The translations under genes were made by a program, and so were the position numbers. The notes below the pieces were generated by a model that saw only the letters and a list, made by a program, of their open reading frames with translations, had not been told where the DNA came from and did not search any database. Shown here in pieces: positions 1-64,000 of a stretch of 64,000 nucleotides of DNA; the stretch's first letter is position 1, and each line of letters begins with the position of its first letter. Origin of the DNA: Amaranthus tricolor (Eukaryota; Streptophyta; Magnoliopsida; Caryophyllales; Amaranthaceae); NCBI RefSeq assembly GCF_026212465.1, contig NC_080052.1, positions 13,361,934 to 13,425,933 on the forward strand, given 5' to 3'.

Positions 1-1083
1 CTATACAACCTATGCAGGCTTGTGTGGGCTCCTTTGGTATCTTCATTTAATACAACCACATTTGTATCACATTTGCACGAAACTTGGCACACAACATTAT
101 TTGCTATATATTATTGTGTTGAAGTGTTTAGAATTGAAAATCATTGTCGCATGCTAGAAATTATGTGTTAAGTTGCGATTTTAAGGGTTTTTAATTGTTA
201 TTGGCAGTTTTGCGCCTAAAGTAGCTCAAAATGGTTTGTTTAGCACGAAACTTGGCACACAACACTATTTGGTATATATTATTGTGTTGAAGTGTTTAGA
301 ATTGAAAATCATAGTCATAAGCTAGAAATTACGTGTTAAGTTGCGATTTTATGCGTTTTTAAGCTTTTTTGGCACTTTTAAGCATAAAGTAGCTCAAACT
401 AGGTTTGTTTTGCGCGAAACATGCCACACAACACTATTTAGTCTATATTATTGCGTTGAAATGGTTAGAATTGAAAATCATAATCATATGCTAGAAATTA
501 CATGTTAAGTTGCGATATTATGCGTTTTTAAGTGTTTTTTGCACATTTGCGCATAAAGTTGCTCAAACTTGGTATGTTTTGCACGAAACTTTGAACACAA
601 CACTATTTGGTATATATTATTCTGTTGAAGTGGTTAGAATTGTAAATCATAGTCATATCCTATAAATTACGTGTTAAGTTGCGATTTTAATCATTTTTAA
701 GCGTTTTTGGCACTTTTAAGCATAAAGTAGCTCAAACATGGTTTGTTTTCCACGAAACTTGGCACACAACACTATTTGGTATATATTATTGTGTTGAAGT
801 GGTTACAATTGAACATCATAGTCATATGCTAGAAATTACGTGTTAAGTTGCGATTTTATGCGTTTTTAAGTGTTTTTTGCACTTTTGCGCATAAAGTTGC
901 TCAAACTTGGTTTGTTTTGCACGAAACTTGGCACACAACACTATTTGGTATATATTATTGTGTTGAAGTGGTTATAATTGAAAATTATTTTCATATGCTA
1001 GAAATTACGTATTAAGTTGCGATTTTAAGGGTTTTTAACCGTTTTTGGCACTTTTGAGCATAAAGTAGCTCAAACTTGGTTTG
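1..1083. repeat. Higher-order unit 0 (partial): insert tail plus 6 monomers
   Basis: Bases 1-74 are the last part of the 636 bp insert. Six monomers follow at 75-1083. The second monomer starts like monomer 2 of the 8-mer units but finishes like monomer 4 (CATAAGCTAG, then AAGCTTTTTTGGC). This 6-mer therefore arose from an 8-mer by losing two monomers at a junction different from that in unit 1. Confidence 0.85.
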
Positions 1084-2730
1084 ATTTTTATGGCTGATTA
1101 AGGCCTTGGTTATGCAAGGATTAATGATGTGCGGATGCTTTGATTAATGACATAGAAAAAAAACTACAAATGATCCTGAAAAGAACACGAAACAACCACA
1201 AACAGAACCAAAGATTAATGTTCTGAAACACCTTTATATTACTTCGATTAAATCTGAAACATAAGTTGTTCAATTATTACACAAGTGAGGCTCTCCTTAT
1301 ATAGAGCTCTCAACTAACATAACGGCTATATTAGCACACGCCTAATTAAAACGCACGTGCTATTACATGGGCACTTAAAACGGAAACATAAACCGAAAAA
1401 ACACTTAGACAATTCTGATCTAGCAAACTGTCGAGCAGCCCTCCTTCAGCTCAGCTTCTAGGAGACCACGGGGATTGTTAGAATGGTTTAAGGACCTTGA
1501 TAGCTAGATCCAAGTACCAAGATTTTATTTCCACTTTAGCCTAGGTCCTGGATGCATAGGTTTGGTCTCTACGTGTCTTGCAACGTGGTCTGGTCGCTAG
1601 TTTGCTGCTGTGCTGTACTGAAACCGTGACCGGTTTTGTGAGGTCTCTATACAACCTATGCAGGCTTGTGTGGGCTCCTTTGGTATCTTCATTTAATACA
1701 ACCACATTTGTATCAGATTTGCACGAAACTTGGCACACAACATTATTTGCTATATATTATTGTGTTGAAGTGTTTAGAATTGAAAATCACTGTCGTATGC
1801 TAGAAATTATGTGTTAAGTTGCGATTTTAAGGGTTTTTAATTGTTATTGGCACTTTTGCGCCTAAAGTAGCTCAAAATGGTTTGTTTAGCACGAAACTTG
1901 GCACACAACACTATTTGGTATATATTATTGTGTTGAAGTGTTTAGAATTGAAAATCATAGTCATATGCTAGAAATTACTTATTAAGTTGCGATTTTATGT
2001 GTTTTTAAACGTTTTTGGCACTTTTGCACATAAAGTAGCTCCAACTTAGTTTGTTTTGCGCGAAACATGCCACACAACACTATTTAGTCTATATTATTGC
2101 GTTGAAATGGTTAGAATTGAAAATCATAATCATATGCTAGAAATTACATGTTAAGTTGCGATATTATGCGTTTTTAAGTGTTTTTTGCACATTTGCGCAT
2201 AAAGTTGCTCAAACTTGGTATGTTTTGCACGAAACTTTGAACACAACACTATTTGGTATATATTATTCTGTTGAAGTGGTTAGAATTGTAAATCATAGTC
2301 ATATCCTATAAATTACGTGTTAAGTTGCGATTTTATTCATTTTTAGGCGTTTTTGGCACTTTTGCGCATAAAGTAGCTCAAACATGGTTTGTTTTCCACG
2401 AAACTTGGCACACAACACTATTTGGTATATATTATTGTGTTGAAGTGGTTAGAATTGAACATCATAGTCATATGCTAGAAATTACGTGTTAAGTTGCGAT
2501 TTTATGCGTTTTTAAGTGTTTTTTGCACTTTTGCGCATAAAGTTGCTCAAACTTGGTTTGTTTTGCACGAAACTTGGCACACAACACTATTTGGTATATA
2601 TTATTGTGTTGAAGTGGTTATAATTGAAAATTATTGTCATATGCTAGAAATTACGTATTAAGTTGCGATTTTAAGGGTTTTTAAACCGTTTTTGGCACTT
2701 TTGAGCATAAAGTAGCTCAAACTTGGTTTG
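1084..2730. repeat. Higher-order unit 1: insert plus 6 monomers
   Basis: The insert occupies 1084-1720 and the six monomers 1721-2730. The third monomer is a monomer 3/monomer 5 hybrid (GCGCGAAACATGCCACA followed by the TATTTAGTC form). This insert copy has private changes, for example GATCCTGAAAAG where other copies read GATCATGAAAAG, and CTACGTGTCTTGC where they read CCACGTGTCGTGC. It is the most distinct of the left-hand inserts. Confidence 0.85.
1293..1308 (-). promoter_or_regulatory. TATA-box-like element in the satellite insert (repeated in every copy)
   Basis: On the minus strand the insert reads GAGCTCTATATAAGGAGAGC. This is a good plant TATA box followed by sequence resembling an R-U5 or 5' leader. 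The same element sits about 210 bp from the start of each full insert copy, for instance near 2941, 5597, 8254 and 10237. On the minus strand it is preceded at about 150 bp by AGAAGCTGAGCTGAAGGAGG, which resembles a degenerate Copia polypurine tract. The insert may therefore be the 3' end and LTR of a retroelement; that identity is inferred. Confidence 0.45.
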
Positions 2731-5385
2731 ATTTTTATGGCTGATTAAGGCCTTGGTTATGCAAGGATTAATGATGTGCGGATGCTTTGATTAATGACAT
2801 AGAAAAAAACTACAAATGATCATGAAAAGAACACGAAACAACCACAAACAGAACCAAAGATTAATGTTCTGAAACACCTCTATATTACTTCGATTAAATC
2901 TGAAACATAAGTTGTTCAATTATTACACAAGTGAGGCTCTCCTTATATAGAGCTCTCAACTAACATAACGGCTATATTAGCACACGCCTAATTAAAACGC
3001 ACGTGCTATTACATGGGCACTTAAAACAGAAACATAAACCGAAAAAACACTTAGACAATTCTGATCTAGCAAACTGTCGAGCAGCCCTCCTTCAGCTCAG
3101 CTTCTAGGAGACCACGGGAATTGTTAGAATGGTTTAAGGACCTTGATAGCTAGATCCAAGTACCAAGATTTTATTTCCACTTTAGCCTAGGTCCTGGATC
3201 CATAGGTTTGGTCTCCACGTGTCGTGCAACGTGGTCTGGTCGCTAGTTTGCTGCTGTGCTGTTCTGAAACCGTGACCGGTTTTGTGAGGTCTCTATACAA
3301 CCTATGCAGGCTTGTGTGGGCTCCTTTGGTATCTTCATTTAATACAACCACATTTGTATCACATTTGCACGAAACTTGGCACACAACATTATTTGCTATA
3401 TATTATTGTGTTGAAGTGTTTAGAATTGAAAATCATTGTCGCATGCTAGAAATTATGTGTTAAGTTGCGATTTTAAGGGTTTTTAATTGTTATTGGCAGT
3501 TTTGCGCCTAAAGTAGCTCAAAATGGTTTGTTTAGCACGAAACTTGGCACACAACACTATTTGGTATATATTATTGTGTTGAAGTGTTTAGAATTGAAAA
3601 TCATAGTCATATGCTAGAAATTACTTATTAAGTTGCGATTTTATGTGTTTTTAAACGTTTTTGGCACTTTTGCACATAAAGTAGCTCCAACTTGGTTTGT
3701 TTTGCGCGAAACATGCCACAAAACACTATTTGGTCTATATTATTGCGTTGAAGTGGTTAGAATTGAAAATCATAGTCATATGCTAGAAATTACATGTTAA
3801 GTTGCGATTTTAAGGGTTTTTAACCGTTTTTAGCAGTTTTGCGCATGAAGTTGCTCAAACTTGGTTTGTTTTGCACGAAACTTGGCACACAAGTCTATTT
3901 GGTATATATTATTGTGTTGAAATGGTTAGAATTGAAAATCATAGTCATAAGCTAGAAATTACGTGTTAAGTTGCGATTTTATGCGTTTTTAAGCTTTTTT
4001 GGCACTTTTGCGCATAAAGTAGCTCAAACTAGGTTTGTTTTGCGCGAAACATGCCACACAACACTATTTAGTCTATATTATTGCGTTGAAATGGTTAGAA
4101 TTGAAAATCATAATCAAATGCTAGAAATTACATGTTAAGTTGCGATATTATGCGTTTTTAAGTGTTTTTTGCACATTTGCGCATAAAGTTGCTCAAACTT
4201 GGTATGTTTTGCACGAAACTTTGAACACAACACTATTTGGTATATATTATTCTGTTGAAGTGGTTAGAATTTTAAATCATAGTCATATCCTATAAATTAC
4301 GTGTTAAGTTGCGATTTTATTCATTTTTAGGCGTTTTTGGCACTTTTGCGCATAAAGTAGCTCAAACATGGTTTGTTTTCCACGAAACTTGGCACACAAC
4401 ACTATTTGGTATATATTATTGTGTTGAAGTGGTTAGAATTGAACATCATAGTCATATGCTAGAAATTACGTGTTAAGTTGCGATTTTATGCGTTTTTAAG
4501 TGTTTTTTGCACTTTTGCGCATAAAGTTGCTCAAACTTGGTTTGTTTTGCACGAAACTTGGCACACAACACTATTTGGTATATATTATTGTGTTGAAGTG
4601 TTTAGAATTGAAAATCATAGTCATATGCTAGAAATTACTTATTAAGTTGCGATTTTATGTGTTTTTAAACGTTTTTGGCACTTTTGCACATAAAGTAGCT
4701 CCAACTTAGTTTGTTTTGCGCGAAACATGCCACACAACACTATTTAGTCTATATTATTGCGTTGAAATGGTTAGAATTGAAAATCATAATCATATGCTAG
4801 AAATTACATGTTAAGTTGCGATATTATGCGTTTTTAAGTGTTTTTTGCACATTTGCGCATAAAGTTGCTCAAACTTGGTATGTTTTGCACGAAACTTTGA
4901 ACACAACACTATTTGGTATATATTATTCTGTTGAAGTGGTTAGAATTGTAAATCATAGTCATATCCTATAAATTACGTGTTAAGTTGCGATTTTATTCAT
5001 TTTTAGGCGTTTTTGGCACTTTTGCGCATAAAGTAGCTCAAACATGGTTTGTTTTCCACGAAACTTGGCACACAACACTATTTGGTATATATTATTGTGT
5101 TGAAGTGGTTAGAATTGAACATCATAGTCATATGCTAGAAATTACGTGTTAAGTTGCGATTTTATGCGTTTTTAAGTGTTTTTTGCACTTTTGCGCATAA
5201 AGTTGCTCAAACTTGGTTTGTTTTGCACGAAACTTGGCACACAACACTATTTGGTATATATTATTGTGTTGAAGTGGTTATAATTGAAAATTATTGTCAT
5301 ATGCTAGAAATTACGTATTAAGTTGCGATTTTAAGGGTTTTTAACCGTTTTTGGCACTTTTGAGCATAAAGTAGAACTTGGTTTG
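2731..5385. repeat. Higher-order unit 2: insert plus 12 monomers
   Basis: The insert lies at 2731-3366 and twelve monomers at 3367-5385. The first seven monomers follow the 8-mer order seen in units 4 and 5. From about 4600 the sequence matches the last five monomers of 6-mer unit 1. The switch falls inside a tract of about 50 bp shared by monomers 8 and 2 (4551-4599). The last monomer has lost CTCA (GTAGAACTTGG at about 5371), a mark shared only with unit 3. Confidence 0.85.
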
Positions 5386-8042
5386 ATTTTTATGGCTGAT
5401 TAAGGCCTTGGTTATGCAAGGATTAATGATGTGCGGATGCTTTGATTAATGACATAGAAAAAAACTACAAATGATCATGAAAAGAACACGAAACAACCAC
5501 AAACAGAACCAAAGATTAATGTTCTGAAACACCTCTATATTACTTCGATTAAATCTGAAACATAAGTTGTTCAATTATTACACAAGTGAGGCTCTCCTTA
5601 TATAGAGCTCTCAACTAACATAACGGCTATATTAGCACACGCCTAATTAAAACGCACGTGCTATTACATGGGCACTTAAAACAGAAACATAAACCGAAAA
5701 AACACTTAGACAATTCTGATCTAGCAAACTGTCGAGCAGCCCTCCTTCAGCTCAGCTTCTAGGAGACCACGGGAATTGTTAGAATGGTTTAAGGACCTTG
5801 ATAGCTAGATCCAAGTACCAAGATTTTATTTCCACTTTAGCCTAGGTCCTGGATCCATAGGTTTGGTCTCCACGTGTCGTGCAACGTGGTCTGGTCGCTA
5901 GTTTGCTGCTGTGCTGTTCTGAAACCGTGACCGGTTTTGTGAGGTCTCTATACAACCTATGCAGGCTTGTGTGGGCTCCTTTGGTATCTTCATTTAATAC
6001 AACCACATTTGTATCACATTTGCACGAAACTTGGCACACAACATTATTTGCTATATATTATTGTGTTGAAGTGTTTAGAATTGAAAATCATTGTCGCATG
6101 CTAGAAATTATGTGTTAAGTTGCGATTTTAAGGGTTTTTAATTGTTATTGGCAGTTTTGCGCCTAAAGTAGCTCAAAATGGTTTGTTTAGCACGAAACTT
6201 GGCACACAACACTATTTGGTATATATTATTGTGTTGAAGTGTTTAGAATTGAAAATCATAGTCATATGCTAGAAATTACTTATTAAGTTGCGATTTTATG
6301 TGTTTTTAAACGTTTTTTGGCACTTTTGCACATAAAGTAGCTCCAACTTGGTTTGTTTTGCGCGAAACATGCCACAAAACACTATTTGGTCTATATTATT
6401 GCGTTGAAGTGGTTAGAATTGAAAATCATAGTCATATGCTAGAAATTACATGTTAAGTTGCGATTTTAAGGGTTTTTAACCGTTTTTAGCAGTTTTGCGC
6501 ATGAAGTTGCTCAAACTTGGTTTGTTTTGCACGAAACTTGGCACACAAGTCTATTTGGTATATATTATTGTGTTGAAATGGTTAGAATTGAAAATCATAG
6601 TCATAAGCTAGAAATTACGTGTTAAGTTGCGATTTTATGCGTTTTTAAGCTTTTTTGGCACTTTTGCGCATAAAGTAGCTCAAACTAGGTTTGTTTTGCG
6701 CGAAACATGCCACACAACACTATTTAGTCTATATTATTGCGTTGAAATGGTTAGAATTGAAAATCATAATCAAATGCTAGAAATTACATGTTAAGTTGCG
6801 ATATTATGCGTTTTTAAGTGTTTTTTTGCACATTTGCGCATAAAGTTGCTCAAACTTGGTATGTTTTGCACGAAACTTTGAACACAACACTATTTGGTAT
6901 ATATTATTCTGTTGAAGTGGTTAGAATTTTAAATCATAGTCATATCCTATAAATTACGTGTTAAGTTGCGATTTTATTCATTTTTAGGCGTTTTTGGCAC
7001 TTTTGCGCATAAAGTAGCTCAAACATGGTTTGTTTTCCACGAAACTTGGCACACAACACTATTTGGTATATATTATTGTGTTGAAGTGGTTAGAATTGAA
7101 CATCATAGTCATATGCTAGAAATTACGTGTTAAGTTGCGATTTTATGCGTTTTTAAGTGTTTTTTGCACTTTTGCGCATAAAGTTGCTCAAACTTGGTTT
7201 GTTTTGCACGAAACTTGGCACACAACACTATTTGGTATATATTATTGTGTTGAAGTGTTTAGAATTGAAAATCATAGTCATATGCTAGAAATTACTTATT
7301 AAGTTGCGATTTTATGTGTTTTTAAACGTTTTTGGCACTTTTGCACATAAAGTAGCTCCAACTTAGTTTGTTTTGCGCGAAACATGCCACACAACACTAT
7401 TTAGTCTATATTATTGCGTTGAAATGGTTAGAATTGAAAATCATAATCATATGCTAGAAATTACATGTTAAGTTGCGATATTATGCGTTTTTAAGTGTTT
7501 TTTGCACATTTGCGCATAAAGTTGCTCAAACTTGGTATGTTTTGCACGAAACTTTGAACACAACACTATTTGGTATATATTATTCTGTTGAAGTGGTTAG
7601 AATTGTAAATCATAGTCATATCCTATAAATTACGTGTTAAGTTGCGATTTTATTCATTTTTAGGCGTTTTTGGCACTTTTGCGCATAAAGTAGCTCAAAC
7701 ATGGTTTGTTTTCCACGAAACTTGGCACACAACACTATTTGGTATATATTATTGTGTTGAAGTGGTTAGAATTGAACATCATAGTCATATGCTAGAAATT
7801 ACGTGTTAAGTTGCGATTTTATGCGTTTTTAAGTGTTTTTTGCACTTTTGCGCATAAAGTTGCTCAAACTTGGTTTGTTTTGCACGAAACTTGGCACACA
7901 ACACTATTTGGTATATATTATTGTGTTGAAGTGGTTATAATTGAAAATTATTGTCATATGCTAGAAATTACGTATTAAGTTGCGATTTTAAGGGTTTTTA
8001 ACCGTTTTTGGCACTTTTGAGCATAAAGTAGAACTTGGTTTG
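5386..8042. repeat. Higher-order unit 3: insert plus 12 monomers
   Basis: The insert is at 5386-6021 and twelve monomers at 6022-8042. It is almost base-for-base the same as unit 2, including the hybrid junction (about 7208-7257) and the CTCA loss in the last monomer. The differences seen are mainly single-base length changes in T tracts. This is a recent whole-unit duplication. Confidence 0.87.
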
Positions 8043-10025
8043 ATTTTTATGGCTGATTAAGGCCTTGGTTATGCAAGGATTAATGATGTGCGGATGCTTT
8101 GATTAATGACATAGAAAAAAACTACAAATGATCATGAAAAGAACACGAAACAACCACAAACAGAACCAAAGATTAATGTTCTGAAACACCTCTATATTAC
8201 TTCGATTAAATCTGAAACATAAGTTGTTCAATTATTACACAAGTGAGGCTCTCCTTATATAGAGCTCTCAACTAACATAACGGCTATATTAGCACACGCC
8301 TAATTAAAACGCACGTGCTATTACATGGGCACTTAAAACAGAAACATAAACCGAAAAAACACTTAGACAATTCTGATCTAGCAAACTGTCGAGCAGCCCT
8401 CCTTCAGCTCAGCTTCTAGGAGACCACGGGAATTGTTAGAATGGTTTAAGGACCTTGATAGCTAGATCCAAGTACCAAGATTTTATTTCCACTTTAGCCT
8501 AGGTCCTGGATCCATAGGTTTGGTCTCCACGTGTCGTGCAACGTGGTCTGGTCGCTAGTTTGCTGCTGTGCTGTTCTGAAACCGTGACCGGTTTTGTGAG
8601 GTCTCTATACAACCTATGCAGGCTTGTGTGGGCTCCTTTGGTATCTTCATTTAATACAACCACATTTGTATCACATTTGCACGAAACTTGGCACACAACA
8701 TTATTTGCTATATATTATTGTGTTGAAGTGTTTAGAATTGAAAATCATTGTCGCATGCTAGAAATTATGTGTTAAGTTGCGATTTTAAGGGTTTTTAATT
8801 GTTATTGGCAGTTTTGCGCCTAAAGTAGCTCAAAATGGTTTGTTTAGCACGAAACTTGGCACACAACACTATTTGGTATATATTATTGTGTTGAAGTGTT
8901 TAGAATTGAAAATCATAGTCATATGCTAGAAATTACTTATTAAGTTGCGATTTTATGTGTTTTTATACGTTTTTGGCACTTTTGCACATAAAGTAGCTCC
9001 AACTTGGTTTGTTTTGCGCGAAACATGCCACAAAACACTATTTGGTCTATATTATTGCGTTGAAGTGGTTAGAATTGAAAATCATAGTCATATGCTAGAA
9101 ATTACATGTTAAGTTGCGATTTTAAGGGTTTTTAACCGTTTTTAGCAGTTTTGCGCATGAAGTTGCTCAAACTTGGTTTGTTTTGCACGAAACTTGGCAC
9201 ACAAGTCTATTTGGTATATATTATTGTGTTGAAATGGTTAGAATTGAAAATCATAGTCATAAGCTAGAAATTACGTGTTAAGTTGCGATTTTATGCGTTT
9301 TTAAGCTTTTTTGGCACTTTTGCGCATAAAGTAGCTCAAACTAGGTTTGTTTTGCGCGAAACATGCCACACAACACTATTTAGTCTATATTATTGCATTG
9401 AAATGGTTAGAATTGAAAATCATAATCAAATGCTAGAAATTACATGTTAAGTTGCGATATTATGCGTTTTTAAGTGTTTTTTGCACATTTGCGCATAAAG
9501 TTGCTCAAACTTGGTATGTTTTGCACGAAACTTTGAACACAACACTATTTGGTATATATTATTCTGTTGAAGTGGTTAGAATTTTAAATCATAGTCATAT
9601 CCTATAAATTACGTGTTAAGTTGCGATTTTATTCATTTTTAGGCGTTTTTGGCACTTTTGCGCATAAAGTAGCTCAAACATGGTTTGTTTTCCACGAAAC
9701 TTGGCACACAACACTATTTGGTATATATTATTGTGTTGAAGTGGTTAGAATTGAACATCATAGTCATATGCTAGAAATTACGTGTTAAGTTGCGATTTTA
9801 TGCGTTTTTATGTGTTTTTTGCACTTTTGCGCATAAAGTTGCTCAAACTTGGTTTGTTTTGCACGAAACTTGGCACACAACACTATTTGGTATATATTAT
9901 TGTGTTGAAGTGGTTATAATTGAAAATTATTGTCATATGCTAGAAATTACGTATTAAGTTGCGATTTTAAGGGTTTTTAACCGTTTTTGGCACTTTTGAG
10001 CATAAAGTAGCTCAAACTTGGTTTG
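8043..10025. repeat. Higher-order unit 4: insert plus 8 monomers
   Basis: The insert is at 8043-8678 and eight monomers at 8679-10025. It carries the full ordered set of eight monomer variants, recognisable by features such as ACAAGTCTATTTGG in monomer 4, CTTTGAACACAAC in monomer 6 and TTTTCCACGAAAC in monomer 7. The 8-mer is the simplest source from which the 6-mers and 12-mers can be derived. Confidence 0.85.
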
Positions 10026-12008
10026 ATTTTTATGGCTGATTAAGGCCTTGGTTATGCAAGGATTAATGATGTGCGTATGCTTTGATTAATGACATAGAAA
10101 AAAACTACAAATGATCATGAAAAGAACACGAAACAACCACAAACAGAACCAAAGATTAATGTTCTGAAACACCTCTATATTACTTCGATTAAATCTGAAA
10201 CATCAGTTGTTCAATTATTACACAAGTGAGGCTCTCCTTATATAGAGCTCTCAACTAACATAACAGCTATATTAGCACACGCCTAATTAAAACGCACGTG
10301 CTATTACATGGGCACTTAAAACAGAAACATAAACCGAAAAAACACTTAGACAATTCTGATCTAGCAAACTGTCGAGCAGCCCTCCTTCAGCTCAGCTTCT
10401 AGGAGACCACGGGGATTGTTAGAATGGTTTAAGGACCTTGATAGCTAGATCCAAGTACCAAGATTTTATTTCCACTTTAGCCTAGGTCCTGGATGCATAG
10501 GTTTGGTCTCCACGTGTCGTGCAACGTGGTCTGGTCGCTAGTTTGCTGCTGTGCTGTTCCGAAACCGTGACCGGTTTTGTGAGGTCTCTATACAACCTAT
10601 GCAGGCTTGTGTGGGCTCCTTTGGTATCTTCATTTAATACAACCACATTTGTATCACATTTGCACGAAACTTGGCACACAACATTATTTGCTATATATTA
10701 TTGTGTTGAAGTGTTTAGAATTGAAAATCATTGTCGCATGCTAGAAATTATGTGTTAAGTTGCGATTTTAAGGGTTTTTAATTGTTATTGGCAGTTTTGC
10801 GCCTAAAGTAGCTCAAAATGGTTTGTTTAGCACGAAACTTGGCACACAACACTATTTGGTATATATTATTGTGTTGAAGTGTTTAGAATTGAAAATCATA
10901 GTCATATGCTAGAAATTACTTATTAAGTTGCGATTTTATGTGTTTTTAAACGTTTTTGGCACTTTTGCACATAAAGTAGCTCCAACTTGGTTTGTTTTGC
11001 GCGAAACATGCCACAAAACACTATTTGGTCTATATTATTGCGTTGAAGTGGTTAGAATTGAAAATCATAGTCATATGCTAGAAATTACATGTTAAGTTGC
11101 GATTTTAAGGGTTTTTAACCGTTTTTAGCAGTTTTGCGCATGAAGTTGCTCAAACTTGGTTTGTTTTGCACGAAACTTGGCACACAAGTCTATTTGGTAT
11201 ATATTATTGTGTTGAAATGGTTAGAATTGAAAATCATAGTCATAAGCTAGAAATTACGTGTTAAGTTGCGATTTTATGCGTTTTTAAGCTTTTTTGGCAC
11301 TTTTGCGCATAAAGTAGCTCAAACTAGGTTTGTTTTGCGCGAAACATGCCACACAACACTATTTAGTCTATATTATTGCGTTGAAATGGTTAGAATTGAA
11401 AATCATAATCAAATGCTAGAAATTACATGTTAAGTTGCGATATTATGCGTTTTTAAGTGTTTTTTGCACATTTGCGCATAAAGTTGCTCAAACTTGGTAT
11501 GTTTTGCACGAAACTTTGAACACAACACTATTTGATATATATTATTCTGTTGAAGTGGTTAGAATTTTAAATCATAGTCATATCCTATAAATTACGTGTT
11601 AAGTTGCGATTTTATTCATTTTTAGGCGTTTTTGGCACTTTTGCGCATAAAGTAGCTCAAACATGGTTTGTTTTCCACGAAACTTGGCACACAACACTAT
11701 TTGGTATATATTATTGTGTTGAAGTGGTTAGAATTGAACATCATAGTCATATGCTAGAAATTACGTGTTAAGTTGCGATTTTATGCGTTTTTAAGTGTTT
11801 TTTGCACTTTTGCGCATAAAGTTGCTCAAACTTGGTTTGTTTTGCACAAAACTTGGCACACAACACTATTTGGTATATATTATTGTGTTGAAGTGGTTAT
11901 AATTGAAAATTATTGTCATATGCTAGAAATTACGTATTAAGTTGCGATTTTAAGGGTTTTTAACCGTTTTTGGCACTTTTGAGCATAAAGTAGCTCAAAC
12001 TTGGTTTG
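10026..12008. repeat. Higher-order unit 5: insert plus 8 monomers
   Basis: The insert is at 10026-10661 and eight monomers at 10662-12008. Its length (1983 bp) equals that of unit 4 and the monomer order is the same. The insert shares GTGCGTATGC and AAACATCAGTTG with unit 6, where units 1-4 read GTGCGGATGC and AAACATAAGTTG. This places units 5 and 6 together. Confidence 0.85.
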
Positions 12009-13653
12009 ATTTTTATGGCTGATTAAGGCCTTGGTTATGCAAGGATTAATGATGTGCGTATGCTTTGATTAATGACATAGAAAAAAACTACAAATGATCA
12101 TGAAAAGAACACGAAACAACCACAAACAGAACCAAAGATTAATGTTCTGAAACACCTCTATATTACTTCGATTAAATCTGAAACATCAGTTGTTCAATTA
12201 TTACACAAGTGAGGCTCTCCTTATATAGAGCTCTCAACTAACATAACGGCTATATTAGCACACGCCTAATTAAAACGCACGTGCTATTACATGGGCACTT
12301 AAAACAGAAACATAAACCGAAAAAACACTTAGACAATTCTGATCTAGCAAACTGTCGAGCAGCCCTCCTTCAGCTCAGCTTCTAGGAGACCACGGGGATT
12401 GTTAGAATGGTTTAAGGACCTTGATAGCTAGATCCAAGTACCAAGATTTTATTTCCACTTTAGCCTAGGTCCTGGATGCATAGGTTTGGTCTCCACGTGT
12501 CGTGCAACGTGGTCTGGTCGCTAGTTTGCTGCTGTGCTGTTCCGAAACCGTGACCGGTTTTGTGAGGTCTCTATACAACCTATGCAGGCTTGTGTGGGCT
12601 CCTTTGGTATCTTCATTTAATACAACCACATTTGTATCACATTTGCACGAAACTTGGCACACAACATTATTTGCTATATATTATTGTGTTGAAGTGTTTA
12701 GAATTGAAAATCATTGTCGCATGCTAGAAATTATGTGTTAAGTTGCGATTTTAAGGGTTTTTAATTGTTATTGGCAGTTTTGCGCCTAAAGTAGCTCAAA
12801 ATGGTTTGTTTAGCACGAAACTTGGCACACAACACTATTTGGTATATATTATTATGTTGAAGTGTTTAGAATTGAAAATCATAGTCATATGCTAGAAATT
12901 ACGTGTTAAGTTGCAATTTTATGTGTTTTTATGCCTTTTTTGCACTTTTGTACATAAAGTAGCTCAAACTTGGTTTGTTTTGCGCGAAACATGCCATACA
13001 ACACTATTTGGTCTATATTATTGCGTTGAAGTGGTTAGAATTGAAAATCATAGTTATATGCTAGAAATTACATGTTAAGTTGCGATTTTATGCGTTTTTA
13101 AGTGTTTTTTGCACATTTGCGCATAAAGTTGCTCAAACTTGGTATGTTTTGCACGAAACTTTGAACACAACACTATTTGGTATATATTATTCTGTTGAAG
13201 TGGTTAGAATTGTAAATCATAGTCATATCCTATAAATTACGTGTTAAGTTGCGATTTTATTCATTTTTAGGCGTTTTTGGCACTTTTGCGCATAAAGTAG
13301 CTCAAACATGGTTTGTTTTCCACGAAACTTGGCACACAACACTATTTGGTATATATTATTGTGTTGAAGTGGTTAGAATTGAACATCATAGTCATATGCT
13401 AGAAATTACGTGTTAAGTTGCGATTTTATGCGTTTTTAAGTGTTTTTTGCACTTTTGCGCATAAAGTTGCTCAAACTTGGTTTGTTTTGCTCGAAACTTG
13501 GCACACAACACTATTTGGTATATATTATTGTGTTGAAGTGGTTAGAATTGAAAATTATTGTCATATGCTAGAAATTACGTATTAAGTTGCGATTTTAAGG
13601 GTTTTTAACCGTTTTTGGCACTTTTGAGCATAAAGTAGCTCAAACTTGGTTTG
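12009..13653. repeat. Higher-order unit 6: insert plus 6 monomers
   Basis: The insert is at 12009-12644 and six monomers at 12645-13653. Monomers 2 and 3 are of a variant seen otherwise only in unit 7 (GTTGCAATTTTATGTG, TTTTGTACATAAAG and ATGCCATACAAC). This 6-mer is therefore a third, independent type, distinct from units 0 and 1. Confidence 0.83.
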
Positions 13654-14960
13654 ATTTTGATGGCTGATTAAGGCCTTGGTTATGCAAGGATTAATGATGT
13701 GCGGATGCTTTGATTAATGACACAGAAAAAAACTACAAATGATCATGAAAAGAACACGAAACAACCACAAACAGAACCAAAGATTAATGTTCTGAAACAC
13801 CTCTATATTACTTCGATTAAATCTGAAACATAAGTTGTTCAATTATTACACAAGTGAGGCTCTCCTTATATAGAGCTCTCAACTAACATAACGGCTATAT
13901 TAGCACACGCCTAATTAAAACGCACGTGCTATTACATGGGCACTTAAAACAGAAACATAAACCGAAAAAATACTTAGACAATTCTGATCTAGCAAACTGT
14001 CGAGCAGCCCTCCTTCAGCTCAGCTTCTAGGAGTCCACGGGGATTGTTAGAATGGTTTAAGGACCTTGATAGCTAGATCAAAGTACCAAGATTTTATTTC
14101 CACTTTAGCCTAGGTCCTGGATGCATAGGTTTGGTCTCCACGTGTCGTGCAACGTGGTCTGGTCGCTAGTTTGCTGCTGTGCTGTTCTGAAGCCGTGACC
14201 GGTTTTGTGAGGTCTGTATACAACCTATGCAGGCTTGTGTGGGCTCCTTTGGTATATTCATTTAATACAACCACATTTGTATAAGATTTGCACGAAACTT
14301 GGCACACAACATTATTTGCTATATATTATTGTGTTGAAGTGTTTAGAATTGAAAATCATTGTCGTATGCTAGAAATTATGTGTTAAGTTGCGATTTTAAG
14401 GGTTTTTAATTGTTATTGGCACTTTTGCGCCTAAAGTAGCTCAAAATGGTTTTTTTAGCACGAAACTTGGCACACAACACTATTTGGTGTATATTATTGT
14501 GTTGAAGTGTTTAGAATTGAAAATCATAGTCATATGCTAGAAATTACGTGTTAAGTTGCAATTTTATGTGTTTTTATGCCTTTTTTGCACTTTTGTACAT
14601 AAAGTAGCTCAAACTTGGTTTGTTTTGCGCGAAACATGCCATACAACACTATTTGGTCTATATTATTGCGTTGAAGTGGTTAGAATTGAAAATCATAGTT
14701 ATATGCTAGAAATTACATGATAAGTTGCGATTTTATGCGTTTTTAAGTGTTTTTTGCACTTTTGCGCATAAAGTTGCTCAAACTTGGTTTGTTTTGCACG
14801 AAACTTGGCACACAACACTATTTGGTATATATTATTGTGTTGAAGTGGTTAGAATTGAAAATCATTGTCATATGCTAGAAATTACGTATTAAGTTGCGAT
14901 TTTAAGGGTGTTTAACCGTTTTTGGCACTTTTGCGCATAAAGTAGCTCAAACTTGTTTTG
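13654..14960. repeat. Higher-order unit 7: insert plus 4 monomers
   Basis: The insert is at 13654-14289 and four monomers at 14290-14960. The insert begins GATTTTGATGG where earlier copies read GATTTTTATGG, and reads GGAGTCCACGG where they read GGAGACCACGG. It keeps the unit 6 type of monomers 2 and 3 and then jumps to the last monomer type. Divergence from the left-hand units is visibly greater. Confidence 0.83.
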
Positions 14961-16209
14961 ATTTTGATGGCTGATTAAGGCCTTGGTTATGCAAGGATTA
15001 ATGATGTGCGGAAGCTTTGATTTGACACAGAAAAAAACTACAAATGATCATGAAAAGAACACGAAACAACCACAAACAAAACCAAAGATTAATGTTCTGA
15101 AATACCTCTATATTACTTCGATTAAATCTGAAACATGAGTTGTTCAATTATTACACAAGTGAGGCTCTGCTTATATAGAGCTCTCAACTAACATAACGGC
15201 TATATTAGCACACGCCTAATTAAAACGCACGTGCTATTACATGGGCACTTAAAACAGAAACATAAACCAAAAAAACACTTAGATAATTCTGATCTATCAA
15301 ACTGTCGAGCAGCCCTCCTTCAGCTCAGCTTCTAGGAGTCCACGGGGATTGTTAGATTTGTTTAAGGACCTTGATAGCTAGATCCAAGTACCAAGATTTT
15401 ATTTCCACTTAAGCCTAGGTCCTGGATGCATAGGTTTGGTCTCCACGTGTCGTGCAACGTGGTCTGGTCGCTAGTTTGCTGCTGTGCTGTTCTGAAGCCG
15501 TGACCGGTTTTGTGAGGTCTGTATGCAGCCTATGCAGGCTTGTGTGGGCTCCTTTGGTATCTTCATTTAATACAACCACATTTGTATCAGATTTGCACGA
15601 AACTTGGCACACAACATTTTTTGCTATATATTATTGTGTTTAAGTGTTTAGAATTGAAAATCATTGTCGTATGCTAGAAATTACGTGTTAAGTTGCGATT
15701 TTAAGGGTTTTTAATTGTTATTGGCACTTTTGCGCCTAAAGTCGCTCAAAAATGGTTTGTTTAGCGCGAAACTTGGCACACAACACTATTTGGTATATGA
15801 TTGTGTTGAAGTGGTTAGAATTGAAAATCATAGTCATATGCTAGAAAATACGTGTTAAGTTGCGATTTTATGTGTTTTTAAGCGTTTTTGGCACTTTTGT
15901 ACATAAAGTAGCTCAAACTTGGTTTGTTTTGCGCGAAACATGCCACACAACACTATTTGGTCTATATTATTGCGTTGAAGTGGTTAGAATTGAAAATCAT
16001 AGTTATATGCTAGAAATTACATGTTAAGTTGCGGTTTTATGCGTTTTTAAGTGTTTTTTGCACTTTTGCGCATAAAGTTACTCAAACTTGGTTTGGTTTG
16101 CACGAAACGTGGCATACAACACTATTTGGTATATATTATTGTGTTGAAAGTGGTTAGAATTGAAAATCATTGGCATATGCTAGAAATTACATATTAAGTT
16201 GCGATTCTT
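14961..16209. repeat. Higher-order unit 8: insert plus 3.6 monomers
   Basis: The insert is at 14961-15594 (two bases shorter than usual) and the monomers at 15595-16209. The last monomer stops at about 16208 and joins directly to the middle of the next insert. A deletion has removed the end of that monomer and the first 140 or so bases of the following insert. Confidence 0.82.
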
Positions 16210-18690
16210 AAATACCTCTATATTACTTCGATTAAATCTGAAACATAAGTTGTTCAATTATTACACAAGTGAGGCTCTCCTTATATAGAGCTCTCAACTA
16301 ACATAACGGCTATATTAGCACACGCCTAACTAAAACGCACGTGCTATTACATGGGCACTTAAACCAGAAACATAAAACAAAAAAACACTTAGACAATTCT
16401 TATCTAGCAAACTGTCGAGAAGCCTTCCTTCAGCTCAGCTTCTAGGAGTCCGCGGGGATTGTTAGAATTGTTTTAACACCTTGATAACTAGATCCAAGTA
16501 CCAAGATTCTATTTCCACTTTAGCCTAGGTCCTAGATGCATAGGTTTGGTCTCCACGTGTCGTGCAACGTGGTCTGGTCGCTAGTTTGCTGCTGTGCTGT
16601 TCTGAAGCCGTGACCGGTTTTGTGAGGTTTGTATGTAGACTATGCAGCCTTGTGTGGGCTCCTTTGGTATCTTCATTTGATACAACCACATTTGTATCAA
16701 ATTTGCACGAAACTTGGCACACAACATTATTTGGTATATATTATTGTGTTGAAGTGGTTAGAATTGAAAATCATTGTCGTATGCTAGAAATTACGTGTTA
16801 AGTTGCGATTTTAAGGGATTTTAATTGTTATTGGAACTTTTGTGCATAAAGTAGCTCAATCTTGGTTTGTTTAGTACGAAAAATGGCACACAATAATATT
16901 TGGTATATATTATTGAGTTGAAGTGGTTAGAATTGAAAATCATAGACATATGCTATTAATTACGTGTTAAGTTGCGATTTTATGTGTTTTTAAGCGTTTT
17001 TGGCACTTTTGCGCATAAAGTAACTCAAACTTGGTTTGTTTTGCACGAAATTTTCCACACAAAATATATTTTGGTATATACTATTGTGGATAGAATTGAA
17101 AATCATAGTCATATGCTAGAAATAACGTGTTAAGTTGCGATTTTATGCGTTTTAAGTAATTTTTGCACTTTTGTGCATAAAGTTGCTCAAACATGGTTTG
17201 TTTTGCACGAAAGTTGGCACACAACACTATTTGGTATATATTCTTGTGTTGAAGTGGTTAGAATTAAAAATCATAGTCATATGCTAGAAATTACGTGTTA
17301 AGTTGCGATTTTATGTGTTTTTAAGCGTTTTTGGCACTTTTGCACATAAAGTAGCTCAAACTTGGTTTGTTTTGCGAGAAACATGCCACACAACACTATT
17401 TAGTCTATATTATTGCGTTGAAGTGGTTAGAATTGAAAATCATAGTCATATGCTAAAAATTACATGTTAAGTTGCGAATTTAAGGGTTTTTAACCGTTTT
17501 TAGCACCTTTGCGCATAAAGTAGCTCAAACTTGGGTTTTTTTGCACGAAACTTTGCACACAACACTATTTGGTATATATTATTATGTTGAAGTGGTTAGA
17601 ATTGAAAATCATAGTCATATGTTAGAAATTACGTGTTAAGTTGCGATTTTATCTGTTTTTAAGCATTTTTGGCACTTTTTCGCATAAAGTAGCTCAAACT
17701 TGGTTTGTTTTGCGAGAAACATGCCACACAACACTATTTGGTCTATATTATTGCGTTGAAGTGGTTAGAATTGAAAATCATAGTCATATGCTAGAAATTA
17801 CATGTTATCTTGCGATTTTAAGGGTTTTTAATCGTTTTTAGCACTTTTGCGCATAAAGTAGCTCAAACTTGGTTTGTTTTGCACGAAACTGTGCACACAA
17901 CACTATTTGGTATATATTATTGTGTTGAAGTGGTTAGAATTGAAATTCATTGTCGTATCCTAGAAATTACATGTTAAGTTGCGATTTTAAGGGTTTTTAA
18001 GTGTTTTTGGCACTTTTGCGCATAAAGTAGCTCAAACATGGTTTGTTTTGCACGAACCTTGGCACACAACACTATTTGGTATATATTATTGTGTTAAATT
18101 GGTTAGAATTGAAAATCATAGTCATATGCTATAAATTACGTGTGAATTTGCGATTTTATGCGTTTATAAGCCTGTTTGGTACTTGTGCGCATAAAATAGC
18201 TCAAACTTGGTTTGTTTTGCGCAAAACTTGCCACACAACACTATTTGGTATATATTATTGTGTAGAAGTTGTTAGAATTTAAAATCATAGTCATATGTTA
18301 GAAATTACTTGTTAAGTTGCGATTTTTATGCTTTTTTTAGCGTCTATGGCACTTTTGCGCATAAAGTAGCTAAAACTTGGTTTGTTTTGCGCGAAACTTG
18401 CCACACAACACTATTTGGTCTATATTATTGCGTTGAAGTGGTTAGAATTGAAACTTATAGTCTTATGCTCGAAATTACGTGTTAAGTTGCGATTTTAACG
18501 ATTTTTAACCGTTTTTGGCACTTTTGCGCATAAAGTAGCTCAAACTTGGTTTGTTTTGCACGAAACTTGGCACACCACACTATTTAGTATATATTATTGT
18601 GTTGAAGTGGTTTTAATTTTAAATCAAAGTCATATGCTAGAAATTACGTGTTAAGTTGCGATTTTAAGGGTTTTTATGCTTCTTTGGCAC
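16210..18690. repeat. Right edge of the array: truncated insert plus about 12 diverged monomers
   Basis: The insert copy at 16210-16704 lacks its first part. About twelve monomers follow at 16705-18690 without any further insert. They carry many private substitutions and small indels, for example CACAAAATATATTTTGG near 17056 and TGTGAATTTGCG near 18140. This is the usual ageing seen at the edge of a satellite array, where homogenisation no longer reaches. The last monomer stops at GGCAC (18690). Confidence 0.85.
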
Positions 18691-18710
18691 TAACATCTAT
18701 TTTCTCATAG

Positions 18711-19012
18711 TACTTTCGACAACCTTCTATTTCCGTTGATTGCGGCTACTACACTCTCAAATACATGAACGATATCTTAAAATCCGTGAAGGAGGGTGGA
18801 GTCGAAAACATAGATGCCGTAAGTATTTGTTACGTTTTTAAATTATTATTATTGGTAAAATCTAATGTTTATTAATCTTTTAATTTTATATTATATTATA
18901 GGTTTTATACGACATTCCGAGGGAAACACGCCATCTCAGAAGTGGAGAGATGCGCGAATTAAAAACAAGATTTCCGCGTATCTTGCTAATTTTTGTCCTT
19001 AATAAATTGTAA
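18711..19012 (+). pseudogene. C-terminal fragment of a Ulp1/SENP-like cysteine protease (C48 family) from the CACTA element
   Basis: Two exons can be read. Exon 1 (18711-18817) follows a CTCATAG acceptor and contains RQPSISVDCGYYTLKYMNDI, which includes the DCG motif with the catalytic cysteine of the C48 family. A GTAAGT donor at about 18819 and a TATTATAG acceptor at 18901 bound a short intron. Exon 2 (18902-19012) encodes VLYDIPRETRHLRSGEMREL, runs on to ILLIFVLNKL and ends at TAA. The catalytic His and Asp exons are missing because satellite DNA lies immediately upstream, so this cannot be an active protease. Such domains occur as accessory ORFs in plant CACTA and Mutator-like transposons. 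Confidence 0.75.
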
Positions 19013-19042
19013 TTAGTATAGATTTTTTAGGACTTTAATGTA

Positions 19043-19177
<135 letters not shown>

Positions 19178-19351
19178 ACGTTCATAATATTATATTATAT
19201 ATACGATTGAGATTTTTTTATTACAAAGAGATTATTGGTGATTATTTGTGATTATCATTGGATTATCATTAGATTAATCATTGTTATTACATTGTACATT
19301 ATTATTGGATTATTATTATTATAAAATGAAAAAAGAAAAAAAAATAATAAC

Positions 19352-19434
19352 TATTTGCTGCGGTCAGCCCCCAAAACCGCAGCAAATAAGTGGTGATTAT
19401 TTGCTGCGGTTTTGGGGGCTGACCGCAGCAAATA
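19352..19434. repeat. Perfect inverted repeat in the CACTA subterminal region
   Basis: Two 38 bp arms (19352-19389 and 19397-19434) are exact reverse complements separated by a 7 bp loop (GTGGTGA). Each arm contains GCTGCGGT and ACCGCAGC motifs. In En/Spm-type elements, subterminal repeats of this kind are the binding sites of the element's DNA-binding protein. A hairpin this perfect could also fold as RNA. Confidence 0.9.
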
Positions 19435-19597
19435 ATGCCACTTATTTGATGCGGTTTAGGAGGCTGAACGCAGCAAAGAATGCCCTTTTTTGCTGCGGTG
19501 TTAAACCGCAGCATTTAAAATAGGCCATTTGCTGCTATCACTATTTCTTGGGGCCAAAATCGCAGCAAATAATGGCCAAAAAATCTCAGCAAATGAA

Positions 19598-19613
19598 GTT
19601 TTTTCTACTAGTG
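19598..19613 (-). repeat. CACTA terminal inverted repeat (3' end)
   Basis: On the minus strand this reads CACTAGTAGAAAAAAC. It marks the outer boundary of the transposon; the flanking host DNA begins with ATTAAATACG. Confidence 0.8.
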
Positions 19614-21213
<1,600 letters not shown>

Positions 21214-21296
21214 TTGCTATATTATAGATATTTAACATTTGTTATATTTCCTATTTTGACATATATGAATTTTTATATGATGATGTGATGTTATAT

Positions 21297-21690
21297 AAAA
21301 TAAGGTATGACCTAAAACAAGCCTTATAAAAGGTAGACAAGCTAGGACACAAGCCAACACACAAGAAAAACAAGTAAAACTCCTTAAGAATTGTGCATGG
21401 CAAGTCCTAAGTGTAGTGTCCATGTGATAGTGTTAGGTCGCATCACATCATCCGACCACATAAGATCTCGAACAACAACTCAGCAATACATTGTTGAAAA
21501 GTCCATGTTATTTCCTCAATGCAAATCGTGGTCGCTAAAAGTGGCATAAGATGTAGGAATTTATATTCCATGTTTTGAATATGATAAAGATAGATTTTTA
21601 AGTTTGATGCTTTTTGTCGTAATGTAGTGTACTTATTTTTTCTTGATTGGACTTCCTTTATTGTCTTATGTGCATTGTAAATTACCAAAC
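21297..21690. repeat. Diverged duplicate of the DNA upstream of the first IMA-type gene
   Basis: This stretch aligns with 25200-25735 in the same orientation. Shared blocks include AAAAGGTAGACA, TTAGAATTGTGCATGGCAA (with one extra A here), CCACATA(A/G)GATCT and ATACATTGTTGA(A/G)AAG. The later part (TGTAGTGTACTTATT against TGTAGTGGTACTTATT) also matches. The other copy contains the TATA box of the peptide gene at 24911-25084. Here the DNA beyond the matching promoter end runs into the (AT)n microsatellite and no coding part is found. Confidence 0.7.
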
Positions 21691-24600
21691 AAATTTTTAA
21701 TGTATAAATAAGTACCTATTTCGTTAGAAGGTCTTTAAGAAATGAACAACATTGTCTTGGTGATGCTGTCCGCAGGACAAAGGCTAAGCGTTCGAAAGCA
21801 ATTAACACTCTATCTTTAAATGTCTCTACAAAGAAACAAGACTTACTAACACATAGATGACACCCACCAAAACCAAGCTCCTTCAATGCATAACTAAGAT
21901 AGAAGGTCTGATGTGGAGAGAGAATTTAAATATGGAACCAAAATAAAGAAAAAGTTAATTATATAAAAAGTTATATGACATTCACTTTTATTGCCAAAAT
22001 TAACTTAATCCCTCGTACCCTCTACTTTTGCTCCAAAGGCAATTTGTTAGCAAATTAAGAAAATTTGCATGGTAAAGTCATATTTTATGCATAAATGAGA
22101 CAAATGTTTAGATGAAATTAAAATATAAGTTAAATACATAGATAAAGGTCTTCAAAATTGACGCGACGACCCGACGTTTAACAAAACTTGTAATAGAACA
22201 TGAAAATATAAGTTAAATGTAAGAGTGAGTGATAAGATGATACCACACAAAAATTGTCCTTCTATGATGAGAGCATTAGTATAAAAATTCCTTCCGAAGT
22301 TGAAATAAAGCTGGATCTTGACTTGCAACATACTCTCCTTGTATACAAATGTTTGTCCTCAAACTTTAAGCTTTAGAATAACAAAAAAGACTATGCATTT
22401 CCTTTATGATTTCCATTGTGCTGAAATCTTCTTGAAATAATAAACCAGTTGAATAACAAGGAACTTTTGTTGGAACACCATGTTAAAAATGATTAATAAA
22501 TGGTTATATTGAATCTTCATTTAAACTAACTACATATAGAACCTTTTTATGTTTTTAATAGTCTTTTCTCCTACCACCTTTATTGTTTGGTCTTAAGTAG
22601 GTTGTGTAACCTCAAGCTACATTATTTTCTCCTCACATGCGGACTTATAAAGTGTATAACTTACTCTCATATGAAAGAGTTCCAATTCAAAATTATGTCT
22701 TATAGATTCACTTTTCATATAGCATTTTGAAGTATTAAAACATAAATGATGTGTGTGGCCATATCCTAAATAATTGAACACAATGCTACCCTAAAGTTGT
22801 TTAATTTGAAATATATATTCCATCCAAATGCCAAATTTCAAAACTTTATTATGACATATTTTATTTTTTCTTTGTTTAAAAAAAATACCCAATTTAATAG
22901 CAAACGAAATTATTAATATATGAAATTTTACAGGTACATAGATTTAAAAACATACCAAAAATGAAAAGGAACAAATTTTGAATTTGAATAACAAACGAGG
23001 AAGTTGTGGCTTCTCAAAGTGACAGACATAATTATCTGCATACCAAATTTATAGTGTGTGTTTGCTTACTTTTAGGCTCGTGTTTTTAATAGTTTATAAC
23101 TTTAGTGACTCCAAGAATCTCGTTAGCTTGGATACCAATCTATGCTAAGACCTCTTACAACCTATTGAGGCTTTCAAGGTTAAGGGAAAAAATAACGGGT
23201 TGATAGAAATGGATAGAAGCTTTAAAAAAGTGTCTACTTTTCAACAGATTTTGGTTTATTTTGAAGGAAAAAGAAATACCTTTGGATGGTGGAATTAAAA
23301 TGCAAATCATGGTGTATTTTTAGGATTTTTTGTTTTATCAAACTTTAAAAGTATTAAAGTTAGATTATAGGCTAAACTTAAAAAAATGTTAAATACGTTA
23401 TCATTAACAAATTTGAAGGTTCTTAAAGCACATGTGATGCGGCCACATACACTAAAAAATAAGAACATTTGCAAACATAATTTTAATCCTAGAATTATAT
23501 AAACAATAAGGGATTTAAAACACAAAGTTTTCGATTTTCATATTATGCTTCGCTGCCTTCATATGGAATACAACCTAAGCTACTTATAGAAAATAAAACA
23601 AAGTAAAACAATATCCTCTAATTACAATAAACTAACAAAATAAGAAGGGTAAATATTGATTAGGATGAAATACGACATATAAATCAGAATTAGTATTGAA
23701 GTTGTGTGAGCCCCAATATAAGTAACTACCCTTAACTTGTAACTTCCTTCCTCACTTAATGCTACTTTCATTCATTCAATTCTTTTGGTTAACATGATTT
23801 AATATGTAGCAATGTTGTCATAACATACAACATGGGAATTAACTTTTACTCAAAGGATTAGATAGTATTACTAAAAAAGACTTAAATATAACTATTAGAA
23901 TCCAAATAAGAAAATCTAAAACCACATAACCTCAAATGTTTTGAAATTACAACACAACAAATTATTATAAGCCATTGATTGAAAATATGGTATTATTAAT
24001 CCAAGGGGATATAAATTTATATTTAGTTGTGGGGATTGCAAATAAGATTAAATGATGATTCGATATAATCAACATATTAAATATCCTTTTATGATGTTGA
24101 TGTTTATGAATATGATGACTCAATTATAAGGGTTCCTCCTAGTTGTAATATAGGTGGACCTTGATTTTAACCACATATTGACACCAATGGGATGTTGAGT
24201 TATGATCATAGCGTGGTCTCTGATGATCCTACGACTTATAGTTGTTTTGCAGAAGAATTTCTATATCTCACTTTTACTCTACCTGATATCTACAATATAA
24301 TTGTATTTACACATGCATAACCTCAAAAAATAACAAGAGACGGCCCCTTAAACGGGTTTTGTGCTACATTAAAAGGTGAATATATGAGACAAAATACTCT
24401 ACTTGAAATAATGAGTATTTAATAAAATTCAAACATATGATCAGTAGTCACAATGACTTCTAATATCATATCCATACAAGATCTGAGCTAAATTTTAAGT
24501 TGATGTTTATCACCCCTGTCCTTTTAATTTTCATTGATAAAATAAATAAGAATAAGGAAGAGCCATCACTACGGAATTAATTTTTTATAGAGTAAATAAT

Positions 24601-24910
24601 AATTTAGCCATTACAATTCAATGATTTGTCAATAGTATCAGATGAATAACCGTAAAAGTAAACTCCACAATCTATACTATAACGTAAGTTGACAAATGAT
24701 TCAAAATTAGACAAAGAACTAAGAAAGAGCCTTTCATTGCATTATCATTGAAATTTTAATCTAATTTTAACTTACCTCATAACAAATAATAACCAATTAG
24801 AAATTAAGAAGGTGATGAAAATTCTTCAATAGGTAACAAAATATCGCAAAAGAGTGGTTCATTGTCTAAAAAAAATTGAAATGACTAAAAGCAATTGCTT
24901 GCTGATCAAA
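21691..24910. other. AT-rich DNA without a recognised gene
   Basis: No ORF with recognisable content, no transposon ends and no RNA gene were seen. Short ORFs present here have the composition of random AT-rich sequence. Confidence 0.5.
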
Positions 24911-25084
24911 TTAAGCAGCCGGTGCATAATCATAAACTCCATTATCATCGTCATCATCCCCATCGTCTTCAAATCTTCTACTAAAATAAACCCCATCATT
25001 GTATTTTGATCTCAAACAATCTTCTTGAAATTTACTTTCATTTATCATCTTCCTAGAATCTGGAACAATCAAAACAATCGACAT
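24911..25084 (-). CDS. IMA: IRON MAN / FE-uptake-inducing peptide (IMA/FEP family), copy A
   Basis: This is a 57-residue intronless ORF from ATG at 25084 to TAA at 24911. It ends GDDDDDNGVYDYAPAA: an acidic run (residues 39-47) then YDYAPAA as the last seven residues, matching the C-terminal signature of plant IMA/FEP peptides. Known members are about 50 residues, lack a secretion signal and bind iron through the acidic residues. They shield subgroup IVc bHLH factors from BRUTUS-type E3 ligases and so raise iron uptake. The N terminus (MSIVLIVP, then basic and acidic residues) is variable in the family. A TATA box lies about 120 bp upstream (25205-25212). The family call rests on the C-terminal motif and its conservation in two further loci here. 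A GTTCCAG acceptor-like site inside the ORF leaves an upstream exon possible. Confidence 0.85.
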   Translation of the reverse strand: MSIVLIVPDSRKMINESKFQEDCLRSKYNDGVYFSRRFEDDGDDDDDNGVYDYAPAA

Positions 25085-25199
25085 TTATAAAAATTTAATT
25101 GAGACGGAATGTATATGTTCCCTTTGAAATTTGTTCAAAAGATTGGTATTGAATGTGATTATGTGCTAAGTTTAGTTTGGTAGGTTTAGCTGCATGATG

Positions 25200-25735
25200 T
25201 TCTACTTATATAGAGGAACCTATGTACTACAAATTAAAAGAGCCACACAAAAGGTAGACATGCTTATACACAAGTAAACACACAATAATTATAAGAGAAA
25301 CACCTTAGAATTGTGCATGGCAAAACATAAAGAGTATAGGGCATGTGGTAATCCTAGATGGCATTACCTTGTCCAACCACATAGGATCTTAAAGGACAAT
25401 TAAACGCACGTTGGCTCGAATTTCTCCTATGTGATTGATACATTGTTGAGAAGTTTAACAATATGACTTAAGATGCCTTTTGATTTTGCAAAAAGTAGAA
25501 AAACATATTGGATTATATTCCTTGTTTTGTTACAAGTGAATATGTAAAATAGCAACTCATCAAAATGATTTTATTTAGTTTTACTTTTTCTTGCTTTTGT
25601 TAGATTTTGTAAAATAGCAAAAAAAGTAGAAAAACATATTAGATTTTTAGTTGATGCTTTTGTTATTTTGTAGTGGTACTTATTCTTGCTTGTTGGGACA
25701 TTCTTTATTACCTAAGTGCGATATAAAATAGCAAC
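25200..25735. repeat. Upstream region of IMA-type gene A, duplicated at 21297-21690
   Basis: The segment is the better-preserved partner of the duplication described at 21297-21690 and includes the gene's TATA box. It also has an internal partial duplication: AAAATAGCAACTCATCAAAATGATT phrases occur near 25545 and 25725, and AAAAAGTAGAAAAACATATT occurs near 25490 and 25620. Confidence 0.65.
25205..25212 (-). promoter_or_regulatory. TATA box of IMA-type gene A
   Basis: On the minus strand the sequence is CCTCTATATAAGTAGAACAT, about 120 bp before the ATG at 25084. A start site about 30 bp downstream would leave a leader of about 90 bases. An E-box (CATGTG, 25342-25347) lies 130 bp further upstream and is also present in the duplicated upstream copy (21421-21426). 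Confidence 0.65.
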
Positions 25736-26501
25736 TCATCAAAATGATTCCCTTAATATGGGTTCCTACATGGTCATATTTTCATATTAATATTTATATT
25801 CGTGATTGTTGTTATCTGGAAAATAAAGTGCGACCTAATCAGTTAATACACTATTAAATTAATGAATTTGAAATGACTATATATAAGAAGTTGTTATTAA
25901 TCATTTCTCTACATTTTTAACAGTATTTTTGATGTCATTTCAAAAAAATAAAATAAAATAGTATTTATGATGATATGAGTAATATCGAATTCCATTATTG
26001 TTATTACAAGCTTATGATAAAACTTTTTTTTCTTTATTATTTCAAAGGAAGTTAATATGTTTAATCTGCAGGTTTCATGAACTGTTGAAGCTAAACTTGT
26101 TAGATTTATGTTATTACAACCTTAAGACATTTGTGAACAACCTAAAATTACAACTGTCCAAATTTTTTAATAGTTACATATTTCCCTAAAAGATCCCACG
26201 GAATACGAAATATAGGGGATAATACATGTAATGAGGATGATACATGTAATTGGTTTTGAAAAGTAAAAATGAAACACTTAATGATTATCATCAAACTCTT
26301 CATAATACTAACAATGATTTGAAAATACACATGAAAGTCATTTACCAAATTTTTATTCTACTAAGTGATTATTTATGGTATAATATTTAGCGTCCTTTTT
26401 ATCTGAAATATTAGAAGAATTGTTCACCTTTTTCTTTCAAAAGTCTTGTATGTGTCTGCATGTGTAAAAGACCTAGTGGTCGGTTGTGCCTGTCTCCTCA
26501 C
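25736..26501. other. AT-rich DNA without a recognised gene
   Basis: Only short, low-complexity ORFs are present. Nothing supports a gene. Confidence 0.5.
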
Positions 26502-26790
26502 AACTCGTTTGGTTGTTGGTACAAAAAGATGATAATGAGAATGATTTGTAATGTAAATTTTCATGAAATGTATCATATTATGCTATGGTAATGAAACGTT
26601 GATCATAAATAGGTTTGTTGTTCACAATTTTTTATTAAATTCTAATACCACATTTTCATATGGAAATGAATTAGAATGAAATTTGCGAAAAAAATAAGAT
26701 GATTGAATGAGAACAAAAATGACCATTTAACTTATCAAGATAGTTTTCCAATACCTTTTCCTCTTAATACCCACTAACAAACGGGTCGTT
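26502..26790. mobile_element. Probable MITE with imperfect terminal inverted repeats
   Basis: The left end AACTCGTTTGGTTGTTGGTA resembles the reverse complement of the right end TACCCACTAACAAACGGGTC. The roughly 290 bp between them has no ORF, and there are smaller internal inverted blocks (CATTTTCATATGGAAATG). The GTTTGGTTGTTGGTA ends recall plant non-autonomous DNA elements. No clear target duplication could be assigned, so the superfamily is open. Confidence 0.4.
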
Positions 26791-26814
26791 AATCATTTTT
26801 CCAATATATGTTGA

Positions 26815-28480
26815 AATGATAGTAAAATTTTATTTAACCGCAAGTGCACAGTGAAGTCTAGTTGTGGGTCAAATACAACAAAGCTAGGATAAATAAATTT
26901 GTTAATCTCTACTAACTATATTGCTTGAAGAGAAAAATAATTGTTTGGTTGTTTATTTAACAAACTAAGAGTGTGATGAAAATTGTTTGAAACTATATGA
27001 TGAAGATATCTAGGTGTCAGGAATATCCTAAATTCTTGTATGAACAAACTTTTATCAGTGTCTATAAAATGTCGAATATTAATTATGTGATTATATATAA
27101 TCATGTTAATCTCAAACTCTCGCTCTATTGATTAACTATTAAATTTTAACCCTATTAATTCAATTCTAAAACGCTAGTCTTATTGAACGAATTAATAAGA
27201 ATTTAACAAAAATTTACCCTAAAGCAAAGGTAATCCTAATCTCACACGCTAATTCTATTGATTAGTCCAACAAAGCATTTTTTAATTAGAGTTATTAGCA
27301 AAATTTAATTACGTTGATCCTAATTTTATAAACACTTTCAATAATCAAATCATACTTCAGTTATGGGTTCAAACCCCTAACCCCTAGATAATGTATCTAT
27401 TCACTATTCATATGAAAACAATAAATAAAAACCCTATAATGGAACTAAGTATCATAAAAGATGATAATAATAAAATTTACAAGGAAAAACAATAATTTAA
27501 CTATGGGAGACAGAATTAAAGAGCTAATAGATAAAATATGAAAAAGCATACTACTTCTATCAAAAGACAATTACTAAGAAAAAATATTAAACTTTGATAA
27601 TAAAAGCTTAAACTATTACAACTAATGTAAATTAATGTCAAGAGATTAAATGCTAAAGAAAGCTTACAAGAATTAAAGGATGTTTATGAAGTACCAAAAA
27701 GAAGAACAAAAAGAGAAACCAAAGAAGAGGAAGGAGGAAGAAGAGGTTTTTCAATCTCCCCTTCTATGCTTCCCAAATGAGGCTTAACCTAATTCCCCTT
27801 CTTAATCAATAAATTAATCCCAATATCTTAATCAAATAAAGATAAAATAAAACAACGCAAAATTAGAATACTAAAAAATTGTTCGCACGGAATTCTAGAA
27901 GCAAAAGCCGGCTCGGCGGCCACATCCAGGACCAAAAAGCCGAGTCGGCGTTTTATGCTCACATTTTTGGTAAACTTCAAACGATCATCATTTCATGCTC
28001 AATTGTCGAAATCGGGTATATAACATACCGTTGGAAAGCTTTTAAAGTCTGGTTTCCAATGCCGCAAACCTTACATTAATACGATCTTCCAATCAAACTT
28101 TATGACTAAAAGAGTACATATGTATAAAATTTCACCTCTAAAACTTTTGCATTATAAAACTCTTCTACTCTTTTGCTCATTTTCTTTGTAGAACATCTTC
28201 AACCGAGCTAAAACCCCCTTAGTAAACTTCGTTATCCTTAAAACTATAAGAATTATGCTTAAAACAATCAAAATTACTAAAAATCAATATGAATAACCAA
28301 AACGGATTAAGTAACATAAATCTAAAAACTATAAATAGGATAAAATATAGAGATTATTACATTCGATTATATTAGGTGATCATAGTGTTTAGGTAGAAAC
28401 CAACTTTGATATGTATCAATTAGATTATTATACTGCTACTATAATCAAGTCCTATAAGGTCACACACATAAGTTATCCAT
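26815..28480. repeat. Non-coding retroelement-like segment
   Basis: The left part carries ACCGCAAGTGCACAGTG followed by TCTAGTTGTGGGTCAAATAC. The right part has CATACCGTTGGAAAGCTTTT. Both are phrases I associate with non-coding, LTR-bearing repeats that are abundant in plant genomes. No pol domain, PBS or boundary was found, so this is a likely LARD-like or LTR remnant rather than a defined element. It contains a GC-richer patch (AGCCGGCTCGGCGGCC near 27906) and AAAAGCCGAGTCGGCG near 27937. Confidence 0.35.
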
Positions 28481-29586
28481 TGGATAAAATATTACAAATT
28501 GCATAAGATGCTCTTTGGACTCTTTGGTGTAGGGGTTATTAGTATGACTTGATGATTTATTTTAATTTGGAATCAAAACACAAACTGATTCATTTAATTA
28601 TTACATGTAAATGTTATTTTAACCTCCATAAGTGTATATGAATAGTTGTTGAATGTGTGTATAATAGATGCACTTTACTCATCATTTTTCATAAGCTTGT
28701 GTACTATTTCCTGTTGCTTTCTCCACCTTAAAAGTAATGAGAATATTAGTTTTTTTTTATTTCATACTAGCATACGTGTTGATCTATTGGTGCTCTTGGA
28801 CCAATACTAGAGGAATAACACTTGAAGTTTTGATCATCCACTACTATCATACATACTGTTTGACTTGTGGAAATCACTCAACTAGGGTATGATTGTAACA
28901 TATGCTATATACGCATTAATTTATGCATGAGATTTTATTTTAGATGTACAGAAATATGTTTTTTGCAATTTCGATTTATGCATCTAAATTCTTATAATAT
29001 GTAGATATCATTGAAGATTTATCAAAAACCCAAAAAAGTAGTGTATTGATTTTAATTTTTAGATGAACGATTAAGAAGCAAACTATATTTATTTTACTTT
29101 TCAAAATTAAATACCGTGCATTTTAGGGTTACTAATCTAAATTAACAATGAAAATGGATGCTCGATTTCTACCAAAATTATGCAAAAGCATAAATTCTTA
29201 ATTACCCCACCATGCACCACATAAATTTGACTCTTTGTCCCTAATTGTCAATATTTGGACCAACTTTTGGACTCAAATACAAGCACGTAGCAATTAACGT
29301 GGTTTACCTTTGTCATGCACACACTCTCGTATGTGTTCCAAATTCTGTCACGAGGATACCATTCGTATATCATATGCTACTTTTTCCTTCCTTTATCCCC
29401 TTATATGTACATAAACCATCATCAATCATCCTCTTCAACATACAAAAGGTAGTCCTAACATTAAGGTCTTCACGTTAGAGTGAGATAATTTATATTACTC
29501 CTCTTATTTAGAATTTTTTAATTTTTTTCAACCACTAGTTTAAAATTATTCAAATTTATTTCCTATTTTCTATTTTTTCGAAAATT
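28481..29586. other. AT-rich DNA upstream of IMA-type gene B
   Basis: No gene was recognised. The last 350 bp may hold the promoter of the peptide gene at 29587. It contains TTATATGTACATAAACCATC at about 29401, which could serve as a TATA region and leader start, and two ACGT cores (GCACGTAG near 29283, TAACGTGG near 29297). Confidence 0.4.
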
Positions 29587-29712
29587 ATGAATAGAATTTA
29601 CAAGACTCGTGATAATCTGAAGCCAACTATTTACAAAAATGTTAGTTCGAAAATATTTGAAAGTGACGGAGATGATGATGATGCAGATTATGATTATGCG
29701 CCGGCGGCTTGA
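29587..29712 (+). CDS. IMA: IRON MAN / FE-uptake-inducing peptide (IMA/FEP family), copy B
   Basis: This is a 41-residue ORF from ATG (29587) to TGA (29712). It ends SDGDDDDADYDYAPAA, the IMA/FEP C-terminal signature: G-DDDD spacer, then YDYAPAA at the extreme C terminus. Shared with copy A are FE-x-DGDDDD and the full YDYAPAA. The codons differ (GCG CCG GCG GCT TGA here, GCA CCG GCT GCT TAA in copy A), so the match is kept at protein level. Forty-one residues is at the short end for the family. No in-frame ATG lies upstream before a TAG at 29536, and an upstream exon cannot be excluded. The expected role, by family, is stabilising bHLH IVc iron-response factors. Confidence 0.8.
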   Translation: MNRIYKTRDNLKPTIYKNVSSKIFESDGDDDDADYDYAPAA

Positions 29713-30159
29713 TAGCTTGGTGTTCAATTAGCATGCATTAACTATAACTGAGGAATATCTGATCATAATTAACTCACAGTTATTTAGTAGTTATGGTACC
29801 TACTTGCCGCTTGTAAATTAATTTGAAGAGTAATGTATTTTTGATTGCATAGATATGTTCAGTGATGTGTATGGATTATTTTATGTTTGAGTTCACATAT
29901 TTTCTGGTTGGAAGAGTTTACTTTATGGACTCTCATAGTTTCTGCCTATCCCCTCCGTTATCTCTTTCAACACCAAAATATAATCTTACCTTTTCAACCC
30001 CAAAAATTGGCGTAATATAATAGAGAAGTATAAAAATTTGACATATATTATTATTAACATTATCATATCCAATATATCTCTAATCTATAATTGCTCATAG
30101 CTAAAGATCATGAGTCGACCTCAACATTAAACTGAGATTGTACATTCCTTTATATATTG
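29713..30159. other. AT-rich spacer
   Basis: No gene or element boundary was recognised between the peptide gene and the Copia remnant. Confidence 0.5.
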
Positions 30160-30449
30160 AATGCAACAAAAAAATGAAGACAATTATTCTGCTTATAAAT
30201 TCTTTATTGAAAAAGCATAATTAATTGTGTTTTACATTTAACAATGTCCGACATATATACAAGAATGGATGCAGAGATATTGCTTCTGGAAAGGAAGTTA
30301 ATCTTGCATGCAATATTCTATCATTGATTGTAGCATCTAATTATGAGATAAATACAACTAATTTATCCTCCTAACATAAAAATCAATATTATACATATAA
30401 AATCCAACTAATAATGGCAAGGGAATATTTTTTCAATTATTCTCTAACA
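30160..30449 (-). repeat. Putative 3' LTR of the decayed minus-strand Copia
   Basis: On the minus strand the RNase H remnant is followed by GCCGGGCTG and then TGTTAGAGAATAATTG, a typical LTR start at 30449. Inside are a TATA-like TTGTATATATGTC and an A/T-rich tail. The outer end is uncertain; TTTTTTTGTTGCA near 30160 is one candidate. No second copy of this LTR is in the window. Confidence 0.4.
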
Positions 30450-31724
30450 CAGCCCGGCAATCGTAACAAGATTTTGACAAATGCTAGTTCTAGATCCAAA
30501 CATCAAAAAGTATACGGGGAAGTCCCTTTATAAAAACATCAGCAACTTGATACCGGGAGCAAACATGAAGAAACCAAACCTCACCGTTACCAACCTTCTC
30601 AAGAACGAAATATATATTCACCTCAATGTGTTTGGTGCGTTGATGTTGCACCGGATTTCCTGATAAATAGACGGCACTGACAATGCCACAATATACCAAA
30701 TTTCCATATAGGACAATCTAACTAAAGTAGCGGTTTTTTAAACCAACAAGAATTAGAAAATAACATTTCCAACATTGTATTTTTGACACTGGAACGCGAC
30801 AAGGTGGGTTGTTTTTTTGACGACCAATAGATCAAATTATCACCAAGAAAAACACAGTACCCAAAGGTAGACCTTCTGGTTTCTGGGCGTCCGCCCCAAT
30901 CAACATCAATATAAATAAGCTTAGCAAGAGATGATTAATATTAGTGTAGACAAAAAGTTAAAGTACCCTGCATGTAGAGTATAATAGGTTAATAGCAGAC
31001 ATACGATCAACTCTATGATCATGCATGGGAAGAGACACCTGCGGAACTGCATATGAGATATAAAGATCAATTGAAAGTAAGATATTGTAGAGTACCAGCC
31101 AACCGTTAATATTTAGTCAGGTCCTCATACAGAATGTCCGCATAGGCACTAAGATTGGGTTTAGTATCTACAAGAGTGTGGCTAGTGCTACAGTTAGACG
31201 TGCTAGCCCGATCAATAATCTCTATTGTAGATTGTTTTTGACATAAGAACAAACCATTAGTATGCGAGTCACATCAACTTCCAAAATATAGCTTAAAGGA
31301 CCTAAACCATTCATAGCAAATTTGTTACCCAAAAGAGTAATGAAATGTGTTCTAAGATGATTAATTGATTCTGTAAGGATTACATCATCAACATATAACA
31401 GAATATAAGCCATATCAGCCCTCTATCTTTAAATAAACAATGAGTGATCAAATTTATAATTAGAAAATCCAATAGTAGTCATAAACTCTGTAAAATGCTG
31501 ATAATAAGCTCAAGGGCCATGTTTAAGACCATAAAGAGACTTGTTTAGTAAGCAAACATAATTAGGACGACTTATATCACCGAACTCTATGGGTTGATGC
31601 ATATAGATTGTTTCGTTTAGATAGTCATGTAAGTGAGCATTCTTCACATCCAATTCATGGATGGAACAAGACTAAGAAATGTACAAATGGTGCCTGGTTT
31701 CACAGCCGGACTAAATGTCTCACC
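30450..31724 (-). pseudogene. Copia pol remnant (reverse transcriptase and RNase H), outer part of a nested pair
   Basis: Several frames on the minus strand give clear Copia fragments. In the reverse transcriptase there is LDVKNAHLHDYLNETIYMHQ (with a catalytic Asp), LLNKSLYGLKHGP, and MAYILLYVDDVILTE (the YVDD box). RNase H follows with RRSTFGYCVFLGDNLIYWSS and VQHQRTKHIEV...SRYQVADVFIKGLP. Stops and shifts separate them, so it is long dead. The reading continues across the Sirevirus insertion into 41855-43440, which holds the N-terminal reverse transcriptase and the integrase. Confidence 0.85.
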
Positions 31725-31729
31725 ACAAT
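31725..31729. other. Target-site duplication, left copy (ACAAT)
   Basis: ACAAT immediately precedes the 5' LTR and is repeated at 41850-41854 directly after the 3' LTR. A 5 bp duplication is the Copia norm. Removing the insert and one ACAAT rejoins the interrupted Copia reverse transcriptase. Confidence 0.92.
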
Positions 31730-32346
31730 TGTTGGCCTCTTAAGGTTTTGATGATGACTTCACTTGTAAATAAACAAACATATTTTTAGAGATTGTTTTG
31801 TAGGTATATATCCGATTTAATGTGAATCGTTGATGAAGCCTATGACTTGATTCGTGGAAGATGTATGTGTCTCAAATATCCAAGAAGTTGGGAAATTGCT
31901 CTGGAAAACAGTCTGCTGTTCCTAGAGCTAAAGTTCTGACGAATGTTGAAGCTGGAGACAGTACACTGTTCCTACGTAGCAGGTCTGAAGAATAGCATCG
32001 ACTAAAAAATTGCGAATTAATTATTTTCTGTTTTTAAGTTGATGTAATGGTTTAGAATTAATTTAATTGCTTAAATTAATTAGTAAGTTAATTGGCAAAT
32101 CTATTTTTAGGTTTTCTAAAAATAGCCCAAGACTTTTTCTTAATTAGATTTAGATCTCCTATTTTTTAGGATCTTATGTTTTAAACTCCTATGCTATTTT
32201 TAGCATTAAGGAAACTGATTTTTCCTTGAGCAAATAACAGCCGGACACGCATAATTCCACCACCTTTTGTTTTGAGAACGTGGGGGTAGTGGAGGTATGT
32301 GTGAGATAGTGGACGTTATGCTTATGATAACTGCTGGCTGTTCCCT

Positions 32347-32356
32347 CTATAAATAG
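32347..32356 (+). promoter_or_regulatory. LTR TATA box
   Basis: CTATAAATAG sits in the middle of the LTR and marks the U3/R border region. The same box is in the 3' LTR at 41164-41173. Confidence 0.75.
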
Positions 32357-32509
32357 AAGGGACTTTGCTCGAATCAAAAATCAATCTTTTTAGGATTCAA
32401 GAGTGTCCATTAAAGGGAGATCATCTTAAGAAAAATATTTTCAGTTTTCCAATGCCAATTAATTTATTATATTTTTCTTAAGTAATTATTTTAATTCTTA
32501 TCCTCTTGA

Positions 32510-32657
32510 GAAATGGCCTTGTAAGGGTAATTGAGTGTTTTATTGTAATTAAACTTATGGGAAGTCTAAGGGAATAGAGAAGAGAAATGGCCTTGTAAAG
32601 GGTAATTGAGTGTTTTGTTGTAATTAGACTTATGGGAAGTCTAAGGGAATAGAGAAT
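32510..32657 (+). repeat. 74 bp tandem duplication within the LTR
   Basis: The block GAAATGGCCTTGTAAGGG... starts at 32510 and again at 32584 with a few changes, including one added A. Both copies occur in the 3' LTR too, so the duplication predates this insertion. It lies downstream of the TATA box, in transcribed R/U5 sequence. Confidence 0.85.
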
Positions 32658-33040
32658 AGAAACGTGAGAAGAGAAGAGAAGAGAAGAGAAGAGAAGTAGG
32701 CCTAAGTAGAGAAGCTTTGAGTAAAGCGTTTAGAGAATTGAGAAGCTTCAAGTGAAGCAAAACATTGTTATGTGTAATTGTAATTGATTGCCTTAACATA
32801 GTGAGAATTTTGAAATCCCGGGGGGTCGTGGTTTTTCCTTCTTATTAGGCCAAGAAGGTTTCCACGTAAAAATCCTTTTCTTCTTTTATTATTCTTTTCG
32901 TTTTTAAGTTTAAGTTTTTGTTCTATACTTATTATAATTCCGCAAAAATTAGAAGCAAAAAATCTTAAACCTACTACACAACAATTCACCCCCCCCCCCC
33001 CCTCTTGTTGCATTCGATCATCCATTAGTATTTCTACAAT

Positions 33041-33052
33041 TGGTATCAGAGC
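33041..33052 (+). other. Primer binding site for initiator tRNA-Met
   Basis: TGGTATCAGAGC follows the 5' LTR after two bases. It is complementary to the 3' end of plant initiator tRNA-Met, the standard Copia primer. Confidence 0.92.
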
Positions 33053-33107
33053 CCTGTTCCTCATTTAATCAGGAAACCCTGAGAGCAGTATCCTGTTCCC
33101 TGGAAAG

Positions 33108-34283
33108 ATGTTCAAGATGAACGAGCGCATGGAAGAGGGGTACTCCACACAAAGGCCACCCATGTTCGATGGGAAATTCTATACCTACTGGAAAAATAGA
33201 ATGGAAATCTTCATAAAGGCCGAAAACTATCAAGTTTGGAGAGTCATTGAAATTGGAGACTTTGAGGTGACGACCATCAACTCCAACAATGAAGCTGTTC
33301 CAAAACCAATCACTGAATATGAAAAAGAAGATTTTCAAAAGATGGAGATGAACGCTCTTGCTATCAAGTTACTTCACTGTGTGCTTGGTCCAAATGAGCA
33401 CAATCGTATTATGGGTTGCAAAACCGCTAAGCAGATTTGGGACCTGCTGGAAGTTACCCATGAAGGTACTAGTGAAGGCGAAGCTGAAACTGAAGCGCCA
33501 ATAGAGGAAGAAACCGCAAATCTGTGTCTCATGGCATCTCATGAAGAGTCTAAGGAAAAAGAGGTAATGTCTTCTACTCCATCTCCTAAACAACTGTCTA
33601 ATTTAAGTAAGAATAAATTAATCAAATTGCTGTTAGAGACACAAGAAAAGTTGAATGAAAAAACAGCTAAGTGTCTCCAAATTGAGAAAGACCTTAAGTT
33701 AAGTAAAGATCATATCTCATACCTAAATTCCTTTAGGATCGATGTGCAAAGTAGATTTTTTGATTTGTTAGATAAGGATATCATCTTAAAAGAACAATTG
33801 GAGAAATTAAAACAGGATTTCATTATTCTTAATATTGAAATGAATCAAAACAAATTGATAGGATTAAGTAAAGATGCAAACAATATATCTACTCACATGG
33901 TTAGCACTGAATTTCAAAAGTTGAAGTCAAAATTAGAATCCTACGAAATTGAAAATGAAAATTTGAAAAATAAAATAAACTTAAGAGGAAAAGGGAAAAT
34001 CAATGAAATTCCCAAATGGATTCTAAATGCTAAAACCAAAAGTAAAGAAGGTCTAGGCTATATGAGGAATGATAAAAAGAAAAAGTTCTATGTAGATCTC
34101 CCTAGTAGTAAAATATGTTCCTTCTGTGGTAAAATTGGACACCTAAAACATCAATGTATAAAGAGAGAACAGCATGTCAAAGCAAATAAAAATTATGTCG
34201 AACGTATATGGATTAAGAAATGTGATTCAAATATTGTCGACAAGGAACCCAAGGATGAATGGGTTCCTGCACCTAACCACTAA
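33108..34283 (+). pseudogene. gag of the Sirevirus-type element, with internal deletion
   Basis: A 391-codon frame runs from ATG (33108) to TAA (34281-34283). The N terminus (RPPMFDGKFYTYWKNRMEIF) is the Copia gag start. Near residue 120 the frame passes QIWDLLEVTHEGT and then goes straight to the acidic SEGEAETEAPIEEE. In relatives the rest of the UBN2-type gag domain, roughly 100 residues, lies at this point, so it appears deleted in frame. A coiled-coil-rich segment follows, and then one zinc knuckle CSFCGKIGHLKHQC. The frame is the same as pol; the TAA may be a decayed codon or a gag/pol boundary stop. Confidence 0.88.
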
Positions 34284-37200
34284 TTTGCTTTGCAGGTTCA
34301 AGTGAGGGGGAACAACTCATGGTATCTCGACAGTGGGTGTTCCAAGCATATGACGGGTGATAAATCTAAATTTCTCTCACTTGAAGCCCATGATGGGGGA
34401 ACAGTAACCTTCGGTGACAACATGAAGGGTGAGATAATCGCCAAAGGAAAGGTTGGAAGGTCTATTTCCCATGCCATTGATAATGTATTTTTAGTCGAGA
34501 ATTTAAAACACAATTTGTTAAGTATTTCTCAATTTTGCGACAAAGGTAACTCTGTTAAGTTTACTTCTGAAAAATGCATAATTTCTAGGAACAGTACAGG
34601 AGACCCTGTGCTGGAGGGAATCAGAAAAGGGAACACCTATGTGGTGGACCTGGACACTGTTCCCAGAAACAGTCTAACGTGTTTAAGTGTTATTGAAGAA
34701 GACCCACTTCTTTGGCACAAGCGTCTAGGTCATGCTAGTTATTCATTGATTAACACTTTAAGATCAAAAGACCTAGTAAGAGGATTACCTGCAATAAAAT
34801 TCCTTAAAAATGAAGTTTGTGATCCTTGTGCTAAAGGGAAACAAGTGCGGTCATCCTTTAAATCAAAGAACGTTGTGACTACCACTAGACCATTAGAATT
34901 AATTCATATGGATTTATGTGGACCAATGAGAACACAAAGCCGTAGTGGCAAAAAGTATGTGTTTGTTGTTGTTGATGATTATAGTAGATTCACGTAGACC
35001 TTATTTTTGGCAAGCAAAGATGAAGCTTTTGATGAGTTTGTTTCCTTTGCTAATAAAACACAAAAATCTACCAATAATCAAATTGTTCACATTAGGTCTG
35101 ATCATGGAAAAGAATTTGAAAATTCAAACTTCATGAATTATTGCAATGAACATGGCATAAATCACAATTTTTCCGCACCTAGAACACCACAACAAAATGG
35201 TGTGGTAGAAAGGAAAAATAGGACTTTAGAAGAAATGGCAAGGACCATGTTGATTGCTAGCGGTCTACCTAGGAATTTTTGGGCAGAAGCCGTTAATACT
35301 GCATGCTATACTTTGAATCGTGTACTAATTAGACCAATCACTTCAAAGACACCCTATGAATTGCTCAAAGGTGTTAAACCAAATATTTCCTATTTTCGTG
35401 TGTTTGGATGCAAATGTTTTGTACATGTAAATGGAAAACGAAATTTGGGTAAATTTGATGAAAGAAGTGATGAGGCAGTGTTTCTTGGTTATTCATCACA
35501 AAGCAAAGCTTACAGAGTATATAATAAGAGAACAATGAGTGTAGAAGAGTCTGTTCACATAATCTTTGATGAAACTAACTTTTCAACAAGTGAACAGGAA
35601 ACAAGTAATATTAAAATAGGTCTTGCAAATTTGGAAGATGAAGATGAAGGAATAAAAGTGCAAGATCGAGGAACAGCAAGCGAACAGTCGATACAAGAAG
35701 AGGCAGAAGAAACTGACCAAATCCAGGAACTGCCAGTACAACAGGATCAGCAGACTGTTCCCAATCCAGCTGTTCCCACAGATGAGCAAAATGATCCAGT
35801 AGCTGAACAGAATGTCAATCAAGTTGCTGAACAAGAACATGCTACTGTTCCTTCAAGAGAATTTGTGCCTAAACCTTGGAAGTATCAAAGATATCATCCT
35901 CTTGATTCAATTGTAAGTGATATAAATAAGGGGACACAAACTAGATCTCAATTGAGAAACTTTTGTGCACACTTTGCATTCCTATCATCACTTGAACCTA
36001 AAAATCACGAGGAAGCTTTAAAGGATTCCGATTGGATAGTTGCCATGCAAGATGAATTAAATGAGTTTGAAAGAAATAAAGTGTGGCACTTGGAACCCAA
36101 ACCGAAAAACAAGAAAGTTATTGGTTTGAAATGGGTATTTCGGAACAAGCTTGATGAGCATGGAATAATTGTTAGAAATAAAGCTAGACTCGTGGTTAAA
36201 GGTTACAATCAACAAGAAGGTATTGATTATACCGAGACATTTGCTCCAGTAGCAAGGTTAGAGGCCATTAGAATTTTAATTTCTTTTGCTGCATTTATGA
36301 ATTTTAAACTATATCAAATGGATGTGAAATGTGCTTTTTTGAATGGTTATCTTGATGAAGAAGTTTTTGTGGAACAACCCCCAGGTTTTGAAAATACCTC
36401 TTGTCCTAATCATGTCTACAAGCTTGACAAAGCCCTATATGGCTTGAAGCAAGCTCCTAGACAATGGTACGAAAGACTTTCAAAGTTTTTGATTTAAAAT
36501 AACTTTGTAAGAGGAAAAATCGACAAAACCTTGTTCTTTAAGAATAAAGGTTCTAATATCTTGTTTGTTCAAATTTATGTTGATGATATTATTTTTGGTG
36601 CTACTAATGACTTGTTATGTAAAGAATTTGCTAACCTTATGGGTACAGAATTTGAAATGAGCATGATGGGAGAATTAAATTTCTTTCTTGGTTTGCAAAT
36701 TAAACAAACTGAAAATGGTATCTTTATTCATCAACAAAAATACATTAAAGAACTTCTTAAGAAATATGGACTAAACAATTCTAAATCCAACCACACACCT
36801 ATGGCTACCAATGTTAGACTAGATGAAGACCTAAATGGAACTAACGTAGATCAAACCATGTATAGAGGCATGATAGGTTCTTTATTGTATCTAACTACAA
36901 GTAGACCTGATATTTCTTTTAGTGTTGGTTTATGTGCTAGATTTCAATCAAGTCCTAAAGAATCACATCTCACGGCAGTAAAGAGAATTTTGAGATATTT
37001 GAAGGGAACAGACGACTTGTCCCTATTTTATCCTAAAAGTGATGTTTATGATTTAAAAGGTTTTAATGATGCAGATTATGCAGGTGATCTTGTTAATAGA
37101 AAAAGTACATCAGGTATGGTACAATATCTTGGCTCATGTTTAGTTTCATGGAGTTCCAAGAAACAAAATACAATTGCATTATCCACTGCAGAAGCTGAAT

Positions 37201-37520
37201 ACGTAGCAGCAGCAGCTTGTTGTTCCCAAATGCTTTGGATAAAACAGCAACTTAGAGATTTTGGTATTAAAGTTGAATGCATCCCTATTTATTGTGATAA
37301 TACTAGTGCCATATGTATATCTAAAGATCCAGTGCATCATTCACGTGCTAAACATATACACATTAGACATCATTTTCTTAAGGATAACGTAGAACACAAA
37401 AATATTGTACTGAAGCATGTTAACACAAATGAACAAGTTGCAGATATTCTGACCAAACCACTTCCTAGGGAACAATATGAAAAGATGAGATTGGAACTTG
37501 GTATGATCAAGCTCCACTAA
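34284..37520 (+). pseudogene. pol of the Sirevirus-type element, broken by two in-frame stops
   Basis: One frame continues from gag. It covers aspartic protease (WYLDSGCSKHMTGD, 34320 on), the integrase zinc region (LWHKRLGHASYSLI), the integrase core ([32 protein letters not shown]), reverse transcriptase ([29 protein letters not shown]) and RNase H (DADYAGDLVNRKSTSG; STAEAEYVAAAACCSQ), ending ADILTKPLPREQYEK. Stops are TAG at 34995-34997, where Trp is usual, and TAA at 36495-36497. No frameshift was found. Domain order (integrase before reverse transcriptase) is Copia. As written it cannot give a full polyprotein. Confidence 0.93.
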
Positions 37521-38049
37521 AGTTAGTTGCATATATTTCCCATTGAAGCATCATGAAAATGAAGAGGTCAGGAATCAATCTCAAAATCTTGATTGAAAAT
37601 CAATTATTGCATGGATCAGGTAAACACATAATAAAGTTTGTACTATGAATGTTCTTACGTTTGCATGTTGTTAATTCGAACAGACCAAAGCAATATGTTC
37701 ATTATTTTCTCCATAATATTTCATAATATCATAATTCATTTTGTTCTTGAAAAATTATTTTATTTTATTTTGATTTCACATCGTTTTATATTATATCATC
37801 ACATTGTTTGGAAATTTGTACAGTCAACTTAAAATTAAAAATAATGGGAAATTTTTAAAAAACACACAATCCTTCCATATCTAATGCATTGATGAAAAGG
37901 CTTTGATGAGATGGGACGTTTGGTAACCGTCAACTCTCTTTAAAAAGCCCTTACTACATCACAATCACTCAAACCGTCATCCTTCTCCTTCCTCACAAAC
38001 AGTCACAAGAAACCGTCCTCCTTCTTCCTCAATCCTTCAAAACGCAAAA
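37521..38049 (+). other. Spacer between pol and the extra ORF of the Sirevirus-type element
   Basis: AT-rich and without an ORF of note. It ends with a pyrimidine- and CTTCCTC-rich leader just before the ATG at 38050, including TCATCCTTCTCCTTCCTC. A splice acceptor or leader for a subgenomic message could lie here; no specific site is supported. Confidence 0.5.
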
Positions 38050-39717
38050 ATGAAAACTCCAAAATCAAGATCAGGAAAGAAAGCACCCACATCCCACCAA
38101 ACCATCCAGCCTACACCCTTAAACATTGTTCATCCATCCCCATTGCTAAAAGATGCACCATTACCATCACCACCACAAGAAACCTCTGACAACATTCGAC
38201 CAAAACGCAAATCATTCACACCAAAAAGTGAATCATCATCCCAAACTGCCAAACGTTTGAAGCAAGTTGACCCTAACTGTGCCGAGGAGGTTGCTAAGGA
38301 GATGTCTGTTGGATTTGGGGTCGACAAATACTGGTATGACTCTACTTACTTTCCACAACTTCATAACATTTTGAAATTTCAAGAATGGGAGGTTTTAATG
38401 ACTGAATATAGTTGTAATTCCATCTTCCCAAACATCATGAGAGAGTTTATTTCAAACTTTTCAAATGACTGTGGTATGTGTTCCAGTGTGGTTAGGAACA
38501 TTAAAATAGAGTTTAACAGCGCTTTGTTGGCAGAATGGTTTAAAATTTCGAATGTAGGGTTTGATACATACAGTGTTGGTGCTAAGATAGTTTTCTCTGG
38601 GATAAATGAAAAAACAATCTTTAAGTTTTTAGGGGTTGAACAGAAAAGGGGTAAAATCAGTCACAATGTGTTGTCCCCATTGCATAAATTACTTTATAAT
38701 GTAGCACGAAGATTCATCTTGCCCCGAAACTCCAAGAGGAGTGAGGTGAGTCTGCGTGATGCAACTCTGATTTATTGCATGGACAATAAAATAAAAATCA
38801 ATTTTCCATCTTTAATGATTTCACATTTATCCGACTGTATAGAGAAGAAGAATGTTGTGGGCTATGGGGGGCTGTTAACATGGATTTTTCGTAAATTTGG
38901 GGTACCATTGGATGGGCTGGAGTTCCCAATGGGACCAAACATGAAGATTGGTGCAAGATGTCTGAAAAACTTGCATTTGAAAGTAAATGATGAAGGAGTA
39001 TTAATAAACGAATTAGAAGAAGTAGTTTTTGTTGGTTCTGATGATGAGGAAGTAGAAGAAGAAGAAGAAGAGGAGGTTGAAAAAGAAATAAAAATAAAGA
39101 AAGAAAAAGGAATTGAAAAAGAAAAAGAAAAAGAAAAGGAAGAAGAAGAAAAAGAAGAAGTAAAACAAGGGCCTGTTCCCAGTGAAGCAGAAAACAAGGG
39201 GGAACAGGAAGAGGAGACTAAAGTTGAGGGGGAACAAGGAGAAAAGGAAGGAGATTCCAGTGATAAGGAGGTCGTGATTGCTAAGCTGAGGAAGGGTAAA
39301 GCCACTTAGAGGAAGAGTAGGAGGCTTGCTTCAAAGGGTAAGGCAGTAAAGGTTAATGATGTTACTTCAAAAACCATTCCTGAGCCTACTTCATATGACC
39401 CTCCTTCTCCCAAGCCAACCACTCCACCACCAACTCAAACCTTATCACCACCTCCATCACCCATTCACTTCACACCACCACCATTTCCATCCTCTCCTGG
39501 TGTTGGTTGTGCTGACCCTACTCCTACAGCATCTTCAGACTCCATCCTTTCAAAACTCCTTGATCTACAGTCTCAATTAATTGCATTTCAGGATGAGACT
39601 CGTGTCTCGCTAGCTTCAATTGTGGATCAGCTGAACCAAATGGAACAATGCCTTGGTGCCAAGCTGGACACAGTGGAGGTGCAGACTGAGTATATTGATG
39701 AAGAGACTGCCCCTTAA
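38050..39717 (+). pseudogene. Extra 3' ORF of the Sirevirus-type element (env-like position), one in-frame stop
   Basis: From ATG at 38050 the frame is open to TAG at 39307-39309, then open again to TAA at 39715-39717, about 555 codons in all. Segments in order: a basic, Pro/Ser-rich N terminus with KRKSFTPKSE (possible nuclear signal); a globular part (residues about 90-310) that resembles the 'putative plant transposon protein' domain found in plant retroelement ORFs; a Glu/Lys run (about 325-400); after the stop a Pro-rich stretch (PPPTQTLSPPPSPI); and a C-terminal helix with coiled-coil character (LLDLQSQLIAFQDETRVSLA). No signal peptide or clear membrane span was seen, so an envelope function is not supported. 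The TAG is followed by AGG, not the readthrough context described for SIRE1. Confidence 0.75.
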
Positions 39718-40546
39718 CCCTCTCCCTCTGTTTTTAAAAGAACTTATTGGTTGTATTACTTAACAAAAAATTTCTCTTTACCTTGTACCATCCGGGGTAC
39801 ATTGTAGTTGTAATCTTGAACAATTGCTACTTTTCATTGTTTTTATTTTCTATGGTCTGTGGATATTAGCTCTATGCAGGTTTAATCATTGTTCATAGCA
39901 CTTGCTTTTATTATTGTTGTTTGTTGCTTTCATCACTAACAAATCTATATGGTTTGTGCTGAGATTTGATAACTCCCAATTCTTTTTGATTGATGTCAAA
40001 AGGGGGAAGATTATTGCACAAACTTAACAGGAGCAGTGAATACACAGTTACATATCTTGTTGATTTATATTGATTCTTATGAATAATATGTGTGCTGCTG
40101 TGTTTATGCTAGTTTAATGATCATCTGTGTTGCTAAGTTTGTTGAAGTTCTCATGAAGTCCTCATGAATATTTGATTCTGTGAAAATACTTAATAAGTTA
40201 TGTTTATTATTATTATTAGGTTTATTATAGTTCTATTATGTTAGCTTATATTATGTTAGTTTTATTATATTAGGTTATTATGTTATGTTAGTCTTTATCT
40301 ATTTCCGTTTAACTTAGTTTATTTCATTTAGGTTTTAAGTTAATTAATTTTGAAAACTTTTGAAAAATATTTGATATTTTAGAGTAAACTGTTTGTTTAT
40401 GAATGCTTGGTAAATTATATTCTAACAAGTTGATTTGCTAAGTTAATTAGAGTTACTTTAATCTCTAGTATGCTCTATGAATTTTGTTTTACTCTATTTC
40501 ACTTAAGTTTGTTTATAAAGTTTGCCATCATCAAAAAGGGGGAATT
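39718..40546 (+). other. 3' non-coding region with two polypurine tracts
   Basis: The functional polypurine tract AAAAAGGGGGAA (40533-40544) is next to the 3' LTR. A second AAAAGGGGGAAG lies at 39997-40008, about 540 bp upstream. Multiple polypurine tracts before the 3' LTR are described for Sireviruses. Around the LTR junction CATCATCAAAA and TTTTGATGATG form an inverted repeat (about 40526-40577). Confidence 0.8.
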
Positions 40547-41849
40547 TGTTGGCCTCTTAAGGTTTTGATGATGACTTCACTTGTAAATAAACAAACATAT
40601 TTTTAGAGATTGTTTTGTAGGTATATATCCGATTTAATGTGAATCGTTGATGAAGCCTATGACTTGATTCGTGGAAGATGTATGTGTCTCAAATATCCAA
40701 GAAGTTGGGAAATTGCTCTGGAAAACAGTCTGCTGTTCCTAGAGTTAAAGATCTGACGAATGTTGAAGCTGGAGACAGTACACTGTTCCTACGTAGCAGG
40801 TCTGAAGAATAGCATCGACTAAAAAATTGCGAATTAATTATTTTCTGTTTTTAAGTTGATGTAATGGTTTAGAATTAATTTAATTGCTTAAATTAATTAG
40901 TAAGTTAATTGGCAAATCTATTTTTAGGTTTTCTAAAAATAGCCCAAGACTTTTTCTTAATTAGATTTAGATCTCCTATTTTTTAGGATCTTATGTTTTA
41001 AACTCCTATGCTATTTTTAGCATTAAGGAAACTGATTTTTCCTTGAGCAAATAACAGCCGGACACGCATAATTCCACCACCTTTTGTTTTGAGAACGTGG
41101 GGGTAGTGGAGGTATGTGTGAGATAGTGGACGTTATGCTTATGATAACTGCTGGCTGTTCCCTCTATAAATAGAAGGGACTTTGCTCGAATCAAAAATCA
41201 ATCTTTTTAGGATTCAAGAGTGTCCATTAAAGGGAGATCATCTTAAGAAAAATATTTTCAGTTTTCCAATGCCAATTAATTTATTATATTTTTCTTAAGT
41301 AATTATTTTAATTCTTATCCTTTTGAGAAATGGCCTTGTAAGGGTAATTGAGTGTTTTATTGTAATTAGACTTATGGGAAGTCTAAGGGAATAGAGAAGA
41401 GAAATGGCCTTGTAAAGGGTAATTGAGTGTTTTGTTGTAATTAGACTTATGGGAAGTCTAAGGGAATAGAGAATAGAAACGTGAGAAGAGAAGAGAAGAG
41501 AAGAGAAGAGAAGTAGGCCTAAGTAGAGAAGCTTTGAGTAAAGCGTTTAGAGAATTGAGAAGCTTCAAGTGAAGCAAAACATTGTTATGTGTAATTGTAA
41601 TTGATTGCCTTAACATAGTGAGAATTTTGAAATCCCGGGGGGTCGTGGTTTTTCCTTCTTATTAGGCCAAGAAGGTTTCCACGTAAAAATCCTTGTCTTC
41701 TTTTATTATTCTTTTCGTTTTTAAGTTTAAGTTTTTGTTCTATACTTATTATAATTCCGCAAAAATTAGAAGCAAAAAATCTTAAACCTACTACACAACA
41801 ATTCACCCCCCCCTCTTGTTGCATTCGATCATCCATTAGTATTTCTACA
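40547..41849 (+). repeat. 3' LTR of the Sirevirus-type element (1303 bp)
   Basis: It differs from the 5' LTR at AGAGTTAAAGATCTG (two changes), TCCTTTTGAG, AATTAGACTT and AATCCTTGTCTTC, and has 8 rather than 14 C in the terminal C tract. It is followed by the ACAAT duplication at 41850-41854. Confidence 0.93.
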
Positions 41850-41854
41850 ACAAT

Positions 41855-43440
41855 CAACACCATACTGTTGAGTTTTCCCATCATCTATAAAACGAGCTTT
41901 ATATCTCTCAAAAGAACCATCAAATTTCTTTTTATTAGGACGAAAAATCCAAAAATGGACCGAATGACATTCACATCCTTAGTCCTAGGTACCAATTTCC
42001 AAGTATTATTTTCAATAAGAGCATTAAATTCATCAAACATTGCATTTTTTTCATTTAAGTCACAAATAGCACTAACGGGGTCCTTGGGTATTTGAGACAT
42101 GTTAGAGGTAGTCATGGTGGCTAAATTGTAAAAATAATTAGAGTTGAGTTTAGAGATTTCATTTTTTGCTCGGGTAGTCATAGAAGGGGAGTTAGGTATT
42201 GTTATAGGAAGGAGAAGTGGGTACAATTTAAGTGGATTGGAATACGGGCCTAGTTTGCATCAAAGGTGAGACAATGGATACTTGGCCGAGTTGTTGAGAA
42301 GAAGGAGGAGTTATAATTGGGCCAAGTGAGGATGGTACAAATAGAATTATGGTCCGGCCAGAAGGGTTGAAGAAATAGTTGGGCCTTTAGGAATGGACCC
42401 AAGAGCTTGAGGGTTAATTGATGATGGGCCAAATTGAGGGGCTACATTAGGGAGCTGAAAAATTGTACTATTTCGGTGATGTAAATGATTAAATATTGAG
42501 TTATATTTCATAATTTTTTAAGCATTCATTTGAGGTTTATGAAGTATAAAAAATATGTGAATTCAATTTCGATAAATTTCACATGACGACAAATGATGAT
42601 TTTTTATTTGACATTTGTTGCAATTTCTGAATAGTACTAGAGGAGAACAGAGGAAAACATAGGCATCCAAACACGCGTAATTCTAATGAGGGATTACATT
42701 GATATAGAATTTGAGTAAGAGACTTAAATCCTAATACTTTGGTCGGTAAATTGTTCAAAAGATAAGTTCAATTTCCAAGGCATGATGTCAGAACGAAAGA
42801 GGCAATAAGGTATGTGTAGTAAGGTCCGAACAATATTGTTTATGGATTTTATGTGTCGTTCTGCTTTTCCATTTATGGGGAAGAATGAGGAGTAGAGAGG
42901 TGGAATAACATCTCATGGCGATCAAAGAATTCTTTGAAAGTACTATTTATATATTCAATGCCATTATCACATTGAAAAGTTTTAATGTTACGTTCAAAAT
43001 GAGTGTGGACTAGAGAATAAAAGATTTAACAAGTGTTAACCTGTGACTTTTTGGAGATAGAAAATGTCTATTAAAATTTGTTGTAATCATTAAGAAATAG
43101 AACATAGTAACAATGAACATATGAACTAATAATAGGGGATGTCGCAAGATCGCTATGAATTCTATCAAAACGGAGAATAGTATGCGACATAGATTCATAA
43201 AAAGTAATTTAGAAAGTTTTCCGAGAGAACAAGAAGAACAAAAGCTTTACAAGCCTTATTACAATCACTAAAACCTTTACTATTAAGGGATCTACGAACA
43301 ATGCCTGTGCCAAAGATTAGAAGATATAGCGGTGAGTGTAAGATTATTAATTTAAGAGTTGGCTCAAGCATTTGAAAATAGAGGATAGAGATCACCGAAG
43401 ATGTTTTTATGTAATAAGTTTAGGACTTGTTGTTTAAGCA
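41855..43440 (-). pseudogene. Copia pol remnant (integrase to reverse transcriptase start), other half of the split element
   Basis: On the minus strand, from right to left: integrase zinc region remnants (NLWHRHCS, 43300s), integrase core around 42900-43000 (KTFQCDNG, with the catalytic Asp), then the start of the reverse transcriptase (DPVSAICDLNEKNAMFDEFN; ALIENNTWKLVPRTKDVNVI at 41900-42100). Many stops and shifts are present. It joins 30450-31724 once the Sirevirus is removed. The gag and protease part is absent; the remnant stops near 43440. Confidence 0.83.
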
Positions 43441-44399
43441 ATGAACAAAAACAAAATGTAATGAGAAATAATAAAGAACACAAGGATGTAAAGAGTTTAG
43501 TCCTTTAATGACCTAATCTCTACCTTCGAGCTTTTCTCTAGCTCTTAGGATTTTGAAAAATACTCTTTATCCACTTTCCCCTTACATTTCTAGATACAAG
43601 CTTTAAAAGAAGGTCACACTTATCTTCTAACAACTCCCTATAGCTACAATGCTACCAACTAGAAATTTTAATCCTAGTGAACTAAAGATATTTCTCTTCC
43701 ACTTTTCTTTCTTACAATAAATTGAATGTTACATTTGTGAATAAAAGAAATTGCTCAAATGATTAATAACAAGACAACCTTAAAAGGTTAACTTGAATGT
43801 AAAGCTTAGGAGTAATTCTTGAATGAGGATTCTTTGAGGCTTGAAAGACTTTAGCAACTTATGCATAAAATGATTCTTTGTATTGTATTTTCTATTGTTT
43901 CATGTTGTCTTTCTTCTCTTCAAACTTAAGCTTATATACTAGTTCAAGCTTTTGAATCCTTAACGATAACTTTCCTTAAGTGACTTTGTCAAGGCCTTGA
44001 AATGGCAATCGTTCTTTTGTTTCTAAAGTGTTTGTTCCTACAATAAAACGTGTTAGTATAAGCAATAAATTATGGTTAGAAAATCATAATAACACTTAAT
44101 AATAATATCCATAACTTACTTAGATTATTTCTCTCGATTTTAGGCAAGTAAAATTACAAAATATTTAAAGCAACATATAAGGAAATAAATTTATTAGAAT
44201 CTTATCATATATTTGAGATCAATTCAACATCAATTACATATCTTGCGGAAATCAGATTAGGATACTAAACATATTACACAGTTTTCAGGTAACTGTATCC
44301 TTTAAATATGACAACTTAATTTATAGAATCAATTTACTATCTTGTCATATATTTTGAAATCTAATAATTAAGGATAAAAATCATAACTTAGAAAACATA
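43441..44399. other. Unassigned AT-rich DNA between two Copia remnants
   Basis: No ORF is convincing. The start (GAGAAATAATAAAGAACACAAGG, near 43460) resembles leader or LTR-type sequence in reverse orientation. A TATA-like AGTATATAAGC lies on the minus strand near 43935. A decayed LTR is possible but no boundary is supported. Confidence 0.4.
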
Positions 44400-44879
44400 C
44401 ATAAAACTTGTGTTTTGATTGTCTTTTGTTCATATTCTATTTTTCATCAATTTCTGCATTTGTTCTTACAATTGATATCAAATCTTTTTGTGTTTTCTAC
44501 AGGTGTGGAGTGAGGAAAAGCTTGGAGATTAGTAGAAGAAAGATGGTAGAAGTTGAGATGTGTTTGGATGGTTTGTTGAAGCATTGAGGTTTGTTGAAAC
44601 CTTTGAGGAGAGAAGAACAGTAAGTGTGCAAAAGATGAGGAGTTTGTTAATGGAGTTCTCAAGAGAGAAGAAGAACTTATTAACACTGGTGCTAGAGAAA
44701 AGGCTAGAGATAGAGTCATTGTTAGTGAGAGTTGAAAACTTGAAGGTGCTACTAGGGTAGTGTCAATGATGAGGAAGTAACATCCATAAAGGTTGGTGTG
44801 ATTGTTGATAAGAGTCCATCAATAAAGGATTCTAAAATCATTAGGAAAAATCCAGCAAAGAGTAATATTGTAGAGAAAA

Positions 44880-45470
44880 TTGGGATCAAGAGGGAAAAAA
44901 ATAGGGTATAAGGATAAGGTGTGCTACCATTGCCACAAGAGAGGCCACATTCAACATACTTGTAATAAGTTGAAGAGAGACCTTCGACACTTGAAACTTT
45001 TGAAGGAGATGAAGAAGTCAACTATGGAGGTTGGTGAAGATGAGAAACTCAAAGGAAAGAGAGAAGTTCCATTTGAGAAGAATGATGAGCTCCTAAACAT
45101 TGTTGATAAGGGTCGTGTGATGAAAGATAATTGTGAGGTTGATGATGGTTATGTGCAATTGGCATAGTGTAATGATGCTAGTGATTGGATGTTTGATTTC
45201 ATACACTCATATCATATTTGTAGAGATAAAAGCTTGTTTACAAGGGTGATCATAAAATGGTAACCTTGTATAGTGGTGAGCAAGTTGTGATAGAGGCCAT
45301 TGAAGAGCTTAGGGATGTGAGATACATACATCATGTTGAAAGTGATGCAAGACTCAAGTCACCAAAAAGAGTGACACTTGTTGATGAATTAAAGATATGG
45401 TTTGTTTTAAATTAATGAATTAAAGATAGGATTTGTTTCAAATTGATGAATTAAAGATGTTGTATACATA
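44880..45470 (+). pseudogene. gag zinc knuckle and protease start of the truncated Copia
   Basis: The frame contains a perfect CCHC knuckle, CYHCHKRGHIQHTC (CX2CX4HX4C), near 44920, followed by NKLKRD. About 230 bp on, after a TAG at 45165, the same frame gives DWMFDFIHSYHICRDKSLF. This aligns with the Copia protease start, but the catalytic D-S/T-G is replaced by D-F-I. Stops follow. Earlier gag-like, charged coding sequence from 44517 is also broken. Confidence 0.7.
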
Positions 45471-45600
45471 GAAAGTTGTTGATGGGATTGGTCTTCAAGG
45501 GGAGCCGAGACTCAAATCCTATGTTGATGTTTTGGTTGGGACACCAAGAAAGGTGGCTTTTGATGATAGAAGCTAGTAATTTTGGCCTTGAGGGGGAGAT

Positions 45601-46522
45601 TGTTAGTGCAAGCGCCAAAATACTTAAGTGTGACTCATTGACTCAAGTTAAGGCACGTAATGTTGTGAGCAACTAAGTGAGTTAAGTGCGTTGAACGTAG
45701 AGAGCATTGGGTGCATTGGGGAAAGCAAGAAGGCTTTAATCAAGGCTACTAGAGGCTCCCCAAAGGGTGTTGGACAATGCCTTGAACGAGGCAAGGTATG
45801 GAAGGATGCTTGCTCGCTTACGGCAACAATTGTAAAGCAAACAGAAGAGTGCAACAAAGTTGCTTGTTCAAGAGCCCCTTGGGCTAGTTCGAGCAACATG
45901 TCTAGGAGTAGGTAGTAACTTCTGTAGGTGAGCGCTCGTTCGACCTGTGCATTGGCTCGTTCGAGCAGTTGGGGTCAGTAGCCCAACAATCAGTCTTCTT
46001 TTTGTTTCCTTTTCATTAAAGGTATATTGAAGGGAAATTAAGCTATGAACAATTGTGGGATTTAATCTAATTTTACTGTCATGCATTATTATAGAATTTA
46101 TTGCTAGGTTTAATAAGGTGTTAATGAAGGAATTCTAGACTGATCTATGGCCTCTATATAAAGGCATACTCATTCTAGAATCACATGATGAATAACAAGA
46201 ACACACAAACATGTTGAGAGAGCTATACATGGTAAGGGGGGACAGGGTAAACTACAATAGAGTTTTTCTTCAATAAATTAGTATTATGAGATCTTCATTG
46301 TGAGATGTATGGCTTTAGAGGTTGTTCACAAGTATGAGAGTTTATTCATTAATGTATTGTTGAATCCTACTAATGAAATTAAACATTTGTTAAGGGGGAG
46401 GTATCAATGATACCTTATAAACTTGGTTGTTGATTGTCTTTGGTTCATATTCTTTTTTTTCTTTTTTTTTTATTTTATTATTATTATTATTTTTTTTATC
46501 AATTTCTACATTTATTCTTCTA
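45601..46522 (+). repeat. 3' LTR of the truncated Copia
   Basis: It starts TGTTAGTGCAAGCGCC right after the polypurine tract and ends TTATTCTTCTA, matching the end of the 5' LTR remnant at 44470. It has a TATA box (CTATATAAAGGC, near 46153), GCTCGTTCGA motifs around 45935-45965, and a hairpin GGTATCAATGATACC near 46403. It shares architecture with the solo LTR at 49690-50498. Confidence 0.78.
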
Positions 46523-49500
46523 ATTGTAGGGTCCAAAAACCCCCTCTTTCAACCTTTAACCACTAGATCATGATTTTTTAATTCTGTCACATATTTACTA
46601 ATTAGAAATTAAAAGTAAAATCAAGTATGGTAAAACAAAGTATAATGCACAACATTTAAAAGAAAACTTCCATTCATTTTAGATCATTTTGATAAGTGAT
46701 AAAAGTTTAGAATTAATATATCTATTTTTAAAAATAATTCGAGAAAAAGAATCATTACAGATGTTACATATGTTTTAAATTGTGATGATATTTTTCTATA
46801 GTATAGTTTATGTTACTAATTGATCCACCTGGTTATATTGATGCACTTCATGATTTCTTCAGCTATAACAGAAATTATATTTATTTAATGTTTTATCAAA
46901 TTATGAAACGTGGCTTTACTAACCTTAATCCTTCTATAAATTAGATGTAAACATCAAGCAACATCATATGTATTGTTTCCAAGAAAACAATACTCATTGT
47001 CATTAATTCATTATGCCGCATACGTTGGGGTCAAGAGGAGGAAGGTAAGGAGACGAACCATCATATTCGTACTCTATACAAGGAAAGAATAAAGAGAAAT
47101 ACACGCATTCAAATCATCCCGAAAAAGATAGGCATTGCAATAAGAAATGTGATTATAACACCCGTGAATTTCAAGTAACTAAACTATATTATATTGCTTA
47201 ATAATTCTACCGAAATTTCGGCAGAGTTCTATTTGAAATATGGACTGCCTAAAATATTAATTTAGGACCGATGTCCGAAATATAAACCTGTTTCAACAAA
47301 ATATCCATTCCATATTCCAAGTTTTCAACTCCACATAGCTCAATCGCCAACGCATCTTCTAACTCGAAATTTCAAGCGTGTTATTTCACGATTATTTTAG
47401 CGTAGATTAACATTTACATCTTTAAGTTTTAAAGGCTAATAATACATAAAATTAAGACGGAAAGAAATATTATAACTATATACACAAAATGAGTGGACAT
47501 AACCCTGTCTGTACCTCGACTCTAACCTTCAGGTACCTGCATATAAGGACATGTAATATCAGCCAAACAGGCTGAGTTATATTCCATACTGTGAATCCAA
47601 ACATATATGCAGATAGGATACATTAAATATATCGTACAAATCATTTACTTTTGCAAACATAATACTATAAAAATAATACATTATAAAATCACTTTTTCCT
47701 TCATTTTCTGTTTTCATAAATCAAACACTGTTCCTTTTTCTTTACTAAATCATTCTCTTTCAAAATCTTAAAATCACCGGTCAAATCTATGGAATGAAAC
47801 GAACTTTATTTCCATTCGGCTAACTAGGCCCTCCGGATAACTATTCGACAAAAATCCCTAGTGTACACACCCCACAAACGGCCAAACCGTAGTAGAAGAT
47901 CTCAGTCCGAGGTACTAATCAGCGCGCCCCCCAACTATTATGTATCATCAAGATAATCCTGACGAGGTTCTAATTCCTTACAGACCACAAAGGTGATCCC
48001 AACCGTTTCAAGACATTAAACAATCTATAACTTATAACTATTTTATGATTTCAAGGTTCAAAAAACCACTTTCCATATTAGGAAGAACATCTTCTTGTAT
48101 TTGAACAAATCTCAACTAAAGAGAAAAATACATACCTTTATACTCTTTTCTCGTAACTATCAAAGATTTGAGTAAGAAATCTAACCTTTTAAATTACAGC
48201 AAACCAACTAACACAATCAATACGGTTCCTCAATGAAATCGGTATCTACAATATAAACATGTATGTGTTTAATAATCGATGATATATTTGACTTGACAAG
48301 CTAATGAGCTTTGTTTAATTTTTTTTTTATGAAATATCAACTTTTTATTTGAATTCGATATAACTTATTAGTATAATTAATTTAATTAAACCACCAAGTA
48401 TCTTTAATAACCAAAATAATATTCACCATATAAAAACACTCTCTTAGTTTAGATGAAATTGTTCACAGTAGATGTTAATAGATGAAATTATTCAAAATAA
48501 TTTTTTCTAGAATAAAATCAGACGAAATCATAATTTAAGTATTTAGTCTAAGACCTAATTTTACTGCTTTGGTCATAGTTTTTTTGAAAAATTACAATTC
48601 TCGATCAAGTTGAGGTTTTATCTTTTGATACCAAATCAAATCAGAAATCATAATATTGTCCTGTCTAGTGAAAACTAAGGGTAAAAATTATTCGGACAAA
48701 AACCACAAATCAAATCAACCCAAATCGAAGAAAAAATATAGTTTAGGCTTTTATAAAGTGGTTTGATTTTGGATTGAAATTTTCAAACGAAATATTCTGG
48801 TTTGGATAGGTTTAAGCATACTAAAAAATGTAAATCGAAATTTTGAACCGAATTAAAATAGAAGCTCACTTTTACGTTAAGTTAAAGTACTTGTTGATTG
48901 AATATTTTGCAACTTGACGTGCATGAAAGAGATTTTAATTGGTGATACTAAAAAAACTATGTAAGTGTTCCTATAACAATAATAAACCTTAATTAAATAA
49001 TTTAAACTTTACGGGCCCTAGGCAAAATGAAACAAATTGGCCTTCTCTCTAAAGGATCAATTTAAACTTTAACGGTGTTTGTAAAAATAACAAAGACGAA
49101 CCCCATATACACTATAATTATCATTATCATTGTAGACGTGTCATGTATTTTATAATTGATAAAATAACTAATAATAAATTATAAATTTATAAAATGTCTA
49201 CTTAATTAACAAGAATTTCAGATGTTAGGGTCTTTTCTAATCAACTATGAGCCCTAGGTAAATGCCTACCTTGCTTATGGTCGGAAACGGACCTGTCCAC
49301 ATGCGAATATGATGAGGGTTCGCATGTTAAGGGGTGTTAGTATGGTTTGTCTCAAATCGATAAATTAAAGATGATGTACACACATTATTTGTCTTTGGAA
49401 CTAGTGATGGATCTAGGACTCTAAATCATGGGTAGCACCAACGTATTAACATAATAAATAAATATATTGTAAAAGTTTAACAAATTTTTGTTGGTAAAAC

Positions 49501-49684
49501 GAACAATCCAAGAAAATTGATTACTTTAACTTGCCTTGTACAAGTAGAATAATGCAATAATAATCTCAAGACACTACTACAATAATATAAAGAAGTACGA
49601 TAAATGTCATCTACACCTTACCATACGATCCAAAAGTCATATTTAACTTAATTAATTAAAATGTTCCTACGAAATCAAACTTCT
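46523..49684. other. AT-rich, gene-free DNA with possible transposon relics
   Basis: No gene was recognised. The block from about 47150 to 48250 has a different feel: less AT-rich, with patches such as CCGAAATTTCGGCAGAG and AGATCTCAGTCCGAGG. It is probably an old non-coding repeat. GGGCCCTAGGCAAAATG (49014) and GAGCCCTAGGTAAATGCC (49250) may be the two sides of a decayed DNA element. Nothing firmer can be supported. Confidence 0.45.
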
Positions 49685-49689
49685 TCTAA

Positions 49690-50498
49690 TGTTAAAGCAA
49701 GTACCAATAATCTTAATGATGACGTTAACTTTAAACATATAATCGAACATGCTTTGTCTTGTACTTTAGAGATAGTCGATAAAGATGTGTCGAATATGGG
49801 TGGTTTAAGGTTTGGAACGGTTGATGAGAGTTGCTTGATCAAAGCAATAAATAAAGAAGCAGAACAGTGAGTGGCTCGATCAACCGCTCGATCGAGTGAA
49901 GTATTGCTCGACCGGTCGAGCGGTGTGGGCTCGGTCGAGCAATGTGTGCAGAACAAGTCAGTAGCTTCTCTGGAAGCTCGATCGACCGAGCGAGGTAGTG
50001 GCTCGGGTCGAGCGGAAGTTCAGCAGACTACTTTGGATTTTGTTTTTGGTCAGAATGTGAAGTGACTATGCAATTATATGGTGCATTACTTCTATTGTTT
50101 ATTATAATGTTTATTGTCATAGTTAATTAGATGTTAATTGAGTTGTTACATGTATGTTTATGGTGATTTATGATGGGATACTAAGAGTGATGAATATCTT
50201 GGCTATAAATAGGATTCATCACTCATAGTGACGTTCACCACAAACACACATATTGTTGAGAGGGCTATTGCATTGTTAGAAACTTGAGAGTGTTTTTACT
50301 TTGCTTTAGTATTTGTGATCTTGAGAGATTGTTCTCAAGATAAGGGTGGTTTATTATACTTGTAATTGTTGAATTCATTATAATAAACTATATTTGAGGG
50401 GGAGGTATTCAAGATACCTCATAAACACTTGTGTTCATTTTGCATTATATTTTTCATTTGTTTTTCTTTGTTAAACCTCTTTGAGGCTTGCGCTTTCA
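49690..50498 (+). mobile_element. Solo LTR of a Copia-type element with target-site duplication
   Basis: It starts TGTTAAAGCAAGTACCA and ends GCGCTTTCA, flanked by TCTAA on both sides (49685-49689 and 50499-50503). A TATA box GGCTATAAATAGG lies near 50201. The GAGGGGGAGGTATTC...ATACCTCATAAAC block near 50400 matches the LTR at 45601-46522, so the two families are related. At 49868-50020 it holds a dense cluster of TCGA-centred motifs. No internal region remains, consistent with LTR-LTR recombination. Confidence 0.82.
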
Positions 50499-50503
50499 TC
50501 TAA

Positions 50504-52000
50504 CAATGCCTTGATCATTTACATAAAATAGACAATTTTTTCTTTTACCTTGTGGAGCATTTAAAATATCCACTTCAATTAATCTCTATACATTCAAAAG
50601 GGACATAGTTTAAACTTTTTGCTCTTCATTTTCAATAGGAATAGTTGATGAAGATGAAATATTATTTAATTATACTAGACTTTGTTGAATTGGAAGGGAA
50701 TTTGTATTGGAGTTACTTATTCTCACTTTTTCTACTCACACATTTGGCAAATAAAGCACCAATACTAATTTATTTTACTCTCTTTGTAATCATGATTCTA
50801 AAATTGAACATTGATGAAGCACCAAGTAGATTTTAGGAACCCATTGGGGGTGAAATTTAACATCAATATCATATCCACACCGAATAAATTATTTAACCAC
50901 TAATTTTCGTCGAACATTATGCTTAATTGCTAGTTTATTCTTAATCGTTCATCCGCAACTAAATTTTAAGAATAATTATTGACATACCCACACCAAATTC
51001 ACTATTGACATTTAACATGTAATCCACATAACATTTCATCTAAAATTTCTAACCTTCTATAATCAATTTCACAATTATCAATCTCTATTTCTAAATACTT
51101 AAATAAATCAATGAAAGACTAGTAAAAATGAAAATATAAGTATTCAAGAATAGACGGTTTGGTTAAAGAGAAAAAATATGAGATTAAGAGAAAAACTAAC
51201 AAGTAAATGTAAAGAGAAAAAGAGTAACAAACACACAGCCGACGCTCGACAGCAAGTAGTAGCAATAGACTCGAGCGTGGTGTTACGGCGACAACGTGGA
51301 TAGTGGCTTGGTGGTTGGCGTGGATGGTGGCCGTGGGTCAACAGTTTGTGGGGTGGAGACTATGGACTGCTGTTATTGTCAGAAACAGAGAGAGAAGAGA
51401 GAGAAGCAAAGAAAGAGAAACATTTTTTAGGGATGAGGTGTAAGTAGAATGACAGAGTAACTGAAGCAAAGAAACAAACTGTGAAGCCAAGAAAAACAAT
51501 CAATTTTTTTTTAAAAAAAGCATGGGTAGAGCGTCCTACCCATTGCACCAACCTACATCCGCCTAAGTTAATCATATAATTTTGGGATTACATCTTCTTA
51601 GCTTATAGAGTATTTGCAACTTATTTTTATCGATTATATGTTAGGGTTGTCAATCAATAAGTCAAATCTAATTTAATATTAATTTTATTTTCTTGCATGA
51701 TTTGTTTGATTTGATCCTTTATTTATTTTGTTTCTTCATTTAATGTTAATTTGATTTTTATTTATTGAACTCTTCATCTAAATTTGATTCTTTGTTTTTA
51801 GTTGTTTGGATTTAGTTGTTCATTTTGGTTTATTGTGGTTTTTCGGTATTTATCTATTTATTGATTTATTAATTCATTTTGGTTCTATAACTGTTGAGCA
51901 TTGAGTAAAAGTGATAACGTAAGAAAAATTATGTACTTCAGACTTGTAATGTTTTTAAATTTTTGTTTTATTTCTTCTATTATTGTTGGAATGATTTGTT
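50504..52000. other. AT-rich DNA without a recognised gene
   Basis: Only a purine-rich AGAGAG/AAAGAG stretch (about 51384-51425) stands out. Short ORFs on the minus strand (51144-51575) look like chance. Confidence 0.45.
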
Positions 52001-52261
52001 CAAAATGGATGAATGAAAGATATTGTTTGTTTCAAATTGATGAATTAAAGATGTTGTGCACATACTTTATAATTTAGTGAAGTCTTTCTTCTCATTGATA
52101 TGGTTTTGGGATGATTTATCTCTAGCTTATAAAGTGTTTAGACACTATTTTTCCTATATTATATGTAGGCATTTGCAATAAGCCTAGCTCGATGGTTTCG
52201 ATCAATTGAACCCTAATTGATTACTCTCATATTCAAAATTGACGGGATTCGCATGGGGGGC

Positions 52262-53118
52262 TGGTTTCGCATGACAGGGTTGCTTATGAAGTGTGTGCAC
52301 CCCATATATTCGTGATTATATACTTGTGTTAACTATAAGTTCAGCTCAATTTAACATGGTTTTATAATCAATTGTTCCAATCAACTGGAAGCTTAATTGA
52401 TTACTCCCACACGCAAACTTGACGAGTGTTCGCATGTGAAGGAGGTGTTGGGGTGGTGTTTCCACAATATTAATAAAATAAAACGTAGTGTGTACACTTT
52501 ATAAGTAATTAAAGCCCTCGTTCCAACTGTCTTATAATTTTTAGATGGTTTCTTCTTAACTTATAATTGTGTTCACCCTATATTTTTTTTATTATTTGCT
52601 AGCATTGACAATAAATCCAACCCAACTTACATTAATTAACAATAATTCTTAGTGAATATTACTATCAACTCAAAGTTGCATTGAAAAGCAAATAGGGTTT
52701 GCATGATGGGGTTGCTTATAAAGTGTGTGCACCCCATATTTTTCGCGATTATATACTTGTGTTAACTATAAGTTCAGCTCAATTTAACAAGGTTTTATAA
52801 TCACAACTGGAAGCTTAATTGATTACTCTCACACGCAAACTTGACGAGTGTTCGCATGTAAAGGAGGTGTTGGGGTGGTTTTTTCCGCAACATTAATAAA
52901 ATAAAACGTATTGTGCACACGTTATAAGTAATTAAAGCCCTCCTTCCCACTGTCTTATAATTTTTAGATGGTTTCGTTCTTAACTTATAAATTGTGTTCA
53001 CCCCATATTTTTTTTTATCATTTGCGAGCATTGACAATAAATCAAACCCAACTTACAATAATTAACAATAATTCTTAGTGAATATTACTATCAACTCAAA
53101 GTTGCATTGAAAAGCAGA
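52262..53118. repeat. Tandem duplication of a 430 bp segment
   Basis: Two copies, about 52262-52693 and 52694-53118, are offset by 432 bp (GTGTGTGCACCCCATAT at 52291 and 52723). Both contain ACACGCAAACTTGACGAGTG, GGAGGTGTTGGGGTGG and ACAATAATTCTTAGTGAATA. Differences are scattered single bases and small indels, so the duplication is not very recent. Confidence 0.88.
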
Positions 53119-53732
53119 AAAATTATCGACCATACTAAACCGTTTTTGAACTGTCTGATTCGGTTCTATGTGATGGTTCAACTAATATCATACTCGATCG
53201 TGTGCATACCTTGACTTGGCTTATTTGTTAAAGGCTTTTTATTTAACCCTTGTGATATGAGTTTGATTTTTATCAGTATCACATATAGAAAGGATTCTTT
53301 AATGTTGCTCTCTTTGTGCCTGTCGGAAACTTTTAATCTTACCCCTAAAAAATATTGTATTGTATCTGCAAATTAACATACGTACTTTTATGGAAAAATT
53401 ACTATAGATAATAGAATCTTTTGATAATTTTCTATAATAATACCAATTTTTGATTAACTATTAATAACACCAACTTAATGGCTTTTTTCTTAGAATAACA
53501 CCAACTTTAGTTTATTAACTAATTTACCAATTTTTTTTTGTCATATAATCTCCTATAGTTTGATTGTTAACATGTTACGGATGTTCTAGGGGAACACCCC
53601 CCTAAGTTAGTATTAATCAAGCTTAATCAAATGTTTTTATTATTGTTGGGAAATAAGTAAAATGTTGTATTATTCCCGGTTTCCTATTTTTATATATCTA
53701 TATAATTATTAAGAGTAAGAGTTACATATATA
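53119..53732. other. AT-rich spacer
   Basis: No gene. A short inverted repeat GGGGAACACCCCCC lies near 53590. Confidence 0.5.
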
Positions 53733-53740
53733 CTATATAT

Positions 53741-54287
53741 TAGGCTTGTCAAACAGATTAGGTTGGGTCGATTGGGTTCGAGTTCGGGTTCGAGTTCAGG
53801 TCATATATAAACAGGCCAAAAACCCCTTGACCAAAACATAAACCGTTTAGTTAATTGGGTTGAAATTCACAACCCTAACCCGTCCTGCAACAAATCAGGT
53901 CAATCTGATTTCAACCACTTAACACGCATATAGTTTTTTGTGTTCATTTTAAAGTTTGTAACATTGATTACATCTAACTTTTTAGACCTTAATTTTGATT
54001 TTTTTTAGTTGGTTATTTTGTATTTACTATGAAACTTAAGAAAATGTTAAATGAATTAAGTTTAGGTTATAATTATTGATTTAACTCAGAATTAAGTCTT
54101 TTAACAAAATAAGCTGTATAGGATTGTTTCAGGTTTAAAATTTTGACTTGAACCCAACCCATTTAACAAACAGATCAGGTCAGCTTGACCCGCTTAATTG
54201 ATTGGATCAAAAGTTTAACCCAATCCCATTTAATTCGTGTAAGATTCAGATTGGGTTAGTGGGTCGGCTTAGCTTTTACCAGGCCTA
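53741..54287. mobile_element. hAT-like non-autonomous element
   Basis: The left end is TAGGCTTGTCAAACAGATTA and the right end, read in reverse complement, is TAGGCCTGGTAAAAGCTAAG. The imperfect inverted repeats share TAGGC.TG..AAA. An 8 bp flank is nearly duplicated (CTATATAT at 53733-53740, CCATATAT at 54288-54295), as expected for hAT. GGGTTGGGTCG-type subterminal phrases occur at both ends. No ORF is present, so it would depend on a transposase made elsewhere. Confidence 0.68.
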
Positions 54288-54498
54288 CCATATATAATAA
54301 TTGTTAGTGCTAAATTATAGAGTACATACAAGCAACGGTTTACGACGACTCTCATTATTCGCACGTGTAATAATTAACAACAATATTATATACTATATTT
54401 CATTTGCGTTTAATAGCTATCCTTCTCTTAAAACCCGATACAAAAAAGAAAAACGTGTAGCTAATACAAACAAATAAGAAATAAAATGTGGTATTTAC

Positions 54499-54546
54499 GT
54501 GTGAGTATGAAGGACTTCCAAGGGGGTTTTGAAGTTAAGAATTTTT
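54499..54546 (-). repeat. Fragment of Copia integrase sequence next to the LTR
   Basis: About 48 bp (GTGTGAGTATGAAGGACTTC on) match the integrase region of the adjacent element at about 56870-56918 with one base difference. It lies directly outside the left LTR. Confidence 0.8.
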
Positions 54547-54740
54547 TGAAGAATAAGGATGAAAACTGTGTTTTTTTGTCTTAATTTCCATTCTGATTAC
54601 AATCCTAATATATACAACTCTTTAGGAACTAATTAGGGAAATACAAGACTTGGAAAACCAGAAATTCCCTAAATACATTTGTCTAATTTGAGTAATCATA
54701 ATATTCACTGAATCATAATATTCTACGATATATTTCCACA
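54547..54740 (-). repeat. 3' LTR of the minus-strand Copia
   Basis: It runs on the plus strand from TGAAGAATAAGG to TTTCCACA. It differs from the other LTR at ATTACAATC/ATTATAATC, TTAGGGAAAT/TTAGGAAAAT and TCTACGAT/TCTAAGAT. Confidence 0.92.
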
Positions 54741-54752
54741 CTCCCCCTCAAG
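54741..54752 (-). other. Polypurine tract
   Basis: The minus strand reads CTTGAGGGGGAG immediately before the 3' LTR, the plus-strand primer site in Copia elements. It also holds the pol stop region. Confidence 0.85.
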
Positions 54753-56696
54753 TTAGGTTATGGGATTCCCAATACCTAACTTGGTTAAAGTAGTTTCGAA
54801 GACTTCAGCGGAAACGGCTTTTGTGAGAATGTCAGCTAATTGATCCTCTGATCTTACAGCGGAAACAATTCGATCATGCTTCACCGGGTTTTCTGAGATA
54901 TCAATAGCTGCTTTATTATCACAGAATAACTTGCAAGCTCCTGTTGGTGGAAAGTCGAGTTCGTATAAGAGTTTTCTTAGCCATAGGATTTCTGTTATTC
55001 CCTTTACTACTCCTCTGAACTCTGCTTCTGCACTTGATAATGCAACTACTTTATGTTTCTTACTCTTCCAAGTAACCAAGTTACCCCCTACAAGGGTGAA
55101 GTATCCAGATGTAGACTTCCTGCTATCTCGATCACCTGCCCAGTCAGCATCCGTGTAGGCAACAAGGTCAAGATGATGGTTTTTACCATAGAAGACTCCT
55201 CTGTTACTTGTGCCTTTCAAGTATCTCAAAATTCTTATCACTGCTTCCATATGTGGAATTTGTGGTAAGTGCATGTATCGACTTACAACCCCAACTGCAT
55301 ATGATATGTCAGGTCTAGTGTGGGATAGATAGATCAATTTGCCCACCAGTTTCTCATACTTTTCTTGGTCAGCTGGTTCTCCTCCTGGTGTTGTCTGCAA
55401 CCTATGATTAGCAACAATTGGTGTTTCCGCTAGTTTGCAATCAAGCATGCCTACTTCTGCTAATAGATCTAAGACATATTTCTTTTGATTAATGAAAATT
55501 CCCTTCTTGGATCGCAAAACTTCTATACCAAGGAAGTACTTTAAGCTCCCCAAATCCTTCATCTCAAACTCCATAAATAGTTTCTTCTTGAGCTCTTTTA
55601 TCTCCCTTTCATTGTTTCCGGTTATTACCATGTCATCTACATAAATGATAAGACACGTGATCTGACTCCCGTCCTTCTTCAGGAATAGGGTATGGTCGGA
55701 ATGGCTTTGTTCATACCCAAATTTCTTCATTGCTAAGGTAAACTTACCGAACCAAGCTCTCGGAGACTGTTTCAAGCCATACAGTGCCTTTTTAAGTCTA
55801 CATCCTTCTCTTGGAGCAAATTCATCTGAAAAACCTGGCGAGGCATGCATATACACTTCTTCTTCAATCTCGCCATGTAGGAAAGCGTTCTTTACATCGA
55901 ACTGATAGAGGGGTCAATCTTTATTTGCAGCTATGGAAAAAATGACCCTGATAGTATCTATTTTGGCAACCGGAGAGAAGGTTTCGGAGTAATCAATCCC
56001 GTAAGTTTGTGTATATCCTTTTGCCACAAGACGAGCTTTGTATCTCTCAATGGTTCCATCTGCATGATACTTTATTGTAACGACCCATTTGCAGCCTACT
56101 GGTTTCTTTTCGGCAGGTAGCATACACTTCTCCCATGTGCTATTTTTCTTTAAAGCCGAGATCTCATCTATCATAACCTCTTTCCACCTTGGATTTCGGA
56201 GAGCTTCTTCAGTATTTTTAGGCAGAGAGCTTGAGTATAGGTTGGTCTGGAATGCCACAGCTGTTTGTGCTAAGTTACTTGTCTCTCGGTTAATAGGATA
56301 TCGAGATCTCTGTGATTCAAACTCTGGATCATACATTCTTCGAGGAATGCCCCTTTTGCTCCTTGGAGGTAATTGGTATCTACAGGGTGAATTAACAATA
56401 CCAGATATGTCATCATTAGTTTGAGGTTCAGGTTCAGTTAATACCTCTTGAGGCTCACAGGCAACCCCTTGATCAAGAGATGCTTCAGACACGGTAGGAA
56501 GGGGCTGAGAAGAAAGTAAAACTATGTTTTCCGTGGCAATATCTGTGGGATTACCTACTTGCTCTTTTTGATCCAAATCATCAGTTACAGAATATGTAAA
56601 CCAGCTCAAGTCATCACATGTAGTCTCCCCCTGAGGACGAGGCTGGGAGTAAAAGTAGGAATGCTCAAAGAAGTCACAATCCATTGTAGTATACAT
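54753..56696 (-). pseudogene. Reverse transcriptase and RNase H of the minus-strand Copia
   Basis: One frame runs from about 56696 to the stop at 54753, with one TGA (55914-55916) where Trp is usual. Visible motifs: ALKKNSTWEKCMLPAEKKPV, ERYKARLVAKGYTQTYGIDY, QFDVKNAFLHGEIEEEVYMH (first catalytic Asp), [28 protein letters not shown] (YVDD), then RNase H with YTDADWAGDRDSRKSTSGYF, SSAEAEFRGVVKG and FCDNKAAIDISENPVKHDR. After HDR the sequence goes straight to IVSAVRSEDQLADILTKA. The block usually present between these (about 20 residues) seems to be missing. Not functional. Confidence 0.92.
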
Positions 56697-57646
56697 TTTT
56701 TTTGAGTTGGATCATAACAGCGGTATCCCTTCTGATTAGTACCATAGCCCACAAAGATACACTTAACAGCCCGGGGTTCAAGTTTGGTTCGAGTAGGTTT
56801 GGGGAGATGGACATACACAACACACCCAAAAACCCGAGGAGGTAAAGAGTGAAAAAGTGGGATAGTAGTGTGAGTATGAAGGACTTCCAAGGGGGTTCTG
56901 AAGTTAAGAATTTTTGAGGGTAGACGATTTGTGAGATAGGTAGCAGAGGCAATTGCTTCAGGCCAAAAATAGGGTGGGACATGGGCTTCAAACATAAGGG
57001 CTCGACTCATTTCAAGGAGAGTACGATTTTTCCTTTCAGCTATGCCATTTTGTTGGGGTGTGTGGGAACAAGAAGTTTGATGAAGGAGACCATGGGTGGT
57101 AAAGAAATTCATCATGTGTTGGTTCATGTATTCCCCCCATTATCCGAGCGGAGTATTTTAGGCTTAGCATTAAATTGCGTGATAATCATATTATAAAACT
57201 TGACAAAGACATCAAAAACCTCAGATTTGTGTTTCAAGAAATATATCCAACACATTCTAGTACAATCATCAATAAATGAAACAAAATACGAGTAGTTGTG
57301 TTTTCCAAACACAGGAGCAGGGCCCCAAACATCAGAATGTATCAAAGTAAACGGTTCACTACTATGAGTTAAACTAGGAGAATAAGAATGTTTGTGACTT
57401 TTTGCAAGAACACATGCTTCACAGTCCAAAATTACAGTACTTTTAGCTAATGACGGAAAAAGACGTTGTAGATACCCCAAAGATGGATGACCTAGACGTC
57501 GATGCCAGGTCCGTAACTGATGATTAGGGAATTCGTGAGCAAGCAAAGTGTGACCCTTTTGAATCGCCTCGTCCACATAGTACAAGCCGTCTCGTTTAGT
57601 ACCATGCCCAATAATCCTCCCGGTCTAAGCATCCTGTACAACACAA
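56697..57646 (-). pseudogene. Integrase of the minus-strand Copia, frameshifted
   Basis: The zinc region (TWHRRLGHPSLGYLQRLF; LDCEACVLAKSHKHSY) and the first part of the core (LIHSDVWGPAPVFGKHNYSY; KILRSDNGGN) lie at 57124-57585. A shift in a G6 run at about 57130-57135 breaks the frame. The core resumes at 57127-56700 with HTPQQNGIAERKNRTLLEMS and YFWPEAIASATYLTNRL, ending GYRCYDPTQKK. A second shift in an A8 run (56698-56705) separates it from reverse transcriptase. A TAG at 57625-57627 interrupts the linker after protease. All breaks are in homopolymers or single codons, so decay is moderate. Confidence 0.9.
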
Positions 57647-59188
57647 TCAGAAGAAGTCATAAGCACAGTACAATTTAATTCCCCGAGTCAATTGACTAAT
57701 AGATAATAACTTATGAGATAAGTCAGGAATTAAAAGACAATTATTTAATTTTAGGGACGGAGAGATAGAAACGGGCCCAGTTTGATCAACATTCACACAT
57801 TCCCCATTTGCCGTTTGGATATAGGTGCGGGTTTTAGGATGGGTGGATAGGAGATCATGAGGGTCAAATGTCATACTATCCGTAGCCCCACAATCAAATA
57901 TCCACTGAGATGAAATCGGTTTACACAGCAAGCTAACTCCTTTTGGTTTTATTTTATGGGTTGTGGGATAGTGGGCCGGTTGAGTGTTGGGTGAGGGAAT
58001 TTGGGCCGGTTGTGTTTTGGGTTTTAGGGTGTTTTTTAGGGTTAGGGTAAGGGTACTATAAAAGGTCCCCTTTTGGAAAGTTTTGGTTTGTTCCCCTTCT
58101 CCTTTTCTCCTTTCTGGGCCGTTTTCTTCTTCCTCTGCGATCTGTTCACCTGTATCACCATTCTCGCCTTTCATTCTGTGGGTTGGTTCATCAATGATAT
58201 CGGGAGAGTGAGAAGCACTGGTGGCCATGTTAGCCTTGCCGCCGGTGCTGTTGATCGGAGCCTTGGTGGCGGCTTTCCGTTGTCGGTGTTCTTCCCACCA
58301 CTCCGGGTAGCCAATGATTTTAAAGCAACCCTCCTTTATATGTCGGCTTCCTCCACAGTGACTACACCTGAGGTGAGTCCTGTCCTCCATTTCACACCGG
58401 AATGATGGATTTGACCGGTGATGTTTGACGGCCAACCCACTCCCAATCTCTGAGGGGTTTTTTCCCGATGATGAAGCGTGAATCATTATTCCACGCCTTA
58501 ATACTTCTCGTCTGATTGTGGCGTATGCCATATCCACTGTTGGAAGAGGATCAAGGTTCAGTAAGTCTTTCTTCTCTTTGTCAAATGTTTCATTTATTTC
58601 GGCCAAAATTTGGGAAAGGCGTTGTTTCTGGATGTAAGTGTTAAAAATGGTGATGTCCTCATCATGTACCATCGGGTTTGGTTGCCGTCGATCTATTTCT
58701 TTCCAAATTGTGGTCAATTTTCCATAAAAGAACTCTAATGGATCTTGGTTCTGTTTTATGTTATTCACCTGTGAACTCAGATCAAAGATCTGGAGTTCGT
58801 CCCTTCCACTGCTCAACAAGACTTCAATTCCCTTCCATAAGTCCTTTGCAACTGTGTAATCTAGAAACTGATTTATGAGTTCAGTGTCTATATTTGAGGT
58901 AATCCATGACAAGATTATTGAGTCTTTTTGTTTCCATGTTTTGTGATTTGGATCTGTAATGTTGGGAGGGTCGTCAATGACGTGGCTGAGACGACCTCTG
59001 CATTCCAAGGCTATCTTCATCATTTTACACCAAGTTGTGTAATTTTGATAGTTTAATTTTTCGGCTAATTTTAAGTTTGGTGAAATGGTTTCAAGGTTTG
59101 TGTTTGGTTTTTGCATCTGCTGGAACATTCTAAACATGTGTTCCATTTGTTCAATGGTTACAATTTGGTTTGGGTTTGTTTCTGCCAT
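57647..59188 (-). pseudogene. gag and protease start of the minus-strand Copia
   Basis: The natural start is probably ATG at 59186-59188 (MAETNPNQIVTIEQ), about 70 bases after the primer site; the open frame extends further up only through non-coding leader. The gag core contains NYTTWCKMMKIALECRGRLS and DLSSQVNNIKQNQDPLEFFY. A zinc knuckle-like CSHCGGSRHIKEGC is followed by FKIIGYPEWW. The protease begins WIFDCGATDSMTFDPHDL, with D-C-G in place of the usual D-S/T-G. The frame is lost at a GGGG run near 57690, after LLSISQLT, where one extra G explains the shift. Confidence 0.9.
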
Positions 59189-59256
59189 TGTTACAGGTAA
59201 GTTTTTAGGGTAGATGATGATAACCAATGGTGTTGCCGGTCCCCGAAAACAACTTT

Positions 59257-59269
59257 GGCTCTGATACCA
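59257..59269 (-). other. Primer binding site for initiator tRNA-Met
   Basis: The minus strand reads TGGTATCAGAGCC directly inside the 5' LTR. Confidence 0.9.
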
Positions 59270-59463
59270 TGAAGAATAAGGATGAAAACTGTGTTTTTTT
59301 GTCTTAATTTCCATTCTGATTATAATCCTAATATATACAACTCTTTAGGAACTAATTAGGAAAATACAAGACTTGGAAAACCAGAAATTCCCTAAATACA
59401 TTTGTCTAATTTGAGTAATCATAATATTCACTGAATCATAATATTCTAAGATATATTTCCACA
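59270..59463 (-). repeat. 5' LTR of the minus-strand Copia
   Basis: It is the same length as the left LTR (194 bp) and adjoins the primer binding site at 59257-59269. It is followed outside by TAATCTAACG. Confidence 0.92.
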
Positions 59464-59658
59464 TAATCTAACGTTTATATCAATTTAGTTATAAAGATTA
59501 TAAGGTTTCTGTTTTGCAAATATTACGAACATATAAAAGTGATGACTAAGGGAGCTACTACATTAGCAACTATATGATATAGATAGAATGCCGAAACCAA
59601 TATTATCTTAGGTAGCACCATAATAATAACTCTCTGGCAACAAATTATCGACATTTTC

Positions 59659-59823
59659 TTATGCTGCAGGTGCATAATCATAAATTGTATAATCACGATC
59701 TTCATCATCATCATCATCATCCCTATCAGGCTCTAGTCCCTTATAGAAATTACGATCTTCACTTCTATAACATAACAGATGATTGATATTAGCATCATAA
59801 TCACGCATATCTACTATATCCAT
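59659..59823 (-). CDS. IMA: IRON MAN / FE-uptake-inducing peptide (IMA/FEP family), copy C
   Basis: This is a 54-residue ORF from ATG (59821-59823) to TAA (59659-59661). It ends DYTIYDYAPAA after six consecutive Asp, a Glu and an Asp (residues 35-42). The last seven residues equal copies A and B, with different codons (GCA CCT GCA GCA TAA). Compared with them the acidic run is longer and a DRDYTI insertion separates it from YDYAPAA, so C is the most diverged copy. The N terminus (MDIVDMRDYDANI) shares little with A or B. An out-of-frame ATG seven bases upstream opens a short uORF. A TATA-like box lies at 59887-59899, a Stowaway MITE at 59954-60225 and a G-box at 60301-60306. Expected role by family: iron-deficiency signalling through BRUTUS and bHLH IVc proteins. 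Confidence 0.82.
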   Translation of the reverse strand: MDIVDMRDYDANINHLLCYRSEDRNFYKGLEPDRDDDDDDEDRDYTIYDYAPAA

Positions 59824-59886
59824 GCACCATTAAACTATCATAAGAGATGTAAAATAAGCACCCATCTTTAAGAGGGAAAATGTTAT

Positions 59887-59899
59887 GTATTTTTATAGA
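59887..59899 (-). promoter_or_regulatory. TATA-like box of IMA-type gene C
   Basis: The minus strand reads TCTATAAAAATAC about 65 bp before the ATG. This spacing would give a short leader of about 30-40 bases. Confidence 0.45.
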
Positions 59900-59953
59900 T
59901 TAAAATATGTACAAAATATGGGCAAGAACAAAATATGATATTACTGACAAGTA

Positions 59954-60225
59954 CTCCCTCCTATTCAGCTTATGTGTCCCATTTCCTTTTATGGTCAAGT
60001 CATCTTAATTGTCTGATTTCTATTTTTGGTATGGATTTTTGACCTTTATGCCCTTAGTAGCTTTATCATATTTTCAGTTATACCCTCCATTACCCATACT
60101 AATTTTTCTCTCTTACATTAAAAACCAATAATACCACTCTCTTTCCTACCCTTAGGGTCCCACTTTTGACTTTTCTTAAAATTCATGAAAAGTCAAATGG
60201 GACTCTTAAGGTGAATAGGAGGGAA
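59954..60225. mobile_element. Stowaway-type MITE
   Basis: The left end CTCCCTCCTATTCAGCTTAT and the right end ATGGGACTCTTAAGGTGAAT followed by AGGAGGGAA are inverted repeats. They carry the CTCCCTCC core typical of Stowaway and are flanked by TA on both sides (59952-59953, 60226-60227). The length (272 bp) and lack of an ORF fit. It lies in the promoter of IMA-type gene C. Confidence 0.85.
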
Positions 60226-60227
60226 TA

Positions 60228-61134
60228 ATATTTATAGGGAATAACCGTGTAAGTAAATGCAGGAACTCATGGAGATTTATTAAGGATGGAATGTGTAAAG
60301 CACGTGAAGGCGTATGGCTTCTAACATTGTGAAAATATGTAAAAAATTCTTTTTTCTTTATAACAGTTTGATATGTAAACCAAAAACTACTACGGTTGGA
60401 ACTCTCAATTATGAGATGTTGAGTTCACAACAATAAGCACTCAACGAGAATGCCATTCGTTTATCAGTAACATATTTGATAGTTTGTACAATAATTCTTA
60501 CTTAATTATTAAAAACTATACTTTTAGAAATATCGTTTTATGTAATTTCCCTCTTCTGATTCTTTCTATGTTTGATGTGCGTTAATTTTTGTTCAATGAA
60601 TCATTCCATGTTTTAATTTTTTTGGATCTATTGTTGGGTATTTATGATAGGTTATAAACTCAAGATTTGTGAATTTGCTTTATTGATTTTGGGATGAAAT
60701 TGTTAAAAGATTTATCTATTACAGATTTTTTTTGAAAGAGCAGGCATGTGAATAACATAAAGAGACTCCTTCTGAAAGTCCACATTCAAATCAAGAACCA
60801 AATTACACCAAATCACCGTCAAATTCTCATATCAAGTCATTGGAGAGACTAAGTGAACATGATCCGAGATTATGAATGCAAATTTTTGACTTAAAAGTAG
60901 ATGACATGAAAATTGTAATGTGTGACAAACTGACAGTGTGAGTACATTCGAAAAGGTCCATGTCAACCTAAAGATCATACTTTTCTAGATCCATGTCATC
61001 CAAGTAAAAAAAAAAATTCTAATGGGATAATGGACTTTTGTCATTATTCTAAGTTATTTATGCATTTGTTTTTCAAGTCATGCTTTATTTATTAATGTGA
61101 ATTTAGAGCGTATTCTGATATAATCCATATTTAA
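60228..61134. other. AT-rich DNA upstream of IMA-type gene C
   Basis: No gene was recognised beyond the G-box at 60301. CCTATAAATATTATTCC on the minus strand at about 60226-60242 is a second TATA-like sequence at the MITE border. Confidence 0.4.
60301..60306. promoter_or_regulatory. G-box upstream of IMA-type gene C
   Basis: CACGTG is the palindromic core bound by many plant bHLH factors, including subgroup IVc regulators of the iron response. It lies 478 bp upstream of the ATG, or about 205 bp if the MITE is discounted. Six bases can occur by chance, so function is only suggested. Confidence 0.35.
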
Positions 61135-61581
61135 TTAAGGTTTGCAACCCCATATTTCAAATCCTAGGTTCGCCATTGTATTTGGATCACTAATGATGTT
61201 CACCGAAGGATGTTGAGATGATAATCTAAATCTTCTTCTTAGCATGGATGGTTTATGATCATGAAGAGAGCTAGTTCCTACATCCTTTGAGCAGTCTTTA
61301 TGGAGTATTAAAATCAGTACGCTAAAGAGGTTTTCCAGGTCTTGAGCATTGGTCTCCAGATTAGGTTGTGAGTCTTCAATGCGCTCAACCTGTTTTTTCT
61401 TGAATCTCTTCAAGACTTTGTGTAGGCTCTTGCATATCCTTCTTTTCATTTTAATTATGATCATTGGCATCTACTTCATCATCAAAATGTTTATTAAGAT
61501 TTAACTCATTAAATACTTTACCTAATATTCCATTATTCGATCACCAAACACTACATGTATGCTTTCTTCTACCATACTTGT
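61135..61581 (-). pseudogene. Sirevirus-type Copia remnant: integrase-reverse transcriptase linker
   Basis: On the minus strand the sequence resumes with KRTSMVEESIHVVFGD (61545-61586), the conserved segment after the Copia integrase. The acidic linker follows and then a decayed match to the start of the reverse transcriptase. Frames are broken. It continues 63213-64000 across the solo LTR. Confidence 0.7.
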
Positions 61582-61586
61582 ACGTT

Positions 61587-63207
61587 TGATGTGCTCGTTT
61601 TAGAGCACGTTTACGACCATGTTGTAGTGTAAAGTCTTGCTGTTTTAAATTAATATTATGCACTTTACGTGTGATTTTAACGTTGATCTTGTCTTTGAGT
61701 TGTTTTAAGGTCATTTCAGGTGTTTTTGAAGATTTCAAGATCAATAGTGTTGTATTTGAGCCTAAGACACTCTTATCAATGGTTGGACGCACATATCGAA
61801 GCTTTGGCCCCCATTCCAAGTTATTCCAAAGACCCCGCAAAGTTCGAAAGCCATTAGATATTTCGAAGAAACCTTAAAGCATGATCCAGGCATAGTTTCT
61901 ACCAAATCCAAGCCCCATTTGGTCGATTGGAAGTTCAGCACACAAGCCTTTGCATCAAACTCTTTGGAATAGGCGAATACACAATCATTCAGGCGAATGA
62001 GGGCCCATTCGATCGAATAAAGGAGTGTTGATTATGAAATGTTGGTTGAAGTTTCTGTTTTGGTCGAATGGAGCCCCATTTAATCGAATGGGAGCTCAAT
62101 TGGGCGAATCCAATGCCCATTCAGCCGAATGAGGAGTCTGCAACGCGAAATTGATTTCTACGCAAGCTTATTTCGAGGGTTATCTTTTAGGGCTTTCTTC
62201 CCTTTTATTCCTAAGCTATAAATACCCCTTTTTCTATGTAAAACCCTTATGCCTACTTTTAGAGCTTCTTGCCTCAACTTAGAACATCAATTCTTTATTG
62301 CTTTTATTTTATTTCTTGCACTAGAATAGATTTAAGCTTTCCTTTATACTTTCATTTATTGCTTTCCGTTACATTCAAGTCTTTACTTTTAAGTTTGTAT
62401 TTGGATTCAAGTTATTTACATTCAAGCACTTTCATTTATATAAGTTTTCATTCCTTTATGCTTTAATGTCATTGAATGCTTTTATTTATTGCTTTGGTTA
62501 ATTTCATTGCTCTTGTTATTGTTCTTGCTTCATTTATTGATTTGATAGAGTTGTTGTTGGTTTTGATTCCTGTATTGCTTTCTCTATTGCTCTCTAGTTC
62601 ATTTACATTCAAGTTCTTTATGCTTTCAATCATGCCTTTTTTATTACTCTTTCCCTAGTTAGTTTTAGCATGAGTAAGTAGTTTTCTTTAGGGGTTTGAT
62701 TAGTGAGACCCTAGGATTGGTCTCGTTATTCATTTTGTAGGATTAGGGTTTGAGATTGATGATGAATGTTTAATTGATATTCGATATGAATCTTGTCCTA
62801 CCGCTCCTTAGGAGACATAGTGCGATTATAGGTCATTCGTGTCACATGTGAAGTCACCAACTTCCTCTCGTTATCTTGAGTGTCTTGATTGACCGTTGTT
62901 TTAATCTGCCTTGACCTAACTTATTTTGTGGTTGCATCGATCTTGGTAGGGTGGACCTAATCTATCCCCGTTTGTCTTGCATTGCTTATTATTGTTTTCA
63001 TTCTTGCTTTGTTTTTGTTGTAAGTAGTTTAGTTCGCCAACACATCTTTGCATATAAACCTTTGTAAATCAAGATTAGAGTCTAGCATCCCTTGTCTTTG
63101 TGGTTTGAACCTCGACTTACCATTACACTCGTTGTATTTATATTTGGGTGATTATAAATATTGCATGTGTAATTAGCCTTTAGTAAACGACTCTAAAAAC
63201 TTTACCA
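61587..63207 (+). mobile_element. Solo LTR (about 1.6 kb) inserted in a Copia remnant
   Basis: The Copia reading stops at LNK (about 63222) and restarts at KRTSMVEES (about 61586), so the intervening DNA is an insertion. It starts TGATGTGCTCG and ends TTTACCA. The flanking pentamers ACGTT and ATGCT differ by two transitions and may be a decayed target duplication. A TATA box (62216-62228) is followed by a T-rich leader. GAACCTCGACTTACCATTAC near 63110 is a phrase I associate with Gypsy-type LTRs. No ORF or internal domain is present. Family uncertain. Confidence 0.55.
62216..62228 (+). promoter_or_regulatory. TATA box of the solo LTR
   Basis: CTATAAATACCCC, preceded by GC-richer sequence and followed by CTTTTTCTATG. 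It would mark the U3/R transition. Confidence 0.55.
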
Positions 63208-63212
63208 ATGCT

Positions 63213-64000
63213 TATTTAGCGCTCCATAAGCTTTACTATTTAAGGAGTATCCTAGAAATATACCTTCATCACTTCTAGCATCAAACTTACCTAGATTATC
63301 CTTACCATTATTATGGATGAAACACTTACAATCGAATGGTCTAAGGTAGGTATGTTTGATTTTCTTCCCTTAAATAGCTCGTAGGAGGTTTTCTTAAGTA
63401 TAGGTCTAATGAGACATCTATTTAATAAATAATGTGTTGTATTAATTGCTTAGGCCCAATAATAATTGGCTAATCCATTTTCAATAAGCATAGTCCTAGC
63501 CATTTCCTTTAAAGTGCGGTTTTTCCTTTCAATCACGTCATTTTGTTGTGGTGTCCTAGGAGCTGAAAAGTTATGTGTTATACCATATTTCTCACAAAAG
63601 AATCAAAGCCTAATTGATCAAACTCTCTCCCGTGATCACTTTTAATCGTAATAAATTAGCAGATTTAACAAAGTTTGCATCTCTTTATAACAACTTGAGA
63701 ACGGCTTCAAAGCTTCGCCTTTATGCTTCAAAAACTCAATCCACATAAATCTAGAAAAAGCATCGACTGTTACTACTATATAAGATTACCTCTTATGCTC
63801 CTTACACACATTGGACCATAGATCAATATGTAGAACATCACATGGTCTAGAAGTGCTTACCATTTTTTTCGGTTTAAATGAACTTCTTACTTCTTTAACT
63901 CTAATACACGCATCACATGAAGAGTTGTGTTTGTAGTCAAGAGCTGGAAGTCCCTTGACCAGATCTTTACTTACTAGTTCATGCATAGTGTGCTTATTGA
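63213..64000 (-). pseudogene. Sirevirus-type Copia remnant: integrase
   Basis: On the minus strand: the integrase zinc region (KDLVKGLPALDYKHNSSCDA; VKEVRSSFKPKKM), core pieces ([49 protein letters not shown]) and the C-terminal part (NLGKFDARSDEGIFLGYSLN). Several stops and shifts are present. The motifs are closest to the Sirevirus element at 31730-41849. The element runs off the right edge, and its downstream part is at 61135-61581. Confidence 0.82.

What the first reader, a model, noticed from the sequence alone, without database searches (positions are those of the whole stretch)
24911..59823. Three unannotated IRON MAN-type peptide genes within 35 kb
Loci at 24911-25084 (minus), 29587-29712 (plus) and 59659-59823 (minus) each encode 41-57 residues with an Asp-rich run and end exactly in YDYAPAA. 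At the last five codons the bases differ (GCA CCG GCT GCT TAA; GCG CCG GCG GCT TGA; GCA CCT GCA GCA TAA) while the protein stays the same. That is the mark of purifying selection, not of a copied repeat. The signature is that of IMA/FEP peptides, which control iron uptake in flowering plants. All are below usual ORF cut-offs and sit among transposons, so annotation pipelines probably missed them.
Basis: partly seen in the sequence, partly recalled or inferred. Interest (0 to 1): 0.9.

Follow-up and report, generated by a model that had tools for sequence, protein, structure and literature searches.

The report
Plant iron-hunger peptide gene cluster
A stretch of plant chromosome carries three tiny genes for IRON MAN peptides, known signals that switch on iron uptake in flowering plants, beside decayed copies of one of them; it is a sound new example of a known gene family rather than a new kind of thing.

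Summary
Three ORFs (57, 41, 54 codons) with an Asp run end in YDYAPAA-stop at the stated coordinates, and no others exist in the window; simulated sequence gave none in 200 runs. Relatives with a visible organism name are all flowering plants, and one is deposited as IRON MAN 3 of Lotus. In the 520-Mb genome I found six intact ORFs of this kind: A, B, C here, an inverted pair on contig C9, and a YDFAPAA variant on C3. A frame-shifted copy of A lies 80 kb away and a relic of its upstream DNA lies at 21272-21688. Two loci encode BRUTUS-type ligases, the known target. Best reading: a birth-and-death cluster of IMA/FEP genes whose peptides act as decoys for BTS/BTSL. Such clusters are already known. 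B has a clear relative elsewhere, A a weaker one, C none that is significant; C also has a stretched tail, an upstream MITE-like insert and upstream ATGs. Transcription, iron response and annotation status could not be tested. New members of a known family.

The parts
24911..25084 (-). Gene A: IMA/FEP-type ORF, 57 aa, ends YDYAPAA-stop
   Evidence: relatives P0015 (Beta vulgaris, 27 of 59 columns identical) and P0052
25185..25734 (-). DNA upstream of A; TATA-like site 128 bases before the ATG; occurs again only at a relic in the window and at a dead copy 80 kb to the left, as far as the search sees
21272..21478 (-). Relic of the upstream DNA of A (70% identical); a TA-rich microsatellite stands where the coding part would be
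21591..21688 (-). Second piece of the same relic (76% identical to 25640-25734)
29587..29712 (+). Gene B: IMA/FEP-type ORF, 41 aa, ends YDYAPAA-stop
   Evidence: P0029 is identical at 31 of 38 aligned residues, N-terminus included
59659..59823 (-). Gene C: IMA/FEP-type ORF, 54 aa, ends YDYAPAA-stop; five more residues than A between Asp run and tail; upstream ATGs at -42, -18 and -7
59951..60227 (.). MITE-like insert with inverted ends, between a TATA-like site at -413 and gene C (ends read by eye)
60301..60306 (.). CACGTG G-box 483 bases before gene C; possible bHLH site, untested

Best explanation
[quoted passage not shown] They belong to a birth-and-death cluster: three intact genes, one frame-shifted copy and one upstream relic over about 115 kb. 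By inference from Arabidopsis, iron shortage induces them; the short acidic peptides use the YDYAPAA tail to occupy BRUTUS-type E3 ligases, of which this genome has two candidate loci, so that subgroup IVc bHLH activators are spared and iron uptake is turned on. Shown here: the ORFs, their family, further copies, the ligase loci. Inferred: transcription, induction, binding, any division of labour.
For: Exact ORFs and tails; none in 200 simulations; 5 exact tails in the genome against 0 for the control and a sixth YDFAPAA member; plant homologs including IRON MAN 3 of Lotus; 164 of 165 held sequences carry the motif [YF][DNE][YFH]AP; B and P0029 identical at 31 of 38 residues, 0 of 1000 shuffles as good by N-terminus; A N-terminus related to P0052 (0 of 1000) and Beta P0015 (5 of 1000); a duplicate of A broken by indels and stops while A is open; BRUTUS-type loci; deletion of YDYAPAA abolishes FEP3/IMA1-BTSL1 interaction (PMC9226616, passages); decoy mechanism (PMC10167411, part 1 of 4; PMC10032465, passages).
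Against: No RNA or iron-response data. The N-terminus of C has no significant partner among nine tested, and its tail spacing is unusual. A, B and C share nothing beyond the tail: N-termini match no better than shuffles (919, 627 and 355 of 1000). The relaxed tail pattern also hit its control once. The RING match at C3 is just below the Pfam cut-off and the piece between CHY and RING matched no family. The tail was the reason the ORFs were noticed, which biases counts of synonymous change.
Confidence: 0.92

Rival explanations
1. The ORFs are IMA genes by descent, but one or more of them, C above all, is decaying and merely still open.
For: Two dead copies of A prove that loss goes on in this cluster. 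C has a stretched tail, a MITE-like insert upstream, three ATGs in its last 42 leader bases, a copia element ending 195 bases past its stop, and no significant relative by N-terminus.
Against: C is open, and its seven tail residues are exact although three of its tail codons differ from those of A. A and B have relatives elsewhere by N-terminus.
Confidence: 0.2
2. The ORFs are carried by transposons or are parts of them.
For: Two copia-type elements, a satellite array and MITE-like pieces surround them.
Against: No ORF lies inside a recognised element. Flanks of A, B and C are alike only at the ORF ends, apart from the overlap of the 3-kb flanks of A and B. The upstream DNA of A was found only on this part of C6, and that of B once in the genome; that search skips very common words, so it is not proof of rarity.
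Confidence: 0.02
3. Chance ORFs in AT-rich DNA with a GAT repeat.
For: They are short, and Asp runs can come from GAT repeats.
Against: 0 tails in 200 simulations; 5 against 0 in the genome-wide control; homologs across flowering plants.
Confidence: 0.005

Closest known systems
IMA/FEP peptides of Arabidopsis thaliana (eight genes; IMA1 = FEP3)
   Same: About 50 residues, Asp-rich C-terminus, last seven residues YDYAPAA as in FEP3/IMA1 (PMC10167411; PMC9226616). Neighbouring genes too: IMA1, IMA2 and IMA8 are AT1G47400, AT1G47395 and AT1G47401 (PMC9465050).
   Different: N-termini unlike; no Arabidopsis sequence was aligned here. C has a longer stretch between Asp run and tail. Function untested.
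IRON MAN 3 of Lotus japonicus (P0043)
   Same: 53 aa, EGDGDDGDDDDDGGYDYAPAA tail; found by the profile of A, B and C at E=5e-3.
   Different: Its N-terminus has no significant likeness to A, B or C.
Beta vulgaris BVRB_8g195390 (P0015), hypothetical protein
   Same: 54 aa; 27 of 59 alignment columns identical to A over its whole length; finds A best in this genome at E=3.1e-6.
   Different: Not characterised; N-terminal likeness is modest (5 of 1000 shuffles as good), so orthology is not proven.
P0029, 40-aa protein of an unnamed Logan contig
   Same: Identical to B at 31 of 38 aligned residues, N-terminus included.
   Different: Source organism unnamed; DNA not available, so no dN/dS.
Neighbouring IMA-type genes in tomato and kiwifruit
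   Same: Tomato Solyc12g006750 and Solyc12g006770 are close by tag and were the most strongly iron-deficiency-induced genes in leaves (PMC6734453, passages); Actinidia rufa has three consecutive tags, Acr_13g0012900, -910 and -920.
   Different: Closeness is read from tags; their DNA was not examined.

Membership tests
IMA/FEP peptides | Small protein of about 50 residues | tested here: met
   57, 41 and 54 aa; definition from PMC10167411
IMA/FEP peptides | Conserved Asp-rich C-terminal consensus of about 17 residues | tested here: met
   Met for A and B. C has the Asp run and the tail but five more residues than A between them, so it fits less well
IMA/FEP peptides | Last seven residues YDYAPAA, needed for BTSL1 binding in FEP3/IMA1 | tested here: met
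   Exact in all three; requirement from PMC9226616, passages
IMA/FEP peptides | Sequence homology to named members | tested here: met
   Profile finds Lotus IRON MAN 3 at E=5e-3 among 115 hits that include the query proteins
IMA/FEP peptides | Kept in related species beyond the tail | tested here: inconclusive
   B: P0029, 31 of 38. A: P0052 and P0015, weaker. C: none of nine segments at 10 of 1000 shuffles or fewer
IMA/FEP peptides | BTS/BTSL-type ligase in the same genome | tested here: met
   Hemerythrin over the cut-off at C3 and C8, CHY finger at both; at C3 zinc ribbon and a RING match just below its cut-off; RING and ribbon at C8 read by eye
IMA/FEP peptides | Induced by iron deficiency | not testable with these tools
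   No expression data
IMA/FEP peptides | Binds BTS/BTSL and promotes iron uptake | not testable with these tools
   Needs a bench experiment

The most novel reading that the evidence does not exclude
The cluster is an old array in which each surviving gene has its own unrelated N-terminus and its own upstream DNA, so A, B and C may be specialised decoys for different BRUTUS paralogs, tissues or stresses; C, with its stretched acidic spacer, could be a variant that engages the ligase or iron differently.
Probability: 0.15. Interest if true: 0.45.

Novelty: new member of a known kind. Interest (0 to 1): 0.28.

Why it matters
IMA peptides are strong levers on plant iron content, and genes this short are easy to miss in annotation. 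At least six intact copies located in one genome, with a frame-shifted copy and an upstream relic as a yardstick for lost constraint, give direct candidates for work on iron in this plant and show how such clusters turn over.

Tried and rejected
Chance and low complexity: rejected by simulation and the genome-wide control. Transposon cargo: not supported; flanks of A, B and C are alike only at the ORF ends, and the upstream DNA of A and B was not found dispersed (the search skips very common words). A recently copied repeat: rejected, N-termini and flanks do not match. Pfam gave nothing for A and B and a 0.43 hit to an unrelated family for C; solved structures gave only a 0.97 hit to an unrelated enzyme. 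A shared promoter motif: A, B and the relic share CATGCACA, but A and B share 18 eight-mers in all, so this was dropped. The C to P0028 link looked fair with the whole protein (z 4.6 on 100 shuffles) but was not among the pairs at 10 of 1000 shuffles or fewer when only N-termini were compared. Literature searches on beet, spinach, quinoa or amaranth were swamped: the 10 listed of 8,388 and the 5 listed of 4,733 papers held no 'iron man', so nothing follows. Single-protein search with A found only itself and P0004. No structure was predicted: a lone model of a short acidic peptide would say little.

Full report
Observation. YAPAA occurs nowhere else in the six frames of the window. In 200 order-2 Markov simulations of the 45.3 kb right of the satellite array no YAPAA-stop, APAA-stop or YDYAP arose; runs of four Asp arose 0.055 times per simulated sequence.

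Family. A profile of the three finds 115 proteins at E<=10, the three themselves included. A second profile (C, a 47-residue piece of P0028, B, P0029) finds 168 at E<=1, of which 120 were listed. Every organism name visible in the two listings is a flowering plant; many rows carry no name. One is deposited as IRON MAN 3 of Lotus japonicus (P0043, E=5e-3). Of the 165 sequences held, the three window proteins included, 164 carry the motif [YF][DNE][YFH]AP, 131 end in APAA and 117 end in YDYAPAA. IMA/FEP peptides have about 50 residues with a conserved Asp-rich C-terminus (PMC10167411, part 1 of 4 of the text read). They share a 17-residue C-terminal consensus, and FEP3/IMA1 without its last seven residues YDYAPAA no longer interacted with BTSL1 (PMC9226616, passages read).

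The genome. The window is G000:C6:13361934-13425933 of a genome of 519.85 Mb in 45 contigs. The exact DNA pattern for YDYAPAA-stop occurs five times, against none for the reversed control: A, B, C and an inverted pair on C9, about 16858325-16858486 (minus) and 16862287-16862448 (plus). The members of the pair differ at one base of the 162 coding bases and are 99.4% identical over 1,742 aligned bases. One of the two proteins equals P0130 from public data. A relaxed pattern gives six places against one for its control. The sixth, on C3 at about 21031377-21031544 (minus), is a 55-residue ORF ending EGDDDDDDSYDFAPAA. So at least six intact ORFs of this type exist; members with other tails, or with an intron in the tail, would be missed. 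Protein searches of the genome with C, Beta P0015 and A gave no further intact copy; the search with B did not complete.

Dead copies as a yardstick. The DNA upstream of A (25185-25734) matches, as far as the search sees, only contig C6: itself, a relic in the window (21272-21478 and 21591-21688, 70% and 76% identical) and a place 80 kb to the left at 13306489-13307223. That place carries a copy of gene A with 25 of 163 aligned coding sites changed, a 13-base insertion, a 3-base insertion and a 1-base deletion in the tail, and in-frame stops; upstream of it 52 of 378 aligned sites are changed. In the relic a TA-rich microsatellite stands where the coding part would be. So a copy free of constraint breaks at modest divergence, while A, B and C, far less alike among themselves, are all open. 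In the seven tail codons A, B and C need at least five changes by my count, all synonymous; with 15 of 59 non-stop single changes synonymous, the chance without constraint is about 0.001. The tail is why the ORFs were noticed, so that number is biased, and I lean more on the dead copy and on the relatives.

Relatives. B and P0029 (unnamed Logan contig) are identical at 31 of 38 aligned residues, and their N-termini alone give z 15.5 with 0 of 1000 shuffles as good. The N-terminus of A is related to P0052 (0 of 1000) and to Beta vulgaris P0015 (5 of 1000). The N-terminus of C has no partner at 10 of 1000 or fewer among the nine segments compared. Between A, B and C the N-termini match no better than shuffles (919, 627 and 355 of 1000 as good) (all; 45 pairs were compared, so 5 of 1000 is modest). 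The best named match of A being Beta suggests, but does not prove, a plant of the beet family or its order. The sequence sets hold other short contigs for A (6, longest 2,885 bases), B (2, 2,944) and C (2, 714); whether any is RNA is not known.

Partner. Two loci encode hemerythrin-domain proteins over the Pfam cut-off (C3:28393598-28394080 and C8:25762333-25762614). A CHY zinc finger lies beside it at both. At C3 Pfam also gives a zinc ribbon and a RING finger, the latter at 26.1 bits against a cut-off of 27.3; the piece between CHY and RING matched no family. RING-like and ribbon-like pieces can be read by eye at C8. This is the BRUTUS layout (recalled). The likely target of IMA peptides is therefore present.

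Mechanism. In Arabidopsis IMA/FEP peptides, induced by iron shortage, compete with subgroup IVc bHLH factors for BTS/BTSL and so spare those activators from degradation (PMC10167411; PMC10032465, passages). I infer the same here. Not shown: transcription, induction, binding. A has a TATA-like site 128 bases before its ATG, and the C9 pair a similar one near -130 (read by eye).

Doubts about C. It has five more residues than A between Asp run and tail, ATGs at -42, -18 and -7 in other short frames, a MITE-like insert at about 59951-60227 between a TATA-like site at -413 and the ORF, and a copia element that ends 195 bases beyond its stop. It may be a diverged member or one on its way out.

Known clusters. 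Arabidopsis IMA1, IMA2 and IMA8 have the neighbouring tags AT1G47400, AT1G47395 and AT1G47401, and IMA4 and IMA6 are AT1G07367 and AT1G07373 (PMC9465050, passages). Tomato Solyc12g006750 and Solyc12g006770 are close by tag (PMC6734453, passages). Actinidia rufa has three consecutive tags. Clustering is therefore usual in this family. Lotus has eight IMA genes, and two of them act in nodulation (PMC10825120, passages).

Verdict. The finding is right in observation and, as far as it can be tested, in interpretation, and it is biologically ordinary: new members of a known family. Added here: at least six intact copies in the genome, two dead copies, the BRUTUS-type loci, and the caution about C.

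Noticed in passing
window 72-18691: Blocks of a 169-base satellite unit, 86-88% alike within blocks, in a higher-order arrangement with larger units also repeated; the IMA cluster lies on both sides of it.
   Followed up: partly
window 31729-41850: Copia-type LTR element, plus strand, LTRs 99.2% identical, 5-base flank repeat ACAAT by eye, with an extra 419-aa ORF at 38050-39309 that matches PF20167 (Transposase_32).
   Followed up: partly
window 54547-59463: Copia-type element, minus strand, 194-base LTRs 98.5% identical, no matching flank repeat seen; ends 195 bases past the stop of gene C.
   Followed up: partly
window 30478-31422: Fragments of a decayed copia-like reverse transcriptase / RNase H on the minus strand, read by eye from the ORF list.
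   Followed up: no
window 20664-21210: Long TA-rich microsatellite with interspersed CA/TG steps, standing where the coding part of the relic of A would be.
   Followed up: partly
window 19354-19477: Palindromic element rich in TTTGCTGCGG repeats (81.6% self-complementary), probably a small transposon piece.
   Followed up: no
L007 and L008 (genome C9:16858325-16862448): Two nearly identical IMA-type genes in head-to-head orientation about 4 kb apart, a recent inverted duplication.
   Followed up: partly
L028 (genome C3, about 21031377-21031544): IMA-type ORF ending YDFAPAA instead of YDYAPAA.
   Followed up: partly
L020 (genome C6:13306384-13306422): A second short copy of the Asp-run end of the dead gene A, just beyond its break.
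   Followed up: no
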